Source: Roseateles toxinivorans (GTDB taxonomy: Bacteria; Pseudomonadota; Gammaproteobacteria; Burkholderiales; Burkholderiaceae_C). From it: a stretch of 55,969 nucleotides of DNA. Both the position numbers and the translations under genes were made by a program. The notes beneath the pieces were generated by a model. The model saw nothing but the letters and a program-made list of their open reading frames with translations, was not told where the DNA came from and did not search any database. Positions 1 to 55,969 of the stretch are shown in pieces (position 1 is the first letter of the stretch; the number at the start of each line of letters is the position of its first letter). The stretch spans positions 1 through 55,969 of the forward strand of contig CAMDHE010000014.1 of assembly GCA_945898095.1 (NCBI GenBank), in the 5' to 3' direction.

Positions 1-298
1 AGCAGCGCCGATCGCCCCGTCGCGCGCACAACCGCCGCCACCAGGGCCGCCCAGTTGCCGCGCAGCAGGGAGTCGATCTTCACGTAGATCCGGCGGGAGG
101 ATGCGATCGAGGCGACCACATCGGCATGCAGCGTGGGCATGGGCATAGCGCCGCGGGCGTCGAGGTCCCAGACCACAGTGGCCGCATCACACAGGCCCGA
201 CCCCGGCACCAGCCGCAAGCAGGCAGCGGCGCCTGCAGGCGTGAATTCCGCAGCGCATTCGGCCGCACCGGACAGGTCGTCGGCAATTACGACCATGC
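1..298 (-). CDS. Four-carbon acid sugar kinase (DUF1537/OtnK-DtnK family), N-terminal part
   Basis: Only the first ~99 residues are inside the window; the frame is open to the left edge. The translation opens with VVIADDLSGAAECA, the family's IADDxTGAA nucleotide/substrate-binding start, and ~75 residues later has KIDSLLRGNWAA, matching the conserved KKIDSTLRGN block. Family members phosphorylate acids such as erythronate, threonate or related C4 acids in cytoplasmic catabolic routes. The ATG at 298 sits right before the conserved motif; a second in-frame ATG lies about 14 codons upstream, and neither has a clear Shine-Dalgarno site. It is divergent from a GntR/FCD regulator, the usual arrangement for such kinases. 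Family assignment is firm; the substrate is unknown. Confidence 0.85.
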
Positions 299-332
299 GC
301 CCGGTCTCGGACTTACAATCTGCTTGATTGAA

Positions 333-365
333 ATGCATGCATAAAGTGTATTCTGCATACAGAAT
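333..365. promoter_or_regulatory. Palindromic operators between kinase and GntR regulator
   Basis: The divergent spacer carries ATGCATGCAT (333-342), a perfect palindrome, then ATTCTG-CATA-CAGAAT (350-365), a perfect 6-bp inverted repeat. Nested in the latter is TGTAT-N5-ATACA (347-361), the type of half-site GntR/FCD regulators often bind. Position and symmetry suggest autoregulation of the GntR gene and control of the kinase. The symmetry is seen directly; binding is inferred. Confidence 0.6.
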
Positions 366-431
366 CGAGTCAATGCGGCTGCAGCCCCTTGCGTAGTGCA
401 GCTCCGTTTCCCCAACCAAAGCGCCCTGACG

Positions 432-1142
432 ATGATCACAAAGGTTCCCAGGAAGTCGGCGGCCAAGCCCGCCCGCGCTACGCCATCGGCGCCGCATGCA
501 GACAGCGGCGACGCTCTTGCCGATGCCGCGTACCAAGCGATCCTGGCCGAGATTTTTGCCGGGCGCATGCGCTCGGGCGAGTCAATCAGCGAGGTGGAAT
601 TGGCGCGCCGACTGGGCATGAGCCGCACGCCGGTGCATCAAGCGGTAAGGGAATTGGTGAGGGACGGCCTGCTCACACAGGCGCCTAACCGGCGCCCCGT
701 CTTCCATACCTTCACCTCGGCGGACGTGCAAGAGATCTATGAGATGCGGCTACTGCTGGAGACCGAGGCTGCAGCTCTGGCCGCCCTGCGGCTAGACCGG
801 CCGCGTTTGCAAGAGTTGATGGCCGACTGCGCCGAGCTGCGTCGCAACCTCAAGGCACAGGACGTGCTGACGCGGTGGGCAGACCTGGACGAGCGCTTTC
901 ACCGCGAGATCGCTCTGGCTTCCGGCAACCGGCGCTTGGCGCAGGACATCTTTCGCTATCGACTGGTGCACCGAGGCTTCAACACAAACCGTTTCACGGC
1001 CGATCTGATTCCCCAGTCCTTGCTTGAACACGAAAATTTGCTGGCCGCACTCGATGCCCGCGACCCACAAGCCGCGCGCGTCGCGATGACAACTCACTTG
1101 CGGGAGTGGCAGGCCTATTACGTGCGCTCGTTCGCTGGCTGA
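432..1142 (+). CDS. GntR-family regulator with FCD ligand domain
   Basis: 236 residues. A winged helix-turn-helix spans about residues 30-95, with the recognition region VELARRLGMSRTPVHQAVREL near 55-75. An all-helical FCD domain follows and keeps the usual acidic/His metal-ligand positions: D-x3-H in DERFHREI (H157), H200 in LLEHENLL and H222 in MTTHLRE. FCD regulators sense organic acids or sugar acids and usually repress a neighbouring catabolic operon. The ATG at 432 was preferred to a GTG at 396 because the extra residues do not look conserved; neither start has a good ribosome site. It probably controls the divergent DUF1537 kinase through the palindromes at 333-365. Confidence 0.85.
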   Translation: MITKVPRKSAAKPARATPSAPHADSGDALADAAYQAILAEIFAGRMRSGESISEVELARRLGMSRTPVHQAVRELVRDGLLTQAPNRRPVFHTFTSADVQEIYEMRLLLETEAAALAALRLDRPRLQELMADCAELRRNLKAQDVLTRWADLDERFHREIALASGNRRLAQDIFRYRLVHRGFNTNRFTADLIPQSLLEHENLLAALDARDPQAARVAMTTHLREWQAYYVRSFAG

Positions 1143-1167
1143 ACGACGGGCGGCAGGCAGGCCAGCT

Positions 1168-1196
1168 TCATGGGCATGAAGCCCGTGACTCACGGG
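1168..1196 (+). repeat. Three-armed inverted repeat after the GntR gene
   Basis: TCATGGGC (1168-1175), GCCCGTGA (1181-1188) and TCACGGG (1190-1196) are successive alternating complements. The middle arm can pair with the left arm (8 bp with one G-T) or with the right arm (CCCGTGA-C-TCACGGG, perfect). It lies 26 nt past the GntR stop and could be a 3' hairpin or a recombination scar; no T-run follows. Confidence 0.4.
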
Positions 1197-1198
1197 TA

Positions 1199-1360
1199 AA
1201 CCGCTTCAAGCACCGCAACGAGATCGGCTTGGACGTGGCGCTGGCGGCCCTCAAGGACGCCCGGGCCCGCACCAAGGTATCCATCGATGACATCTGGCGC
1301 TTCGCCAAGGTTTGCCGCGTGGCCAACGTGATGCGGCCCTACCTGGAGAGCATCGGATGA
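1199..1360 (+). pseudogene. abiEi antitoxin remnant (C-terminal ~53 residues only)
   Basis: The frame ends with RFKHRNEIGLDVALAALKDA and KVCRVANVMRPYLESI, which I recognise as the C-terminal end of AbiEi-type type IV antitoxins found beside AbiEii toxins. The N-terminal winged-helix part is absent; upstream sequence up to the GntR gene does not read as AbiEi. The stop codon TGA (1358-1360) overlaps the ATG of the next fragment, preserving the original ATGA coupling of an abiEi-abiEii operon. It lacks its own start region and is very probably not expressed as a functional antitoxin. Confidence 0.7.
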
Positions 1361-1557
1361 ACCCCGCCAATCGACACGGCGCCGCGTCCGTCCGTGCGCG
1401 CCTGCTCAACGTTGCCAAAGCGCAGGGTGTCGATTTCAATCAGGTGCTGGTGCGATTCGCGCTGGAACGCATCCTCTACCGCCTGACAAAGTCGCCGTAC
1501 GCGGACCACTTTCTGCTCAAGGGCGCGCTGCTGTTCACGCTCTGGTACGACATGCCG
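1357..1557 (+). pseudogene. abiEii nucleotidyltransferase toxin remnant (N-terminal ~65 residues)
   Basis: From ATG 1357 the protein reads SVRARLLNVAKAQGVDFNQV, then FALERILYRL and HFLLKGALLFTLWYDMP, the characteristic N-terminus of AbiEii/AbiGii toxins (GTP-dependent nucleotidyltransferases). Homology stops at about 1555, just before the catalytic GSxDxD-like region should appear. The frame runs on to 1791 through unrelated sequence that belongs to an opposite-strand response-regulator fragment. The toxin therefore lacks its catalytic centre. Together with the abiEi stub it marks a deletion or recombination event. Confidence 0.75.
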
Positions 1558-1772
1558 TTGCCCAAGTGCATATCGAGAAGGGCCACGTCCGGTTTGACAT
1601 CCCTCAGCAACGTTTCGGTCTTCGCCATCGAAGCTATCGTGCGCAGTTGGACCGCTGTGTTGGGACGCACAGCCTCCACGACGATCAGTGACCAGACATC
1701 GTCGTCGTTTACATGGAGAGCGTCGAGGCACCAGGCACTTGCTGGAGTGGCAGGTACGGCGGTGCTCCGCAT
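1554..1772 (-). pseudogene. Truncated response regulator receiver domain
   Basis: Read leftwards from ATG 1772, the frame contains HVNDDDVWSLIVVEAV (acidic pocket at the start of a receiver domain) and, about 40 residues on, LLRDVKPDVALLDMHLGNG, whose VALLDMHL carries the phosphoacceptor-type Asp. The homology breaks at ~1554, exactly where the AbiEii fragment from the other strand begins. The second half of the receiver (T/S and K switch residues) and any output domain are missing. It starts 19 nt after the stop of the small membrane protein on the same strand. The Asp-pocket pattern is strong, but the domain cannot be functional as it stands. Confidence 0.6.
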
Positions 1773-1791
1773 GTGCGGCTTGGAGACTTAG

Positions 1792-2067
1792 TCATTGGTG
1801 GCCGGCTCGGAAGACCTGATCCCAACTCACCACCATCGAGGGCAATGGTTCGCAGCCCACGGCACTGGTGTACGTGAATTGCGCCGCAGCCATGTCATCG
1901 GGAGTCCGTATCTGGTGCCCAGACACGCAGCCTTCATTGCGGGTCTGCTCTGCTGTTGGCCTGCTCAAGGCAAGCCAGCACCACGCGCCAGCGGCAAGCA
2001 TGAGCCCGGCGGCGAGCGCCTTCAACCCCGGAATCTTCAAATGCGAATTCGGATTAGCACTAGCCAT
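1792..2067 (-). CDS. Small hypothetical single-span membrane protein
   Basis: 91 residues. Residues ~14-34 (LKALAAGLMLAAGAWCWLAL) form a hydrophobic segment after a short polar N-terminus, so it is a single-pass inner-membrane or signal-anchored protein. The rest is polar with two cysteines and no recognisable motif. It lies 58 nt downstream of the thioesterase that ends the catabolic run and on the same strand, just before a broken response regulator. It may be the last gene of that run or a leftover of a lost signalling locus. No family recognised. Confidence 0.4.
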   Translation of the reverse strand: MASANPNSHLKIPGLKALAAGLMLAAGAWCWLALSRPTAEQTRNEGCVSGHQIRTPDDMAAAQFTYTSAVGCEPLPSMVVSWDQVFRAGHQ

Positions 2068-2125
2068 AGCGTTCCCAACGGATCGTGAATAACGGATTGC
2101 GAATCGAGGGCAGGTGCCTGCCTTG

Positions 2126-2566
2126 TCAAGTGCGAGCAGTTGTCTGCTGTTTCAGCAGCGGCAGTCGTGCGAGCAGGTCGTCCGCGAGCGCGCGGGCATC
2201 TCCGAATGGCGAAGGCCGCGCGACGTACCGCATTCGCCCCTCCGCCACCAGCCGCCGCTCGCGCAACAGACTCATCTCAAAAGCGAGCGTGAATTCCTGT
2301 GGCTGCTGTTCTTCGAGCCGTGCCGACACTTCGATCTCGTCGTCATAGTCCAGCGCCCGGTGCAACTGGGTCATGACGGCGCACTCGCGCAATGGGCCGC
2401 CCTTGGCCGTCAACGCTCGCAGATCGATGTCGACGCTACGCAAGGCGGCTGCTGCGGCCTCGCTGAAGTAGGTCACGCAACTCGCCATGGACAACTCGCC
2501 ATGGGCATCGCACTCGGCGTACCGCACGCGAGCGCGAAAGACCTTGTTGCCCGAGTCTGGGTTCAT
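2126..2566 (-). CDS. Acyl-CoA thioesterase, hotdog fold (4HBT/FcbC-like)
   Basis: 146 residues. The N-terminus FRARVRYAECDAHGELSMAS matches 4-hydroxybenzoyl-CoA-thioesterase-like hotdog proteins, whose catalytic Asp lies in the YxxxDxxG segment. It would hydrolyse an acyl- or aroyl-CoA in the cytoplasm. ATG 2566 was chosen over a longer frame: it sits in an ATGA overlap with the upstream amidohydrolase stop (2563-2565) and is preceded by GGAGAAAG inside that gene. It is the last enzyme gene of the long run and one of two hotdog thioesterases in it, presumably acting on CoA esters made by the AMP-forming ligase. Confidence 0.8.
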   Translation of the reverse strand: MNPDSGNKVFRARVRYAECDAHGELSMASCVTYFSEAAAAALRSVDIDLRALTAKGGPLRECAVMTQLHRALDYDDEIEVSARLEEQQPQEFTLAFEMSLLRERRLVAEGRMRYVARPSPFGDARALADDLLARLPLLKQQTTART

Positions 2567-3888
2567 GAGCTTTCTCCTGCGGGGGTGTGCCAAGTTCCAG
2601 CGGTCGCCACGCCACGTACGTTCGAGAGCGCCGCCAAATCGCTCGTCGCGCTGCCCTCGATCAACACCAGGTCGGCGCGCTGGCCCTCAATGATCTGGCC
2701 CTGCCGCCCGCGCAGTCCGAGGTACTCGGCGGCATTGGCAGTGGCCGTCTGCAGCGCGCGCAATGGTGAAAGGCCCGCCTGCACCATCAACTGCAGTTCG
2801 CGGTGCAGGGACTGGCCGGGGATCAGTCCGCAGCCAGGGCAGTCGCTGCCGGCAAGCAGCCGCGCGCCACTTTGATCCATCGCCGCGAGCAACTGCTGGC
2901 GCAAGGGAAGGCCTTCAGCGATCGCTGCCAACGCGGCAGGGCTGAAGACCGAACGCAAGTCGGTCTGATCGGTCGTCGCCTCGATCCACGGCGCATCGGC
3001 TTTGTCACCGTTGATGCTGCGCGCCAAGGCTTCTTCGATCACCAGCGTAGGCACGTTCCAACTGCCCGCCTCGGCGGTGCGCTCGGCCAGCTCGCGCATG
3101 CGCGCCGGCGTGCTGTGCAGCCAGCCGACAAAACGCTCCTTCCCCGCGGGTTCACGCATATCGAGCGCGAAGTCGTAGGAGCGGAAGTGCTCGATCGAAT
3201 CCTGGCGCGCCGCCAGTGCCCCGAACAGGCCTTTGCCGAAAGGCACATGCCCAGCAACCGGCAGGCCCAGCTCGCGCGCGGTGGCCACGATTGCGTCGTA
3301 GATTTCGGGGTCGAGATCGTTGTAGACCTTGATGAAGTCGTAGCCGGCAGCGGCCTGGGCGTGTACTTCGGCACGGCCTTGCTCGGCACTCGTCACGAGC
3401 TTGCCGAAGGCCGCCATGGCGGGGAAGGTGAAGCGCGTCTCGAGGATCGGCCCCGCGGTGACGATGCGCGGCCCGGCGATTCGGCCGGCGTTGACGGCAT
3501 CGCGCACCCTCAGATGCCACGGTGTGCCGGCCATGTTGCGCACCGTCGTGAGTCCGGCGTCGAGCAGACGCTTCAGGTAGGCCTCGGCCTGCGCCCAGGC
3601 ACTGGCTTCGTCGGGAACGCCTTCGGCCGGGTCGATGCCGCTCGGCAGCAGGTGGACATGCATGTCGCACAGGCCAGGCAACAGCGTACAAGCGCTGCCG
3701 TCGATGCGTGTCGCGTCGGCGGGTGCCGGCAGCAGCGCGCTCGGGCCCAGTCGTTCGATGCGGCCGTTGCGCACGAGCACGGTGTGGTCCTGCAGCACTT
3801 CGTTGCCGCGCAGGGTTGCTACGCGGGTGTGTTCGATCGCCAGGGGCAAGGATGGGGTCATGGGTGGTGCGACGTTGGGGAACAGCAT
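2563..3888 (-). CDS. Amidohydrolase, imidazolonepropionase/prolidase-like (AH1)
   Basis: 441 residues, cytoplasmic by appearance. Metal-site motifs are complete: HxH at H77/H79 (DMHVHLLPSG), a lysine positioned for carbamylation at K187 (FIKVYNDL), H214 (AGHVPFG), H234 (SIEHFRSYD) and D349 (AGSDCPGCG). This is the binuclear pattern of the amidohydrolase branch containing prolidase-like and ochratoxin-type amide hydrolases. The ATG at 3888 shares its first base with the last base of the upstream VOC stop (TGATG); a longer reading frame exists but enters the VOC gene. Unlike the two paralogues at 13.7 and 16.8 kb it has no N-terminal CCPxH extension. Substrate unknown; hydrolysis of an amide or ester is inferred. 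Confidence 0.85.
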   Translation of the reverse strand: MLFPNVAPPMTPSLPLAIEHTRVATLRGNEVLQDHTVLVRNGRIERLGPSALLPAPADATRIDGSACTLLPGLCDMHVHLLPSGIDPAEGVPDEASAWAQAEAYLKRLLDAGLTTVRNMAGTPWHLRVRDAVNAGRIAGPRIVTAGPILETRFTFPAMAAFGKLVTSAEQGRAEVHAQAAAGYDFIKVYNDLDPEIYDAIVATARELGLPVAGHVPFGKGLFGALAARQDSIEHFRSYDFALDMREPAGKERFVGWLHSTPARMRELAERTAEAGSWNVPTLVIEEALARSINGDKADAPWIEATTDQTDLRSVFSPAALAAIAEGLPLRQQLLAAMDQSGARLLAGSDCPGCGLIPGQSLHRELQLMVQAGLSPLRALQTATANAAEYLGLRGRQGQIIEGQRADLVLIEGSATSDLAALSNVRGVATAGTWHTPAGESS

Positions 3889-4538
3889 CAGAACAAGCCT
3901 TGGGCGCCGCCGATGAGCGTGCTCACTTGTTCGCCGTGGGCCAGCGTGGCCACGATGGCGCGCTGGGGGCCGTGGTGCACGGCGATGTCCAGGCCGATCG
4001 CGCGGTAGATCGCGCGCAGGCCCTCCGGTTGCGGGTGAGTGACGAGCAAGCTGCGGAGGTGGGCGCCCTGCGCCGACGTTAGGCTGGGATGCGGGGTGTC
4101 TTGCCAATCGATCGCGAAGGGCACCAGTCCGGCGTACAGCGGATGCAGCAGATAGAGGCTGCGCCAGCGCAGCACGGCGCCGGATGGCGTGGCGCGGGCA
4201 CCGCTCATCGGCGCAGGCACTTCCAGTCCCGCCGCCAACGCTCGTTGTGACACAGCCTCGAGGTCGCGCGAAGCAACCGCAAACGTCCAGATATCGAACA
4301 GGCTCACGGCGGCAGCTCGGTGGCCGATCGCGTCAAGTCGTTTGGCCTTCGGATCAGGACCTAACAGCTCCAGGTAGCGCCCGCTGCCCAGCGACAACAA
4401 GGTGTTGCAGGTGCCGTGGTCGGGGTGCGAGCCGCCGACGGTGGGCGTGACGCCCAGTGCTGCGCCGAGCTCTGCGCTGCCCACCTGCACGTCGGGCACG
4501 ACGCACACCAAGTGATCCAGGGTCACGGTCTCATGCAT
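3888..4538 (-). CDS. VOC/glyoxalase-like domain protein (VOC1)
   Basis: 216 residues. It opens with a beta-alpha-beta VOC start (LDHLVCVVPDVQVGSAELGAALG) followed by SHPDHGTCNTLLSLGSGRYLELLG, the Glyoxalase_3-like pattern with candidate metal ligands at the first His and at YLELLG. Members can be isomerases, lyases, dioxygenases or binding proteins, so the reaction is open. The ATG at 4538 overlaps the end of the ligase gene by 8 nt. Its stop overlaps the start of AH1, so it is translationally coupled on both sides. It is shorter than the two other VOC proteins of the run (289 and 299 residues). Confidence 0.75.
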   Translation of the reverse strand: MHETVTLDHLVCVVPDVQVGSAELGAALGVTPTVGGSHPDHGTCNTLLSLGSGRYLELLGPDPKAKRLDAIGHRAAAVSLFDIWTFAVASRDLEAVSQRALAAGLEVPAPMSGARATPSGAVLRWRSLYLLHPLYAGLVPFAIDWQDTPHPSLTSAQGAHLRSLLVTHPQPEGLRAIYRAIGLDIAVHHGPQRAIVATLAHGEQVSTLIGGAQGLF

Positions 4539-6132
4539 CGTCAATGTCCGTCGGTGGGAGGAAGAGGGTCTGGCAAGCAGCCCACGTCGCCGCAGCCAGC
4601 TGCACCGCGCGCGCCTTTAGCGCGTGCCGGTCGATCTTGTTGGTGCCTGCGAGCGGCATCTGCTCGATGAACCAAACCCGGCGCGGGTGCATGTAGGGCG
4701 CGGCCAGCGCCAGCACATGGTCCTTCAGTTCTTGCTCGGTGGGCGCCGAACCGGGCCGTGACACCACAAAGGCCACCGGCATGTGCCCACGCAGCTCGTC
4801 GGCCAGCGGCACTACGCAGACCTCCAGCACATCGGGGTGGCGCTCGAGCAGGCGTTCGACCTGGCCGGGATAGATGTTCTCGCCGGCGCAAACGAACATG
4901 TCGTCGTCGCGGCCGATGAAGTAGTACCAGCCATCGGCATCGCGCCCCATGATGTCGCCGGTGTGGATCCAGCCATCGCGCAGCCGCTCAGCGGTGAGTT
5001 CGGGCAGGTTCTGGTAGCCGCTCATTCGCGTGGCGCAATGCACTTCGAGCACGCCTTGCTCGTCGACTTCCTGGCCCTTGCCGTTCACGAGCCGGAGCCT
5101 GGCGTGCGGCTGCGCATGGCCGACCGACATGAAAGGGCGCGGTTTGCCTTGCGGATGCGCGCCGAAGTAGCCCGCCCCAGTCTCGGTCGTGCCGTAACTG
5201 TTGATGACGGCAGCGTCTGCAAACAACTGTTTCACCTGCGCCAACACCGTGGCCGACAGCGGCGCCGATCCGATGACCACCAGCTTCACGTTACTGAAGT
5301 CGGCCGCGGCCAGCGCGGATTGCTCCTGCGCCATCATCGCCGTCATCGTCGGCACTCCGGACAGCACGCTCACGCGATAACGCGACACTGCGTCGATGAA
5401 GCCACGCACTTCGAAGCGCGGCATCAACACGATGGCGCCCTGCAGCATGAAGACATAGGTCGTGTTGACGGTGGCGTTCATGTGGAACAGCGGTGCGGCC
5501 ACGATGGTCGGCCCGCTCGCCAGGCACTCGGCCATGAAGGGCGTGGCATAACCCGCCGCGATCAGCACCTGGCTGCTGTGCGACAGCAGGACGCCCTTGG
5601 GCCGCCCGGTGGAGCCTGAGGTGTAGAGCACAAGCGCCGTCTCGTCAGCAGTGGGCACAACTGATGTGAAGGGACCCGGGCAGGTGAAGGCCGTGAAGTC
5701 AGAGCCGTGCAACGCCACCACGCGGCCAAGCCCCGGCAGGCCCATGGCCACCGGCATCGCGGCCTCGTCGGCAAACATCAACTTCACGGCCGAGTTGGCA
5801 ACCATGTAAGCCAGCGTTTCGCTGCCGGCGCGTGGGTTCAGCGGCACGCTCACCAGACCGGCGCGCATCGTGCCCAGCATCACCGCCAGGGCATACGCCG
5901 AGTTGGCCGCCATCACGCCCACGCTGGCGCCGCGTTGCAGGCCGGCTGCCAGAAGGCCGCGCGCCACGGCGTTGATGAGTATGTCGAACTCGCCGTAGGA
6001 CCAGCGGCGTGGCTGCGCCGGGTCAGACAGATCTATCAGTGCTGTGGCTTGCGGGTCCAGCGATGCATCAAGCGTCAGGCCCAGGTTGGCGGGCAAGTCG
6101 GTGCGCTGGTCCAGCGGTAGCTCGTCGCTCAT
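4531..6132 (-). CDS. AMP-forming acyl-CoA ligase (ANL superfamily)
   Basis: 533 residues with the full ANL motif set: P-loop YTSGSTGRPKG (170-180), YGTTE (313-317), TGD (391-393) with GRDDDMFVCAGENIYPGQ (408-424), and the C-terminal catalytic lysine K499 in GTNKIDRHALK. These enzymes activate a carboxylate with ATP and transfer it to CoA. The start ATG overlaps the stop of the upstream thioesterase (ATGA, 6129-6132) and the end overlaps VOC1. It is the only CoA ligase in the run, so it probably activates the acid released by the hydrolases. The motif set fits medium/long-chain or aryl acids; exact specificity is not readable. Confidence 0.9.
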   Translation of the reverse strand: MSDELPLDQRTDLPANLGLTLDASLDPQATALIDLSDPAQPRRWSYGEFDILINAVARGLLAAGLQRGASVGVMAANSAYALAVMLGTMRAGLVSVPLNPRAGSETLAYMVANSAVKLMFADEAAMPVAMGLPGLGRVVALHGSDFTAFTCPGPFTSVVPTADETALVLYTSGSTGRPKGVLLSHSSQVLIAAGYATPFMAECLASGPTIVAAPLFHMNATVNTTYVFMLQGAIVLMPRFEVRGFIDAVSRYRVSVLSGVPTMTAMMAQEQSALAAADFSNVKLVVIGSAPLSATVLAQVKQLFADAAVINSYGTTETGAGYFGAHPQGKPRPFMSVGHAQPHARLRLVNGKGQEVDEQGVLEVHCATRMSGYQNLPELTAERLRDGWIHTGDIMGRDADGWYYFIGRDDDMFVCAGENIYPGQVERLLERHPDVLEVCVVPLADELRGHMPVAFVVSRPGSAPTEQELKDHVLALAAPYMHPRRVWFIEQMPLAGTNKIDRHALKARAVQLAAATWAACQTLFLPPTDIDDA

Positions 6133-6554
6133 TTGGCTGCCTCCATGAAGAAGCTGCCGCGGCCAGTGGCGACGAGCTTGCCTGTGCTGTCGAACACGTC
6201 CACGTCGGCCACACCCATGGTGCGGCCGGCACGGCGCACGATGCCCACCGCGTCGAGAAAAGGGCCGCCGGCGGGACGCAGGTAGTCGGTGCGAAAGTCG
6301 ATCGTGCCCGCACCCCGTCCGGCCACGGCGATGAGCGCCATGCAGCCTGCCGTATCAATCAGCGAAGCGATCGGCCCACCATGCCATTGGCCCGTGCCGG
6401 CACCACGCTCGAACTCGGGCTTGAAGGGCATGCGGAAGCTCACCCGCATCGCCTCGCGGTCCAGAGCCGTCACCTTCACGCCCGCGAACTTGATGAACGG
6501 CGACTCATCGCACTGCGCCTGCAGTGCGGCTACAAGATCCTGGTCAGCACTCAT
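6129..6554 (-). CDS. PaaI-like hotdog thioesterase
   Basis: 141 residues. GQWHGGPIASLIDTAGCMAL matches the HGG-x-IASLxD active-site stretch of PaaI-type acyl-CoA thioesterases (Asp acts as base or nucleophile, the HGG loop binds the thioester), followed by TIDFRTDYLRPAGG, another family block. It likely removes CoA from dead-end or intermediate acyl-CoAs. The start at 6554 was chosen from the ATGA overlap with the preceding oxidoreductase; a much longer open frame upstream is antisense-like composition. Its stop overlaps the ligase start, so thioesterase and ligase are translationally coupled. Confidence 0.85.
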   Translation of the reverse strand: MSADQDLVAALQAQCDESPFIKFAGVKVTALDREAMRVSFRMPFKPEFERGAGTGQWHGGPIASLIDTAGCMALIAVAGRGAGTIDFRTDYLRPAGGPFLDAVGIVRRAGRTMGVADVDVFDSTGKLVATGRGSFFMEAAK

Positions 6555-7585
6555 GGCGTCACCACGATCTTGCCAAACACCTCGCGCTCTTCCATCAGGC
6601 GCTCGGCTTCGCGAATCTGCTCCAGCGGCAACACCTTGTCGATCACCGGCAGCATGCGCTGGCTGCGCGCCAGCTCGATCAAAGCCGTGATGTCTTCGCG
6701 CCGCCAGCCGTTGCTGCCCATCAGCTTCAGCTCGAAGGTCCAGACATAGCGCACGTCGATCTGTTCGTCGTAGCCCGCTGTGGCGCCGCATGTGAGAAGC
6801 CGGCCGCCGACCTTCAGGCAGCGGATGCCCTCCTGCCAGGAGTTGCCGCCGGTGAAGTTGACCACCACGTCCACGCCGCCGCTGCCACTGATACGCGGCT
6901 TGCCGACTAGGGCGTGGGTGGCCTCCATCAGTTTGGCCGTTCGGTAGTTGATGACGTGGTCAGAACCGAGACCCTTGAGTCGCGCGGCCTTATCGTCGGA
7001 GCCGGCACAGGCAATCACAGTGGCGCCAGCCAGCTTGGCCAGCAATACGCAGGCCGTGCCGACACCGCCGGAGGCGCCGAGCACGAGCACGGTCTCGCCG
7101 GCTGTGACTTGCCCGATCGTCACCATCATGCGATGCGCAGTGGCATAAGCCAGGGGCAGGCTGGCGGCGACTTCGAAGCTCACGTCGTTGGGCAGCTTCA
7201 CCAACTGCGGCGCGTAGACCACGCAGTACTCTGCGCGGCCGCCGTCGTACATCTCGCCGATCATGCCTTTGGGGGCGCCTTCGCCTGAAAGCGGCAACGG
7301 ATCGACCATCACGCGCTCGCCGACCGAAAAGCCGCTGACGCCGGCGCCGATTTCGGCAATCTCGCCAGCGATGTCCGAGCCGATGATGATGGGCAGCGGC
7401 ACCTTGATGCCGGGCATGCTGCGGCGGGTGAAGATGTCGTGGTAGTTCAACGAGCAGGCCCGCACGCGCAGCAGCACATGGCCTGGCTTGACCGACGGGC
7501 GCGGGTAGGTCGGCTCGAAGGCGGTGGCCTCGGGGCCGCCGTGGGCTCGCACAACAGCGGCGCGCATCGTGTTTGGAAGACTCAT
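6551..7585 (-). CDS. MDR-superfamily (quinone oxidoreductase-like) NAD(P)H-dependent dehydrogenase
   Basis: 344 residues. The N-terminal GroES-like domain has VLLRVRACSLNYHDIFTRRS, and the Rossmann domain has VLVLGASGGVGTACVLLAKLAGA (about 160-185). Structural-zinc cysteines and the usual catalytic Cys are not apparent, which places it with zinc-independent quinone oxidoreductase or enoyl/crotonyl reductases. It probably reduces or oxidises an intermediate, possibly a CoA ester given its neighbours. The ATG lies 4 nt after the cupin stop, with GAAAG upstream inside that stop region. Confidence 0.85.
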   Translation of the reverse strand: MSLPNTMRAAVVRAHGGPEATAFEPTYPRPSVKPGHVLLRVRACSLNYHDIFTRRSMPGIKVPLPIIIGSDIAGEIAEIGAGVSGFSVGERVMVDPLPLSGEGAPKGMIGEMYDGGRAEYCVVYAPQLVKLPNDVSFEVAASLPLAYATAHRMMVTIGQVTAGETVLVLGASGGVGTACVLLAKLAGATVIACAGSDDKAARLKGLGSDHVINYRTAKLMEATHALVGKPRISGSGGVDVVVNFTGGNSWQEGIRCLKVGGRLLTCGATAGYDEQIDVRYVWTFELKLMGSNGWRREDITALIELARSQRMLPVIDKVLPLEQIREAERLMEEREVFGKIVVTP

Positions 7586-7589
7586 GGGT

Positions 7590-8204
7590 TCAGCTTTCGT
7601 TGTGGGCGATGGCGATGCGCCGGCGCGTGCCGGCCTCGACGTCGTAGAGGTTGAAGTCGCTCATCGTTCGGCCGTACAGATGCAGGCTGACCGCACGCGG
7701 CCGCCCGGCAGGCACGCCGGTGATGTGGATGTGGTCCGGGTTGGGCACAAAGGTGCTCACGGCGCGCGGCGACTGCAGAACGACGCCGCCACGCGCCAGC
7801 GCGATGCCCTCGTCGCGACCGTCGTCGGCCGACAGGCGCACGAAGCTGCGCTCTTCGAGCACGCCTTCGACCACGCCGACGACGCCCCAACTGCCGTGGT
7901 CGTGCACCGGCGTCCACTGGCCGGGCAGCCACACCAGGGCGTAGAGCGACAGGCAGTTGTCCGGCGCGCAGTAGATCAGGTTGCGGGTGTAGTGGTCCGG
8001 ATCGCTGCGCAAGTGCGCCTCCTTCAGCACCTCGTCGGCGCACGCACTCAGCGCCATCATCAAGGGCGCGATGGCCAGTACCGCGTCCGACGGGTCCGCG
8101 TGCGCACGGCTGCGCGACAGCGCCTCGTCGATGAACTGGGCCAGGGCAGGGTGCGTTGCAGTGCCACTTTCGCGAATCGAGTCTTGGTGGTTGCGGTTGC
8201 TCAT
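7590..8204 (-). CDS. Cysteine-dioxygenase-like cupin (CDO type I family)
   Basis: 204 residues. LPGQWTPVHDHGSWGVVGVVEG gives the two iron ligands H101 and H103 of a cupin, with a third candidate His in PNPDHIHITG (158/160), the arrangement of thiol dioxygenases such as cysteine or 3-mercaptopropionate dioxygenase. They insert O2 into a thiol to give a sulfinate. The ATG at 8204 was selected because it has GAAGGG upstream and because the longer frame runs into the MFS gene. It is unusual to find this family between an MFS transporter and an MDR enzyme in a CoA-ester operon. A related non-thiol cupin activity remains possible. Confidence 0.75.
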   Translation of the reverse strand: MSNRNHQDSIRESGTATHPALAQFIDEALSRSRAHADPSDAVLAIAPLMMALSACADEVLKEAHLRSDPDHYTRNLIYCAPDNCLSLYALVWLPGQWTPVHDHGSWGVVGVVEGVLEERSFVRLSADDGRDEGIALARGGVVLQSPRAVSTFVPNPDHIHITGVPAGRPRAVSLHLYGRTMSDFNLYDVEAGTRRRIAIAHNES

Positions 8205-8218
8205 GTCATTCAAGCCCT

Positions 8219-9601
8219 TCAAGCCGCTGCAGCTGCAGGCCAGGGGTCCAGGCCATCGGCTCGGCGATTCGACGCCACCAACCGCGCGTAGTGGCGTTCG
8301 CAGACGAAGAGCAGCACCACAGCCAACAGCAGCATCGCCAGGCTCACCAGCACCACGGCGTGCAGCAAGCCGGCAGGCGTGTCGGCGCCGAAGTGGTCTG
8401 ACAGCATGCCCACGGCGACGGGCGCTCCGGCTCGCACCGGAAGGATCACGATCACAAAGAGTGCGATCGTGCGGCCGACGAACGACATCGGCGCGATGCC
8501 CTGCATCATGGTGGGCGCCTGGGCCGCTGCCACGACGAGGACGGCAATTGCTATCGCCGTCAATGCCAGCAGGACGGGCTGGTTCGGCGCCCAGGCCATC
8601 AGCACTATCACGGGGATCACCGCCAGGGAGCCGTTGCGAACCATGCGAAGGCCAGCCACGGGATCGGGTGGCCCCTTGGTGCGGGCCGCCCACCACAGAC
8701 CCGCTGCAATGCCCACAGCGGTCGCCGCCATGCTGGCGCTGCCGAAGGCCACACCGGCGGCGCCGACCTCGCTGCCGAAGCTGCGGCTTAGCACGGCCGG
8801 GATCCAGATCACCAAGGTGAACCATCCCATGTTCATGGCTCCGAGGGCGGTAAAGATCAAGACGATGGATCCGCCGTGGGAGCGCAGGAAGTCGACGTAG
8901 CTCTGCGGGCCGGCGATCGGTGAAGCGGGGGCCGATGGCGAAGTTGCCAACGCCGCGACTGCGGCAATCGGGCGTAGCCTGACCAGCAGCAGCATCACCG
9001 CCACGACGGGCCCGGCCAGCCCGGCGATGAAAAAGATCAAGCGCCACGATTCACCGGCATCGCGCCAAGGCAGCGCAGCCCGGTTGGCAGATACCCATTC
9101 GTAGAGTGCGCCGCCCATTGCCAGGGCGACCCCGCTGCTCAACACGATCGACGAGTAGACCAGCAGGTTGGCCATCGCCAGCCGGCGCGCTGGCACCACC
9201 CGCGGCGTGACGGCGTAGATGATGGGAATCAGCGCGGCTTCGCCCACTGAAAGCACCACCATCGCCCACATCAGGGCATCGAAGTGGGGTGCCATGCCCG
9301 CGGCGTAGGTGGCAGCCGACCACACCACCACGCAGCTGGCCAGCACCCAGCGCCGGTCCAGTCGGTCTGACAGCCAACCGATCGGAAACGCAGCCAGTGC
9401 AGCGGCCACGGCGATCACCGAGCCTTGCAGTTGACCGATGTGCGAGTCCGTGAGCTTCAAGTCGGCACGCAAGGGCTGCACCAGCAAGGTCAACAGTTGA
9501 CTGGCGGCGATGCCCAGCACCATGACGGCGCAAAGCACCACCAGGCCATAGACCCACAGCCAGGGCGGCGCAGTCGAGTCACGGGCGTTTACTGTGTTCA
9601 T
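8219..9601 (-). CDS. MFS transporter, 12 TM segments
   Basis: 460 residues, strongly hydrophobic, with the MFS motif A variant GWLSDRLDRRWVL between TM2 and TM3 (around 75-87), a central cytoplasmic loop near 215-240, and a second half starting at IVLIFTALGAMNMGW. It would carry the substrate, or an amphiphilic breakdown product, across the inner membrane after TonB-dependent outer-membrane uptake. Its start shares an ATGA overlap with the stop of VOC2 (9598-9601), and the cupin starts 14 nt downstream. It most resembles the broad organic-acid/aromatic MFS branch; specificity unknown. Confidence 0.85.
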   Translation of the reverse strand: MNTVNARDSTAPPWLWVYGLVVLCAVMVLGIAASQLLTLLVQPLRADLKLTDSHIGQLQGSVIAVAAALAAFPIGWLSDRLDRRWVLASCVVVWSAATYAAGMAPHFDALMWAMVVLSVGEAALIPIIYAVTPRVVPARRLAMANLLVYSSIVLSSGVALAMGGALYEWVSANRAALPWRDAGESWRLIFFIAGLAGPVVAVMLLLVRLRPIAAVAALATSPSAPASPIAGPQSYVDFLRSHGGSIVLIFTALGAMNMGWFTLVIWIPAVLSRSFGSEVGAAGVAFGSASMAATAVGIAAGLWWAARTKGPPDPVAGLRMVRNGSLAVIPVIVLMAWAPNQPVLLALTAIAIAVLVVAAAQAPTMMQGIAPMSFVGRTIALFVIVILPVRAGAPVAVGMLSDHFGADTPAGLLHAVVLVSLAMLLLAVVLLFVCERHYARLVASNRRADGLDPWPAAAAA

Positions 9602-10467
9602 AGGGGCTTTCGGGGCAGTTGCTCGAACTCGCTGACGACGCCGCAGGCGTCTCCGGCTGCCACCGTGATGACGCCTGAGTCTTCGGTGAACGGCGTGCCG
9701 GTGCCCAGCAGCGCTGCCCGGCAGACATCGAGACTCGCCACGCCGTAGCGGATGCCCACGCCGAGAACGGCCAGGCCGTTGCGGGCCGGTGTGTGTTGCC
9801 CATAGCGTGTGTGCAGGGCTTCGTGCGTGAAGACTTCGAAGCGCTCACCGCGCGGCGTCTTGTAGATCAGGCCGGCGGCACCACGCTCGGCGGGCGCGGC
9901 ACCGAACAGATCGCTGAAGTAACGCTCGTCGGCCTGCAGATCGTCGCTGGCATAGGTCAGCGACAGCGTCGTCATGGCGGTGTTCGGGTGGCTCTGCCAG
10001 GGCTCGAACCAGATGACGTGTGGCTTGCCGTGGGCAGCGTAGAACAGCGTCGATGTCAGGCGTGGCTCGTCGCGCCAGACGTAGAAGCAGTCGCTGGCGG
10101 TTTCGTTGAGCGAGCCGTCCGGCATCGTCACCTGGCGCCGCGCGCTGATGATCTCGCCGCAGGCGTGGCCCTTGGCCAGCAAGGCGTCCCGGTCGGGCTT
10201 CAGATCGGTTGACGTCAGGCAGTTGATGTAGAAGCCGTCACCCGCGGCGCGGCGGCTCGCAAAGCGCTGCCTGAGTGGCTCGAAGCGGCATTGATCCATG
10301 TCGCCCAGGAGTTCGACATAGGTGTCGTGCAGCTGGATGACATGGTTGGCGGTGCCGATGGCTTCGTGCCGTGCCTTGGGCATCACGGCGAAGCCGAGTT
10401 GCTGATAGGCGGGCCGCGCGGCGGCCAGGTCTTCGACGGTGACGACGAAGTGATCGAGGTTGCGCAT
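9598..10467 (-). CDS. VOC/glyoxalase-like protein (VOC2), paralogue of VOC3
   Basis: 289 residues. An N-terminal VOC module (LDHFVVTVEDLAAARPAYQQ, LGFAVMPKARHEAIGTANHV, LHDTYVELLGD) and a second half with HGKPHVIWFEPWQSHPNT. The same blocks occur in VOC3 (12797-13696), so the two are diverged paralogues in one operon. Candidate metal residues are the early His in LDH and the Glu in YVELLG. ATG 10467 was chosen over an in-frame TTG two codons earlier; GGAAG lies upstream. The start follows the BAAT1 stop by 12 nt, and the end overlaps the MFS start. Possible lyase, isomerase or ring-cleavage role; not assignable. Confidence 0.75.
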   Translation of the reverse strand: MRNLDHFVVTVEDLAAARPAYQQLGFAVMPKARHEAIGTANHVIQLHDTYVELLGDMDQCRFEPLRQRFASRRAAGDGFYINCLTSTDLKPDRDALLAKGHACGEIISARRQVTMPDGSLNETASDCFYVWRDEPRLTSTLFYAAHGKPHVIWFEPWQSHPNTAMTTLSLTYASDDLQADERYFSDLFGAAPAERGAAGLIYKTPRGERFEVFTHEALHTRYGQHTPARNGLAVLGVGIRYGVASLDVCRAALLGTGTPFTEDSGVITVAAGDACGVVSEFEQLPRKPL

Positions 10468-10479
10468 GGTCAATCTTCC

Positions 10480-11838
10480 TCAGTGGCCAAACACAGAGCG
10501 GTAGTGCGCCACCATCGCATCCCAGGTCTGGCGGCTGGTGCGTGCCGTGCCGGCCGGCGTGCCGCCGCAGGCCAGGAAGATGCCCAGCAGCGAATGCAGC
10601 AGCGCCGGGCAGAAGCTGGTCACGGTGTTGGGCAGCGGCGTGATGTGGCCGGTGTCCTGGAGGCACAGGTGCTGGAACGGGTGCTCGAAGCCCTGGGCGC
10701 GCAGGCGGTTGACGATCAGGTCGCTGCCCCAGGCGCTGGGCCACATCTGGTCGTCCACGCCGCTGATCAGCAGCACCGGGCAGCGCGCTCGCTCGATGGG
10801 CAGCGCGGCGGTGGCGCGCGTCTCGGGGTCGTTCAGCGTCGCGAAGTAGCCGGGTGTGGCGGCAAAGCCGTTGGGTTGGCTCTCGCCAAGCCGCTTCATC
10901 TCGTCGAACGACGGCGAGTCACCGGCCTTGCTGTGCGGTACCGGCTGGCCGCAGAAGGTGAAGCTGGGCCCGCCCATGCCCTTGGCCGGGTCCCAGCCGA
11001 TGCTGGTGGTGTACATCGGCACGATGCCCACCACGCCCTGGATGTGCTCGGGCAAGTAGCTGGCCAGCGTGATGACCAGCTCTCCCCCGCGCGACGCGCC
11101 CTGGATGCCGATGCGCTCGCAGCCCAGCTCGCGCCGTGCCCAGGCAAAGCCTTCCTCGAAATACTCCAGCGGAATCCCGGCGATGAAGGCCGGCAGGTCT
11201 TCGTAGGCGAAATAGGCCAGGCTGACCACGTCGTAGCCCAGCGAGGCCAGCACCGGCGCGTAACCCAGCTCCAGCCCGCCGCCCGAGCCGGTGAAGCTGA
11301 AGATGCAACCTCGCTTGCGGCCGTCGGGCAAATGGCGTTCCTTCCAGCGCAGCACCTGGCCGCGCAGCCGGCCGTCGCGCAGCGGCAGCACCTCGATGCC
11401 GTCCACCAGGCGCTGCAGCGTCACGGTGGTGGCGGCGCTGGCGGCGGGCTGGCCTTCCACGGTGGCCTCCAGCTCGAACACGTGCGCCTTCATCGGGGCG
11501 ATGTGCGGTTGGCCGAGCTTGTGCGCCTTCTCGGTGGCGCCCAGCATGAAGCGGCGGTCGCTCACCGGCTCGGGCCGCAGGCTCCAGAACAAGCCTGCGG
11601 GGTCGATGCCGGTGAAGTGGCCTTCCTCGGCCGGGGCTTCGTTCACGTCAATGAGTCCGGCGGCGTCAGCCACGAAGAGCGCACGCGCCGTCCAGTGCAC
11701 GCCCGCGTCGTCGACCAGGCGTGACGACAGCCAGACGCGCTGGCCGGGCGCAAAGCCGGCCGCGACGATGCCGATGGGCGCGGGTTGCAGCGCCACGGCG
11801 GGCATGGCGGCAAGGGTGGGCGTCGCGGGGGTATTCAT
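10480..11838 (-). CDS. BAAT-family acyl-CoA thioesterase/acyltransferase-like hydrolase (BAAT1)
   Basis: 452 residues. An N-terminal beta-sandwich (about 15-150) corresponds to the acyl-CoA thioester hydrolase/BAAT N-terminal domain, and an alpha/beta-hydrolase domain follows with the oxyanion-type stretch FTGSGGGLE (182-190). The triad is visible: S249 in GIQGASRGGEL, D362/D363 in SGVDDQMWPS and H398 in QDTGHITPL. Animal BAAT proteins use Cys (or Ser in thioesterases) here, so Ser suggests thioesterase/esterase rather than N-acyltransferase chemistry. No signal peptide. The start MNTPATP at 11838 was chosen over a long upstream extension that lies antisense to the esterase frame. Close paralogue of BAAT2. 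Confidence 0.8.
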   Translation of the reverse strand: MNTPATPTLAAMPAVALQPAPIGIVAAGFAPGQRVWLSSRLVDDAGVHWTARALFVADAAGLIDVNEAPAEEGHFTGIDPAGLFWSLRPEPVSDRRFMLGATEKAHKLGQPHIAPMKAHVFELEATVEGQPAASAATTVTLQRLVDGIEVLPLRDGRLRGQVLRWKERHLPDGRKRGCIFSFTGSGGGLELGYAPVLASLGYDVVSLAYFAYEDLPAFIAGIPLEYFEEGFAWARRELGCERIGIQGASRGGELVITLASYLPEHIQGVVGIVPMYTTSIGWDPAKGMGGPSFTFCGQPVPHSKAGDSPSFDEMKRLGESQPNGFAATPGYFATLNDPETRATAALPIERARCPVLLISGVDDQMWPSAWGSDLIVNRLRAQGFEHPFQHLCLQDTGHITPLPNTVTSFCPALLHSLLGIFLACGGTPAGTARTSRQTWDAMVAHYRSVFGH

Positions 11839-11909
11839 GCGGTGGTCTTCCTGATGACGGGTGACGGCGGTGTGCAGCGTGGCAGCGGGCGTGCTTGGGG
11901 CCGGGGCGG

Positions 11910-12800
11910 CTACACCTGGTGCAGCCAGCGCAGCCCGCGGCTGTAGGCGGCGAACACGGCGCTGCCGTGGGTCTCTTCGTCGAGGATGTCGCAGCGCACG
12001 CGTGTGCCCCAGCGCTGGGCCAACAGGCCGGCCATCTCGCGCGTCTCGGCCACGATGTCGGGGATGCCGCGCAACACGGTCAGGTAGTCCTTCCACACAT
12101 CGCTGTCCATGTAGCGGTGCCAGGTGGTGCTGAAGCCCGCGGTGGTTTCGTGGTCGCCCGCGGCCAGGTAGACCGACACGTTCACCGGCCGTTCCACCGC
12201 CGCAAATTCGCGCGCGCGGTCGAAGAGGTACGGCCGCTTCCACCAGAATGACGAGCCCACCGCCAGGTAGCGCCGGCAGCGGCCCGGCCGGGTCAGCAGG
12301 CAGAAGGTGGCGAACAGGCCGCCCAGCGAATGTCCGGCCAGCGTCCACTCGGCTGGATTCACGCCGACCTCGGCCTCCACGAAGGGCATCAACTCGTCGT
12401 GCACGAAGGCGGCAAAGGCCTCGGCGCTGCCCGAGAGCGGCGCGGGCGCGCCCAGCAGCTGGCCGTAGGGCGCGTCCCACTCGGGCCAGGGCACGGGCGT
12501 CAGGTCGCGGTTGCGGGCCACCACGGCCGGGATCGGGTTGTCCAGCGGATAGCCGATGGCCACCACCACGGCAGGCGGGATCTCACCCATGCCCAGGTAG
12601 CTGGCGACCTGGATCATGCCGCCGGCGCCCAGGCTGCCGTCGGTGACGACGATGCCGTGCCAGCCCTTCTCGGGCCTGGGCACCATCGGCATCGGCGTGG
12701 TGACGTAGACCAGGAACGGGTGCTCGATGGCATCGCCCTGCACTGTCCAGAGTTCGGTGAGGGCGATGGAGTTGCTGGGTTCGCGCTTAAGGATCTTCAT
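11910..12800 (-). CDS. Alpha/beta-hydrolase esterase (esterase D/Fes-IroE-like)
   Basis: 296 residues, PF00756-like. VVTDGSLGAGG and FVHDELMPFVEAEVGVNPAEW precede the nucleophile elbow LAGHSLGGLFATF (S158). Later come YLAAGDHE (acid) and DEETHGSAVF (His), in the order typical of trilactone/feruloyl/carbohydrate esterases of this family. No signal peptide, so it acts in the cytoplasm on an ester brought inside. The start has an ATGA overlap with VOC3; 71 nt separate it from BAAT1. It gives the run an ester-cleaving activity distinct from the amidohydrolases and BAAT enzymes. Confidence 0.8.
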   Translation of the reverse strand: MKILKREPSNSIALTELWTVQGDAIEHPFLVYVTTPMPMVPRPEKGWHGIVVTDGSLGAGGMIQVASYLGMGEIPPAVVVAIGYPLDNPIPAVVARNRDLTPVPWPEWDAPYGQLLGAPAPLSGSAEAFAAFVHDELMPFVEAEVGVNPAEWTLAGHSLGGLFATFCLLTRPGRCRRYLAVGSSFWWKRPYLFDRAREFAAVERPVNVSVYLAAGDHETTAGFSTTWHRYMDSDVWKDYLTVLRGIPDIVAETREMAGLLAQRWGTRVRCDILDEETHGSAVFAAYSRGLRWLHQV

Positions 12801-13696
12801 GGCCGGGCTCCTTGGGGTAGTGATGAGGTGTCGCTGCGTTCGCTGAACTCGCTGATCGCCCCGGCCGCGTGCTCGGCCGCCACGGTGATGAGGCCGGCGT
12901 GCTCGACGAAGGGCACGCCGCCGTCACGCAGCGCCTGCCTGCAGGCGCCAAGGTTGCGCACGCGGTAACGCAGCGCCACCGGCCACACGGCAAAGGGCGT
13001 GGCCGGCACGGGCACGGCAAAGCGCGCGGACAGCGCGGCCGGGTTCAGCATCTCCAGCCATTCGCCCTGCGCCGTTTGCCACAGGCAGCGCTGCGCGGTG
13101 CGTTCGGCCGGCTCGGCGCACAGCATGTCGTTGACGTAGGGCACGTCGGCCGCGAAGTCGTCGCTGCAGTAGGTGATGCCGGCCAGCGTCTGCACCGTGT
13201 TCGGGTGCGTCTGCCACGGCTCGAACCAGATGGTGTGCGGCTTGCCGTGGAAGCTGTAGAACAGCGTGCTCCAGCGGCGCGGCGCGGCGCGCCAGTTCAG
13301 CATCGAGCTGCTGGCGGTGGCGTCGGGGCTTCCATCGGCCAGCACCACTTCGCGGGCCGAGTTCATGATGGCCGAGGGCGTGTGGCCAAGCCTGATCAGC
13401 CGCTCGCGGTCGGCGGCCAGGTCGGTGCAGCTCAGCGACAGCATCGACAGGCCGTCGCCGCCGGGTTCGCCCTCGAAGCGCGCGCTCATGAACTCGCGCA
13501 TCGCCGGGTCGGCGTACTTGTGGAAGTCGCCCAGAAGCTCGAAATAGTTGCCGTGGAACTGGATGATGTGGTTGGCCGTGCCCAGGTTGTGGTGCACGGC
13601 GCGCGGCATCACCGCGAAACCCAGGCGGCAATAAGCCTCGGCGGCCGCGTCGAGGTCGCGCACCGAAACGATGACGTGGTCAAGACTTCTGGACAT
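12797..13696 (-). CDS. VOC/glyoxalase-like protein (VOC3), paralogue of VOC2
   Basis: 299 residues. Shares with VOC2 the blocks LDHVIVSVRDLDAAAEAYCR, GFAVMPRAVHHNLGTANHII, YFELLGDFHK and HGKPHTIWFEPWQTHPNT, so they descend from one gene. ATG 13696 (MSRSLDH) fits the VOC2 start; the gene begins 17 nt inside the end of amidohydrolase AH2. Two tandem VOC halves can be discerned, and metal residues are the early His and the Glu of FELLG. Function open, as for VOC2; duplication suggests two related steps or two related substrates. Confidence 0.75.
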   Translation of the reverse strand: MSRSLDHVIVSVRDLDAAAEAYCRLGFAVMPRAVHHNLGTANHIIQFHGNYFELLGDFHKYADPAMREFMSARFEGEPGGDGLSMLSLSCTDLAADRERLIRLGHTPSAIMNSAREVVLADGSPDATASSSMLNWRAAPRRWSTLFYSFHGKPHTIWFEPWQTHPNTVQTLAGITYCSDDFAADVPYVNDMLCAEPAERTAQRCLWQTAQGEWLEMLNPAALSARFAVPVPATPFAVWPVALRYRVRNLGACRQALRDGGVPFVEHAGLITVAAEHAAGAISEFSERSDTSSLPQGARP

Positions 13697-15302
13697 AGGG
13701 GTTGGCCTCGGGCGACTGCAACACGATCGGCGGCATCGCTGCATAACAGCGGGCCACGCGCGCCTTGCCTTCGGCCAGCGCTTCAGGGCCGATCAGGTGG
13801 CCGCCCGCGAGAACGGTGTGGATGGCGCGTGTGTGGTGGATGTCGTCGAGCGGGTTGCCGTCCAGCAGCAGCAGATCGGCAACACCGCCCGAGGCGACAC
13901 AGCCATCGGTCTCTTCGCCACCGTGGTATTCGGCAGCGCGGCGCGTGCTGGCAAACAACGCCTCGTGCGGCAGCAGACCAGCCTGTTGCGTCAGGTGCAC
14001 CAGTTCCTCGTGCAGCGAGTAACCGGCGATAACGTAGGGGTTGGGGTAGTCGGTGCCGGTCAGCACCTTGACGCCGGCGCGGTGCGCTGCTGCCGTGGCC
14101 AGGCAGCTCAGGCGGTAGGTGTCGACGAACAGGTATTGCTTGTCCGGGTTGGACGCCATCATCTTCATCATGGCGCTGTCGCGGCTGAACATGGCCTTCT
14201 GGAAGCGCGGCATGAAAGCCTCGTCGCGCGAACCCAAAGGCCGTTTGCCAGACATCGCCTCAACCCGCTCACTGACCACGATCGTGGCCTGCAACCAGGT
14301 GCCGTGTTCCGCCATCAGCCGCACCAGACGTTCTCGCCTGGCCTCGTCGTGGCGCTCGGGGCCGCGTTCGTTGTAGAACAGTTCTGCAACGTGCGCGATA
14401 CCCTGCTGCCCACGCCGGACGGCTGCCTCCACGCCCACTGCGACCGGCACATGCCCCATCACGCGCACGCCACGCCGCTGCAGCACCTGCATCAGGCCCT
14501 CGTAGCCTTCGGCCGGCAAGTTGCTGTAGGGTTTGGCGAAATCGAAGCCCATGTCGGCTATGGTTTCGCCGGCACGTTGGCCGCCTTCAAAATCGCCTAC
14601 GCCATAGCTCATCAGCGGCGAATGGATCAGTGGTGCACCGTCGATCAACGGGCTGCCGACCTGCATCCGCGGGCCGACCAGGCTGCCGTCGTTCACGCCG
14701 TCGCGCATCCATAGCGCATCGGGGCATCCGGCCATGACTTCGATGCGGGTGATGCCGCAAGCCAGCAGCTCCCACAGTTGCAGCTCGTAGGGCAGCGTGT
14801 ACCAGGCGCCGTCACCGCCGTCGCGCACCATCGCAGCGAAGGCCTTGGACCAGTTCACGACGTTTGGATGGCTGTGCATGTCCGACAGCCCTGGCATCAG
14901 CGTCTTGCCAGTTGCATCGATCTCGATGGCGTTTTCCTGCAGCGCTGCGCCGGTTGGCTGAACGGCCTCGATGCGGCCGTTGCGCACGATCACGTCGTGT
15001 GCTGGCAGCGCCTCGGCGCCCCGCATCGTCAGCACGCGGGCATTGCGGAAGACGAGCGCGCGGTCGCGGTCGATGCGCTGGAACAAGTCCGCCATCAAGG
15101 GACGGCTGGTGGTGCACAGTGCGCTGCGTTCCTTGGGCGTTTGATCCGACAGCGGCGGTGGTGCCGTGGAAGCGTCGGCGCTGGCGAGAATCCTTTGCCG
15201 GTCTGGCGAGAATGCGCCGCTGAACAGGTGCAAGGGACAGCAGTACGGTCGCCACCGGTAAGTGGCGTTGGCAGGTGCGGCAAGGGGATTGATCGGGCTC
15301 AT
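13680..15302 (-). CDS. Amidohydrolase with N-terminal CCPxH extension (AH2)
   Basis: 540 residues. The catalytic barrel has HxH H143/H145 (DMHSHPNVV), K257 (DFAKPYSNL), H284 (MGHVPVA), H304 (IAHVAELF) and D418 (LTGTDYPNPY). Ahead of the usual beta-sandwich it carries ~75 extra residues with RPYCCPLHLFSG at 18-29. The same CCPxH motif occurs in AH3, as do DFAKPY and GHxPxA, so these two form a subfamily apart from AH1. No Sec signal, so cytoplasmic. AAGGAAA precedes the ATG, 18 nt after the BAAT2 stop; the end overlaps VOC3. Likely hydrolyses an amide or ester; the extension may be an additional metal or redox site. Confidence 0.85.
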   Translation of the reverse strand: MSPINPLAAPANATYRWRPYCCPLHLFSGAFSPDRQRILASADASTAPPPLSDQTPKERSALCTTSRPLMADLFQRIDRDRALVFRNARVLTMRGAEALPAHDVIVRNGRIEAVQPTGAALQENAIEIDATGKTLMPGLSDMHSHPNVVNWSKAFAAMVRDGGDGAWYTLPYELQLWELLACGITRIEVMAGCPDALWMRDGVNDGSLVGPRMQVGSPLIDGAPLIHSPLMSYGVGDFEGGQRAGETIADMGFDFAKPYSNLPAEGYEGLMQVLQRRGVRVMGHVPVAVGVEAAVRRGQQGIAHVAELFYNERGPERHDEARRERLVRLMAEHGTWLQATIVVSERVEAMSGKRPLGSRDEAFMPRFQKAMFSRDSAMMKMMASNPDKQYLFVDTYRLSCLATAAAHRAGVKVLTGTDYPNPYVIAGYSLHEELVHLTQQAGLLPHEALFASTRRAAEYHGGEETDGCVASGGVADLLLLDGNPLDDIHHTRAIHTVLAGGHLIGPEALAEGKARVARCYAAMPPIVLQSPEANPYVQKS

Positions 15303-15320
15303 CGTGTTTCCTTTTCTGGC

Positions 15321-16670
15321 TCAACGTGGGCTAAAGAGTTCGCGATAGAAGCGCAGCACGCGGTCCCAGGCCACGCGGCCCGCTTCGGCCGTGGCGCGCG
15401 GCTGGCCGCCGCAGGCCAGCGTGATCTTCGCCAGCGGGTGGTACAGCGAGGTACACATTGCCGTGGGCTGGCCCGGCGGCACCAGGTAGTGGCCCACGTT
15501 CTCGAAGGCCAGATGCTCGGCGCGGTGCGCCAGGCCGTGGCGGCGCAGGCGGTCGATGACACGGTCGCCGCCATAGGCGCTGGGCCACATCGCGTCTTCG
15601 CGGCCCGACAGCAGCAGCAGCGGCCCACCGCAGCGTTCCACCGGGATGCCGCAGCGCGCATCGGCATCCGCGCTGGCTGCGTCGCGTTGGTAGTCGGGCG
15701 TCACCGCGATGCCGTCGGGCGTGTGCACGGCCTCGGGTCCGCTCAGTGTCACGCGCACGTCGGCATAAAGCAGGGGCTGGCCGTCCAGCACCCAGCTGGG
15801 CCCCTCGTGCACGTTGCGCAGGTGGTCGAAGCCGGCCACCACGTTGTGGAAGGGCACCATGGCCACGCCGCCGCAGAACAGGTCGGGCCGGTAGGCCGCC
15901 AGCACGAGCGTCAGCTCGCCGCCGCGCGAGCCGCCCTGCACGGCGATGCGCTGCACGCCGAAATGCTGCCGCATCCACAGCGCGGCCTGCTCGAAGTAGG
16001 CCAGGTCGATGTGCTGCATCAGTTCGGGCCGGCCGGGCCAGGCGAAGGTGGCGGCGCTGAGCACCGGAATGCCGTGCGAGGCCAGCAGCGGCGCCCAGCT
16101 GTTCTCGACGCCGCCGCCCGAGCCGGTGAGCGACAGCACCGCACCGCGGGCTGGCGCGGCCCCAGGCGCGGGGTGGAAGGCCAGGCCGCGCACGGGGCCT
16201 TCGGCCAGCTCCTGCACGCGCACGCCCGGGCCCAGGCGCGTCTGGCTGAAGTGGCCTTCGGCCAGCACGCGGCCGCCGTCCAGCACGCGCAACGTGTGCC
16301 GGCGCGGCTGCAGCTTGTCGCCGCCGGGCTGGCCGGCCATGTGCATGAAGCTGCGGGCCTGGGCCATGAAGGCGGTGCGGTCGGCAACGCCCGCCGGGGC
16401 CATGGACCACAGCAGCCCGTCGCGGCTGGTGCCGTGGTAGCTGCCGCGGCGGCTGGGGGCGTCGGCAGTGTCGACCATGCCTGCGGCATCGGCACTCAAC
16501 TCGGCGCTGGCCAGCCAGCGCTGGCCGAAGTCGTCCACATGCTCGAGCTCGAGCGTGACGATCTGCCCCGGCGCCAGGCCGCTGGCGCACAAGGGCACCC
16601 AATCGCTGTACAGGTAGGGCTCGGGGTGCAGGTGGAGCGAGACGGGGGCGGCAGGAAGGACTGGATTCAT
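15321..16670 (-). CDS. BAAT-family hydrolase (BAAT2), paralogue of BAAT1
   Basis: 449 residues. N-terminal BAAT/thioester-hydrolase beta-sandwich, then LTGSGGGVE (181-189), nucleophile S248 in VQGGSRGGEL, acid D359 in SGREDAMWPS and H394 in NVGHYLVPP. The SRGGEL, DxMWPS and TGSGGG blocks are shared with BAAT1. Ser, not Cys, is the nucleophile. ATG 16670 was chosen; an in-frame TTG two codons upstream is possible. It lies between AH3 (104-nt gap containing a hairpin) and AH2 (18-nt gap). Amidohydrolase and BAAT genes alternate in this stretch, suggesting sequential hydrolysis of related bonds. Confidence 0.8.
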   Translation of the reverse strand: MNPVLPAAPVSLHLHPEPYLYSDWVPLCASGLAPGQIVTLELEHVDDFGQRWLASAELSADAAGMVDTADAPSRRGSYHGTSRDGLLWSMAPAGVADRTAFMAQARSFMHMAGQPGGDKLQPRRHTLRVLDGGRVLAEGHFSQTRLGPGVRVQELAEGPVRGLAFHPAPGAAPARGAVLSLTGSGGGVENSWAPLLASHGIPVLSAATFAWPGRPELMQHIDLAYFEQAALWMRQHFGVQRIAVQGGSRGGELTLVLAAYRPDLFCGGVAMVPFHNVVAGFDHLRNVHEGPSWVLDGQPLLYADVRVTLSGPEAVHTPDGIAVTPDYQRDAASADADARCGIPVERCGGPLLLLSGREDAMWPSAYGGDRVIDRLRRHGLAHRAEHLAFENVGHYLVPPGQPTAMCTSLYHPLAKITLACGGQPRATAEAGRVAWDRVLRFYRELFSPR

Positions 16671-16702
16671 CTTCAACTCATAGGGAACGGCGACAACCGT
16701 CT

Positions 16703-16734
16703 GTGCAGCGCACGGCCGAGGCCGCGCGCTGCAC
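16703..16734 (-). repeat. Intergenic hairpin between AH3 and BAAT2
   Basis: GTGCAGCGC (16703-16711) and GCGCTGCAC (16726-16734) form a perfect 9-bp stem with a GC-rich 14-nt loop that can itself fold. It sits in the only gap over 100 nt among the enzyme genes. No T-run follows on either strand, so it is more likely a processing, stability or attenuation element than a terminator. Confidence 0.45.
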
Positions 16735-16774
16735 TGGTGACGATGTACAGGTGTGTGGTCATCGGCTGCGCCCT

Positions 16775-18376
16775 TCAGGCCGCCGCCGGAACGGGCATGC
16801 GCGCATAGATCGCCTTGGCCCGCTCCAGACCGCGCGCCATCGCGTCGCGGCTCAGGTAGGCATTGCCCAGCATCACGCCCTCGATCTGGCGTGTCGCGGC
16901 GATATCGCGGCTGGGGTCGGCGCGCAGCAGCACCAGGTCGCTGCGCTTGCCCACCTCCAGCGTGCCGGAGACGGCCGATTCGCCGTGGTGCGCCGCCGAC
17001 TCGACCGTGGCGCTGCGCAATGCCTCGAGCGGGCTCATGCCCACGTCGCGCACGTACATCTCGAGTTCGTCGTGCAGGCTGTGCTCGAGCGTGACGTTGC
17101 CGTTACCGAAGTCGGTGCCGGACACGAAGCGCACGCCTTCAGCGCGCAACGCCTGCATCATCAGAATCGAGTGCGCCAGGATGTCGGTGCCTTGGATCAC
17201 GAACTGCGGCTGGCTGCTGAACATCTGCACGATCGGACCGTTGGGCCGCATCAGGTAGCGCAGCATGGGGTCGAGCACGTTGGAAAAACTGATGTCGTTG
17301 CGCTGCCCGATGTCGTATTCGAAGACTCGGGACACCGACAGCGTGGGGCAAACCGTGACATTGCGTTCAGCAGCCAGCCTGGCCACGCGGGTCATGTGCT
17401 CGGCGCTGGCGCGCTCGGGCATCGGCAGGTTGGAGAACAACTCGATGACATGCGCCACGCCGCTCTGCCCACTGCGCAGCGCGTGGTCGACGCGCACCGC
17501 AGCCGGAATGTGGCCATTGACCTCGATGCCGAGCGCCTTGCACTCGGCCATCAGGCGGTCGTAGGCCTCCAGCGGCAGCCGGGTATAGGGCTTGGCGAAG
17601 TCGAAGCCCTTCTCTTTCATTCGCCGCGCCGCGGTGGCAGCGCCTTCGGTGTCGCCGACGGCATAGGTGATGTGCGTGCCCCAGACCACTGGGTAACCGT
17701 CGACTACCGGTGAGGCCACACGCATCGCCGGGCCACGCAGGCGGCCGTCGCGCACCGCAGCGCGCAGGGCCAGTTCCTCAGCGGAGCCGGACATGACCTG
17801 GATGCGGGTGGTGCCTCCGGCCAGGTAGAGGAAGAGCACCAGGTCGTAGGGCAGCTGTAACTGGCTGCCATCCACGCCCGGACCGAGAAGCTTGGACCAG
17901 GCGTTGCTCATACCGATCAGAACGGGATGCACGTGGTTGTCGGCCAAGCCCGGGATGGCGTGCAGGCCGGTCGCGTCGACCACGCGCGCGCCCTCGGGCA
18001 CCGTCGCCGCGCTGGGCTGGGTGCCGACGATCACGCCATCGCGCACCAGCAGGTCATGCGCGGGCAGCGGTCGGTCGTCGGTCATTGGCCACAGCGTCGC
18101 GTTGCGGATCACCAGCAGTCGGCCGGCTTCTATCACGTCGTACAGGTCGCGGGTGTTAGCGTCGCTGCGGCCCACCCAGTCGCTCACCTCCTGCGGTGTG
18201 CCGTCGAAGAAACTCGGCGGCGGCTCGCTGGGTGCAGCAGCCGGCGGCGCGGCGCCCATGCCCATCGGCAACATCATCGCCATGTGCATCGGGCAGCACA
18301 GCATCCGCCAACCATTGGCTGCCATGCGCGGCGCGTGGGGAACTTCGGCGTTCGACACGAAAGGTGTTATGTTCAT
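16775..18376 (-). CDS. Amidohydrolase with N-terminal CCPxH extension (AH3), first enzyme gene of the run
   Basis: 533 residues from ATG 18376 (537 from ATG 18388). Numbered from 18388: CCPMH at 31-35, HxH H152/H154 (DNHVHPVLIG), K266 (DFAKPYTRL), H293 (NGHIPAA), H313 (VAHVIELF), D427 (SGTDFGNG). An early Met/Pro/Ala-rich stretch (MAMMLPMGMGAAPPAAAP) follows the Cys motif. It is the closest relative of AH2 in the window. Neither start has a clear Shine-Dalgarno. If the TTGACA/TATGCT promoter at 18384-18411 is used, transcription would begin at about 18377, making the 18376 start nearly leaderless; the other promoter at 18575-18603 gives a ~190-nt leader. Confidence 0.8.
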   Translation of the reverse strand: MNITPFVSNAEVPHAPRMAANGWRMLCCPMHMAMMLPMGMGAAPPAAAPSEPPPSFFDGTPQEVSDWVGRSDANTRDLYDVIEAGRLLVIRNATLWPMTDDRPLPAHDLLVRDGVIVGTQPSAATVPEGARVVDATGLHAIPGLADNHVHPVLIGMSNAWSKLLGPGVDGSQLQLPYDLVLFLYLAGGTTRIQVMSGSAEELALRAAVRDGRLRGPAMRVASPVVDGYPVVWGTHITYAVGDTEGAATAARRMKEKGFDFAKPYTRLPLEAYDRLMAECKALGIEVNGHIPAAVRVDHALRSGQSGVAHVIELFSNLPMPERASAEHMTRVARLAAERNVTVCPTLSVSRVFEYDIGQRNDISFSNVLDPMLRYLMRPNGPIVQMFSSQPQFVIQGTDILAHSILMMQALRAEGVRFVSGTDFGNGNVTLEHSLHDELEMYVRDVGMSPLEALRSATVESAAHHGESAVSGTLEVGKRSDLVLLRADPSRDIAATRQIEGVMLGNAYLSRDAMARGLERAKAIYARMPVPAAA

Positions 18377-18383
18377 CCGCTGG

Positions 18384-18411
18384 AGCATATCAAATTTTAA
18401 CTATTTGTCAA
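18384..18411 (-). promoter_or_regulatory. Operator site 1 with overlapping promoter of the enzyme genes
   Basis: The 15-mer TTAACTATTTGTCAA (18397-18411 on +) is one of four copies of a palindrome. On the minus strand its arm supplies TTGACA (-35), and 16 nt on is TATGCT (-10, 18389-18384), just before AH3. A bound regulator here would block or touch RNA polymerase at the start of the enzyme genes. Promoter and binding are inferred from sequence only. Confidence 0.55.
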
Positions 18412-18941
18412 TTTTTGGCTTTCACTTCTTCGAGCGGAGAGGGCGATGCACTTCCATGCAGTCCGGCGTAACGCCGAATTCTCACTCTCCTATTGATCCG
18501 TGCGGAATCCTGGCGATTTTTGCATTTTTCGCATCACGTTTGGCTGCCATTCCGGGACCGTTTTCAGGTTACTTTGTATAGCCATTACTTGACTTAAAGT
18601 CAAATAATGATGAATGACGGTCACCGAGCCCAACCACTCCTCCCCTTCCGTAGAATGACGATCCGCCATGTCGCAGAGTTTCCGTACACCCCGGGTCGGC
18701 GCGGCCGCCCTTGTCGCTGGTTCTTCCCCGCGCCCGTTGCTCGCGCCGGCATCGGCTTGCTGGCGGTCGCTGGCGGTCCAGTCGGCTTAGACCATGCGCT
18801 GCGGGCCGTGAGTAGTGGTCAGCATCAGGTCGCAGCCGGTGCCATGCGCGTCAACTACTGCGTCCCCTCGGGCCCGACGGCGCGCGCTCTACCCAGGGTC
18901 GTCGTCACTGCGAACTGCCGCCAAACACGGCAGTCCATCCG
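18412..18941. other. 530-bp control/gene-poor region between regulator and AH3
   Basis: The left part is AT-richer and holds operator site 2. To its right, a plus-strand frame (18607-19059) starts 3 nt after that operator, and a shorter frame at 18667-18789 would encode 40 residues; neither resembles a known family. The frame at 18607 runs antisense into the regulator gene, and its composition does not look coding. I see no RNA gene or clear terminator. A short leader peptide or a decayed gene cannot be excluded. Confidence 0.4.
18575..18603 (-). promoter_or_regulatory. Operator site 2 with best promoter for the amidohydrolase-thioesterase run
   Basis: TTGACTTAAAGTCAA (18589-18603) is an almost perfect palindrome. 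On the minus strand it provides TTGACT as -35 (18603-18598), a 17-nt spacer and TATACA as -10 (18580-18575), the best sigma-70-like promoter in the block, pointing toward AH3. The operator covers the -35, which fits repression; an activator using class-II geometry is also possible. Confidence 0.6.
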
Positions 18942-19622
18942 TCAGCGTTGCCCAGGCGACAGCAGGGCACCATCGAGCTTGATCTTGCGCTGGGCATTGG
19001 TGTTGACCCAGCCCTGCACTACCAGCATCTCGGTGGCACCCGCGGGAAACCTGCCGTAGTGCGGCACCTCGCCCCGGTAGGTCATGGTGTCGCCCGCGCG
19101 AAGGTGGTACTCACGCTCACCGATGCACATCACGAGTTCTCCCTTGACGACATGGTCGATCCAGAAGCCGTCAAACTGCACTGGCTTCATGGTCTTGCAG
19201 CCCTTGGCAGCCCGCATGCGCAGCAGACGTATCTGCACGTCGGGCAGCTCCATGATGCCCAATTGTTCGATGTGCAGCAGGTCGTCCTCGTGCGGCTTCT
19301 GGGTGCCCTGGGGTTGACCGGCACGCACCACCACCGGCTCGATCAATCCGGCCGAACTGCCGAACAGGTCGCCCACTTCCACACCCAATGCGGCTGCCAA
19401 TGCAGCAAGCACCGGCAGCGAGGGGATGCGTTCGGCCGACTCGATCTTGGACAACATTGCACCCGAGATGCCCGCCGCGCTCGACAGGGTCACCCCGGTC
19501 ATGTTGCGATGGATGCGATGGCCGCGCAGCCTCGCACCGATTGCCTTACGGAGATTGGCAATCAGCGGCGAGCCCTCGTCTTCGTTCGGGTCATTCAGCG
19601 GTTCATCTCGACTTGCATCCAT
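18942..19622 (-). CDS. XRE-family regulator with C-terminal cupin domain
   Basis: 226 residues. A helix-turn-helix of XRE type spans about 25-85 (VTLSSAAGISGAMLSKIESA, then IPSLPVLAALAAALGVEVGDLF). A cupin_2 domain covers about 145-215 (IDHVVKGELVMCIGEREYHL, LRAGDTMTYRGEVPH). Such HTH-cupin proteins sense small organic ligands and control adjacent catabolic genes. ATG 19622 was chosen over a GTG nine codons upstream. It follows the TonB receptor by 29 nt on the same strand, so receptor and regulator share a transcript, and it stands just upstream of the enzyme genes. It is the obvious candidate to bind the four 15-bp palindromes. Confidence 0.85.
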   Translation of the reverse strand: MDASRDEPLNDPNEDEGSPLIANLRKAIGARLRGHRIHRNMTGVTLSSAAGISGAMLSKIESAERIPSLPVLAALAAALGVEVGDLFGSSAGLIEPVVVRAGQPQGTQKPHEDDLLHIEQLGIMELPDVQIRLLRMRAAKGCKTMKPVQFDGFWIDHVVKGELVMCIGEREYHLRAGDTMTYRGEVPHYGRFPAGATEMLVVQGWVNTNAQRKIKLDGALLSPGQR

Positions 19623-19651
19623 GACCCGATTGTCCACGACTCGCCCCACGC

Positions 19652-21907
19652 TCAGAACCGATAGGTTGCGACAACGCCCGTCGTGCGCGGACGGATCGAT
19701 CCCACGGTTTCAGGCGGAAGTGAGCTCTGGAACACGTAGGGCCGCGCGTTTGTGGCGTTATTGATGAACATCGTCAAGCTAAGGTCTCTAATGTCCACGC
19801 CGCCACGAAGGTCCAGGGCTGTGTAGCCGCCGAGCACGCGGTTGGCACCGGGACTCGTGCGGAAATCGCTGTTGTAGCTACCCACACGCTGCACGCTGCC
19901 ACCGACAAACGCAGGCAGGTTGCCGACGGCAAATGAGTAACGTGCCGTAGCGTTCGCCGTAATTTGTGGAATACCAACCACCCTCGTTCCCTTGGGCGTG
20001 ACGCGTTCTTGGACTGCAAAAGTCGCCGGATCCGTCACCGTGTCCAAGCCAATCACGTTCTTGTTGATCCGGGAGTCAACATAGCCGACGCCGGCCGACA
20101 CCAGCAACCCGGAAATCGGCCTTGCAGCCAGGTCAATCTCAAAGCCATTCACGTCGATGCCCGCACCAGGGTTGCGGCGACCCAGCGAGTCGACATAGGC
20201 GAAGCCCGTGGGGGCGAATACCGTCAGCTGCGGGTCCGTCCAGCGGGTCGTATAGACGGCTACGTTGAGGTTTACCCTGTTCGCCAGCCAGCTTGTCTTG
20301 GCGCCGGCCTCGTAGGTCCAGAGGCTGTCACTGCCCGCAAATGCCGGCTGCGTGAAGTTCAGGCCCGGCGGAACGAAGAGCGGGAAGTTCGTCTTGCCCA
20401 TGCGGAAGCCCTTGCTAGCTTGTGCGTAGTAGATGTCTCTGCCCACAGCATAGGAAACCGAGACATACGGCGTCACCGGCTTCTCACTAAGGCGGGCTAC
20501 TGCAGGAGAAGGGAAGCCGAATTGAATCAGCGTATTGCTGTCGTCGGATGTGTACTTCGTGTAGCGCAGCCCTGCATTCACGGTGAGGCCGTTGTCGAAC
20601 TTATAGCCGAGTTCGCCGAATGCGGCCGATTGCTTGCGGTCGGTGCTGCTTGCCGAGCCGAAGAAGTTGCCGATCACGGGCACCGGCGTTTCCCCATTGT
20701 TGATCGTTTTCTCGGTTGAGTAGAACAGGCCAGCCGACCAAGTCAAGCCAGTCTTCACATCGGGCGAGAGGAATCGGAACTCCTGCGCGAATACCTTGGA
20801 GTCGAACTCGCCAATCGTGCGGTAGATCTGGTTGGCGGGCAGCCCGAACCCGGGGCCGAATGGGCCAAAGAATCCCGTGTTGTCGGCGTCATACTTGGCA
20901 GTCTTGTCGAAGTACGACGTGGCCGAGACGAACTCAAATGCCGAACCGCTGTACTTCAGTGCCACGCTGCCTGCACTGAGCTTGTCGCTCCAGGGCTCAA
21001 GGATTGCAGTCGGCTTGGCCTGAAAGTCGGTGCCAGGAAGAAACAATGAACCGTTCCCGGCCTTGATGTCCTGCGAGTAGATCCGCCCCGACACGCTCCA
21101 CTGCGACGTGATCTGGCCGAACAGTGCGACTCGCACGCCTTCCGTGGTGACCTCATTGACATCCTTGCCAAGGGTCGGGTGGTCGACATAGCCGGCCTGC
21201 TTGTTGCGGTACGCCGTGATGCCCACTGCCATCTGGTCCTTCACAAGCGGCGTCGACACGCTGGCCACGAGTTCCTGGTTCCAGTCGCTTGCGCCCTGCG
21301 TCTTCGACAGACCCAGCCGAGCGGACCCTTCCATGGCAGTCAGGCTGGGGTTGCGCGTCTCGATCTTGATCGTGCCGCCCAACGCCGCCGAGCCGTACAG
21401 CGTGCTGCGCGGGCCACGGATCAGGATGATCTTGTCGATGTCGTACAGCGCCAGGTCCACATTGCCCGAGGCCTGCACCACGCTGGTCGGCAGTTCGTCG
21501 ATGTAGATCGCCACCGTTGATTGGGTGAGCGAGAACCCGGTGTCGGTGACCCCACGGATCGCAATGTTGCGGCTGACCGCGGTCGCGCCCTTGTTGATGA
21601 CGACGCCAGGCTCCCCTGGCAATGCTTCCTCCAACGAGGAAACACCTCTTTCCTCCAACTGGTCGCCAGTGATGGCCTTGACGGACATCGGTACTTGCTG
21701 GATGGGCTCCTTGCGCTTGTTTGCGGTCACCTGGACTCTCTGAAGTTCCTCGGGTTTCGCAGCTTCCTGCGCCGCCGCCATGGAGCACACACTCAAAGCG
21801 AGCGTGCTGGCAACAGCTTGTGCGATGTAATTCATCTTCGCAACGGCATGTCGCGCGTATGGCCCGCGAGGTGGAGAAACTGCTCGATAAAGCATGGGGG
21901 TCAACAT
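19652..21907 (-). CDS. TonB-dependent outer-membrane receptor
   Basis: 751 residues. The plug domain begins at QRVQVTANKRKEPIQQVPMS and includes IRGVTDTGFSLT and IDKIILIRGPRSTLYGSAAL, the classic LIRGPxxxLYGxxA block, followed by a beta-barrel ending in the typical aromatic C-terminus VVATYRF. It imports a large or scarce compound using TonB/ExbBD energy. ATG 21907 was selected because AGGAG lies 9 nt upstream. The conventional signal peptide (MNYIAQAVASTLALSVCSMAAAQ) starts 24 residues later at 21835, so either the signal is unusually long or that inner ATG is used. Barrel features resemble receptors linked to catabolic genes rather than to siderophores. Confidence 0.9.
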   Translation of the reverse strand: MLTPMLYRAVSPPRGPYARHAVAKMNYIAQAVASTLALSVCSMAAAQEAAKPEELQRVQVTANKRKEPIQQVPMSVKAITGDQLEERGVSSLEEALPGEPGVVINKGATAVSRNIAIRGVTDTGFSLTQSTVAIYIDELPTSVVQASGNVDLALYDIDKIILIRGPRSTLYGSAALGGTIKIETRNPSLTAMEGSARLGLSKTQGASDWNQELVASVSTPLVKDQMAVGITAYRNKQAGYVDHPTLGKDVNEVTTEGVRVALFGQITSQWSVSGRIYSQDIKAGNGSLFLPGTDFQAKPTAILEPWSDKLSAGSVALKYSGSAFEFVSATSYFDKTAKYDADNTGFFGPFGPGFGLPANQIYRTIGEFDSKVFAQEFRFLSPDVKTGLTWSAGLFYSTEKTINNGETPVPVIGNFFGSASSTDRKQSAAFGELGYKFDNGLTVNAGLRYTKYTSDDSNTLIQFGFPSPAVARLSEKPVTPYVSVSYAVGRDIYYAQASKGFRMGKTNFPLFVPPGLNFTQPAFAGSDSLWTYEAGAKTSWLANRVNLNVAVYTTRWTDPQLTVFAPTGFAYVDSLGRRNPGAGIDVNGFEIDLAARPISGLLVSAGVGYVDSRINKNVIGLDTVTDPATFAVQERVTPKGTRVVGIPQITANATARYSFAVGNLPAFVGGSVQRVGSYNSDFRTSPGANRVLGGYTALDLRGGVDIRDLSLTMFINNATNARPYVFQSSLPPETVGSIRPRTTGVVATYRF

Positions 21908-21967
21908 ATGCAAAGTCTCCTGAAGGTTTGGTGGGCGATCTATTCAAGACGGGTACCTGAAGAGACA

Positions 21968-21996
21968 ATTCCATCAAAAAATTAACTATAAGTCAA
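21968..21996 (-). promoter_or_regulatory. Operator site 3 with overlapping promoter of the TonB receptor gene
   Basis: TTAACTATAAGTCAA (21982-21996). On the minus strand it gives TTGACT (-35, 21996-21991), a 17-nt spacer and TGGAAT (-10, 21973-21968), leaving a ~55-nt leader before the AGGAG/ATG of the receptor. The operator again contains the -35 hexamer. Confidence 0.6.
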
Positions 21997-22080
21997 TTAT
22001 TTTTCTAACGAATTTATGCTCTAAAACCCTTATTCTGCAATGAAAATTTGAATTTTTGTCAATTTCAATTACACATTTTA

Positions 22081-22095
22081 TTGACTTTTAGTTAA
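22081..22095. promoter_or_regulatory. Operator site 4 upstream of the TonB receptor gene
   Basis: TTGACTTTTAGTTAA, fourth copy of the palindrome, centred 99 bp upstream of site 3, with a half site TTTGTCAA between them (near 22055-22062). Paired sites about 100 bp apart mirror the paired sites upstream of AH3 (192 bp apart), compatible with looping or cooperative binding. The surrounding 21,960-22,110 is markedly AT-rich compared with the rest of the window. Confidence 0.55.
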
Positions 22096-22780
22096 ATTTT
22101 CTCAAACTACTTTTCAACGTGCCGCGCTCGACGGACCTTTCTTTTCTGGAACATCGGCATGTGCATCGAGGATGACGCGCTTGTGAATGCCGAAGGTTGC
22201 CCAAAGCCAACACGCCTATTCAACAGCGCCAAGACCCTGCGCATGAAGACTCCCTTCAGCAAGGACGAGGTCATCGAAGCCCAGAAGGCCGTGGTGTGTC
22301 TTTCGATGGAGAATCTGTCCGGGCTAAATCAGCGTGCTCTGAACCTGACGTTCGCATCGCCTGACCAGAATTTCTGAAACCCTGCCGCTCGTTAGCACCG
22401 ACTGAGTGCCCGTTGAAGACGGGTGGCCGCTGGAAGCAAGGCTCAAGGGATGCAATTGCAGCACCTCAAATCCGACTTTTCGCGAAGGTCGGCGCCTGGC
22501 CGACACGGTTAAGTAAGGCGTTCCGCCCACTGGATGTGAGGTTGAACATTATTTGACTCAAACCGACGCTGTACAGCTAATGCCAATGAAGTGGGCTGGA
22601 TGGCTGGAGGATTTCCAAGCAGATCAATGCGATTGAACGCCAGTGCCTGGAACCAACCTGCTCCTGGCGCATTGAAACCGGCAATCAGTCCCTTGGACAT
22701 GAGTCATTTCCAGCCCACCTTGATGAGTGAGCTTTCGCTCGCGCGCCAACGACCGGTGAGGCACCTCTCCTATCCCAGGA
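22096..22780. other. Gene-poor junction region
   Basis: The longest frame, 22159-22377 on the plus strand (72 residues, starting MCIEDDALVNAEG), has no ribosome site and no recognisable motif. On both strands the remainder is broken by stops. A 10-bp inverted repeat, GTGGGCTGGA (22591-22600) and TCCAGCCCAC (22709-22718), encloses 108 bp. It may represent a short mobile-element remnant, but no transposase sequence is discernible. Confidence 0.35.
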
Positions 22781-22819
22781 ATGTCAAGCTTTGACATTTT
22801 CTGATAGAGTCTTTACGGT
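22781..22819 (+). promoter_or_regulatory. Autoregulatory operator/promoter of the ParD-like gene
   Basis: ATGTCAA-GCT-TTGACAT (22781-22797) is a perfect 7-bp inverted repeat. Its right arm includes TTGACA, a consensus -35, followed after 17 nt by TACGGT as a weak -10. Ribbon-helix-helix antitoxins usually repress their own promoter by binding such palindromes. Confidence 0.6.
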
Positions 22820-22838
22820 TTATGACTGGAGAACCTCT

Positions 22839-23102
22839 ATGGGTATGAATGTCAACTTGACTCCACAACTGGAGGACTTGGTGCGCTCTAAAGTCACCTC
22901 CGGCATGTACACCTCCGCCAGTGAAGTCGTGCGTGAGGCCTTGCGCCTTATGCAGGAGCAAGACAAGTTCCGGGAAGCCAAACTTGAAGAACTCCGGCGA
23001 GACGTGCGCAAGGGAATCGATAGCGGAGCCAGTGAGCCCTGGAACCCCGCGGCCGTGAAAGTAGAGGCCCGCGCACGGCGCACAGCCAAGTCAGCCGCCT
23101 AG
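22839..23102 (+). CDS. ParD-like ribbon-helix-helix antitoxin (orphan)
   Basis: 87 residues. NVNLTPQLEDLVRSKVTSGM then YTSASEVVREALRLMQEQDK is the RHH/CC2985-type ParD pattern: beta strand, helix and the conserved SASEVVREALR. The C-terminal tail is basic and Ala-rich. TGGAGAA lies just upstream of two close ATGs (22839, 22845). A ParE toxin should follow directly or overlap, but the next 350 bp contain no RelE/ParE-like frame, so the toxin appears lost. An orphan ParD may still act as DNA-binding regulator or as protection against a ParE elsewhere. Confidence 0.8.
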   Translation: MGMNVNLTPQLEDLVRSKVTSGMYTSASEVVREALRLMQEQDKFREAKLEELRRDVRKGIDSGASEPWNPAAVKVEARARRTAKSAA

Positions 23103-23455
23103 ATGGCGGTCCTTGCTGGTGGATACCGCAGCGGGGCCCAGTCTGAGCGAAGCGTCGGCGGCTCTCATCAACTTCATGCCTGTGATCGGGATCACCGAAT
23201 TGACTCGGGCAGACAGGCCAATCCATCGGCTCTAGTGGCAATAGTTTTTCGCTTCCTACGCAAAAACAATTTCAGACCTTACTCTGCGCGGCTTTCTTTT
23301 CGGGCAACGTCAGATAGTAGTTCAGCACGACATCGCCAGCAGACAGAACGTATGTTCGGGCTCTCGACATCGGCGCAGACGGTCACTCATGGGCAGATCG
23401 CCGCGCTTTTCACGCATCATGGGTCCGCCTCCAACGCCACCGTGATTCACTGAGA
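23103..23455. other. Toxin-less gap between parD-like gene and tRNA-Gly
   Basis: A short frame at 23104-23235 on the plus strand translates to a coding-looking peptide (LLVDTAAGPSLSEASAALIN, then FMPVIGITELTRADR) without a start codon in good position. On the minus strand a 33-residue frame near 23273-23374 includes GDVVLNYYLTLPEKKAAQ. Neither is recognised; both could be ends of genes cut during rearrangement. No toxin, terminator or attachment repeat is seen. Confidence 0.35.
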
Positions 23456-23529
23456 TGGAGCGGGTGATGGGAATCGAACCCACGTGATTTGCTTGGGAAG
23501 CAAGAGTTCTACCATTGAACTACACCCGC
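23456..23529 (-). tRNA. tRNA-Gly(TCC)
   Basis: The minus strand folds as a complete tRNA: acceptor GCGGGTG paired with CACCCGC, D arm with AGTTCAATGGTAGAACT, anticodon stem TTGC/GCAA with loop TTCCCAA (anticodon TCC), T arm GTGGGTTCGATTCCCAT, discriminator T and an encoded CCA (23456-23458). Its 3' end points left, toward the accessory block, an orientation typical of an integration site; no duplicate of the 3' end was found in the window. Confidence 0.95.
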
Positions 23530-23596
23530 GATGCCACCGATTATAGGCAGAGGTTCATTGCCGGGCGACATTGCTCCGAATGGCGAGAGGGTGCTT

Positions 23597-23944
23597 TCAG
23601 TGAACGACCAACTCAACGGTCTTGCCTGTACGCAACAGCATCGCGACCAGCGTATCCAGCGAAAAACGCTCGAGCTTTTCGTTGACCAAGTCCGAGACAC
23701 GCGGGCGCGATACATCGAGAATTTCGGACGCAGCAAACTGGGTGAGTTTTTCGGACTGGATCCATTGCGCAATCGCCATTGCCGCTTCTTTCTTCAACTT
23801 CTGCGACTTGGCAATCCGCGCGTCGGCTTGCTTCAGCAGTGCCTCTGCCTGCTCAGGTGAGAAACCCAAATCGGCGAACAAGTTGCCGTCGGCCGGAGTG
23901 ATATGCCCACTTTTCAAATCATCATCAACTCGCGCGGTTTTCAT
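23597..23944 (-). CDS. XRE-family antitoxin of a HigBA/Gp49-type module
   Basis: 115 residues. After a polar N-terminus and LFADLGFSPEQAEALLKQAD, the C-terminal half contains the helix-turn-helix LTQFAASEILDVSRPRVSDL and ends NEKLERFSLDTLVAMLLRTG, the usual layout of XRE antitoxins paired with DUF891/Gp49 toxins. The ATG at 23944 was chosen because it forms an ATGA overlap with the toxin stop; the longer frame runs into the toxin gene. Toxin-first order is characteristic of higBA. It should neutralise the toxin and repress the palindrome-bearing promoter upstream. Confidence 0.85.
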   Translation of the reverse strand: MKTARVDDDLKSGHITPADGNLFADLGFSPEQAEALLKQADARIAKSQKLKKEAAMAIAQWIQSEKLTQFAASEILDVSRPRVSDLVNEKLERFSLDTLVAMLLRTGKTVELVVH

Positions 23945-24276
23945 TTGGTTTTCCTTTCGATCAACACTGCACCATACCGGCGCTTGGCAACATCCTTGTC
24001 GCCCGGTGAGGTCTTGTTGGTCTTTTTCTGAAAAGAATGCAGCACGTACAAGGCCTCTTCGAACTTCACGACATACATCACTCGAAACCACCCGTCAGCC
24101 GTATCCACAACAATTTCATTCACGCCAGCCCCGATCTCCGGCATCGGCTTGAACTCATCCGACTGATCACCCTGCTGGATCTTGCGCAGTTGATACCCGG
24201 CTCTGTGCTTGGCGTCCGCCGGGAACGCCTGGAGGTCCTTCAGTGAACTTCCTCGCCAGTCGATAAGTTTCGTCAT
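23941..24276 (-). CDS. Gp49-like/HigB-family toxin (DUF891)
   Basis: 111 residues. IDWRGSSLKDLQAFPADAKH, then AGYQLRKIQQGDQSDEFKPM, GWFRVMYVVKFEEALYVLHS and FQKKTNKTSPGDKDVAKRRY are the sequential blocks of phage-derived Gp49-like RelE-superfamily toxins, which cleave mRNA at the ribosome. All expected segments are present, so it appears intact. The start ATG lies in the palindrome ATACATGTAT at 24275-24284. It forms a two-gene operon with the downstream XRE antitoxin. Confidence 0.88.
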   Translation of the reverse strand: MTKLIDWRGSSLKDLQAFPADAKHRAGYQLRKIQQGDQSDEFKPMPEIGAGVNEIVVDTADGWFRVMYVVKFEEALYVLHSFQKKTNKTSPGDKDVAKRRYGAVLIERKTK

Positions 24277-24298
24277 ACATGTATAAGTAAATGTACAT
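24275..24298 (-). promoter_or_regulatory. Palindromes at the toxin-antitoxin promoter
   Basis: ATACATGTAT (24275-24284) and ATGTACAT (24291-24298) are perfect palindromes covering the toxin start codon and its immediate upstream DNA, the place where the XRE antitoxin would bind for autoregulation. Confidence 0.5.
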
Positions 24299-24369
24299 CA
24301 AATCGGATTTGCTGCCAAATGCTGGAACGCCGACCAAGCCTCATTTAAGCTGAAATCAGCTGACCAATG

Positions 24370-25218
24370 TCAGCCTTGGCGAGCCACGTCCGGCGCCTGA
24401 GACCCGAAGGCAAAGGCGTCCATCGCCAGCGATCCATAGGTCAGGCTGGCATGGATGCGCAGCGGGGCGAAGTTGCGGCCTGCGGCGCCAGCGGCGACGA
24501 ACCAGGGCAGGAAATGTTCATCGCTCGGGTGCATGTCGACCGCATGCGGCGCCTGCCGGCGGTAGTCCAGCAGGGCGTCCCAATCGCGGGCTGCGCTGCG
24601 CTCGACCAGCCATTGCCGGAAAGCGATCGATGCCGGGATCTCCGCTGCATCGACGGCGGCCATGCGGCCCTGGCCGAAGACCAGGCCGAGGTTGTGAGTG
24701 ATGCTGCCGCTGCCGATGATCAGCACGCCTTGTGCGGCCAAGGGCGCCAGCATCTCGCCCAGGGCGAACTGCTGAGCCGGGCTTTGATCAGGCGCGAAGG
24801 CCAGCGGCAGCACCGGCACATCGGCTCGCGGGTAGAGGTAGCGCAGCGGCGTCCAGATGCCATGGTCGAGCCCGCCCTGGTCGCGGCTTTGCATCGCGAT
24901 GCCGGCAGCCGCGGCCATTGCCTGCACCTGCGCGGCCAGCCAGGGCGCGCCGGGCGCGTCATAGCGGAGTTGGTTCAGTCGGGGGTCGAAGCCGCCAAAA
25001 TCGTAGACCGCCTGATGGCTGGCGCCGGCCAGCAGGGTCGGTTGGCGCGCCAAGCTATGGGCCGAGATCGCCAGAATGGCACGCGGACGTCCATGGCTGG
25101 CATCGAGCTTGCGGCCGAGTTCTTGCATGAAGGCGCCGGCTTCGCGCGGCTCCAGCGCCGTCATCGGCGAACCATGCGAGATGAAGAGCGGCGCAAAGTC
25201 AGTGGATTGGCTGGTCAT
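24370..25218 (-). CDS. ygiD: DODA-type extradiol ring-cleavage dioxygenase (YgiD-like)
   Basis: 282 residues, LigB superfamily. Metal-site residues are in place: H15 (FISHGSPM), H54 (ISAHSL), H175 (SGSITHNL) and a C-terminal His in VDMHPSDEHFLPW, with the conserved GLDHGIWTPLRY (H119). Relatives such as E. coli YgiD and plant DODA open the ring of catechols like L-DOPA. The ATG at 25218 is divergent from the permease gene starting at 25323, and no partner genes for aromatic catabolism are adjacent. Physiological substrate uncertain, though the family call is secure. Confidence 0.88.
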   Translation of the reverse strand: MTSQSTDFAPLFISHGSPMTALEPREAGAFMQELGRKLDASHGRPRAILAISAHSLARQPTLLAGASHQAVYDFGGFDPRLNQLRYDAPGAPWLAAQVQAMAAAAGIAMQSRDQGGLDHGIWTPLRYLYPRADVPVLPLAFAPDQSPAQQFALGEMLAPLAAQGVLIIGSGSITHNLGLVFGQGRMAAVDAAEIPASIAFRQWLVERSAARDWDALLDYRRQAPHAVDMHPSDEHFLPWFVAAGAAGRNFAPLRIHASLTYGSLAMDAFAFGSQAPDVARQG

Positions 25219-25322
25219 GCCTCGATTGGAGCGCCGATCCGGGTGGCCATCATTGCGTCAGCTTGCAGCGGTCATTCAGCGCTTTTGCACGACTGTCACC
25301 CGGACTCGCTATATTGTCGGCA

Positions 25323-27878
25323 ATGAATTCGAATTCGCACAGTCCAGCCCTGCCCTCTTTTCACCCCGAAAGACCCCGCCCGCCCAGCATCGCCAGCATC
25401 GCCTGGCGACAGCTTTGGCGCGATTGGCGTGCCGGCGAGTTGCGGCTGCTGATGCTGGCGGTCAGCCTGGCGGTGACGGCTTTGTGCGCGGTGAGCTTTC
25501 TTTCCGACCGGCTCGACCAGGGGCTGCGCCGCGATGCGGCCAAGTTGATGGGAGGAGATGCCGTCCTGATCAGCGACCAGCCGACGCCGGCGCCCTTGCT
25601 TGCGCTGGCGTCCGAGCTCGGTCTGGCGCAGGTGCGCAGCGTCAACTTCCCCAGCATGGCCAGGGCCAGCGATGCACAAGGCGGCGCCAGTACGCTGGTT
25701 GCGGTCAAGGCGGTCAGCCCGGGCTATCCGCTGCGCGGCGAATTTCTGCTCGTCGACGGGCGCAGCGCCGCCACACCGGCCGCCGGCCAGGCTTGGGCCG
25801 ACCCTGCCCTGCTCGATGCATTGGGGCTGAAGGTCGGCGATGACTTGCTGCTCGGCGAAGTCAGTTTGCGCATCGCCGGCGCAATCAAGAACGAACCCGA
25901 CCGGGGTGCGGGCTTCATGAATTTCGCACCGCGGCTGATGCTGGCCGAATCTGATCTGGCCGCTACTGGTCTGGTGCAGCCAGCCAGCCGGGTCTCCTAC
26001 CGGCTGGCCTTGGCCTCGACTTCGGCCAAGGCGGCCAAGCAGTACCTGAGCCGCGCGGCAGCGTTGATCGAGCAACAGGGCTGGCGCGGCGTGCGCCTTG
26101 ATTCCTTGGAGAGCGGCCGACCCGAGATGCGCCAGACGCTCGACCGGGCGACCAAATTTCTCAAGCTGGTGGCGATGCTGTCAGCACTGCTCGCCGCAGT
26201 GGCTGTGGCGCTGGCGGCGCGCGACTTTGCCGGCAGGCATCTGGATGACTGCGCAATGCTGCGCGTACTGGGCCAGCCGCAACGCCGCATCGCCTGGGCT
26301 TACGGGCTGGAGTTCGGGGCTGCCGGGCTGGTCGCCAGCCTCGCCGGCATGCTGGCCGGGCTGGCGCTGCACTATGCCTTCGTCGGTATGTTGGCGGGCT
26401 TGTTCAACGTCAGCCTGCCTGCGCCCAGCATTTGGCCTGCTGCGCTCGGTCTCGGGCTGGGCATGAGCTTGCTGCTGGGCTTTGGCCTGCCGCCTGTGCT
26501 GCAACTCGCCGCAGTGCCGGCGCTGCGGGTGATCCGGCGCGACCTCGGCGGCTTGAAAGCGGGATCGACAATGGTGCTGCTGGCCGGCCTGCTGGGCTTT
26601 GCAAGCATCCTGGTGCTGCTCGCTGGCGATCTGCAGATGGGCCTGATCGCGGCCGGCGGTTTTGCGTTGGCGCTGGGGCTTTTTGCGCTGTTGGCTTGGG
26701 GCGCTGTGCTGCTGTTGCGCCGCCTGGTGCCGCAGGCCGGTGCACCGCGCTGGCTGTTGCTGGCAACCCGCCAGGTCGCAGCCAGACCGGGCTTTGCGGT
26801 GATCCAGGTTGCATCATTGGCGGTAGGCCTGCTAGCGCTGGCCTTGCTGGTACTGCTGCGCACCGATCTGATCGACAGCTGGCGTCAGGCCACACCAGCC
26901 AATGCGCCGGACCGCTTCGTCATCAATATCCAGCCCGACCAGGGTGCTGCCTTTCGCGCCAGGCTGGCTGAGAACGGGGTCAACAGCTATGACTGGTACC
27001 CGATGATCCGCGGCCGGCTGTTGGCGATCAACTCGCTCGACATCAAGCCGAAGCAATATGGCGACGAACGTGCCCAGCGTCTGGTCGAACGCGAGTTCAA
27101 CCTCAGCCATGCCTTGGCCTTGCCGGCGCATAACCAGGTCGTCACTGGTGCCTGGTCCGAAGAAGAGCCGCAGGGATTGAGCGTCGAAGAAGGGCTGGCA
27201 AAGACGCTGGGACTCAAGCTTGGCGACCAATTGAAATTTGACGTGGCCGGCGTGCCGGTCGAAGGCCGCATCACAAGCCTGCGCAAGGTCGATTGGGCAT
27301 CGATGCGGGTGAACTTCTTCGTGCTGTTCCCGCGCGCTGCGATGCCCGAGCTGCCGAGTACCTTCGTCGCGGCTTTCCGTGCGCCACCCGAAGTCGGCTT
27401 CGACCGGGCCTTGAGCCGCGAATTCCACAACGTCACGGTGGTCGATGTATCGGCCCAGCTGGGCCAGGTGCAGGCAGTGCTCGATCAGGTGATCGGAGCG
27501 GTGCAATTGCTGTTCAGCTTTACCCTCGCCACCGGCCTGCTGGTGCTGCTGGCGACGGTCAGCAGCACGCGCGAAGCGCGCACCCATGAATTTGCCTTGA
27601 TGAGGGCGATGGGCGCAAGCTCAAAGCTGCTGGCGCAGGTGCAACGCGCCGAGCTGCTTGGCGTCGGCGCCCTGGCCGGACTGCTCGCCGGCGGCATGGC
27701 CTTGCTGATCGGCGGCCTGCTGGCGCGCTATGTGTTCGAGTTCAGCTGGCAGGCCAAGCCCTGGGTGCCGCTGATCAGCGCGGTTGCCGGGGCGCTGCTG
27801 GCGCAGGCGGCGGGCTGGTGGAGCTTGCGCGCTGTGCTGCAGCGGCCAGTGATGGAAACGCTGCGCAAGGCCGCATGA
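25323..27878 (+). CDS. Large ABC transporter permease, FtsX/YbbP-like
   Basis: 851 residues. N-terminal TM segment (LLMLAVSLAVTALCAVSFLS), a long periplasmic MacB-PCD-like domain, a first FtsX core near 260-400 (FLKLVAMLSALLAAVAVALA), further TMs, a second periplasmic domain (about 530-700) and a C-terminal FtsX core including TREARTHEFALMRAMGASSK. This is the twin-FtsX architecture of YbbP, a predicted lipoprotein/lipid-related permease. YbbP normally sits with a YbbA ATPase and TesA; neither is next to it here, so the ATPase must be encoded elsewhere. The ATG at 25323 was chosen over upstream non-ATG starts that precede the hydrophilic leader. Confidence 0.85.
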   Translation: MNSNSHSPALPSFHPERPRPPSIASIAWRQLWRDWRAGELRLLMLAVSLAVTALCAVSFLSDRLDQGLRRDAAKLMGGDAVLISDQPTPAPLLALASELGLAQVRSVNFPSMARASDAQGGASTLVAVKAVSPGYPLRGEFLLVDGRSAATPAAGQAWADPALLDALGLKVGDDLLLGEVSLRIAGAIKNEPDRGAGFMNFAPRLMLAESDLAATGLVQPASRVSYRLALASTSAKAAKQYLSRAAALIEQQGWRGVRLDSLESGRPEMRQTLDRATKFLKLVAMLSALLAAVAVALAARDFAGRHLDDCAMLRVLGQPQRRIAWAYGLEFGAAGLVASLAGMLAGLALHYAFVGMLAGLFNVSLPAPSIWPAALGLGLGMSLLLGFGLPPVLQLAAVPALRVIRRDLGGLKAGSTMVLLAGLLGFASILVLLAGDLQMGLIAAGGFALALGLFALLAWGAVLLLRRLVPQAGAPRWLLLATRQVAARPGFAVIQVASLAVGLLALALLVLLRTDLIDSWRQATPANAPDRFVINIQPDQGAAFRARLAENGVNSYDWYPMIRGRLLAINSLDIKPKQYGDERAQRLVEREFNLSHALALPAHNQVVTGAWSEEEPQGLSVEEGLAKTLGLKLGDQLKFDVAGVPVEGRITSLRKVDWASMRVNFFVLFPRAAMPELPSTFVAAFRAPPEVGFDRALSREFHNVTVVDVSAQLGQVQAVLDQVIGAVQLLFSFTLATGLLVLLATVSSTREARTHEFALMRAMGASSKLLAQVQRAELLGVGALAGLLAGGMALLIGGLLARYVFEFSWQAKPWVPLISAVAGALLAQAAGWWSLRAVLQRPVMETLRKAA

Positions 27879-27970
27879 CCCGGATCACCACGAACCCTTT
27901 GGCCTGAATCTTGCTGCCAGGAATGAAACTTCACCATGACCTGGCTACCGAGCCAGGTTCAAACGACCCC

Positions 27971-28864
27971 ATGCCACAAACAATGCCCGTCCCGACCCGA
28001 ACGATTCAGAGCCGCCCGCACAGCCAGGCCAAGGTACAGATCCTGGTTCGCTCATCGCTGCGCAGCAGTACCGGTTCCTCAGCGAACCGCCGCAGAGCTC
28101 AGGATCTGGTCTGGTCCTGGGTCGGCACCAAATGGCCCCGCCTGGGTGTGTCGATGGACGAGCGCGGATTGCCACAACTGGAACGCACCGCGCCAGGCGT
28201 CCAGTTGTCCGTCACCACCAATCCAGAAAGCAATACCTGGACGCTGTCGGTGGCCAACAACGAACGCGACGGCACGCGCACCTGGATGACCAGCGCGATG
28301 GTCACCGCCAAGGGTGACACTGATTTGCTCGACGTGCAGACTTCGTGCGCTGGCCGGCCCGATGCGCCGTTGGTGGTCGCGCCGCCTGGGGTGCTGGGCC
28401 TGTGGGTCGAGCGGCTTGAGCTTGAGGATGGCGGGGTTTCCGTGCTCAGCGAGCCGCGCGAGGTCTGCGACGCGGACCAGCTGAAAGGATTTTGCGAGCA
28501 TGTGCATTCGCCTGAACGCAAGCTGCCGATCATCGCCCTGACCAGCAACCCGCATTCGCGCTTTTATGGCGTCGATCCTCATGGCTTGGCCCAGGTGGTG
28601 CGCGGCCTGGCCCATGTCGCCTACGTCGCACCCGAGATGACGGCCGCGGTCGAGGCCCAGGTCGGTGCTGATTTCGCCCTGCATGCCGGTGCGGCAAGAA
28701 TTTACAAGCCGGACTTCAGCCGCAGCGCTGCGCCTCAGGCCCATCCCTTGTTGAAAGACCCCAGGCCTGCCGGCGCTTCCAAGACCGATGACCCAGGCGC
28801 TTTCCGGCGGCTGCTGTGCCGGCATATCTGTGCGCTGAGCGTCGAGGCAACCGCCGCCATGTGA
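27971..28864 (+). CDS. Conserved hypothetical protein of unknown function
   Basis: 297 residues (313 if ATG 27923 is used; neither start has a proper Shine-Dalgarno). Recognisable are a strand-rich middle (QLSVTTNPESNTWTLSVANN) and a later segment of the form LPIIALTSNP, VDPHGLAQVVRGLAHVAYVA, where a protein lists an LA-x2-VRGLAHV helix; similar segments occur in uncharacterised proteins of actinobacteria and proteobacteria. No membrane segments, signal peptide or known catalytic motif. It precedes an HNH endonuclease gene by 56 nt in the same direction. A link to the nuclease is possible but unproved. Confidence 0.6.
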   Translation: MPQTMPVPTRTIQSRPHSQAKVQILVRSSLRSSTGSSANRRRAQDLVWSWVGTKWPRLGVSMDERGLPQLERTAPGVQLSVTTNPESNTWTLSVANNERDGTRTWMTSAMVTAKGDTDLLDVQTSCAGRPDAPLVVAPPGVLGLWVERLELEDGGVSVLSEPREVCDADQLKGFCEHVHSPERKLPIIALTSNPHSRFYGVDPHGLAQVVRGLAHVAYVAPEMTAAVEAQVGADFALHAGAARIYKPDFSRSAAPQAHPLLKDPRPAGASKTDDPGAFRRLLCRHICALSVEATAAM

Positions 28865-28920
28865 GTGACGCTTGAGCTTGTCACGGCAAATGCAGTACGC
28901 TTGCGCTTGGAGGTCAATCG

Positions 28921-29478
28921 ATGGACATCTTGCAACTCGATATGTCCGGGCGGCCGCAAGCCTGGATCAGCTCAAGAGAAGCGGCAATGATCTATGCAAG
29001 CGACGGCATTGCCTGGACATTGGGCGATCCATTTCATGTCTTGCGCGGCGGCATGCAGCGGCGCACGGGCCTGCAATCAAGGATCGAATTGCACCCGATC
29101 GTTGCGGTGCGCGGAGCTGTCCCGAGCCGCGCCTGGCGCCAGGCGCCGGCCTTGTCGAACATGAAGCTGTTCGTCCGCGACCGTCTGGTCTGCGCCTATT
29201 GCGGCCATCGCTTCCCAATCGAAAACCTGACCCGCGAACATATCCGGCCGAGCTCGCGCGGCGGCCTGGACAGTTGGATGAACTGCATCACCGCCTGCCG
29301 TGGCTGCAATGGCCGCAAAGGCAACCGCATGCCCGAAGAAGCACAGATGAATCTGCTCTACCTGCCCTATGTGCCGAGCCTGCATGAAGACATGATCCTG
29401 CGCGGCCGCCGCATCCTTGCCGACCAGATGGAATTCCTGCTCGCCAGCGTGCCGCGCCACAGCCGTCTGCGCGATTGA
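28921..29478 (+). CDS. HNH endonuclease
   Basis: 185 residues. The zinc-bracketed HNH motif is intact: CAYCGHRFP, TREHIRPSSRGG, WMNCITACRGCNGRKGNR, giving two CxxC pairs, the H of EHI and the N of NC. The N-terminal ~80 residues are a beta-rich domain without a clear relative. Such short HNH proteins occur singly in many beta- and gammaproteobacterial chromosomes and could be DNA repair or defence nucleases. ATG 28921 follows a purine-rich GGAGG-like stretch (cttggaggtcaatcg). No methyltransferase or specificity subunit is nearby. Confidence 0.85.
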   Translation: MDILQLDMSGRPQAWISSREAAMIYASDGIAWTLGDPFHVLRGGMQRRTGLQSRIELHPIVAVRGAVPSRAWRQAPALSNMKLFVRDRLVCAYCGHRFPIENLTREHIRPSSRGGLDSWMNCITACRGCNGRKGNRMPEEAQMNLLYLPYVPSLHEDMILRGRRILADQMEFLLASVPRHSRLRD

Positions 29479-29553
29479 CGCTGTAAAGACTTGTACGCGA
29501 GTCAACGGCGGCACAATGCAAAGCGTTGTCTGAACAGTTCCCAGGAGTATTTG

Positions 29554-30012
29554 ATGAAGAAATTATTGATTGCAGCCTTCGTTGTCACCCTTGGCGCTTG
29601 CGCCACCAGCAACCCGGACATGATTCGGCGTGGCGATGCACAGCAAATGTCGCAGGTACAGGATGCGGTGATTTTGTCAATCCGTGCCGTGACGGTTGAC
29701 GGCGCGCAGAGCGGCGCCGGCGCGGCAGCGGGCGGTGTTGTCGGCGCCTTGGCCGGTTCTTCGGTTGGCGGACGGCGCGATGGTCAAGTCGGCGGCATCC
29801 TCGGTGCCGTGGCAGGCGCCATGATCGGCAATGCGGTCGAGCGCAGCGGCACCAAGGAGGAAGCGCTTGAATTGCTATTGCAACTGCGCAATGGTGAAAG
29901 GCGCATGATCGTCCAAGGCAAAGGCAGTGAAATCCTGAACGTTGGCGATGCCGTGATTCTGATCACGAGCGGCAACAAGACCAGAGTCACACGCGCACCG
30001 GTCGTTCGTTAA
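29554..30012 (+). CDS. SlyB-like outer-membrane lipoprotein with glycine-zipper
   Basis: 152 residues. Signal peptide MKKLLIAAFVVTLGAC with lipobox LGAC; the mature protein starts at Cys16. A Gly/Ala-rich double segment GAGAAAGGVVGALAGSSVGG and GGILGAVAGAMIGNAV is the glycine-zipper 2TM motif of SlyB/Pcp-type lipoproteins, which span the outer membrane and stabilise it under stress. A basic C-terminal beta domain follows. CAGGAG lies 9 nt upstream of the ATG. It stands alone and is followed by a strong hairpin. Confidence 0.88.
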   Translation: MKKLLIAAFVVTLGACATSNPDMIRRGDAQQMSQVQDAVILSIRAVTVDGAQSGAGAAAGGVVGALAGSSVGGRRDGQVGGILGAVAGAMIGNAVERSGTKEEALELLLQLRNGERRMIVQGKGSEILNVGDAVILITSGNKTRVTRAPVVR

Positions 30013-30033
30013 ATCGACTCGCTGAGCGCGCCA

Positions 30034-30058
30034 GCAAGGCCCCTTCATGGGGCCTTGC
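30034..30058 (+). terminator. Terminator-like hairpin after slyB-like gene
   Basis: A 10-bp perfect stem, GCAAGGCCCC / GGGGCCTTGC, with loop TTCAT, 21 nt after the stop codon. The downstream T stretch is short (CCGTTTTCGG), so termination may be partial or helped by the following small GC stem. Confidence 0.65.
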
Positions 30059-30070
30059 CCGTTTTCGGGC

Positions 30071-30108
30071 ATTGATGCACCAAGCTGGTCAGCCGACTGT
30101 GCATCAAT
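30071..30108. repeat. 10-bp inverted repeat upstream of the ABC importer
   Basis: ATTGATGCAC (30071-30080) and GTGCATCAAT (30099-30108) are perfect complements separated by 18 nt. It is 134 nt upstream of the binding-protein gene, so it may be an operator or a transcript stem regulating the importer. No known riboswitch consensus (for example a thi box) is seen in the 180-nt leader region. Confidence 0.4.
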
Positions 30109-30241
30109 TGCGATGCGGTTTGGCTTCAGACTTCAGGCCAAGGTCGGGCACCTGGCCACAAGCAACCATCAGGGATTCAGGCATGAAGTTTGCATAGCAA
30201 GTCATGCTGCGGGTTGAATTTTTCTGACCCGTCAATCCTTG

Positions 30242-31303
30242 ATGGAGTCATCAGTGCCAGTTCTCACCCGTCGCAGTGCCATTCTTTCCAATCCTCTTTT
30301 TTGCGCAATTGCCGCGCTGCTGCTGGCGGGCAGCGCCCAGGCGCAAGTCACCGCGATCAAGTTCCAGCTTGACTGGCGCTTTGAAGGTCCGGCGGCCTTC
30401 TTTCTGGCACCGATCGCCAAAGGCTATTTCAAGGAGGCCAAGCTCGACGTCAGCGTCGACTCGGGCAATGGCTCGGGCGGTGCCGTGACCCGAGTGGCTT
30501 CAGGCAGCTACGACATGGGCTTTGCCGATATGGCGGCCTTGATGGAATTCCATGCCAACAATCCGGATGCACCGAACAAGCCGGTGGCGGTGATGATGGT
30601 CTACAACAACACGCCTGCCGCAGTGCTGGCACTGAAAAAGTCCGGCATCACGACGGTGGCAGGCTTGAGCGGCAAAAAGCTCGGCGCACCGGTCTTCGAC
30701 GCGGGCCGCCGCGGCTTCCCGGTCTTTGCCCAGGCGAACAAGCTCGGCGCCGTGGCCTGGACCAGCATGGATCCGCCGCTGCGAGAAACAATGCTGGTGC
30801 GCGGCGATGTCGATGCCATCACCGGTTTTTCCTTCACTTCGCTGCTCAACCTCGAAGCGCGAGGCATCAAAGCTGAAGAGGTGGTGGTGTTCCCCTACGC
30901 GCAATACGGCGTCAAGCATTACGGCAACGCAATCATCGCCAGCCCGAAGCTGATCAAGGAACACCCGGAAGTCGTCAAAGCCTTCCTCAAGGCCTTTGCA
31001 CGCAGCGCCAAGGAGGTGATGGCCGACCCGGATGCAGCGATTGCCTTTGTCAAGGAGCGCGACGGCATCATCAACGAGGTGCTGGAAAAACGCCGTCTGC
31101 GCCTGGCCATCGACGCGGTGGTGGCGAGCCCGGATGCCAGAGCTGAAGGCTTCGGCCAAGTGGTAGCGCCGCGCCTGGCTTTGATGGCCAGCCAGATCTC
31201 GGACGTCTACAACACCAAGACGCGGGTTTCGTCCGATGCCATATGGAACGGCAGCATGCTGCCGAGCAGCACCGAGTTGAACGTTCTGCCAGCAAAGCGC
31301 TGA
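30242..31303 (+). CDS. NitT/TauT-type ABC transporter substrate-binding protein
   Basis: 353 residues, NMT1/SsuA-like. A signal peptide ends near AGSAQAQ, then IKFQLDWRFEGPAAFFLAPI, KGYFKEAKLDVSVDSGNGSG and YDMGFADMAALMEF give the typical start of the two-lobed binding protein. Such proteins bind sulfonates, nitrate, pyrimidines or aromatic acids in the periplasm; the FQLDW start is common in ThiY/SsuA-like members. ATG 30242 follows a TTG in frame; a GTG at 30254 is a further candidate. Its stop overlaps the ATPase gene start, and the operon continues through a permease to a porin. Ligand unknown. Confidence 0.87.
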   Translation: MESSVPVLTRRSAILSNPLFCAIAALLLAGSAQAQVTAIKFQLDWRFEGPAAFFLAPIAKGYFKEAKLDVSVDSGNGSGGAVTRVASGSYDMGFADMAALMEFHANNPDAPNKPVAVMMVYNNTPAAVLALKKSGITTVAGLSGKKLGAPVFDAGRRGFPVFAQANKLGAVAWTSMDPPLRETMLVRGDVDAITGFSFTSLLNLEARGIKAEEVVVFPYAQYGVKHYGNAIIASPKLIKEHPEVVKAFLKAFARSAKEVMADPDAAIAFVKERDGIINEVLEKRRLRLAIDAVVASPDARAEGFGQVVAPRLALMASQISDVYNTKTRVSSDAIWNGSMLPSSTELNVLPAKR

Positions 31304-32118
31304 TGACAATCGCTCCCTTCGTCGACTTTCGCGGCGTCTGGCTGGCCTACAACGAGGCTTTGCTGGCGGCGGGCAAGTTCGCCGTCGAGGACATCTCGCT
31401 GCAACTGACCCGCGGCGAATTTGTCGCCATCGTCGGGCCTTCGGGTTGCGGCAAGTCGACCTTCATGAAACTCGCGACCGGTCTGAAAAAGCCGAGCCGG
31501 GGCGACATCTTCGTCGATGGAAAACCGGTCAGCGGACCGCTGAAAATCAGCGGCATGGCCTTCCAGGCGCCGTCGCTGCTGCCTTGGCGCAGCACGCTGG
31601 CCAATGTGCTTTTGCCGCTGGAAATCGTCGAACCCTTTCGCCAGCAGTTCAAGGCAAAAAAGGCTGAATTCGAAGCCCGCGCGATGTCCTTGCTGGCCAG
31701 CGTCGGGCTGGCTGGCTATGAGGACAAGTTCCCATGGCAACTCTCCGGCGGCATGCAGCAGCGCGCGAGTCTGTGCCGGGCCTTGATTCACGAGCCCCAA
31801 TTGCTGCTGCTCGACGAGCCCTTCGGCGCCCTCGATGCTTTCACCCGCGAGGAGCTCTGGTGCGCCTTGCGCGATCTGCAGGCGGCGCGGCAATTCAATG
31901 TGATTCTCGTCACCCATGACCTGCGCGAAAGCGTTTTTTTGGCTGACACCGTCTACGTGATGAGCAAGAGCCCGGGCCGCCTGCTGCATCAGCGCAGGAT
32001 CGAGCTGCCGCGTCCGCGCGACCTCGAAGTCACTTACACCCCCGAATTCACCGACATCGTGCATGAGTTGCGCGGCCATATCGGCGCCTTGCGCAAAACC
32101 GGAGCGGCGCTGCCATGA
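31303..32118 (+). CDS. NitT/TauT-type ABC transporter ATP-binding protein
   Basis: 271 residues. Walker A GPSGCGKST (45-53), Q-loop MAFQAPSLLPWR, signature LSGGMQQRAS, Walker B LLLLDEPFGALD and switch VTHDLRES are all present. The closeness to SsuB/TauB in the Q-loop (PSLLPW) fits the NitT/TauT class. It powers the permease encoded next. ATG 31303 overlaps the binding-protein stop, and its own stop overlaps the permease start (ATGA at 32115-32118), so all three genes are translationally coupled. Confidence 0.93.
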   Translation: MTIAPFVDFRGVWLAYNEALLAAGKFAVEDISLQLTRGEFVAIVGPSGCGKSTFMKLATGLKKPSRGDIFVDGKPVSGPLKISGMAFQAPSLLPWRSTLANVLLPLEIVEPFRQQFKAKKAEFEARAMSLLASVGLAGYEDKFPWQLSGGMQQRASLCRALIHEPQLLLLDEPFGALDAFTREELWCALRDLQAARQFNVILVTHDLRESVFLADTVYVMSKSPGRLLHQRRIELPRPRDLEVTYTPEFTDIVHELRGHIGALRKTGAALP

Positions 32119-32876
32119 ACAGCAAAGTACAGGCGGCTGCGCCCTGGCTGCTGCTGGCCTTCATGCTGATCTTCTGGCAGGCGGTCTGCAGCCTGTTCCA
32201 GGTCTCGGACTTCATCTTCCCAAGCCCCTGGCGGATCGCTCAGGCCTTGCTGGAATTCCACAGCGAAATCCTGCGCCACGCCTGGCGGACCTTTTGGGTC
32301 ACGATGCTCGGCTTCGGTCTGGCCATCATCGTCGGCTTGTTGCTGGGTTTCCTGATGGGCAGCTCGCGTCTGGCTTACAAGGCGATGTACCCATTGATGA
32401 CCGGCTTCAATGCCCTGCCCAAGGCCGCCTTCGTGCCGATTCTGGTCGTCTGGTTCGGGATCGGCGCCGGCCCGGCAGTGCTGACTGCGTTCCTGATCAG
32501 CTTTTTTCCGATCATGGTCAATATCGCCACCGGCCTGGCGACGATGGAACCCGAACTCGAGGACGTGTTGCGCGTCCTCGGAGCGCGGCGCTGGGACATC
32601 CTGATGAAAGTCGGCCTGCCGCGGTCGATGCCCTATTTTTTCGCCGCGCTGAAAGTGTCAATCACCCTGGCCTTTGTGGGCACGACGGTGTCTGAAATGA
32701 CTGCCGCCAATGAGGGCATCGGCTACTTGCTGATGTCGGCGGGAGCGTCGATGCAGATGGGCTTGGCTTTTGCCGGCTTGGTCGTCGTCGGCGCGATGGC
32801 CATGCTGATGTACGAAGTTTTTGCCGTGATGGAACAGCGCCTGACAGGCTGGGCCCATCGCAATGACATGCACTGA
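32115..32876 (+). CDS. NitT/TauT-type ABC transporter permease
   Basis: 253 residues with about six TM helices. The EAA-like loop is in ELEDVLRVLGARRWDILMKV, followed by GLPRSMPYFFAALKVSITLA, the BPD_transp_1 signature that contacts the ATPase. It imports the ligand captured by the periplasmic binding protein. Only one permease gene is present, consistent with a homodimer. The porin gene starts 26 nt later with its own AAAGGAACTGAAG ribosome site and may be cotranscribed. Confidence 0.92.
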   Translation: MNSKVQAAAPWLLLAFMLIFWQAVCSLFQVSDFIFPSPWRIAQALLEFHSEILRHAWRTFWVTMLGFGLAIIVGLLLGFLMGSSRLAYKAMYPLMTGFNALPKAAFVPILVVWFGIGAGPAVLTAFLISFFPIMVNIATGLATMEPELEDVLRVLGARRWDILMKVGLPRSMPYFFAALKVSITLAFVGTTVSEMTAANEGIGYLLMSAGASMQMGLAFAGLVVVGAMAMLMYEVFAVMEQRLTGWAHRNDMH

Positions 32877-32902
32877 TTTACCAACCACCAAAGGAACTGA
32901 AG

Positions 32903-33889
32903 ATGAAAGTGAATAAAAAAGCAATGCTGGCTGCCGCAGCGATCCTGAGCATTGCCGGTGCGGCACAAGCCCAATCGACGGTGAGCCTGTACGGTCTGCT
33001 GGACCTCAGCGTCGGTGCGAGCAAGGCACAAGGTAGCAGTTCATCGGTCAATAACGTGGCCAGCGGCAATATGAGCACCAGTCATTTCGGCGTCTCGGGC
33101 AAGGAAGATCTCGGCGGTGGCCTGAGCGCTTCGTTCGCGCTCGAGTCATTCATGCGCACCGACAACGGTTCGGCCGGCCGCTTCAATGGCGACGCCTACT
33201 GGGCCCGCAACGCCTATGTCAGCCTGGCCAGCAAGGATCTTGGCGATGTCAAGCTCGGCCGCAACACGACGCCGTTGTTCGTCTCGACCTTGATCTTCAA
33301 TGCCTTCGGCGACTCGTTCGGCTATTCGCCGAGCATCCGCCATTACTACACCAGCGGCACCGTCAGCGGCGACTCGGGCTGGAACAACTCGGTCCTCTAC
33401 ACGACCCCGAACATGGGCGGCGCTTCGGTCAGCCTGTTCACGGCAGCTGCTGAAGGCACCGGCGACAACAGCACCGGCATCAGCGCGCTGTACTTCGGCG
33501 GCCCCCTGGCTGCGACTGCGGTCTACCAGAAGGTCGGCAAGAACACCGTCGGTGCAGTCCAGGCGACCACCACCACGCAGTTCGGTGCTTCCTATGACCT
33601 GGGTGCTGCCAAGCTGTTCGGCCAATACGGCAAGGTCGACAACAACACCGTCATCAACACCTACAAGATCACCTCCTTCGGTATCGCGGTGCCGGTCGGC
33701 GCGGGCAAGTTCATTGCTGAGTACAGCGACATGAAGCCCAACACCGGCGCCGAACTGAAGACTTTCAGCTTCGGTTATGACTACACCCTGTCCAAGCGCA
33801 GCGATCTGTATGCGGTCTATATGAACGATGCCAAGACCGGTGTTTCCACCGGCACCAGCTACTCGGTCGGCCTGCGCCACCGCTTCTAA
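32903..33889 (+). CDS. Gram-negative trimeric porin (Burkholderiales type)
   Basis: 328 residues. Signal peptide MKVNKKAMLAAAAILSIAGAAQAQ, then QSTVSLYGLLDLSVGASKAQ, the standard start of betaproteobacterial general porins; HFGVSGKEDLGGGLSASFAL and DLGDVKLGRNTTPLF form the PEFGR-like loop-3 region. The barrel ends SYSVGLRHRF, with terminal Phe for BAM recognition. It provides outer-membrane passage, perhaps for the ligand of the upstream ABC importer. AAGGAA is 7-8 nt before the ATG. A hairpin follows the stop. Confidence 0.93.
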   Translation: MKVNKKAMLAAAAILSIAGAAQAQSTVSLYGLLDLSVGASKAQGSSSSVNNVASGNMSTSHFGVSGKEDLGGGLSASFALESFMRTDNGSAGRFNGDAYWARNAYVSLASKDLGDVKLGRNTTPLFVSTLIFNAFGDSFGYSPSIRHYYTSGTVSGDSGWNNSVLYTTPNMGGASVSLFTAAAEGTGDNSTGISALYFGGPLAATAVYQKVGKNTVGAVQATTTTQFGASYDLGAAKLFGQYGKVDNNTVINTYKITSFGIAVPVGAGKFIAEYSDMKPNTGAELKTFSFGYDYTLSKRSDLYAVYMNDAKTGVSTGTSYSVGLRHRF

Positions 33890-33897
33890 GCCGGTAG

Positions 33898-33921
33898 GCG
33901 GCCCGCCTGAAAGCGGGCCGC
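33898..33921 (+). terminator. Hairpin after the porin gene
   Basis: GCGGCCCGC (33898-33906) and GCGGGCCGC (33913-33921) form a perfect 9-bp stem with a 6-nt loop, 9 nt past the stop. No T-run follows, so factor-dependent termination or 3' protection of an abundant mRNA is likely. Confidence 0.55.
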
Positions 33922-33968
33922 AGCAACGACTGGTTAGGATGGCGCATCACAGCAAGGACTCGACCTCC

Positions 33969-35300
33969 ATGTCCAACGATGCCAATCCCGACCTTCGCTC
34001 AGCGTTGCCGCCCGACGATGCACTGCGTGAGTTGCTGCACAACGAGGTCCATGCAAGACCGGCAGCCAGGATCAAATTACCTGCGCTGCTGGTCTATATT
34101 GCCGTACTCAATGACGGCGTGACACGCGCCGAAGAATGCGCGCATCTGCGCTTGCTGCCGGGCCAGAGCGAGCTGAGCGATGCCGCCATGCAGGGCAATT
34201 TCCTGCGCTTGCGCCTCGACCGCTGCCATGTCAAATGGGAACGCCACAGCGAGTTCACCCGCTACACCGTGGTGCAACCATTGCCGCAGTCGGCCTGGCT
34301 TGGTTCTGTCGAGCCTGAACTGTTCAGCGCCTTGCGCGTCGACCCCGAATGGTTGCGCGGTATTCCCGGCCGCACCGTTGCAGCGATCAAGCTGGCGCTG
34401 GTCGAACATGACATCAACGACCCTCATTCCATACTCAAGCTGGGCCAGCAATGGCTGGGCGGGCGCAATGTCGTGGCGTCGATACTGGGCCAGGGCCACT
34501 CGATCGCGCTGACCGGCTTCAGGTTGCTGCCCAGTGGCTTCGAACGCATGCTGGTGATCGCTCCTGCCGGGCTCGGCGAATCGCGCGCCGGACGCATTTC
34601 GCAGCGGCTGCTCGAGCTTGAAACCTATCGGCTGATGGCCTTGCGGGCCCTGCCTGTGGCCAAGTCGCTGGCGCCGATGCTGGCAGCGTCGGAATCGGCT
34701 CTGGCCGAGATCACGGCCTGCCTGGAAACCATGCAGGAAAGCGAGCAGCACTTGCTGGACCGTTTGATCCATGTGGCAGCGAGCGTGGAACGCGCCACCG
34801 CCGAGCATATGTACCGGTTCTCGGCCACCCAGGCCTATGCAGCCCTGGTTCGCCAGCGCATCGACGAGTTGCGCGAAGCGCCGATTCCGGGAACGCAGAC
34901 GATCGGTGACTTCATGCAGCGCCGGCTCTCGCCGGCGATCGCGACTGCAGCGGCCACTGCACAGCGGCTGGCCTCACTGTCGCAGCGCACCGAGCGCGCC
35001 AGTAGCTTGCTGCGCACCCGGGTCGACATCGCCACCGAAAACCAGAACCAGCAATTGCTGGCCCAGTTGACGCGCGGCCAGCAACTGCAGCTGAAGTTGC
35101 AAACAACCGTCGAAGGCTTGTCGATCGCGGCGATTTCCTACTACGTCGTCAGCCTGCTGCTTTACGCTGGCAAGGCAATGAGATCAGCCGGGCTGGACAT
35201 CAACCCCGAACTGGCTGCCGGCGCGGCCGTGCCGGTGGTGCTCTGGTGCGTCTGGAAAGCCACTCAGCGCGTACACGCCAAGCTGTATCGCGAAGTCTGA
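33969..35300 (+). CDS. DUF3422 family membrane protein
   Basis: 443 residues. The N-terminus with LRELLHNEVHARPAARIKLP is the hallmark of DUF3422 (NEVHARP). A long helical/coiled middle contains FSATQAYAALVRQRIDELRE and QTIGDFMQRRLSPAIATAAA. Two C-terminal TM helices lie at about 385-405 and 415-435 (SIAAISYYVVSLLLYAGKAM). The family is widespread in proteobacteria and has no established function; topology suggests a cytoplasmic domain anchored to the inner membrane. ATG 33969 has AAGGA 10 nt upstream; ATG 33939 is an alternative. It lies alone between the porin and a convergent MFS gene. Confidence 0.88.
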   Translation: MSNDANPDLRSALPPDDALRELLHNEVHARPAARIKLPALLVYIAVLNDGVTRAEECAHLRLLPGQSELSDAAMQGNFLRLRLDRCHVKWERHSEFTRYTVVQPLPQSAWLGSVEPELFSALRVDPEWLRGIPGRTVAAIKLALVEHDINDPHSILKLGQQWLGGRNVVASILGQGHSIALTGFRLLPSGFERMLVIAPAGLGESRAGRISQRLLELETYRLMALRALPVAKSLAPMLAASESALAEITACLETMQESEQHLLDRLIHVAASVERATAEHMYRFSATQAYAALVRQRIDELREAPIPGTQTIGDFMQRRLSPAIATAAATAQRLASLSQRTERASSLLRTRVDIATENQNQQLLAQLTRGQQLQLKLQTTVEGLSIAAISYYVVSLLLYAGKAMRSAGLDINPELAAGAAVPVVLWCVWKATQRVHAKLYREV

Positions 35301-35301
35301 G

Positions 35302-36486
35302 TCAGCAGGGCCTGCTTTCAATTCGCATCAGCAAAGCCAGCAAGGCCATGCCGAGCAGCAGCACGGCCGCCGTCAACCAGAGCGCGCCGTGATAGCTGCC
35401 GCTGTGCTGCGCCATGCTGCCGGCCAGCGCAGGTGCGGTGATTTGCGCCGCACCGTAGCCGAGCGTCAGCCTTGCCATCGCCTTGCCCGGATTGGCCGGT
35501 GAATGGCGCCCGACCAGGGCCAGCGTCATGCTGACGATGCCCAGGAAGGTCGCCCCATAAAGCAACGCACCGGCAATGGCCGCAGCCAGGCTGTCTGAAA
35601 CTGCCGGCAGCAGCATCGACAGCGCCTGCAAACCAAACGCAATCAGCAAGGCCGGCAATTCGCCGTTACGCCGCGCCACCCGGTCCCACAGGAACACTGC
35701 TGGCGTTGCGGTCAGGCCGACCAGTAGCCAGACCCAGGGGCCCTGTCCGGCCAGCGAAGGCTGGCGTTCAACGATGGCGACGGTAAAGGTGGCGTCGATG
35801 ACGAAGCCCCAACCGGCACAAAAATAGATCGCCAGCATCAAGATCATCCACTGCGATGAAGTCCCGGCGCTGGCCTGGCTGTGGCTGGTAGTTTTCGCCG
35901 GTACCGGCGGGCGCCAGCCCCAGGCCGGCAGCAAAAAAACCAGGCCGATCACTGCAAACCCTTGCCATTGCTGCGCCCAGTCCAGACCCAGCAAGGACAT
36001 CAGCATCGCCCCCACCGCAGTCACCGTGACGCCCATGCCGATGCCGGTGAAATGCAGGCCGAGTTCAGGCCTGCGGCCCGCCTGCATCAGCCAATTCAGC
36101 ACCAAGCCGGAGCCCAGCAACATGCCTGATGCACCGCACAGCCCGCCGAGGTAGCGCGACAGCGCCCAGACCCAGACATTGCTGCTCAAGCCCATCAGCA
36201 GCGTGACGATCAGGCTGAGCCAGAGCCCCGCGCTGTAGAGCCGGTGCCGCAAGCGCGCATCGTCAACCCAGGCCGCCAGCAAAGTTCCGCTCATATAGCC
36301 AAGGTAATTGGTCGCGGCCAGCCAGCCAGCGAGCTTGTCCGACAGCCCGGCTTGCGCCTGCATCAGCGGCAGCAGCGGCGTGTAGGCAAAGCGGGCCAGC
36401 CCGATGGTCAGCACCAGGCCGCAGATGCCACCAAGGATGACCTGCCAGGCATGCAGCGGGCGGGGGGAAGCGGAGATTGCCTGCAT
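35302..36486 (-). CDS. YbfB/YjiJ-family MFS transporter
   Basis: 394 residues, 12 TM helices. GLVLTIGLARFAYTPLLPLM and AATNYLGYMSGTLLAAW are the signature start of the YbfB/YjiJ branch. The ATG at 36486 directly follows the CBS-protein stop (TGAG-ATG) and is preferred to a longer frame that enters that gene. Substrates of this branch are poorly known. Translational coupling to a CBS-domain protein suggests shared regulation. The end converges with the DUF3422 gene, 1 nt apart. Confidence 0.85.
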   Translation of the reverse strand: MQAISASPRPLHAWQVILGGICGLVLTIGLARFAYTPLLPLMQAQAGLSDKLAGWLAATNYLGYMSGTLLAAWVDDARLRHRLYSAGLWLSLIVTLLMGLSSNVWVWALSRYLGGLCGASGMLLGSGLVLNWLMQAGRRPELGLHFTGIGMGVTVTAVGAMLMSLLGLDWAQQWQGFAVIGLVFLLPAWGWRPPVPAKTTSHSQASAGTSSQWMILMLAIYFCAGWGFVIDATFTVAIVERQPSLAGQGPWVWLLVGLTATPAVFLWDRVARRNGELPALLIAFGLQALSMLLPAVSDSLAAAIAGALLYGATFLGIVSMTLALVGRHSPANPGKAMARLTLGYGAAQITAPALAGSMAQHSGSYHGALWLTAAVLLLGMALLALLMRIESRPC

Positions 36487-36487
36487 C

Positions 36488-37177
36488 TCAAGACCAGAGG
36501 TCGAGCGGCGGCTCGCGGGTGATCGCCCGCAGCACATCGCTGCGCGACAGGAAACCGAGCAACTGTCCTTCAGCGTCAATCACCGGCAAGCCGGGCAGGT
36601 GCAGATCGATCAGCACCTGGGCTGCCTGCCTTATCGGCACCTCAGCCCGCACGGCTGGTACCGGTGTCCACATCAGGTCCGCGACCGGCCGCTGCAGCCA
36701 GCTGCGCCAGGCCTGTCCGCCGGCTTCAAGGTCCAGCAGGTCGGCCGGCAAAGGTAGCAGGTCAGCGCGAAGCAAGAGCCCGACCAAGCGACTCTCATCG
36801 TCGACCACGGGCGCCTGCCCGACCTGGGCCTGCGCCAGCAGCGCCATGCCCTGCGCCAGCGTCGCCTGCACCGGCACGGTGATCAAACGCCGGCTCATCA
36901 GTTGCTCGACCAGCACCAGCGGTTGCCGGGTGACGTGGGAGGTCTGCGATTGCGCATAGGCATTCAGCGCGCCGCGCTGCCGCAGGTCAACATAGTCCTG
37001 TATGAAGACCGCTTCCAGCGCTTCGCCTGCCATCAGCAGGCCCGGTGAAGTCGACTCCTGCGGGGCCACTGGCTGGAGCGCCCGCATTCGCGCCACTGCA
37101 TGCACCTGGTGCATATCGCGCAAATCGTCGATCGGGCCGGTAAAAATGCGCCCGCTCAGGCCGTAGACGTCAAACAT
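36488..37177 (-). CDS. CBS-domain protein
   Basis: 229 residues. An N-terminal ~95-residue region with a proline/glutamine-rich segment is followed by two CBS repeats: LMSRRLITVPVQATLAQGMA with APVVDDESRLVGLLLRADLL, and DLMWTPVPAVRAEVPIRQAA with LPVIDAEGQLLGFLSRSDVL. Paired CBS repeats bind adenine nucleotides and act as energy or redox sensors. The ATG at 37177 was chosen over a TTG three codons earlier. It is the first gene of a two-gene unit with the YbfB-type MFS protein, which it could gate or sense for. Confidence 0.85.
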   Translation of the reverse strand: MFDVYGLSGRIFTGPIDDLRDMHQVHAVARMRALQPVAPQESTSPGLLMAGEALEAVFIQDYVDLRQRGALNAYAQSQTSHVTRQPLVLVEQLMSRRLITVPVQATLAQGMALLAQAQVGQAPVVDDESRLVGLLLRADLLPLPADLLDLEAGGQAWRSWLQRPVADLMWTPVPAVRAEVPIRQAAQVLIDLHLPGLPVIDAEGQLLGFLSRSDVLRAITREPPLDLWS

Positions 37178-37282
37178 GGCATTCAAACATCGTTTATCAC
37201 CTTGCCGAGTTACTCAGACATCAGTAGATCGAACCGCGAACATACACTACCCACCAGGAAAAACTCTCGAAAGCCTCAGATC

Positions 37283-37483
37283 ATGCCGATACAACGCCTT
37301 GCACTAGCCGCTATTTTCAGCATCACCTTGAGCGGCTGCGCGGTGGTCAGCATCGCGGGCGCCGCGGCAGGCGCGGCGATCTCAGTCACCGGCGCGGTGG
37401 TCAGCACCGGTGTCAAGGTGACCGGCAAAGTGATTGAAAAAACCATCGACGTGGTCACCCCGTCGTCCGGCAAGGTTCAGTGA
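37283..37483 (+). CDS. Small lipoprotein with glycine/alanine-rich core
   Basis: 66 residues. MPIQRLALAAIFSITLSGC with lipobox LSGC gives a mature protein of ~48 residues starting CAVVSIAGAAAGAAISVTGA, then VSTGVKVTGKVIEKTIDVV. It resembles the tiny NF038104-type lipoproteins of proteobacteria. The ATG at 37283 was chosen from the signal peptide; the longer upstream frame has no signal. It is convergent with and overlaps the 3' end of the DUF2520 gene by 7 bp. No function known. Confidence 0.75.
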   Translation: MPIQRLALAAIFSITLSGCAVVSIAGAAAGAAISVTGAVVSTGVKVTGKVIEKTIDVVTPSSGKVQ

Positions 37484-38331
37484 CGGAGCAGCGCCTCCAA
37501 CCGCTGCAAAGCTTGTTCATCGAGACGACCGCTGGCGCGTGCCAGCTGTAATTGCCGGCGCGACAGCTCACGATAGAAAGCACCATGCTCGGCGCCGAGC
37601 GAATCGAGCGCCTGCAGATGACCAGCGACCACGCCAACATCGCCGCGCGAAACCGGCCCTGACAAGGCCCCTGCCAGACCGCGTTTTTCGGCCGCCTGCA
37701 AGGTCCCCCTGGCAAGCGGCAGCATGGCCTGCAAAGCCTGTTGCTGAGGCAAGCCGATGCCAGCCCAGATCTGCACCGCTTCGTCCAGCAACGACAAGAT
37801 GAAACTGGCTGAAAAACTCGCCGCAGCGTGATAGGCCGCGCGTGTGCCAGGTGGCAACTGCAGCGGCTGCATCCCCAGCAATGCGGCCAGACGCAACAAC
37901 TCTTCGCGCAGCGGCGGCTCGGCCTCGATCGCCACCGCACTGCCGGCCAGCAGTTGCGCCGCATTTTCCGGGTCAGAAAAAATCTGCAAGGGGTGAAAAC
38001 CGCCGACCGCTGCGCCGCGCGAGCCGGCTGCAGCCAAGGCGGTCAATTCGGTCGCACCGCTGCAATGCACCACGGCTTGACCGCTGCGCCAGGGCAGGGC
38101 GCGCGCCATTGGCTCGATCGCGTCGTCAGAAACGGTCAGGAAAACCAGATCGGCGGCCTGCAAGGCCTGCTCCTGCGTCATCACCTGGCAGCCCGGGATA
38201 CGCAGGGCCAGCGCCTCAGCCGCCTCCTGATTACGGCTGGCGACCGCGACGACGCTTTCGCCCTGCGCTGCCATGGCCCGGGCCAGCACCTGGCCCAGAC
38301 GACCGGCGCCGATGAAGGCCAGCCTGCTCAA
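37477..38331 (-). CDS. Rossmann-like/DUF2520 NAD(P)-binding protein
   Basis: 284 residues. [20 protein letters not shown] is an N-terminal GxGxxG dinucleotide-binding fold. VFLTVSDDAIEPMARALPWR, VVHCSGATELTALAAA and GGFHPLQIFSDPENAAQLLA are the conserved blocks of the Rossmann-like plus DUF2520 proteins, similar in layout to ProC and 6-phosphogluconate dehydrogenase-type oxidoreductases. Reaction unknown. Its start has an ATGA overlap with the methyltransferase gene upstream (38328-38331), so the two are coupled. Confidence 0.85.
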   Translation of the reverse strand: MSRLAFIGAGRLGQVLARAMAAQGESVVAVASRNQEAAEALALRIPGCQVMTQEQALQAADLVFLTVSDDAIEPMARALPWRSGQAVVHCSGATELTALAAAGSRGAAVGGFHPLQIFSDPENAAQLLAGSAVAIEAEPPLREELLRLAALLGMQPLQLPPGTRAAYHAAASFSASFILSLLDEAVQIWAGIGLPQQQALQAMLPLARGTLQAAEKRGLAGALSGPVSRGDVGVVAGHLQALDSLGAEHGAFYRELSRRQLQLARASGRLDEQALQRLEALLRH

Positions 38332-39137
38332 GGCTTGATGAACTTCAAGGTCATGCGGTCGCTCTCGCCGATCGCCTCGTAATTTGCCCGGTCCTTGTCC
38401 TTGTTGGCGAAGGCCGGTGGCAAGGCCCAGACGCCGCCGGCATGGTCAGCCTTGTCTTTCGGGTTGGCATTGATCTCGGCTGCGGCAAGCAGCTTGAAGC
38501 CGGCCTTCTCGGCCATCCGGATGACATAGTCTTGGTGTACGTAACCACTGCTGGCCTTGGCGTCCTGCTCGCGTGCGGCCGGAAGGCGATGCTCGACCAG
38601 GCCGAGCACACCACCCGGCTTGAGGCAATCGAACAGGCTCTTGAAGGCCTCGCCGGTCCTGGCCTCTCCCAGGGCGACCCAGTTATGCACATTGCGGAAA
38701 GTCAGCACCAGATCAACGCTGGCCGCCGGCACTGCTTTCAAGCCGCCGCTGGCAGCATCGAAAACACCCAGCTGGACCTGGTCATAAATCGCCGGCTGCG
38801 CTTCGAGCTTTTGCTTCAGACGGGCAGCGCTGCGCTGCGAATAAGCTCGTGCCGACTGCGGGTCATCGCCGGCGAGGATCAGCCGACCGCGCTGACGCAG
38901 GTAGGGTGCCAGGATCTCGCTGTACCAGCCGCCGCCCGGGGTGATCTCGACCACGGTCTGGTCCGGCTTGATGCCGAAAAAGCTCAGGGTCTCGTAGGGA
39001 TGGCGCCAACCATCGCGCGCCGCGAAAGCCGGCGTGCGCTGCCCGCCATTGATCGCAGCCTGAAGGGCTTCATCAGCCTGCACGGGCATTGCGGCAAAGG
39101 CCAGCAGGGACAGCAAAACAGAAATCAATCGCTTCAT
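38328..39137 (-). CDS. Exported class I SAM-dependent methyltransferase-like protein
   Basis: 269 residues. A signal peptide, [21 protein letters not shown], precedes a methyltransferase fold: [20 protein letters not shown] (motif I, E/GGG), [37 protein letters not shown] and [16 protein letters not shown]. Export of a SAM-dependent enzyme is odd because SAM is cytosolic, yet this COG4798-like family regularly carries signal peptides. It may bind another ligand or act without SAM in the periplasm. ATG 39137 was chosen from the signal peptide. Cotranscribed with the DUF2520 gene. Confidence 0.82.
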
Positions 39138-39232
39138 CGTCACTCCTTCAATTTGGCTCAAGTATGGCTTGTCAGCCGTCAGCGCGCAGGCTGCAGGTTA
39201 CATTGGCCGACCCGACCCGAGCAAACTCCCCG

Positions 39233-39574
39233 ATGCCTACCCCACCCGCTTGTCCCGTCTGCAGCCTCGAAAACACCTATCCCGACGGCGAGCGCTTGAT
39301 CTGCCCCGATTGCGGCCATGAGTGGCAGCCTGAGTCCGATGCCGCGGTTGAAGGCAGTGACAGCAAGATCATCAAGGATTCGAATGGTCAGCCGCTCGCC
39401 GATGGCGACTCGGTCTTCCTGATCAAGGACTTGAAGGTCAAGGGCAGCTCGATCAACCTGAAGAAAGGCACCAAGGTCAAGAGCATTCGACTGATCGCAG
39501 GCGACCATGAAGTCGATTGCAAGATCGACGGCGTCAGCTTCATGCTCAAGGCCGCCTTCCTGAAGAAAGCCTGA
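39233..39574 (+). CDS. yjdM: Zinc-ribbon alkylphosphonate utilisation-like protein YjdM (PhnA)
   Basis: 113 residues. N-terminal zinc ribbon CPVC...CPDCGHEW, then the PhnA domain with [40 protein letters not shown] and the end [12 protein letters not shown], nearly canonical. Despite the historical name, E. coli YjdM is not needed for phosphonate use and its role is unknown. ATG 39233 was chosen at the conserved start [10 protein letters not shown]. Convergent with engB, with 23 nt between the stops and no obvious hairpin. Confidence 0.9.
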
Positions 39575-39597
39575 GCTCACCTCGAACGGCCAAGCGG

Positions 39598-40314
39598 TCA
39601 GGGCAACACCGGTTTGCCTTCGGGATGAACCCAGCTGTGCAGGATGCCGGCGACTTCGCCGACACCGAGCTTTTTCAGCGCCGAGAACAGCATCACCGTC
39701 ACATCCGATTCGGCCGTAGCAATACCGGCCAGAAAGGTCTTGCAGGAGGCCAGCGCGGCATTCGACTCGGTCCGGTTGAGCTTGTCTGACTTGGTCAGCA
39801 GCACCAGCAACTTGATCTCACCGTTGATGATTCTGGCGTTGACGAATTCGAGCAACTGCTTGTCCAGGTCGGTCAGCCCGAGGCGCGAATCGACCATCAG
39901 CACGACGCCTGACAGGCTGCGCCGCACTTCCAGGTAATCAGCCATCACCTTCTGCCAGCGCAGCTTGGCCGAGCGCGCCACTGCCGCATAACCATAGCCC
40001 GGCAAGTCGGCGAACCAGGTGTCAGCAGCGTCTTTCGGACCCAGCTCGAACAAGTTGAGGTGCTGGGTGCGGCCCGGCGTCTTCGAGGCAAAGGCCAGGC
40101 GCTTTTGCTGGGCCAGCGTGTTGATCGCGGTGGACTTGCCGGCATTGGAACGGCCGACAAAAGCGATCTCAGGCAACTCATTGGGCGGCAGATGCACCAG
40201 TTGGCTGGCGGTGGTCAGGAAGCGTGCCGTGTGGGTCCAGCCGAGTGCCACTTTTTCCGTCACTGGGGCCCCAATCCGGGCGGTTTCTTGCGGCAATGAA
40301 TTATTGTTGGTCAT
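39598..40314 (-). CDS. engB: Ribosome biogenesis GTPase EngB (YsxC/YihA)
   Basis: 238 residues. G1 GRSNAGKST, G2-region TPGRTQHLNLFEL, G3 DLPGYGYA and G4 TKSDKLNR are all present in the circularly normal EngB order; it acts late in 50S subunit assembly and is essential in many bacteria. About 20 extra N-terminal residues precede ARFLTTASQLVHLPPNELPE, common in betaproteobacteria. It is divergent from the cytochrome c4 gene across a 68-bp spacer. Confidence 0.95.
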   Translation of the reverse strand: MTNNNSLPQETARIGAPVTEKVALGWTHTARFLTTASQLVHLPPNELPEIAFVGRSNAGKSTAINTLAQQKRLAFASKTPGRTQHLNLFELGPKDAADTWFADLPGYGYAAVARSAKLRWQKVMADYLEVRRSLSGVVLMVDSRLGLTDLDKQLLEFVNARIINGEIKLLVLLTKSDKLNRTESNAALASCKTFLAGIATAESDVTVMLFSALKKLGVGEVAGILHSWVHPEGKPVLP

Positions 40315-40322
40315 GAAGATCG

Positions 40323-40350
40323 TTGGCTTTGCAATTTGCTATTGTAAAAT
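40323..40350 (+). promoter_or_regulatory. Putative promoter of the cytochrome c4 gene
   Basis: TTGGCT (40323-40328), 16-nt spacer, TAAAAT (40345-40350), 32 nt before the start codon. The match to the sigma-70 consensus is good at -10 and moderate at -35; inferred from sequence only. Confidence 0.5.
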
Positions 40351-40382
40351 CTATCGGTTAAGCCTACCAAATCAATATATTC

Positions 40383-41006
40383 ATGATGAAGATTGCTTCC
40401 GTCCTGCTCTCCAGCCTCCTCTTAGCCTTGGCCAGTTCGGCTTCTGCAAACACTGAAGCCGCTTCAAAACCCGACTTGGTCAAGGGTCAAGCCACCGCCA
40501 CTGCGGTCTGCGGCGCCTGCCACACGGCGGATGGTTCGCGCGGTGCCGCGGCCAACCCGATCCTGCAAGGCCAGCATGCCGAATACCTGGTCAAACAATT
40601 GGCCGAGTTCAAGGCCGGCAAGCGCGTCAACGCGGTCATGACCGGCATGGCCTCGATGCTGTCGCCGGAAGACATGAAGAATGTCGCCGCGTTTTACGCG
40701 TCCAAGCAGGCCAAGCCAGGCTTCTCCAAGAACAAGGACAGCGTGGCCTTGGGCGAGAAGATCTACCGCGGCGGCGTCGCTGATCGCCAGATCCCCGCTT
40801 GCGCAGGCTGCCACAGCCCGAACGGCGCTGGCATCCCGGCCCAATACCCACGCATCGCCAGCCAGCATGGCGATTACCTTGAAGCCCAGCTGAACAGCTT
40901 CCGCTCAGGCGCTCGCGGCAACAGCGCGCAGATGACTGCCATCGCCGCCAAGTTGAACGACAAGGAAATCAAGGCTGTCGCCGACTACACCGCCGGTCTG
41001 CGCTGA
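40383..41006 (+). CDS. Dihaem cytochrome c4
   Basis: 207 residues. Signal peptide cut near SSASA-NTEAA; first haem motif CGACH (C43, C46, H47) and second CAGCH (C140, C143, H144), in two homologous ~90-residue halves. Methionine axial ligands are probably in GMASML of the first half and the QMTAIA region of the second. Cytochrome c4 carries electrons from the bc1 complex to terminal oxidases in the periplasm. Two ATGs (40383, 40386) adjoin. In many relatives the ResB/ResC haem-export genes follow; here a terminator and msrP follow instead. Confidence 0.93.
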   Translation: MMKIASVLLSSLLLALASSASANTEAASKPDLVKGQATATAVCGACHTADGSRGAAANPILQGQHAEYLVKQLAEFKAGKRVNAVMTGMASMLSPEDMKNVAAFYASKQAKPGFSKNKDSVALGEKIYRGGVADRQIPACAGCHSPNGAGIPAQYPRIASQHGDYLEAQLNSFRSGARGNSAQMTAIAAKLNDKEIKAVADYTAGLR

Positions 41007-41046
41007 GCACCTGAACGATCAATGTCCGGTGCTGCCGGGCAAGGCA

Positions 41047-41077
41047 AAGGTCGGTGACAAGCACCGGCCTTTTTTTT
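41047..41077 (+). terminator. Rho-independent terminator after cytochrome c4
   Basis: AAGGTCGGTG (41047-41056) pairs with CACCGGCCTT (41062-41071) with one G-T pair, and is followed by a run of T to 41077. Classic intrinsic terminator form. Confidence 0.88.
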
Positions 41078-41160
41078 GGCCCGCAAGGGTAGCGCCAGCC
41101 TGCCGAGCAAGAATCCTTGCTTTCGCGTAAGGTGCCGGATCAGCATTGCCAGGAGGCCCG

Positions 41161-42129
<969 letters not shown>

Positions 42130-42133
42130 ATCC

Positions 42134-42760
42134 ATGGCCAGGCCCTTGCTGCTGCATCCGGCGGCCAAGCCGCTGTTCTTCATGCTCTGCCTGACGCCGC
42201 TGGCCTGGCTGATCTGGGGGGCGGCCAGCAATCGTCTGGGCGCCAATCCCGCCGAAGCCTTGATCCGCAGCCTGGGCGACTGGACTTTGCGCGCGCTCTG
42301 CCTGACCCTGGCCGTCACGCCGCTGCGGGTGATCACCGGCCAGCCGGCATTGGCGCGGCTGCGGCGCATGCTCGGTTTGTTCAGTTTTTTCTACGCCTGC
42401 CTGCATCTGCTGGCCTACAGCTGGCTCGATATGGGGCTAGATGCTGGCGACATCGCCCGCGACATCAGCAAGCGCCCCTTCATCCTGATCGGCTTTTGCG
42501 CCTGGCTGCTGATGCTGCCGCTGGCCGCCACTTCGTTCAACCGCGCGGTCAAGGCGCTAGGAGCCAAGCGTTGGCAGCTGCTGCACCGAGCGGTTTACCT
42601 GCTGAGCCTGGTCGCTTTGACGCATTTCATCTGGATGCGCTCGGGCAAGAACAATTTCGGCGAACCGGCAATTTATGCGGCGCTGCTGGCCATCTTGCTG
42701 GGCTGGCGAGTCTGGCGCCACTTGCAGGCGAAAATCCAGGGTCTGAGGAAACCGCAATGA
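42134..42760 (+). CDS. msrQ: Haem-binding membrane subunit MsrQ
   Basis: 208 residues, about six TM helices. FFYACLHLLAYSWLDMGLDA carries a haem-ligand His, and KALGAKRWQLLHRAVYLLSL another, the ferric-reductase-like pattern of MsrQ/YedZ; LRALCLTLAVTPLRVITGQP is the conserved first block. It passes quinone or flavin-derived electrons to MsrP. It starts 4 nt after the msrP stop; its stop overlaps the SDR start in an ATGA. Confidence 0.93.
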   Translation: MARPLLLHPAAKPLFFMLCLTPLAWLIWGAASNRLGANPAEALIRSLGDWTLRALCLTLAVTPLRVITGQPALARLRRMLGLFSFFYACLHLLAYSWLDMGLDAGDIARDISKRPFILIGFCAWLLMLPLAATSFNRAVKALGAKRWQLLHRAVYLLSLVALTHFIWMRSGKNNFGEPAIYAALLAILLGWRVWRHLQAKIQGLRKPQ

Positions 42761-43539
42761 CCGAACGTCCTGTCGTCCTGATCACTGGAGGCGCACGCCG
42801 CCTGGGCCGCTGCATGGCCCTCGACCTGGCAGCCCATGGCTACGACATCGCGGTCCATTACCGTCAGTCCGGCAGCGAGGCCATGGCCTTGGTCGATGCG
42901 TTGAAAGGCCTGGGCGCTGACGCTGAAGCCTTCTGCGCCGACCTTGCCGATGAAGCGGCCTGCGAAGCCCTGGTGCCCGCCGTGCTGGCACGCTTCGGGC
43001 GTCTGGACAGCGTGGTGAACAACGCCTCATTGTTCGAATATGACAAGGTTGAAACTTTCAGCTACGCCGCCATGGAAGCCCATTGGCGCGCCAACACAGC
43101 GCCCGCCATCGTGCTGGCGCGGGCCTTGCACCGGATCGCGCTGGCGCAAAACCGGCCGGCCTGCATCATCAACCTGCTCGACCAGAAACTCTGGAACCCA
43201 AATCCGGATTACCTCTCGTACACGCTCTCCAAAGCCGCCCTGGAATGCTGCAATACCTTGCTGGCCCAGGCGCTGGCGCCGCAGCTGCGCGTTTGCGGCA
43301 TCGCTCCTGGCGTGACGCTGGTCTCCGGCACGATGGATGACGCAGGCTTCGAGAAAGCGCACCAGCAAACGCCGCTGCAGCGTTCATCGACACCGCAGGA
43401 CATCGCCCGCAGCGTGCGCTTCCTGATCGAATCACCTGCCATCACCGGCACCACCTTGCTGGTCGACGGCGGCCAGCATCTGGCCGCCCAGGCCCGTGAC
43501 GTCTTGTTTCTAGACCCCCTTACCCAGACCCTGATATGA
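42757..43539 (+). CDS. SDR oxidoreductase, pteridine reductase-like (FolM/PTR1 type)
   Basis: 260 residues. The nucleotide motif is TGGARRLG (TGxxxRxG), the variant that distinguishes pteridine reductases from classical TGxxxGxG SDRs. NNAS, then LLDQKLWNPNPDYLSYTLSK supply the Asp, Tyr and Lys of the active site. These enzymes reduce dihydrobiopterin, dihydromonapterin or dihydrofolate with NADPH. Position directly before folB supports a pterin/folate role. The ATG overlaps the msrQ stop (ATGA, 42757-42760) and the stop overlaps the folB start. Confidence 0.88.
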   Translation: MTERPVVLITGGARRLGRCMALDLAAHGYDIAVHYRQSGSEAMALVDALKGLGADAEAFCADLADEAACEALVPAVLARFGRLDSVVNNASLFEYDKVETFSYAAMEAHWRANTAPAIVLARALHRIALAQNRPACIINLLDQKLWNPNPDYLSYTLSKAALECCNTLLAQALAPQLRVCGIAPGVTLVSGTMDDAGFEKAHQQTPLQRSSTPQDIARSVRFLIESPAITGTTLLVDGGQHLAAQARDVLFLDPLTQTLI

Positions 43540-43940
43540 ACAGCCCCCTGTCCCACCCTGCCCTGCTCGACTGCCGCCGGCTGTTTCTGCGCAACTACAC
43601 CGTCAATATCAATATCGGCGTGCATGAATTTGAAAAGCGCGGCGAGCAGCGCGTGCTGATCAATGTCGACCTCTACATCCCCTTGCGCAATTCGACGCCG
43701 CTGGCCGACGACCTCAGCGAAGTGGTCGACTACGACTTCATCCGGCGCACGATTGCCGATCGGGTCGCGCAAGGCCATGTCCATTTGCAGGAAACGCTTT
43801 GCGACGATGTGCTGGCGCTGATGCTCGAACATCCCTTGGTCAAGGCGGCGCGGGTCTCGACCGAAAAGCCTGATGTCTACCCGGACTGCGAGGCCGTCGG
43901 GGTCGAAGTCTTCGGCATCAAGCAGGAGGCCAGGCCATGA
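43536..43940 (+). CDS. folB: Dihydroneopterin aldolase-family protein FolB
   Basis: 134 residues. [20 protein letters not shown] is the FolB start (xGVxxxE), followed by [30 protein letters not shown] and [15 protein letters not shown], all conserved blocks of dihydroneopterin aldolase/epimerase. It converts dihydroneopterin to 6-hydroxymethyl-dihydropterin, or epimerises related triphosphates. The ATGA overlap with the SDR gene and the same with ttcA show tight coupling. Whether it is the main folate enzyme or a FolX-like paralogue cannot be decided. Confidence 0.88.
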
Positions 43941-44854
43941 CGCAGCAGGCTCAGGCAACAATACCGAATCAGGCGGCCGAAAAGAAGGTTGCGCTCGAAA
44001 TCAACAAGCTCTCCAAGCGCCTGCACCGGCAGGTCGGTGAGGCGATCGGTGACTTCAACATGATCGAGGAAGGCGACCGCGTGATGGTCTGCCTGTCGGG
44101 TGGCAAGGACAGCTACGCGATGCTCGACATCCTGATCAATATGCAGCAACGCGCGCCGATCACTTTCGACCTGATCGCGGTCAACCTCGACCAGAAACAG
44201 CCCGGCTTCCCCGAGCATGTGCTACCCGAATACCTGAAGGGCCGCGGCGTACCTTTCCATATCGAGGAGCAGGACACTTATTCGATCGTCAAACGGTTGA
44301 TCCCCGAAGGCAAGACCACCTGCAGCCTGTGCTCGCGCCTGCGCCGCGGCAACCTCTACCGCGTCGCCGATGAGCTCGGTGCCACCAAGATCGCGCTCGG
44401 CCACCACCGCGATGACATCATCGTCACCTTGTTCCTGAACATGTTTTTCGGCAGCCGCATGAAGGGCATGCCGGCCAAGTTGGTCAGCGACACCGGCCGC
44501 CATGTGGTGATCCGGCCGCTCGCCTATGTGGCCGAACCCGATCTGGTGCGCTGGGCCGAGCATCGCCAGTTCCCGATCATTCCCTGCAATCTCTGCGGCA
44601 GCCAGGAAAACCTGCAGCGCGTGCAGATCAAGGCCATGATCAACGACTGGGAGAAGCGCTTCCCCGGCCGGGTCGAAAACATGTTCACCGCGATGAGCAA
44701 TGTCGTGCCTTCGCACATGATGGACCGCAAGCTGTTCCCCTTCCAGAACCTGAAGGCGACCGGCCTGCCCGATGCCAACGGCGACATCGCTTTCGATGAA
44801 GAAGACGCTTGCGCGACCCCGGTTGCGGCGACTGTGATCAAGTTGCACCGCTAG
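43937..44854 (+). CDS. ttcA: tRNA 2-thiocytidine biosynthesis protein TtcA
   Basis: 305 residues. PP-loop [13 protein letters not shown] (SGGKDS at 54-59), CSLC (C129/C132) and CNLC (C217/C220); TtcA uses three of these Cys to hold a [4Fe-4S] cluster for thiolation of C32 in t[23 protein letters not shown] and [13 protein letters not shown] are conserved family blocks. Last gene of the coupled msrP operon. Its stop codon TAG lies inside the terminal inverted repeat of the following 166-bp element. Confidence 0.95.
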
Positions 44855-45018
44855 GGATGCTCTGCATAACCCCTCACGGTTTGTGATAGCGCGGCCTCGG
44901 GCGGTCTGCGGCGTTGCATTTATTGCCGATAGCACGCGCTATTGGCCGCAAAATGCGCCTTGCATCCCATCCCGTTCCGCACTACACACACTCGCGTTGA
45001 GTTATGCAGAGCATCCCT
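44853..45018. repeat. MITE-like element with 18-bp perfect terminal inverted repeats
   Basis: AGGGATGCTCTGCATAAC at 44853-44870 and its exact complement at 45001-45018 bound 166 bp with no coding capacity. Internal segments GCATTTATTGCCGATAGC and GCTATTGGCCGCAAAATGC are imperfect complements, so the transcript can form a long cruciform-like hairpin. It fills the gap between the convergent ttcA and M48 peptidase genes and starts within the ttcA stop. No clear target-site duplication. It is a miniature transposable element, an intergenic palindromic repeat, or a bidirectional 3' structure. Confidence 0.75.
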
Positions 45019-45022
45019 TGCT

Positions 45023-45862
45023 TCAACAGGGCTTGCCGGTTTCCCTGATGGCAAACTGGTTGGCGAGTTGAACGCGTTCATCATGCCCGGGATGGGATGA
45101 AAGAAAAGGCAGAGCAGCCGCTGCCTGACTGGCTTTGAGCATTGCCATGGTCCGTACGGCACCGCAGGCGCTGTAGCCGGCAGCCACGGCCCACTCAAGA
45201 CCGAGCAGGTCGGCTTCACGCTCTTCTTCTCGCGAGTAAGCCGTGGTGACGACCCCCACACCGAGACTGGCAACAAGGCCACCCAAGGGCACGCCGGCGA
45301 CCGTCAGCAAAGATCCCAGGACGTTACCGACACCCTTGGCCATATCGCTGCGCTCCTGGCGGATGTCACCATGCTTGAGTTTGAGGTGGGCGAGTTCATG
45401 CCCGATCGTCGTGGCGATTGCATCGCGATCAGCCCCGAAGCCCTGCAACATCGGCAAGGTGAGCCCGATCAGCCCCTCAGCTTGTTGACGCGAGGCAAAG
45501 GCGTTGGGGCCTTCAGCGGCCATCAGAGCCATCCGCGGCCGCAAACCGCTCTGTTTGGCAAGATCCAGCGCCACCACTTTGAGGCTTTCCAATGCCCTGC
45601 CCTCGATGACATAAAGCTGGCCGCTTCTGCCCTTCAGGCTGGAATCCTTGTATTTCGCCGTAGCTGTCCAGCCGGGTGAAAGCAGCCAGGCATCTGGTGC
45701 GGTTTTCGGCTTGACTGTCGCGCAAGCGCCCAAGGTCAATGCAACCAGCCCCCCAGCCAACAGGGTGACGGGCGAACGACGCGAACGACTGGCAAAATGT
45801 GCTGGCAAAACAACGCCCTCTTGATCAGGCAATGGTGCGGCTGACTGATGGACTGGCAGCAT
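45023..45862 (-). CDS. M48-family metallopeptidase, lipoprotein-like
   Basis: 279 residues. Zinc motif HELAH in TIGHELAHLKLKHGDIRQER with a downstream Glu in EEREADLLGLEWAVAAGYS; these are the M48 ligands. The N-terminus has a basic stretch, hydrophobic segment and lipobox LTLGAC near residue 47, so it is probably membrane-anchored and periplasmic, like BepA/LoiP-type proteases that remove misfolded outer-membrane proteins. No TPR domain. The start ATG 45862 leaves an unusually long n-region before the hydrophobic stretch; a downstream start is possible. Ends 4 nt from the palindromic element. Confidence 0.87.
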   Translation of the reverse strand: MLPVHQSAAPLPDQEGVVLPAHFASRSRRSPVTLLAGGLVALTLGACATVKPKTAPDAWLLSPGWTATAKYKDSSLKGRSGQLYVIEGRALESLKVVALDLAKQSGLRPRMALMAAEGPNAFASRQQAEGLIGLTLPMLQGFGADRDAIATTIGHELAHLKLKHGDIRQERSDMAKGVGNVLGSLLTVAGVPLGGLVASLGVGVVTTAYSREEEREADLLGLEWAVAAGYSACGAVRTMAMLKASQAAAALPFLSSHPGHDERVQLANQFAIRETGKPC

Positions 45863-45981
45863 CTTGATGGCGAAGTCAGTTTTTGATCGGCTATGCCGTT
45901 CGAGTCAGGCGACGATTTTATCGACCGAGCCAAGGTCGCCTGAAATCGATCACAATTTACCCGTCAACGATGGAGGAAACC

Positions 45982-46593
45982 ATGAACCGACGCCAGATGG
46001 TCTTGATCAGCGCCGCCGCAATGCTGCTCGGCGCTTGCAGCGGCCCCTATATGGTCAGCAGCGAAGTCGCCAGCTTCGGCAGCTGGCCTGCGCAAAGGCC
46101 GCCCGGGAGCTATTTTTTCGAGCGACTGCCATCGCAGCAAATGGGCAAACCTTCAGAACAGCAGCTCAAGCTGGAAGCAGCGGCTGCGGCCGCACTGGCC
46201 AAAGCCGGCTTCAAGCCGGCAGCTGATGCCAAATCGGCCGATGTGCTGGTAAGCCTTGGGATGACGATCAGCGCCCAGGATCTCGCGCCCTGGGATGATC
46301 CGCTCTGGTGGCGCTGGCATGGCAGCTACAGCCATTGGCGTTATGGCGGCTGGCCGCGTTCGACGCTGATGATCCAGTCGGCATCGATGTGGGAACGCCG
46401 CTATGAGCGCAATGCTGCGTTGCTGCTGCGCGACCGGCAGACTGCCGAACCGCTGTACGAAGCACGCGCCAGCAATGACGGCCTGTCGCGGGGCGATGAG
46501 CAGCTGACCGCTGCAATGTTCGAAGCTGCACTCAGCGATTTCCCCAAGGTCAAGCCTGAACCCCACCGGGTCGCGGTGCAGATCCAACGCTGA
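45982..46593 (+). CDS. DUF4136 lipoprotein
   Basis: 203 residues. Lipoprotein signal MNRRQMVLISAAAMLLGAC; mature part with SYFFERLPSQQMGKPSEQQL, a small helical region and an insertion WDDPLWWRWHGSYSHWRYGG rich in Trp/Tyr, then LYEARASNDGLSRGDEQLTA. The layout fits DUF4136, a family of outer-membrane-linked lipoproteins without known function. GGAGG just upstream of ATG 45982 fixes the start. Divergent from the M48 peptidase gene and followed by glmU. Confidence 0.85.
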   Translation: MNRRQMVLISAAAMLLGACSGPYMVSSEVASFGSWPAQRPPGSYFFERLPSQQMGKPSEQQLKLEAAAAAALAKAGFKPAADAKSADVLVSLGMTISAQDLAPWDDPLWWRWHGSYSHWRYGGWPRSTLMIQSASMWERRYERNAALLLRDRQTAEPLYEARASNDGLSRGDEQLTAAMFEAALSDFPKVKPEPHRVAVQIQR

Positions 46594-46640
46594 CTACAGC
46601 CAGCCCGGCCATAATCGCGGACTCAGACAGGAGTCGCGAT

Positions 46641-48014
46641 TTGGCAATGAACATCGTCATCATGGCAGCGGGCAAAGGCACCCGCATGAAGTCTTCGCTG
46701 CCCAAGGTGCTGCACCGCCTGGGCGGCCGCTCCTTGCTGCAACATGTGCTCGACAGCACCGCCAGCCTGGACGCGCAGTCCCGCATCGTCATCACCGGCC
46801 ATGGCGCCGAACAGGTCGAAGCGGCCGTCAGCGCGCCCTGCCTGAGCTTTGTTCGCCAGATGCCGCAGCTCGGTACCGGGCATGCCGTCCAGCAGGTTCT
46901 GCCGGCTTTGCAAGGTGAAGGCACGACGCTGATCCTGAACGGCGATGTGCCCTTGATTCGCACCGAAACCGCAGCGAGTCTGATCGAAGCCTGCGGCGGC
47001 CATAGTCTGGCCCTGCTGACGATCGATCTGGCCGACCCGAGCGGCTATGGCCGCATCATCCGCAGCGCCGCCGGCGTGCAAGCCATCGTCGAGCACAAGG
47101 ACGCTTCTCCAGCGCAGCGGCTGATCATTGAAGGCTATACCGGCATGATGGCCGCACCGACCGGCAAGCTCAAGCGCTGGGTGGCACAACTCGACAACAA
47201 CAATGTGCAGGGCGAGTTCTACCTGACCGACATCGTGGCGATGGCAGTGGCTGAAGGTGTGCCTGTACTCGGCATCAAGGCCCCCGACGAGACCGAAGTC
47301 CTCGGCGTCAACAGCCCGGTGCAACTGGCTGACCTCGAGCGGCGCTTCCAGCGCCAGCAGGCCGAAACCCTGATGGAAGCCGGCGTTCGGCTGGCCGACC
47401 CGGCAAGGTTCGATCTGCGCGGCAAGCTGGACTGCGGTCAGGATGTCGAGATCGACGTCAACTGTGTCTTCGAGGGCCAGGTCAGCCTGGGCGATGGCGT
47501 GCGGATCGGCGCCAATTGCGTGATCCGCAATGCGACGATTGGTGCCGGTGCCCGCATCCATGAATTCACCCATATCGACGGCGAAGGCCTCGGCGTCAAG
47601 GTCGGTTCTGGCGCGCTGGTCGGCCCGTTCGCCAGATTGCGTCCGGGCGCCGATCTGGGCCCCGAAGTGCATATCGGCAACTTCGTCGAGGTCAAGAACT
47701 CGACAATGGCACGCGGCGCCAAAGCCAATCACCTGGCCTATCTGGGCGACGCCAATGTCGGCGAGCGCGTCAATTTCGGCGCCGGCTCGATCACCGCCAA
47801 TTACGACGGCGCCAACAAGCACCGCACAAGCCTGGGCGCCGATGTCCATATCGGCTCCAACTGCGTGCTGATCGCGCCGGTCACGATCGGCGACGGCGCC
47901 ACCATCGGCGGCGGCTCGACCATCAGCAAGGATGTTGCAGCCGGTGATCTGGCAGTAGCAAGGGCCAAGCAAGTCGCGATCAGCGGCTGGAAGCGGCCCG
48001 CCAAGAGGCGCTGA
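46641..48014 (+). CDS. glmU: Bifunctional GlmU: GlcN-1-P acetyltransferase / GlcNAc-1-P uridyltransferase
   Basis: 457 residues. The N-terminal uridyltransferase has MAAGKGTRMKSSLPKVLH and GTGHAVQQ; the C-terminal left-handed beta-helix has hexapeptide repeats and NYDGANKHRTSLGADVHIGS for acetyl transfer. It makes UDP-GlcNAc for peptidoglycan and LPS. AGGAG (46629-46633) is 7 nt from TTG 46641 but 13 nt from ATG 46647, so the TTG is favoured, adding two residues to the usual MNIVI start. Convergent with the thioredoxin gene. Confidence 0.95.
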   Translation: MAMNIVIMAAGKGTRMKSSLPKVLHRLGGRSLLQHVLDSTASLDAQSRIVITGHGAEQVEAAVSAPCLSFVRQMPQLGTGHAVQQVLPALQGEGTTLILNGDVPLIRTETAASLIEACGGHSLALLTIDLADPSGYGRIIRSAAGVQAIVEHKDASPAQRLIIEGYTGMMAAPTGKLKRWVAQLDNNNVQGEFYLTDIVAMAVAEGVPVLGIKAPDETEVLGVNSPVQLADLERRFQRQQAETLMEAGVRLADPARFDLRGKLDCGQDVEIDVNCVFEGQVSLGDGVRIGANCVIRNATIGAGARIHEFTHIDGEGLGVKVGSGALVGPFARLRPGADLGPEVHIGNFVEVKNSTMARGAKANHLAYLGDANVGERVNFGAGSITANYDGANKHRTSLGADVHIGSNCVLIAPVTIGDGATIGGGSTISKDVAAGDLAVARAKQVAISGWKRPAKRR

Positions 48015-48017
48015 AAG

Positions 48018-48479
48018 TCAGCGGTGCAGGCCTTCGAGAACCTGTAATACCGCGACGTCGCCCATGCCTCTGGCATTCGCCAGTTCGCCAGCGCCGGTGG
48101 CGCTGATCACTGACCCATCGGTTTTCAGCACGGCCACAGCCGGGATGCCTTTCTTGAGCGGCACGCCCATCTGCGCCGCCAGATCGGTGTTGCGGTCGAA
48201 GCGACCGACATCGACCTTCAAGACAACCAGGCGCTTGTCCGAATAAGCACCCAGCTTGCCTTCGCCCATTTTTTGGTCCAGCGCCAGACAGTCGGCGCAC
48301 CAGTTGGCGCCGAACACGACCAGGACGTTTTTCTGCTGCGCCTGCGCGCTGGCCAGCGCCAGATTCAGCTCGGCGCGGGCATCAACCTGCTCCTTGTAAA
48401 CCTGTTTGGCCGTGGCCTGGGCAAAGACCGGCATGGCGCCGAGCAGCATTGCTGAACAAAGGGCGATTGATTTCAACAT
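48018..48479 (-). CDS. Exported thioredoxin-fold protein
   Basis: 153 residues. Signal peptide MLKSIALCSAMLLGAMPVFAQ; thioredoxin fold with NVLVVFGANWCADCLALDQK (CADC) and a cis-Pro in GIPAVAVL. It would act in the periplasm on disulfides or cytochrome/oxidase maturation. Start at ATG 48479; an in-frame ATG at 48515 would add 12 residues before the same signal. The next plus-strand gene starts 91 bp away, divergently. Confidence 0.85.
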   Translation of the reverse strand: MLKSIALCSAMLLGAMPVFAQATAKQVYKEQVDARAELNLALASAQAQQKNVLVVFGANWCADCLALDQKMGEGKLGAYSDKRLVVLKVDVGRFDRNTDLAAQMGVPLKKGIPAVAVLKTDGSVISATGAGELANARGMGDVAVLQVLEGLHR

Positions 48480-48570
48480 CAGCAGTTTTCCAGTTCGGGA
48501 GATGGAGTTTGCCATGCCGGTTGAGGCAGAGTCGAAACCGCCATCGAATGCGCCGTTGTAGGATGCCCGC

Positions 48571-48795
48571 ATGAAAATCAATATGATCGAAATCCAGAAG
48601 TTCAAGGCTGCCAGCCATGGCAACGGTCTGGTGATGTTCAAGGTCGACGCGACGGTGACACCAAAGGCGCCGATCGACGGCATCGAGCCGAGCTCGATCA
48701 TCAGCATCAGCGAAGTCAATGCCAGGGTTTTGATGGCTTTGCTAAAAGCGCAGCTGGTGGAATTGGACGGTCGCAAGGCCCGCAGCCAGCGTTGA
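48571..48795 (+). CDS. Small conserved-looking hypothetical protein
   Basis: 74 residues starting MKINMIEIQKFKAASHGNGL, followed by VMFKVDATVTPKAPIDGIEP and a helical end with a Lys/Arg-rich tail. It begins after a gene start spacing suited to its own promoter (no overlap with neighbours), and composition and codon use match nearby genes, so I regard it as real. No known family or motif. Lies between the thioredoxin-like and UPF0149 genes. Confidence 0.55.
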   Translation: MKINMIEIQKFKAASHGNGLVMFKVDATVTPKAPIDGIEPSSIISISEVNARVLMALLKAQLVELDGRKARSQR

Positions 48796-48831
48796 CAAAC
48801 CACTGCTGCGCCGAGCAGCGACAATACCGCG

Positions 48832-49473
48832 ATGGACTATCCCCAATACAACCCGAAATCAGACAATCTCCCGCTCTCCGACGAGGAATTGTCAACGCTG
48901 GACGACATGCTGACCAAGCTGCCCAGCGACGCCTCGATGAACATCGAGGCCATGGACGGCTACCTCTCAGGCCTGCTGCTGAGCCCCAGGAATCTGAGCG
49001 ACCTGGCCGGTGCGGCCTGGATGCCCATGGTCTGGGGCGGCGATGGCGAGGACCTCGATGACGGCCGCAAGCCCGACAACTATCCCTTCGCCAGCGGCAA
49101 GCAGCGCAAGCGCGTGACCTTGCTGGTGCTGCGCCACTTGCAATCGATCGCTTGGCAATGGGCCGCCCAGCCGAGTTCGTGGGAGCCGATTTTCAGCGTT
49201 GCCGAGCATGAAGGCGAAGACCTGATCGATGCCGAGGAATGGGCGATCGGTTTCCTGACCGCCGTTGATCTGGCGCCCGAGGCCTGGGAGCCGCTGTTTG
49301 CCGATGCCGAGATCGGGCCTTTGCTGGCACCGATCGCGCTGCTCGGCGCTGACGAAACCCAGCTCGGCGACGAAGACCGCGCCCGTCTGGCCGACCCGCT
49401 GCAGCGCGACGCGATCAGCCGTGCGGTGCTCGATTCGGTGCTGGCGATCTACGCCAAACGCAAACCGGCGTAA
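48832..49473 (+). CDS. UPF0149/YecA-YgfB family protein
   Basis: 213 residues. LSDEELSTLDDMLTKLPSDA and AMDGYLSGLLLSPRNL are the UPF0149 N-terminal blocks; AEEWAIGFLTAVDLAPEAWE is the central one. No C-terminal SEC-C zinc motif is present, unlike YecA proper. Role unknown. Begins 34 nt after the small hypothetical and ends exactly against the convergent S9 peptidase gene. Confidence 0.87.
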   Translation: MDYPQYNPKSDNLPLSDEELSTLDDMLTKLPSDASMNIEAMDGYLSGLLLSPRNLSDLAGAAWMPMVWGGDGEDLDDGRKPDNYPFASGKQRKRVTLLVLRHLQSIAWQWAAQPSSWEPIFSVAEHEGEDLIDAEEWAIGFLTAVDLAPEAWEPLFADAEIGPLLAPIALLGADETQLGDEDRARLADPLQRDAISRAVLDSVLAIYAKRKPA

Positions 49474-52149
49474 TCAAGGCGGGGTTGCGGCGCTACCCAG
49501 CTGTCGCAACCAGAAGGCCTCGTACTTGCGGTGCAAGCCGACCGGCTTGACCGTGCCGCCCAGACCATGCAGCCCGTCCGGATCGAGGAACAGATCGACC
49601 AGCGCTTCCTTGCCCGATGCGAGCAAGGCGCGGTAGACGTTGACCGTATCCTGGTACAGCACGTTCGGGTCCTGCATGCCATGTACCAGCAGCAAGGGCT
49701 TCTTCAAATTCCGCGCCATCGGCAGCAGGGAATATTTGCGCAGCACCGGCTTGCTGCGGTCGACCGGGCCGATCGTGCGGCCGCTGTACCAGCTGTTGTA
49801 GTTTTCCCATTCAGTCGGTCCGGCGCCGGCAATGCCGGCGGCAAACAGATCGGGCTTGCTGTACAGCGTGTACTGGGTCTGGAAGCCACCAAAGCTCCAG
49901 CCGGTCAGCCCGATGCGCGAACCATCAGCACCAAGATTGGCCACCATATAGCGGTGCAGATCCTCAAGGTCTTCGCTCTGCGGCAGGCCGGGCTGCTGCC
50001 AATTGGCATCGGAAAAGCGCCGGCCGTAATTCGAATGGCCGCGCGGGTCGACGGTCACCATCAGATAGCCATGGCGCGACGCCATATACATGCCGAACAG
50101 ATAGGCGCTGGCCTGGAAGCTGTCGGTCTCGACCAGATGCCGGTCGTTCAACGGGCCGCCATAGACATAGACCACCGCCGGGCGGCGGTCGCTGGCTGAC
50201 CAGCCCGGCGGCTTGAACGCATAGGCCTGGAGCCGGTCGCCATGGCGATTGCTGAAACTGAAGCGCTCGGGCCGCAGGCGGTCGACCTCAGCCCAGGCCT
50301 TGTCATGGCTATCGGTCAGAACCCGCGCGGCATCGGCCTTGCTGCCGTTCAGCAACTTCAATTCAGGCCGCGATGCCCATTGGCCGGCATTGGCAGCCAG
50401 CCATTGGCCGTCGTAGGAGACAACCGCATTGCGGTGGTAATCGCTGGCGGCACCGAGCGCCTGCATCGAACCGTCAGCCATGCCGACGCGGTACAGATTC
50501 ATCGCCGCAGCATCGTCCTTGTTGGCGAGCACAAACATCGTCTGACTATCAGGCGTAAAGCCGAGCAGCTTGATGGCCTCGAAATCACCTTTCAGCAAAG
50601 GCTTCAAACTGCGCGTGGCAAGGTCCAAGGCATAGGGCTGGCGCCAGCCGGCTTCATCGAGCACCAGCACCAGTTGCTTCGCGTCAGGCGTGAATACCGG
50701 GTTGATTACGTTGACAACTTCATGCCCGACATCGCCGCGTCGCTCGAGCAAGAGCTCGGGCTTGGTGGTTTCATCGGCGTTACCCATATAGATGCGCAGC
50801 AACTCCTTCTCGCGCTCCCAGGTGGAAAAGGCATAGCGGCTGCCGTCGCGCGCCCAGGCGACCGGGCTGATCTCGAACCAGCCATCACCGCCCGCCTGGG
50901 TGAACACCGGCGGCGCCTGCTTGACCGGTTTGTTGGCTTCATCGGGGACCCGGCGGATATAGAGGGCCAAAGGCTTTTGCGTGCGCTTGTCGTCGGAGAC
51001 TTCGCGGTCGACCTTCTTGGCCGTCGCGAAGCGTTCGCTGTAGTTCATGATCTCGACCTTGCGCCCAGCCGCCTCGGGTGCTGGCTTGCCTTCATCGTCA
51101 GCCGGTTTCAGCGGCGCGCGGCCGACCATGGCCATCCAGCGACCGTCTTCGCTGATCACCGTCGACTCGATGCGGTATTTCTTTTCGGCCTCATCAGCAT
51201 GAATCAACTCGCGGTTGATGACCTGAGTGCCCGCCGTAGCAAAGCGGCTGCGCAACAAGCGGGTCTCGTCCATGAAGACAAAACCCAGGTCGTCCGGCGT
51301 ATAGCTGACGATGCGCAGATCGCGCTGCGTCGCCACCAGCGGCTGCAAGCTGGCTGATCCCGCCTGCCAGCGCAGCAGGCCGCCGCGGTACTGGACAATC
51401 AATTCATCGCGCTGATTGGCCCAGACGATCTGCTTGACGCCGGGATAAAGATCGGCCGGCTTGAGCTTTTCCTTGACGACTTTTTTCTTCAATTCGTCGC
51501 GCCATTCCCAGATTTCCTTGTCGGCCTTGTCGGCTTTGTCGGCAGCAGATGCCGCTGCTGCGGCCGGAGCAGCAACAGCCAACGGCTTGCCCGACTTCTT
51601 TGCAGCCAGCGCTGCGGCCGCCTGCTTTTCGACTGCGGCCTCGGCCTTGTCGACGGCTTTCTGGGCATCGTCGCGCACCCTTTTCTCGGCGAATTCGACC
51701 TTCAGCCGCGCGATCGCGGCGTCTTCCCATTGCCCCAGGTCGACCGATTGGCCCTTCAAAAAGCCAGCCTGCGCCAGCTCGCGAGCCTGTGCGGTAGCGG
51801 TCTCATCGCGCTTTTGCTTGAGCTTCTTGTCAAAGCGCTCGATGTCCTCGGGCGCGTCAAAGGCGGCCATCAGCGCGGGCGAAGTCAGCCTCAGCGTCTT
51901 GCCGCTGCGCAAGTCATGAACATAGAGATCGGTTCCAGGCTCGCCAAACGGGTTCCACAGATAAGCCAGATAACGGCCGCTGCGGCTGAACTTGGGTTCG
52001 ACCGCGTTCTCGCCCCGATAAGGTTGAGCACGGAACAACTGTTCCAGCGTCAAAGCGGCTTGCGGCGAAGCCAATACCGACGCCGCCATGGCGCTCAGCA
52101 ATGCTGCCAGCAGGCAGGCCAGGCCCAACCCTCGTGATGTTTTGAACAA
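49474..52149 (-). CDS. S9-family prolyl oligopeptidase-like peptidase, exported
   Basis: 891 residues from TTG 52149, chosen because GGGAG (52156-52160) is 6 nt upstream and the next residues form a signal peptide ending ASVLA-SP; the longer open frame is unsupported. A beta-propeller follows. At about 155-220 there is a Lys/Ala-rich insertion (KAVDKAEAAVEKQAAAALAA, ADKADKADKEIWEW) likely to be a coiled or flexible arm. Catalytic domain: Ser in LTGWSFGGFQT, Asp in HGMQDPNVLYQD, His in PDGLHGLGG, the triad order of S9 peptidases (dipeptidyl peptidase-IV/acylaminoacyl type). It would degrade short proline-containing peptides in the periplasm. Confidence 0.88.
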   Translation of the reverse strand: MFKTSRGLGLACLLAALLSAMAASVLASPQAALTLEQLFRAQPYRGENAVEPKFSRSGRYLAYLWNPFGEPGTDLYVHDLRSGKTLRLTSPALMAAFDAPEDIERFDKKLKQKRDETATAQARELAQAGFLKGQSVDLGQWEDAAIARLKVEFAEKRVRDDAQKAVDKAEAAVEKQAAAALAAKKSGKPLAVAAPAAAAASAADKADKADKEIWEWRDELKKKVVKEKLKPADLYPGVKQIVWANQRDELIVQYRGGLLRWQAGSASLQPLVATQRDLRIVSYTPDDLGFVFMDETRLLRSRFATAGTQVINRELIHADEAEKKYRIESTVISEDGRWMAMVGRAPLKPADDEGKPAPEAAGRKVEIMNYSERFATAKKVDREVSDDKRTQKPLALYIRRVPDEANKPVKQAPPVFTQAGGDGWFEISPVAWARDGSRYAFSTWEREKELLRIYMGNADETTKPELLLERRGDVGHEVVNVINPVFTPDAKQLVLVLDEAGWRQPYALDLATRSLKPLLKGDFEAIKLLGFTPDSQTMFVLANKDDAAAMNLYRVGMADGSMQALGAASDYHRNAVVSYDGQWLAANAGQWASRPELKLLNGSKADAARVLTDSHDKAWAEVDRLRPERFSFSNRHGDRLQAYAFKPPGWSASDRRPAVVYVYGGPLNDRHLVETDSFQASAYLFGMYMASRHGYLMVTVDPRGHSNYGRRFSDANWQQPGLPQSEDLEDLHRYMVANLGADGSRIGLTGWSFGGFQTQYTLYSKPDLFAAGIAGAGPTEWENYNSWYSGRTIGPVDRSKPVLRKYSLLPMARNLKKPLLLVHGMQDPNVLYQDTVNVYRALLASGKEALVDLFLDPDGLHGLGGTVKPVGLHRKYEAFWLRQLGSAATPP

Positions 52150-52243
52150 TCCGCGCTCCCGATTTTTGCGACCCCAAGTCAGGGCGGCGCATTCTAGTAG
52201 ACAAGGCCGCAACAAGATCCAACACAGGGCTAAACTGCCACCC

Positions 52244-52540
52244 ATGCTGTCCCAATTCATCGCCGCCTTCGCCTTGCTGATCTGTGTCGCCTTGGCCGTC
52301 CACATGGTCATGCCTCCAGCACTGCAGCGCCGCGTCGATGCGGGTCTGCAACGGCTGCTGTGGCAGCTGCGCCAGCGCTGGCAGGGTCGGTCAAATGCAA
52401 AGCAGGCCGAGGAGATCGCCGCAGCGACTGCGCAGGCCGCCATCGATCGCGCCCGCGCCAGACCCGAAGGGCAATGGGAAGGCAATGTCTACCGGCCCAG
52501 GCGCTTCGGCAAGCCAAGGGACAAAGACAAGTTGCATTGA
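52244..52540 (+). CDS. Small single-span membrane protein
   Basis: 98 residues. MLSQFIAAFALLICVALAVH is one TM helix, followed by a basic amphipathic stretch (LQRRVDAGLQRLLWQLRQRW) and an Ala/Arg/Lys-rich tail ending in RRFGKPRDKDKLH. Similar small membrane proteins occur in Burkholderiales. Start at ATG 52244; the longer frame upstream overlaps the S9 peptidase gene promoter and has no signal. Function unknown. Confidence 0.6.
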   Translation: MLSQFIAAFALLICVALAVHMVMPPALQRRVDAGLQRLLWQLRQRWQGRSNAKQAEEIAAATAQAAIDRARARPEGQWEGNVYRPRRFGKPRDKDKLH

Positions 52541-52580
52541 CTCTTGCAGGCGGCTGTCTGCAGGCAGCACCGTTTGCCGA

Positions 52581-55500
52581 TCAGCCTTGCCGACCTAGCC
52601 TCCCCGCCAGCGCCTGTCCGGTATGCGATGCTGCAGTCGCGACGACGGTTTCGGGTGTGCCGGCGACGACCACGCTGCCGCCAGCGTCACCGCCTTCGGG
52701 TCCCAGGTCGATGACCCAGTCGGCTTCGGCGATCACATCAAGGTCATGTTCGATCACGATCACCGAATGCCCGCCCGCCACCAGGCGGTGCAGCACATGG
52801 ATCAGGCGCTCGACATCGGCCATATGCAGGCCGACGGTCGGCTCGTCCAGCACATAGAGTGTGTGCGGCGCTTTCTGGCCGCGGCGGGCCACGTCGTCGC
52901 GGACCTTGACCAATTCGCTGACCAACTTGATTCGCTGCGCTTCGCCGCCTGACAGCGTCGGCGAAGGCTGACCGAGGGTCAGATAGCCGAGCCCCACATC
53001 CTGCAACAGTTTCAGTGGATGGCCGATGGAAGGCATCGCGGCGAAGAATTCGACCGCTTCGTCGACTTCCATCTTCAGCACATCGCCGATGTTCTTGCCG
53101 CGCCAGGTGACGCCAAGCGTTTCGGGGTTGAAGCGCTGGCCATGGCATTGATCGCAAAGGACTTTCACATCGGGCAGAAAGCTCATCGCGATGGTCTTCA
53201 TGCCCTGGCCTTCACAGCCCGGGCAGCGGCCAGCGCCGGTGTTGAACGAGAACCTCGCCGGCGCATAACCGCGTGCCTTGGCTTCGAGCGTTTCAGCGAA
53301 CAGCTTGCGCATCGCATCCCAGAAACCGATATAGGTCGCCGGGCATGAACGCGGCGTTTTGCCAATCGGCGTCTGGTCGACTTCAAGCACCCGGTCGACC
53401 TTTTCATGGCCTTCGATGCCGGCGCAGCCGATCCAACGCGCTGGCGCCCGCCGCAGCGGCACCGCCTGCGCCATATTCGCCAGCAACACATCGCGCGCCA
53501 GCGTGCTTTTGCCGCTGCCCGAGACGCCGGTCACGGCCACCAAGCGGTGCAACGGCAGGTCGATGCTCACCTGCTTCAGGTTGTGCAAGCTGGCTTCAAG
53601 CAGGCGCAGGCGAGGCGCATCGGCGAGCATCTCGCGGCGCGGTTGCAGCGGGTGGATCAAGGGTTGAGCCAGGAAACGGCCAGTGACCGACTCAGGCTGC
53701 AAAGCCAGCTCGGCCACCGTGCCCTGGGCGACGACACGGCCGCCGCGCTTGCCAGCTCCTGGGCCGATGTCGATGATATGGTCGGCGCGGCGGATCGTGT
53801 CTTCGTCATGTTCGACCACCACCAGCGTATTGCCCCGGTCGGCCAACTGGCCCAGCGCCTTCAGCAGGATCTGGTTGTCGCGCGGATGCAAGCCTATCGT
53901 CGGTTCGTCAAGCACATAGCAAACACCTTGCAGATTGCTGCCAAGCTGCGCGGCCAGCCGGATCCGCTGCGCTTCGCCGCCGCTGAGCGTGGGCGCGGCG
54001 CGGTCAAGCGTCAGGTAGCCGAGGCCGACTTCCTCAAGGAATTCGAGCCGGCCCTGGATCTCGCTGAGCACATCACGGGCGATCTCGGCATCGCGGCCAC
54101 TCAGGTTCAAGCCTGCCGCCCAAGCGCCGGCCTGCTTGACGCTGCAGGCTGCTACCGCGCTGATCGCCAGACCTTCAAATGTCACTGCACGCGCCGCAGG
54201 GTTCAGGCGCGCGCCATGGCATTCGGCGCAAGGCTGATCGACCAGGCCTTCGACATCGGCCTCCTCGGAAGGAAAGCTCTGCTCGCGGCCCTTCTTCTCA
54301 TCATCAGGCTTCGAATCATCGAGCGCCTGTCTTTGCTCGCGCGTCAAGGCCAGCCCGGTGCCGACGCAACTGCCGCACCAGCCATGCTTGCTGTTGTACG
54401 AGAACATGCGCGGATCAAGTTCGCCATAGCTGACACCACAGGTCGGGCAGGCGCGCTTGGTGCTGAAAACCTTGACCTTGCCGATGTCTGCCGTGCCGCG
54501 GCCTTCGGAGATCGCGGTCTGCAGCCCGTCCAGCGGCGTCAGCAGATGCAGCACGCCCTTGCCCAGCTCCAGGGTCTTGGCCAGCAAAAGGCGCAGTTCG
54601 GCTTCATTGTCAACGGCGATCACCAGGTCGCCGACCGGCAGTTCGAGCAGATGTTCCTTGAAGCGGTCAAGCCGCGGCCAATGGGCGGTCGGCAAGAACT
54701 CGCCGTCGACACGCAGATGGGTGTGGCCACGCGCCTTGGCCCATTTGGCCAGATCGGTATAAAGCCCCTTGCGATTGACCACCAGCGGCGCCAGCAGGCC
54801 GACATGCTGACCCTTGTGATCACGCAACAGCTGCGCCGCGATCGATTCGACGCTTTGCGGCCGCACCGGCGTGCCGTCGTGGATGCAATGCTGGAGGCCG
54901 AGCTTGACGTAGAGCAGGCGCAAAAAATGCCAGACTTCGGTGGCGGTGGCAACGGTGCTCTTGCGGCCGCCACGCGACTGGCGCTGCTCGATCGCCACCG
55001 TTGGCGGGATGCCCCAGACCGCGTCGACCTCGGGCCGGCCGGCCGGCTGGACGATCGAACGCGCATAGGCGTTCAGCGATTCCAGATAGCGGCGCTGACC
55101 TTCGTTGAAGAGGATGTCGAAAGCGATCGTGCTTTTGCCCGAGCCTGACACGCCGGTGATCACATTGAAGATCCCGCGCGGAATGCTCAGGTCGACCGAC
55201 TGCAGGTTATGTTCCCGCGCGTTGACGATGCGAATGACCTCATGGTCGACGCCGCCGATGCGCAGCGAATGCTCGGCCGCCGCGCGTTTGGCACGCATCA
55301 AGGTCTGCAGTGGCCGGCCCTCTTCGGCCACATGCGCCGCATGGGCCAGCTGGGTCGCCGGCCGGTCCATTACCAAGGCATAGTCGCGCATGGCCTTTGC
55401 CGTATGCGAAGTCGGATGCTCCCTGACCTGCTCGGGCGTACCGCTGCAGACCAATTCGCCGCCGGCCTCGCCGCCTTCGGGGCCCAGGTCGATCAGCCAA

Positions 55501-55969
55501 TCGGCTGCGCGGATCACGTCAAGGTTATGTTCGATCACGATCAGCGAATGCCCGACCGCGAGCAGCTTGCGCAGCGCCCGCATCAGCTTGGCGATGTCGT
55601 CGAAATGCAGGCCAGTGGTCGGCTCATCGAACATGAACAGCGTGCCCTTCTTGGCCAGCGCCTGGCGCGGCTTGGTTGCCGCTTCGGCCAGGAAACCCGC
55701 CAGCTTGAGCCGCTGCGCTTCGCCGCCCGACAAGGTCGGCACCGGCTGACCCAGCTTCACATATTCGAGCCCGACGTCGACGATCGGCTGCAGCTTGGCC
55801 AGCACCTCGCGGTCGTCCTTGAACAGCCGCACCGCTTCGCTGACGGTCAGATCGAGCGTATCGGCAACGCTGAGTTCGCGGTCGGCCCGGCTCAGTTTTA
55901 CATCGAGGATCTCAGCACGGAAACGCCGGCCGTCGCAATCGGGGCAACGCAGATAGACGTCGGACAGGA
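52581..55969 (-). CDS. UvrA-family ABC ATPase, tandem double-length form (C-terminal 1,129 residues in window)
   Basis: The frame is open at the right edge. From there it gives the end of one UvrA copy (CPDCDGRRFRAE; LSGGEAQRLKLA; LFMFDEPTTGLH) and, from about residue 240, a complete second UvrA: Walker A GVSGSGKST twice (GVSGSGKSTIAF, GVSGSGKSTLAR), signature LSGGEAQRIRLA and LSGGEAQRIKLV, Walker B VLDEPTIGLHP and VLDEPTVGLHM, zinc sites CPTCGVSYGELDPRMF and CPGCEGQGMK/CDQCHG. Two UvrA units in one chain are known in some betaproteobacteria and are paralogues of standard UvrA (about 940 residues). Role presumably DNA damage recognition; exact function unknown. Confidence 0.9.
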   Translation of the reverse strand, partial: LSDVYLRCPDCDGRRFRAEILDVKLSRADRELSVADTLDLTVSEAVRLFKDDREVLAKLQPIVDVGLEYVKLGQPVPTLSGGEAQRLKLAGFLAEAATKPRQALAKKGTLFMFDEPTTGLHFDDIAKLMRALRKLLAVGHSLIVIEHNLDVIRAADWLIDLGPEGGEAGGELVCSGTPEQVREHPTSHTAKAMRDYALVMDRPATQLAHAAHVAEEGRPLQTLMRAKRAAAEHSLRIGGVDHEVIRIVNAREHNLQSVDLSIPRGIFNVITGVSGSGKSTIAFDILFNEGQRRYLESLNAYARSIVQPAGRPEVDAVWGIPPTVAIEQRQSRGGRKSTVATATEVWHFLRLLYVKLGLQHCIHDGTPVRPQSVESIAAQLLRDHKGQHVGLLAPLVVNRKGLYTDLAKWAKARGHTHLRVDGEFLPTAHWPRLDRFKEHLLELPVGDLVIAVDNEAELRLLLAKTLELGKGVLHLLTPLDGLQTAISEGRGTADIGKVKVFSTKRACPTCGVSYGELDPRMFSYNSKHGWCGSCVGTGLALTREQRQALDDSKPDDEKKGREQSFPSEEADVEGLVDQPCAECHGARLNPAARAVTFEGLAISAVAACSVKQAGAWAAGLNLSGRDAEIARDVLSEIQGRLEFLEEVGLGYLTLDRAAPTLSGGEAQRIRLAAQLGSNLQGVCYVLDEPTIGLHPRDNQILLKALGQLADRGNTLVVVEHDEDTIRRADHIIDIGPGAGKRGGRVVAQGTVAELALQPESVTGRFLAQPLIHPLQPRREMLADAPRLRLLEASLHNLKQVSIDLPLHRLVAVTGVSGSGKSTLARDVLLANMAQAVPLRRAPARWIGCAGIEGHEKVDRVLEVDQTPIGKTPRSCPATYIGFWDAMRKLFAETLEAKARGYAPARFSFNTGAGRCPGCEGQGMKTIAMSFLPDVKVLCDQCHGQRFNPETLGVTWRGKNIGDVLKMEVDEAVEFFAAMPSIGHPLKLLQDVGLGYLTLGQPSPTLSGGEAQRIKLVSELVKVRDDVARRGQKAPHTLYVLDEPTVGLHMADVERLIHVLHRLVAGGHSVIVIEHDLDVIAEADWVIDLGPEGGDAGGSVVVAGTPETVVATAASHTGQALAGRLGRQG

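What the first reader, a model, noticed from the sequence alone, without database searches (positions are those of the whole stretch)
2126..22095. A ~20-kb, apparently co-regulated uptake-and-hydrolysis locus of unknown substrate
Seventeen genes on one strand run from a TonB receptor through an XRE-cupin regulator, three amidohydrolases, two Ser-nucleophile BAAT enzymes, three VOC proteins, an esterase, an MFS transporter, a thiol-dioxygenase-like cupin, an MDR enzyme, two thioesterases and a CoA ligase. Many start codons overlap the preceding stop. The combination reads as a complete route: outer-membrane import, amide and ester hydrolysis, CoA activation and redox/lyase steps. No beta-oxidation set is included, so products probably feed core metabolism. 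I know of no described pathway with this exact composition. The substrate could be a lipid-like or amide/ester-linked natural product; that part is inference.
Basis: partly seen in the sequence, partly recalled or inferred. Interest (0 to 1): 0.8.

Follow-up and report, generated by a model that had tools for sequence, protein, structure and literature searches.

The report
Swappable-hydrolase natural-product catabolic gene cluster
A set of 17 neighbouring genes looks like a mobile kit for importing and eating a natural product, probably an acylated peptide; it recurs in a bacterium known for degrading cyanobacterial toxins, and its cutting enzymes have been exchanged as a block while uptake and later steps stayed the same.

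Summary
In detail: 17 co-oriented genes, families largely as read. It is two units, not one operon: in both relatives receptor+regulator run divergently from the enzymes, and TTGAC-N5-GTCAA-like palindromes precede both. New here: receptor, regulator and downstream genes are 85-97% identical between window and R. toxinivorans, dS below that of rpoB; the hydrolase block (AH1 to BAAT2) is only 35-72%, whereas R. toxinivorans and G999 match there at 80-87%. The block was exchanged as a cassette. Relatives add a D-aminopeptidase and a D-amino acid dehydrogenase; G999 has a cysteine-desulfhydrase-like enzyme in the slot of an Arg-type cysteine-dioxygenase-like one. Best reading: import and catabolism of an acyl-bearing peptide natural product containing D-amino acids and cysteine; the substrate is inferred. 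R. toxinivorans 2C20 degrades microcystins and other peptides without mlr genes (PMC8068134, PMC5127115, passages); any role of this locus is untested.

The parts
19652..21835 (-). TonB-dependent receptor (TBDR); ATG at 21835 with a signal-peptide-like N-terminus (read by eye); longest open start 21913
   Evidence: PF00593 104 bits, PF07715 66 bits; 90.5% to R. toxinivorans, 80.9% to G999
18942..19649 (-). XRE-family regulator with C-terminal cupin-like part
   Evidence: HTH_31/HTH_3 over cut-off, Cupin_2 below cut-off; 85.1% / 69.8% in relatives
16775..18388 (-). AH1 amidohydrolase with N-terminal CCPMH extension (exchanged cassette); a second ATG at 18376 may be the true start
   Evidence: PF01979; 67.8% to R. 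toxinivorans while R. toxinivorans-G999 is 83.6%
15321..16676 (-). BAAT1, acyl-CoA thioesterase/BAAT-type serine hydrolase (cassette); ATG at 16670; a RidA-family gene sits here in both relatives
   Evidence: PF08840, PF04775; closest solved structures ACOT4/ACOT2
13680..15302 (-). AH2 amidohydrolase with N-terminal CCPLH extension (cassette)
   Evidence: PF01979/PF07969; best PDB hit bottromycin amidohydrolase 6i5s; metal-ligand pattern HxH, K, H, H, D invariant in 5 sequences
12797..13744 (-). VOC1, Glyoxalase_3 (cassette); likely start 13696
   Evidence: PF13468; about 35% to the relatives' VOC in this slot
11910..12800 (-). EST, siderophore-esterase-like serine esterase (cassette)
   Evidence: PF00756; closest PDB BES 2qm0, then fungal siderophore esterase and PfeE
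10480..11865 (-). BAAT2 (cassette; exchange junction near its 3' end); ATG at 11838
   Evidence: PF08840, PF04775; after alignment column 450 the site pattern is W=R 11, R=G 0, against 214 R=G to 113 W=R over the whole gene
9598..10473 (-). VOC2, Glyoxalase_3
   Evidence: PF13468; 89.7% / 79.3% in relatives
8219..9601 (-). MFS transporter
   Evidence: PF07690; 93.7% / 74.6%
7590..8204 (-). Cysteine-dioxygenase-family cupin, Arg-type by one residue (searches used 7590-8225, whose residue 81 is this Arg)
   Evidence: PF05995; R81 aligns with position 63 of A. vinelandii 3MDO 6xb9 (Gln63 is the mark of Gln-type enzymes, PMC8050391 passages); slot holds a Cds1-like enzyme in G999
6551..7585 (-). 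MDR oxidoreductase
   Evidence: PF00107/PF08240; 96.8% / 88.6%
6129..6554 (-). TE1, hotdog thioesterase (searches used 6129-6560)
   Evidence: PF03061, TIGR00369 70.4 bits over cut-off 36.6
4531..6132 (-). ACS, acyl-CoA ligase
   Evidence: PF00501/PF13193; 93.4% / 85.7%
3888..4544 (-). VOC3, Glyoxalase_3; no match in the other two loci
   Evidence: PF13468; no VOC3 match (R. toxinivorans; G999); DNA homology to R. toxinivorans skips 3864-4587
2563..3888 (-). AH3 amidohydrolase (searches used 2563-3855)
   Evidence: PF01979 86.8 bits; 96.3% / 82.8%
2126..2593 (-). TE2, 4HBT_2-like thioesterase; ATG at 2566
   Evidence: PF13279 just below cut-off; 89.7% / 58.9%
1533..1930 (-). Frameshifted remnant of the response-regulator gene that precedes M55-DadA in R. 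toxinivorans; homology ends here
   Evidence: tblastn in two frames, 56 and 62%
18397..18603 (.). Two palindromes TTGAC-N5-GTCAA (18397-18411 one mismatch, 18589-18603 exact) upstream of AH1; a sigma-70-like pair at 18411-18384 overlaps the first and the annotated start
21982..22095 (.). Three palindromes with one mismatch each (21982, 22048, 22081) upstream of the TBDR

Best explanation
A horizontally shared catabolic locus for a peptide-type natural product that carries an acyl chain, D-amino acids and cysteine (or a cysteine-like thiol). Shown: gene content, the same set in three genomes, similar palindromes before two units, and exchange of the hydrolase block (AH1 to BAAT2) as a cassette between a constant uptake unit (TBDR, XRE-cupin) and a constant downstream unit (VOC2 to TE2). 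Inferred: the receptor brings in the compound and the MFS protein moves it or its fragments across the inner membrane; the amidohydrolases, EST and BAAT enzymes cut amide, ester and thioester bonds; M55 and DadA (relatives only) take N-terminal D-residues; the Arg-type dioxygenase (in G999 a desulfhydrase) removes cysteine; ACS, MDR and thioesterases handle the released acyl part; XRE-cupin controls both units in response to a ligand. The cassette sets substrate range, the rest is generic.
For: Families of the 17 proteins. Same set in R. toxinivorans and G999. Window against R. toxinivorans, dS of 10 of 10 flank genes compared 0.10-0.41 and of 6 of 6 cassette genes 0.69-0.94, against 0.767 for the rpoB stretch of the same two genomes. 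Site patterns over three loci: flank W=R 1893, R=G 333; cassette W=R 618, R=G 1752; 9 of 9 flank genes and 6 of 6 cassette genes agree in direction. Cysteine: Arg-type residue and a Cds1-like protein (533 bits, cut-off 600) in the same slot between MFS and MDR in G999. D-amino acids: M55 and DadA-type genes downstream of TE2 in both relatives, 88.6% and 78.1% identical to each other; the R. toxinivorans DadA passes a D-amino acid dehydrogenase cut-off (389.5 against 383). Glycine C-acetyltransferase over its cut-off in G999. Palindrome: 5 of 5 window sites with at most one mismatch lie in the two promoter regions, 1.1 expected in 56 kb; the 2 exact sites in 40 kb of R. toxinivorans both lie in the divergent promoter region, 0.05 expected.
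Against: No substrate or activity has been tested. M55, DadA and RidA are absent from the window's locus; its genome has two M55 hits elsewhere, one 34% like the cluster type and one a 52-residue fragment at a contig edge that gave no match at E 1e-8. Kbl and the desulfhydrase-like gene are in G999 only, and the latter scores below its curated cut-off. G999's M55 scores 123 bits against 430 for the DppA equivalog. M55 is not rare: 5 of 10 genomes examined match, 4 of them (one being R. toxinivorans itself) with copies outside such a locus (locus absence of two, VOC search). The RidA-family protein is below the TIGR00004 cut-off (86.2 against 106.25) and seems to lack the arginine typical of the deaminase (recalled, not tested). 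The palindrome was noticed by looking at the regions it is tested on; with two mismatches allowed the window count is ordinary (21, 6 of 100 shuffles reach it). BAATa and VOCa may not be strict orthologues across the cassette. Three loci are few.
Confidence: 0.45

Rival explanations
1. Catabolism of a non-peptidic polyketide or lipid with a single amide or ester link (mycotoxin-like, N-acyl amino acid); D-amino acid and cysteine genes are bystanders of the island.
For: PDB relatives of AH2 include the amide hydrolase LlADH (9l6p; its ochratoxin activity is recalled) and ochratoxinase 4c5y (weak); ACS, MDR, two thioesterases and BAAT enzymes suit an acyl chain; in the window itself M55, DadA and RidA are missing; G783 carries a related ACS-VOC-TE-MDR set beside an ABC importer and a CoA-transferase.
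Against: M55-DadA follow the locus in genomes of two families; two different enzyme families with cysteine-type substrates fill one slot.
Confidence: 0.25
2. Catabolism of a siderophore, for example a thiazoline (cysteine-derived) or trilactone type, imported by the TBDR.
For: EST is closest to siderophore esterases in the PDB; the only PDB match of the TBDR at E<=1e-10 is the FyuA pesticin receptor, residues 59-250, 46 bits; cysteine-type enzyme slot.
Against: All 25 receptor models listed for the TBDR, siderophore ones included, are below cut-off; regulator is XRE-cupin type; four genes for acyl metabolism; no ferric reductase or Fe permease family among the 17.
Confidence: 0.12
3. A biosynthetic or tailoring cluster rather than catabolic.
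For: The best PDB hit of AH2, bottromycin amidohydrolase, belongs to a biosynthetic pathway (recalled).
Against: No core synthase or carrier-protein family among the 17; a TBDR heads the set; amino-acid-degrading genes in relatives.
Confidence: 0.05
4. Chance neighbourhood of unrelated genes.
For: Only the sporadic distribution.
Against: The same genes in nearly the same order in three genomes of two families.
Confidence: 0.01

Closest known systems
mlr microcystin pathway of sphingomonads (mlrA-D)
   Same: Bacterial uptake and hydrolysis of a D-amino-acid cyclic peptide is the job proposed here; R. toxinivorans, which carries this locus, degrades microcystins (PMC8068134, PMC5127115, passages).
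   Different: No CPBP protease, MlrC or beta-lactamase family among the Pfam matches of the 17 (families of the Mlr proteins recalled); has TBDR, CoA ligase, VOC and BAAT genes not part of mlrA-D.
TonB-dependent catabolic loci with a local regulator (general type)
   Same: TBDR with its own regulator, hydrolases, inner-membrane transporter, CoA enzymes.
   Different: Hydrolase block exchanged as a cassette; this gene set did not turn up in the paper searches made.
Bottromycin amidohydrolase and LlADH-type amidohydrolases
   Same: Same amidohydrolase family, 68 and 59 bits.
   Different: AH1/AH2 carry an N-terminal CCP(M/L)H extension, 6 of 6 sequences of three loci; apparently catabolic setting.
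Cysteine dioxygenase / 3-mercaptopropionate dioxygenase
   Same: CDO_I family, histidine pattern aligned.
   Different: Best PDB matches are of the bacterial group with Gln at the key position, but here that residue is Arg.

Membership tests
mlr microcystin degradation cluster | MlrA-type CPBP protease, MlrC-type and beta-lactamase-type proteins in the locus | tested here: not met
   No such Pfam family among the 17. Whole genomes were not searched with mlr sequences.
mlr microcystin degradation cluster | Degrades microcystin | not testable with these tools
   Known for R. toxinivorans as a strain (PMC8068134, PMC5127115 passages), not for this locus.
TonB-dependent catabolic locus | TBDR with plug and barrel, linked to regulator and hydrolases in conserved order | tested here: met
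TonB-dependent catabolic locus | Co-regulation by the local regulator | tested here: inconclusive
   Similar palindromes before both units in three genomes (the two G999 sites have 1 and 2 mismatches); binding not tested
Siderophore utilisation locus | Receptor passes a siderophore-receptor model | tested here: not met
   TIGR01783 103.4 bits against cut-off 223.5; the other listed models also below cut-off
Arg-type cysteine dioxygenase | CDO_I match, metal histidines, Arg at the position equivalent to Av3MDO Gln63 | tested here: met
   the R. toxinivorans copy has the same YTRN
Arg-type cysteine dioxygenase | Oxidises L-cysteine | not testable with these tools
   Needs an assay
Amidohydrolase superfamily (binuclear metal hydrolase) | HxH, lysine, two His, Asp metal ligands (pattern recalled) | tested here: met
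   H143, H145, K257, H284, H304, D418 invariant in window AH1, AH2, AH3 and R. toxinivorans AH1, AH2

The most novel reading that the evidence does not exclude
The locus is the missing mlr-independent cyanopeptide route: the genes by which R. toxinivorans takes in and mineralises microcystins, nodularin or thiazoline cyanopeptides, with the hydrolase block as an exchangeable specificity cassette, so that bacteria re-target one uptake-and-catabolism chassis to different peptides by swapping a module of about 8 kb.
Probability: 0.12. Interest if true: 0.85.

Novelty: new variant of a known kind. Interest (0 to 1): 0.55.

Why it matters
Natural-product catabolism genes are much less known than biosynthesis genes. 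This locus offers a natural experiment: one import and downstream chassis with two different hydrolase cassettes, which predicts two substrates that share building blocks. It also gives a short, ordered candidate list for the unresolved mlr-negative peptide degradation of R. toxinivorans, testable by single gene removals.

Tried and rejected
AH2 in the class sample: 8 of 369 genomes at E<=1e-20, own included; the 7 others have 25-41% identity and, in the roughly 4 kb held for each, no other gene of the set. BAAT1 in relatives: 5 of 59 genomes at E<=1e-20, own included; the 4 others 31-34% identical, again no other gene in about 4 kb. VOC1 relatives on plasmids (87 records): 3 contexts looked at, all different. 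VOC relatives in G1118, G1010, G404 and G871: no other member of the set in the 20 kb fetched. G783 has only an ACS-VOC-TE-MDR subset and part of VOC3. Plasmids: no near copy of the locus, AH3 none at 1e-40, TBDR one distant hit, BAAT1 10 distant hits, 3 looked at, one of them without annotation. MDR as a threonine-dehydrogenase partner of Kbl was considered; its best matches are an alcohol dehydrogenase, quinone oxidoreductases and enoyl reductases, so this was dropped. In one search the item L033:3272-3727 was one base out of frame; its empty result is void and was redone. In the first rpoB comparison one genome was read in a wrong frame; the values used are. Structure models were not obtained.
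Full report
Observation. The minus strand of 2126-21913 encodes TBDR, XRE-cupin regulator, AH1, BAAT1, AH2, VOC1, EST, BAAT2, VOC2, MFS, CDO-like cupin, MDR, TE1, ACS, VOC3, AH3 and TE2, in this order of transcription. The genome is 4.71 Mb in 209 contigs and gives 32 matches to the receptor-barrel family. AH1/AH2, BAAT1/BAAT2 and VOC1/VOC2 are paralogue pairs of about 39, 39 and 48% identity, so part of the locus may have grown by duplication.

Recurrence. A scan of genome contigs with the AH1/AH2 alignment gave one relative among 232 pattern matches: Roseateles toxinivorans DSM 16998; the patterns were strict, so this is no census. The same contig appeared as G469/G800. Its locus has TBDR and XRE divergent from AH1, then a RidA-family gene, AH2, VOC, EST, two BAAT genes, VOC2, MFS, CDO, MDR, TE1, ACS, AH3, TE2, followed by a response regulator, an M55 D-aminopeptidase and DadA, with a tyrosine integrase about 4 kb further on. 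In the order sample 6 of 399 genomes had a VOC match at E<=1e-30, own included; of the 5 others one, G999 from another family, has the set in the R. toxinivorans order, plus glycine C-acetyltransferase between BAATb and VOC2, a Cds1-like desulfhydrase in the CDO slot, and M55 and a DAO-type dehydrogenase downstream; VOC3 is missing from both relatives. Elsewhere: own genus 1 of 18 genomes, own only (CDO); own family 3 of 399 with VOC2, of which own and R. toxinivorans have the set and G783 a subset; family of G999 1 of 64; genus of R. toxinivorans 1 of 3; phylum sample 1 of 398, own only (some genomes shared with earlier samples).

Mobility and mosaic. Between window and R. toxinivorans the rpoB stretch is 84.4% identical in DNA with dS 0.767. 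The 10 flank genes compared (TBDR, XRE, VOC2, MFS, CDO, MDR, TE1, ACS, AH3, TE2) have dS 0.10-0.41; the 6 cassette genes 0.69-0.94. Protein identities window/R. toxinivorans are 85.1-96.8% in these 10 flank genes and 35.2-72.3% in the 6 cassette genes; R. toxinivorans/G999 80.0-86.6% in the cassette and 56.8-87.8% in 9 flank genes. Counting aligned codon sites in three loci, 9 of 9 flank genes favour window with R. toxinivorans (1893 against 333 sites) and 6 of 6 cassette genes favour R. toxinivorans with G999 (1752 against 618); within BAAT2 the pattern turns at the 3' end. DNA homology of about 90% resumes at 18762, between AH1 and XRE. So the window carries a different hydrolase block in an otherwise shared locus; that the window's lineage is the one that changed is inferred from R. 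toxinivorans and G999 agreeing. The orientation of TBDR-XRE differs too, perhaps from the same event (inference). BAAT1 and VOC1 may not be orthologues of the genes they were compared with; AH1, AH2, EST and BAAT2 alone show the same pattern.

Regulation. The palindrome TTGAC-N5-GTCAA with at most one mismatch occurs 5 times in the 55,969-base window, all upstream of AH1 (18397, 18589) or TBDR (21982, 22048, 22081); 1.1 expected from 20 first-order Markov surrogates. With up to two mismatches there are 21, not unusual against 14.3 expected, 6 of 100 shuffles reaching it. In 40 kb of R. toxinivorans the two exact sites (0.05 expected) are both in the divergent TBDR/AH1 region; two further sites with one mismatch (710, 34258) lie outside it. 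In G999 the divergent region has sites with 1 and 2 mismatches, and another one-mismatch site lies at 13421. The motif was found by eye in these regions, so the test is not independent. A sigma-70-like pair overlaps the AH1-proximal palindrome and AH1's first ATG, which would move the start to 18376; for TBDR the scan gives only one weak pair. That XRE-cupin binds the sites is inference.

Chemistry. AH1, AH2 and AH3 keep the metal ligands; AH2 is nearest to bottromycin amidohydrolase and LlADH in the PDB. BAAT1 resembles ACOT2/4, EST siderophore esterases, ACS acyl/aryl-CoA ligases; VOC1 has no PDB match. The cupin has Arg at the position of Gln63 of A. vinelandii 3MDO, the residue that separates Gln-type from Arg-type enzymes (PMC8050391, passages); a desulfhydrase-like enzyme in the same slot of G999 suggests cysteine as an intermediate. 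M55 plus DadA suggest D-amino acids. No single known compound was fitted to all parts.

Link to cyanopeptides. Strain 2C20 of P. toxinivorans lacks mlr genes, opens microcystins at the Arg-Adda bond and degrades anabaenopeptins, aerucyclamides, cyclosporin A and other peptides; its authors suggested an undescribed hydrolase (PMC8068134, abstract and passages; mlr genotype also PMC5127115, passages). That 2C20 is DSM 16998 is recalled. The DSM 16998 genome has 5,748 genes (PMC10772561, passages), so co-occurrence alone is weak; hence 0.12 for the bold case. [quoted passage not shown] Paper searches: no paper holds four of Paucibacter, amidohydrolase, TonB, microcystin and gene cluster; searches listed 2, 5 and 1 papers, unrelated by title; of 53 papers for mlr-independent degradation 15 were listed and of these passages of two were read (PMC8068134, PMC6914704).

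Noticed in passing
window 16775-18388 and 13680-15302, N-termini: AH1 and AH2 share an N-terminal extension with CCP(M/L)H, 6 of 6 sequences of three loci; possible metal site or partner contact, function unknown.
   Followed up: partly
window 396-1142: GntR/FCD regulator on the + strand beyond the broken end of the locus.
   Followed up: no
window 22791-23529: ParD-like antitoxin and tRNA-Gly just upstream of the locus; could be an island edge.
   Followed up: no
L034/L035 (G783 C10): ACS-VOC-TE-MDR module beside a branched-chain-type ABC transporter, TctC and CoA-transferase III genes: a possible relative of the downstream module with another importer.
   Followed up: partly
L037, L038: Pantoea and Erwinia plasmids carry a shared set of TIGR04028 ABC importer, luciferase-like monooxygenase, alkylhydroperoxidase-domain protein and a distant VOC relative.
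   Followed up: no
window 44873-45018: 146 bases 94.5% identical to the end of contig C43 of the same genome.
   Followed up: no
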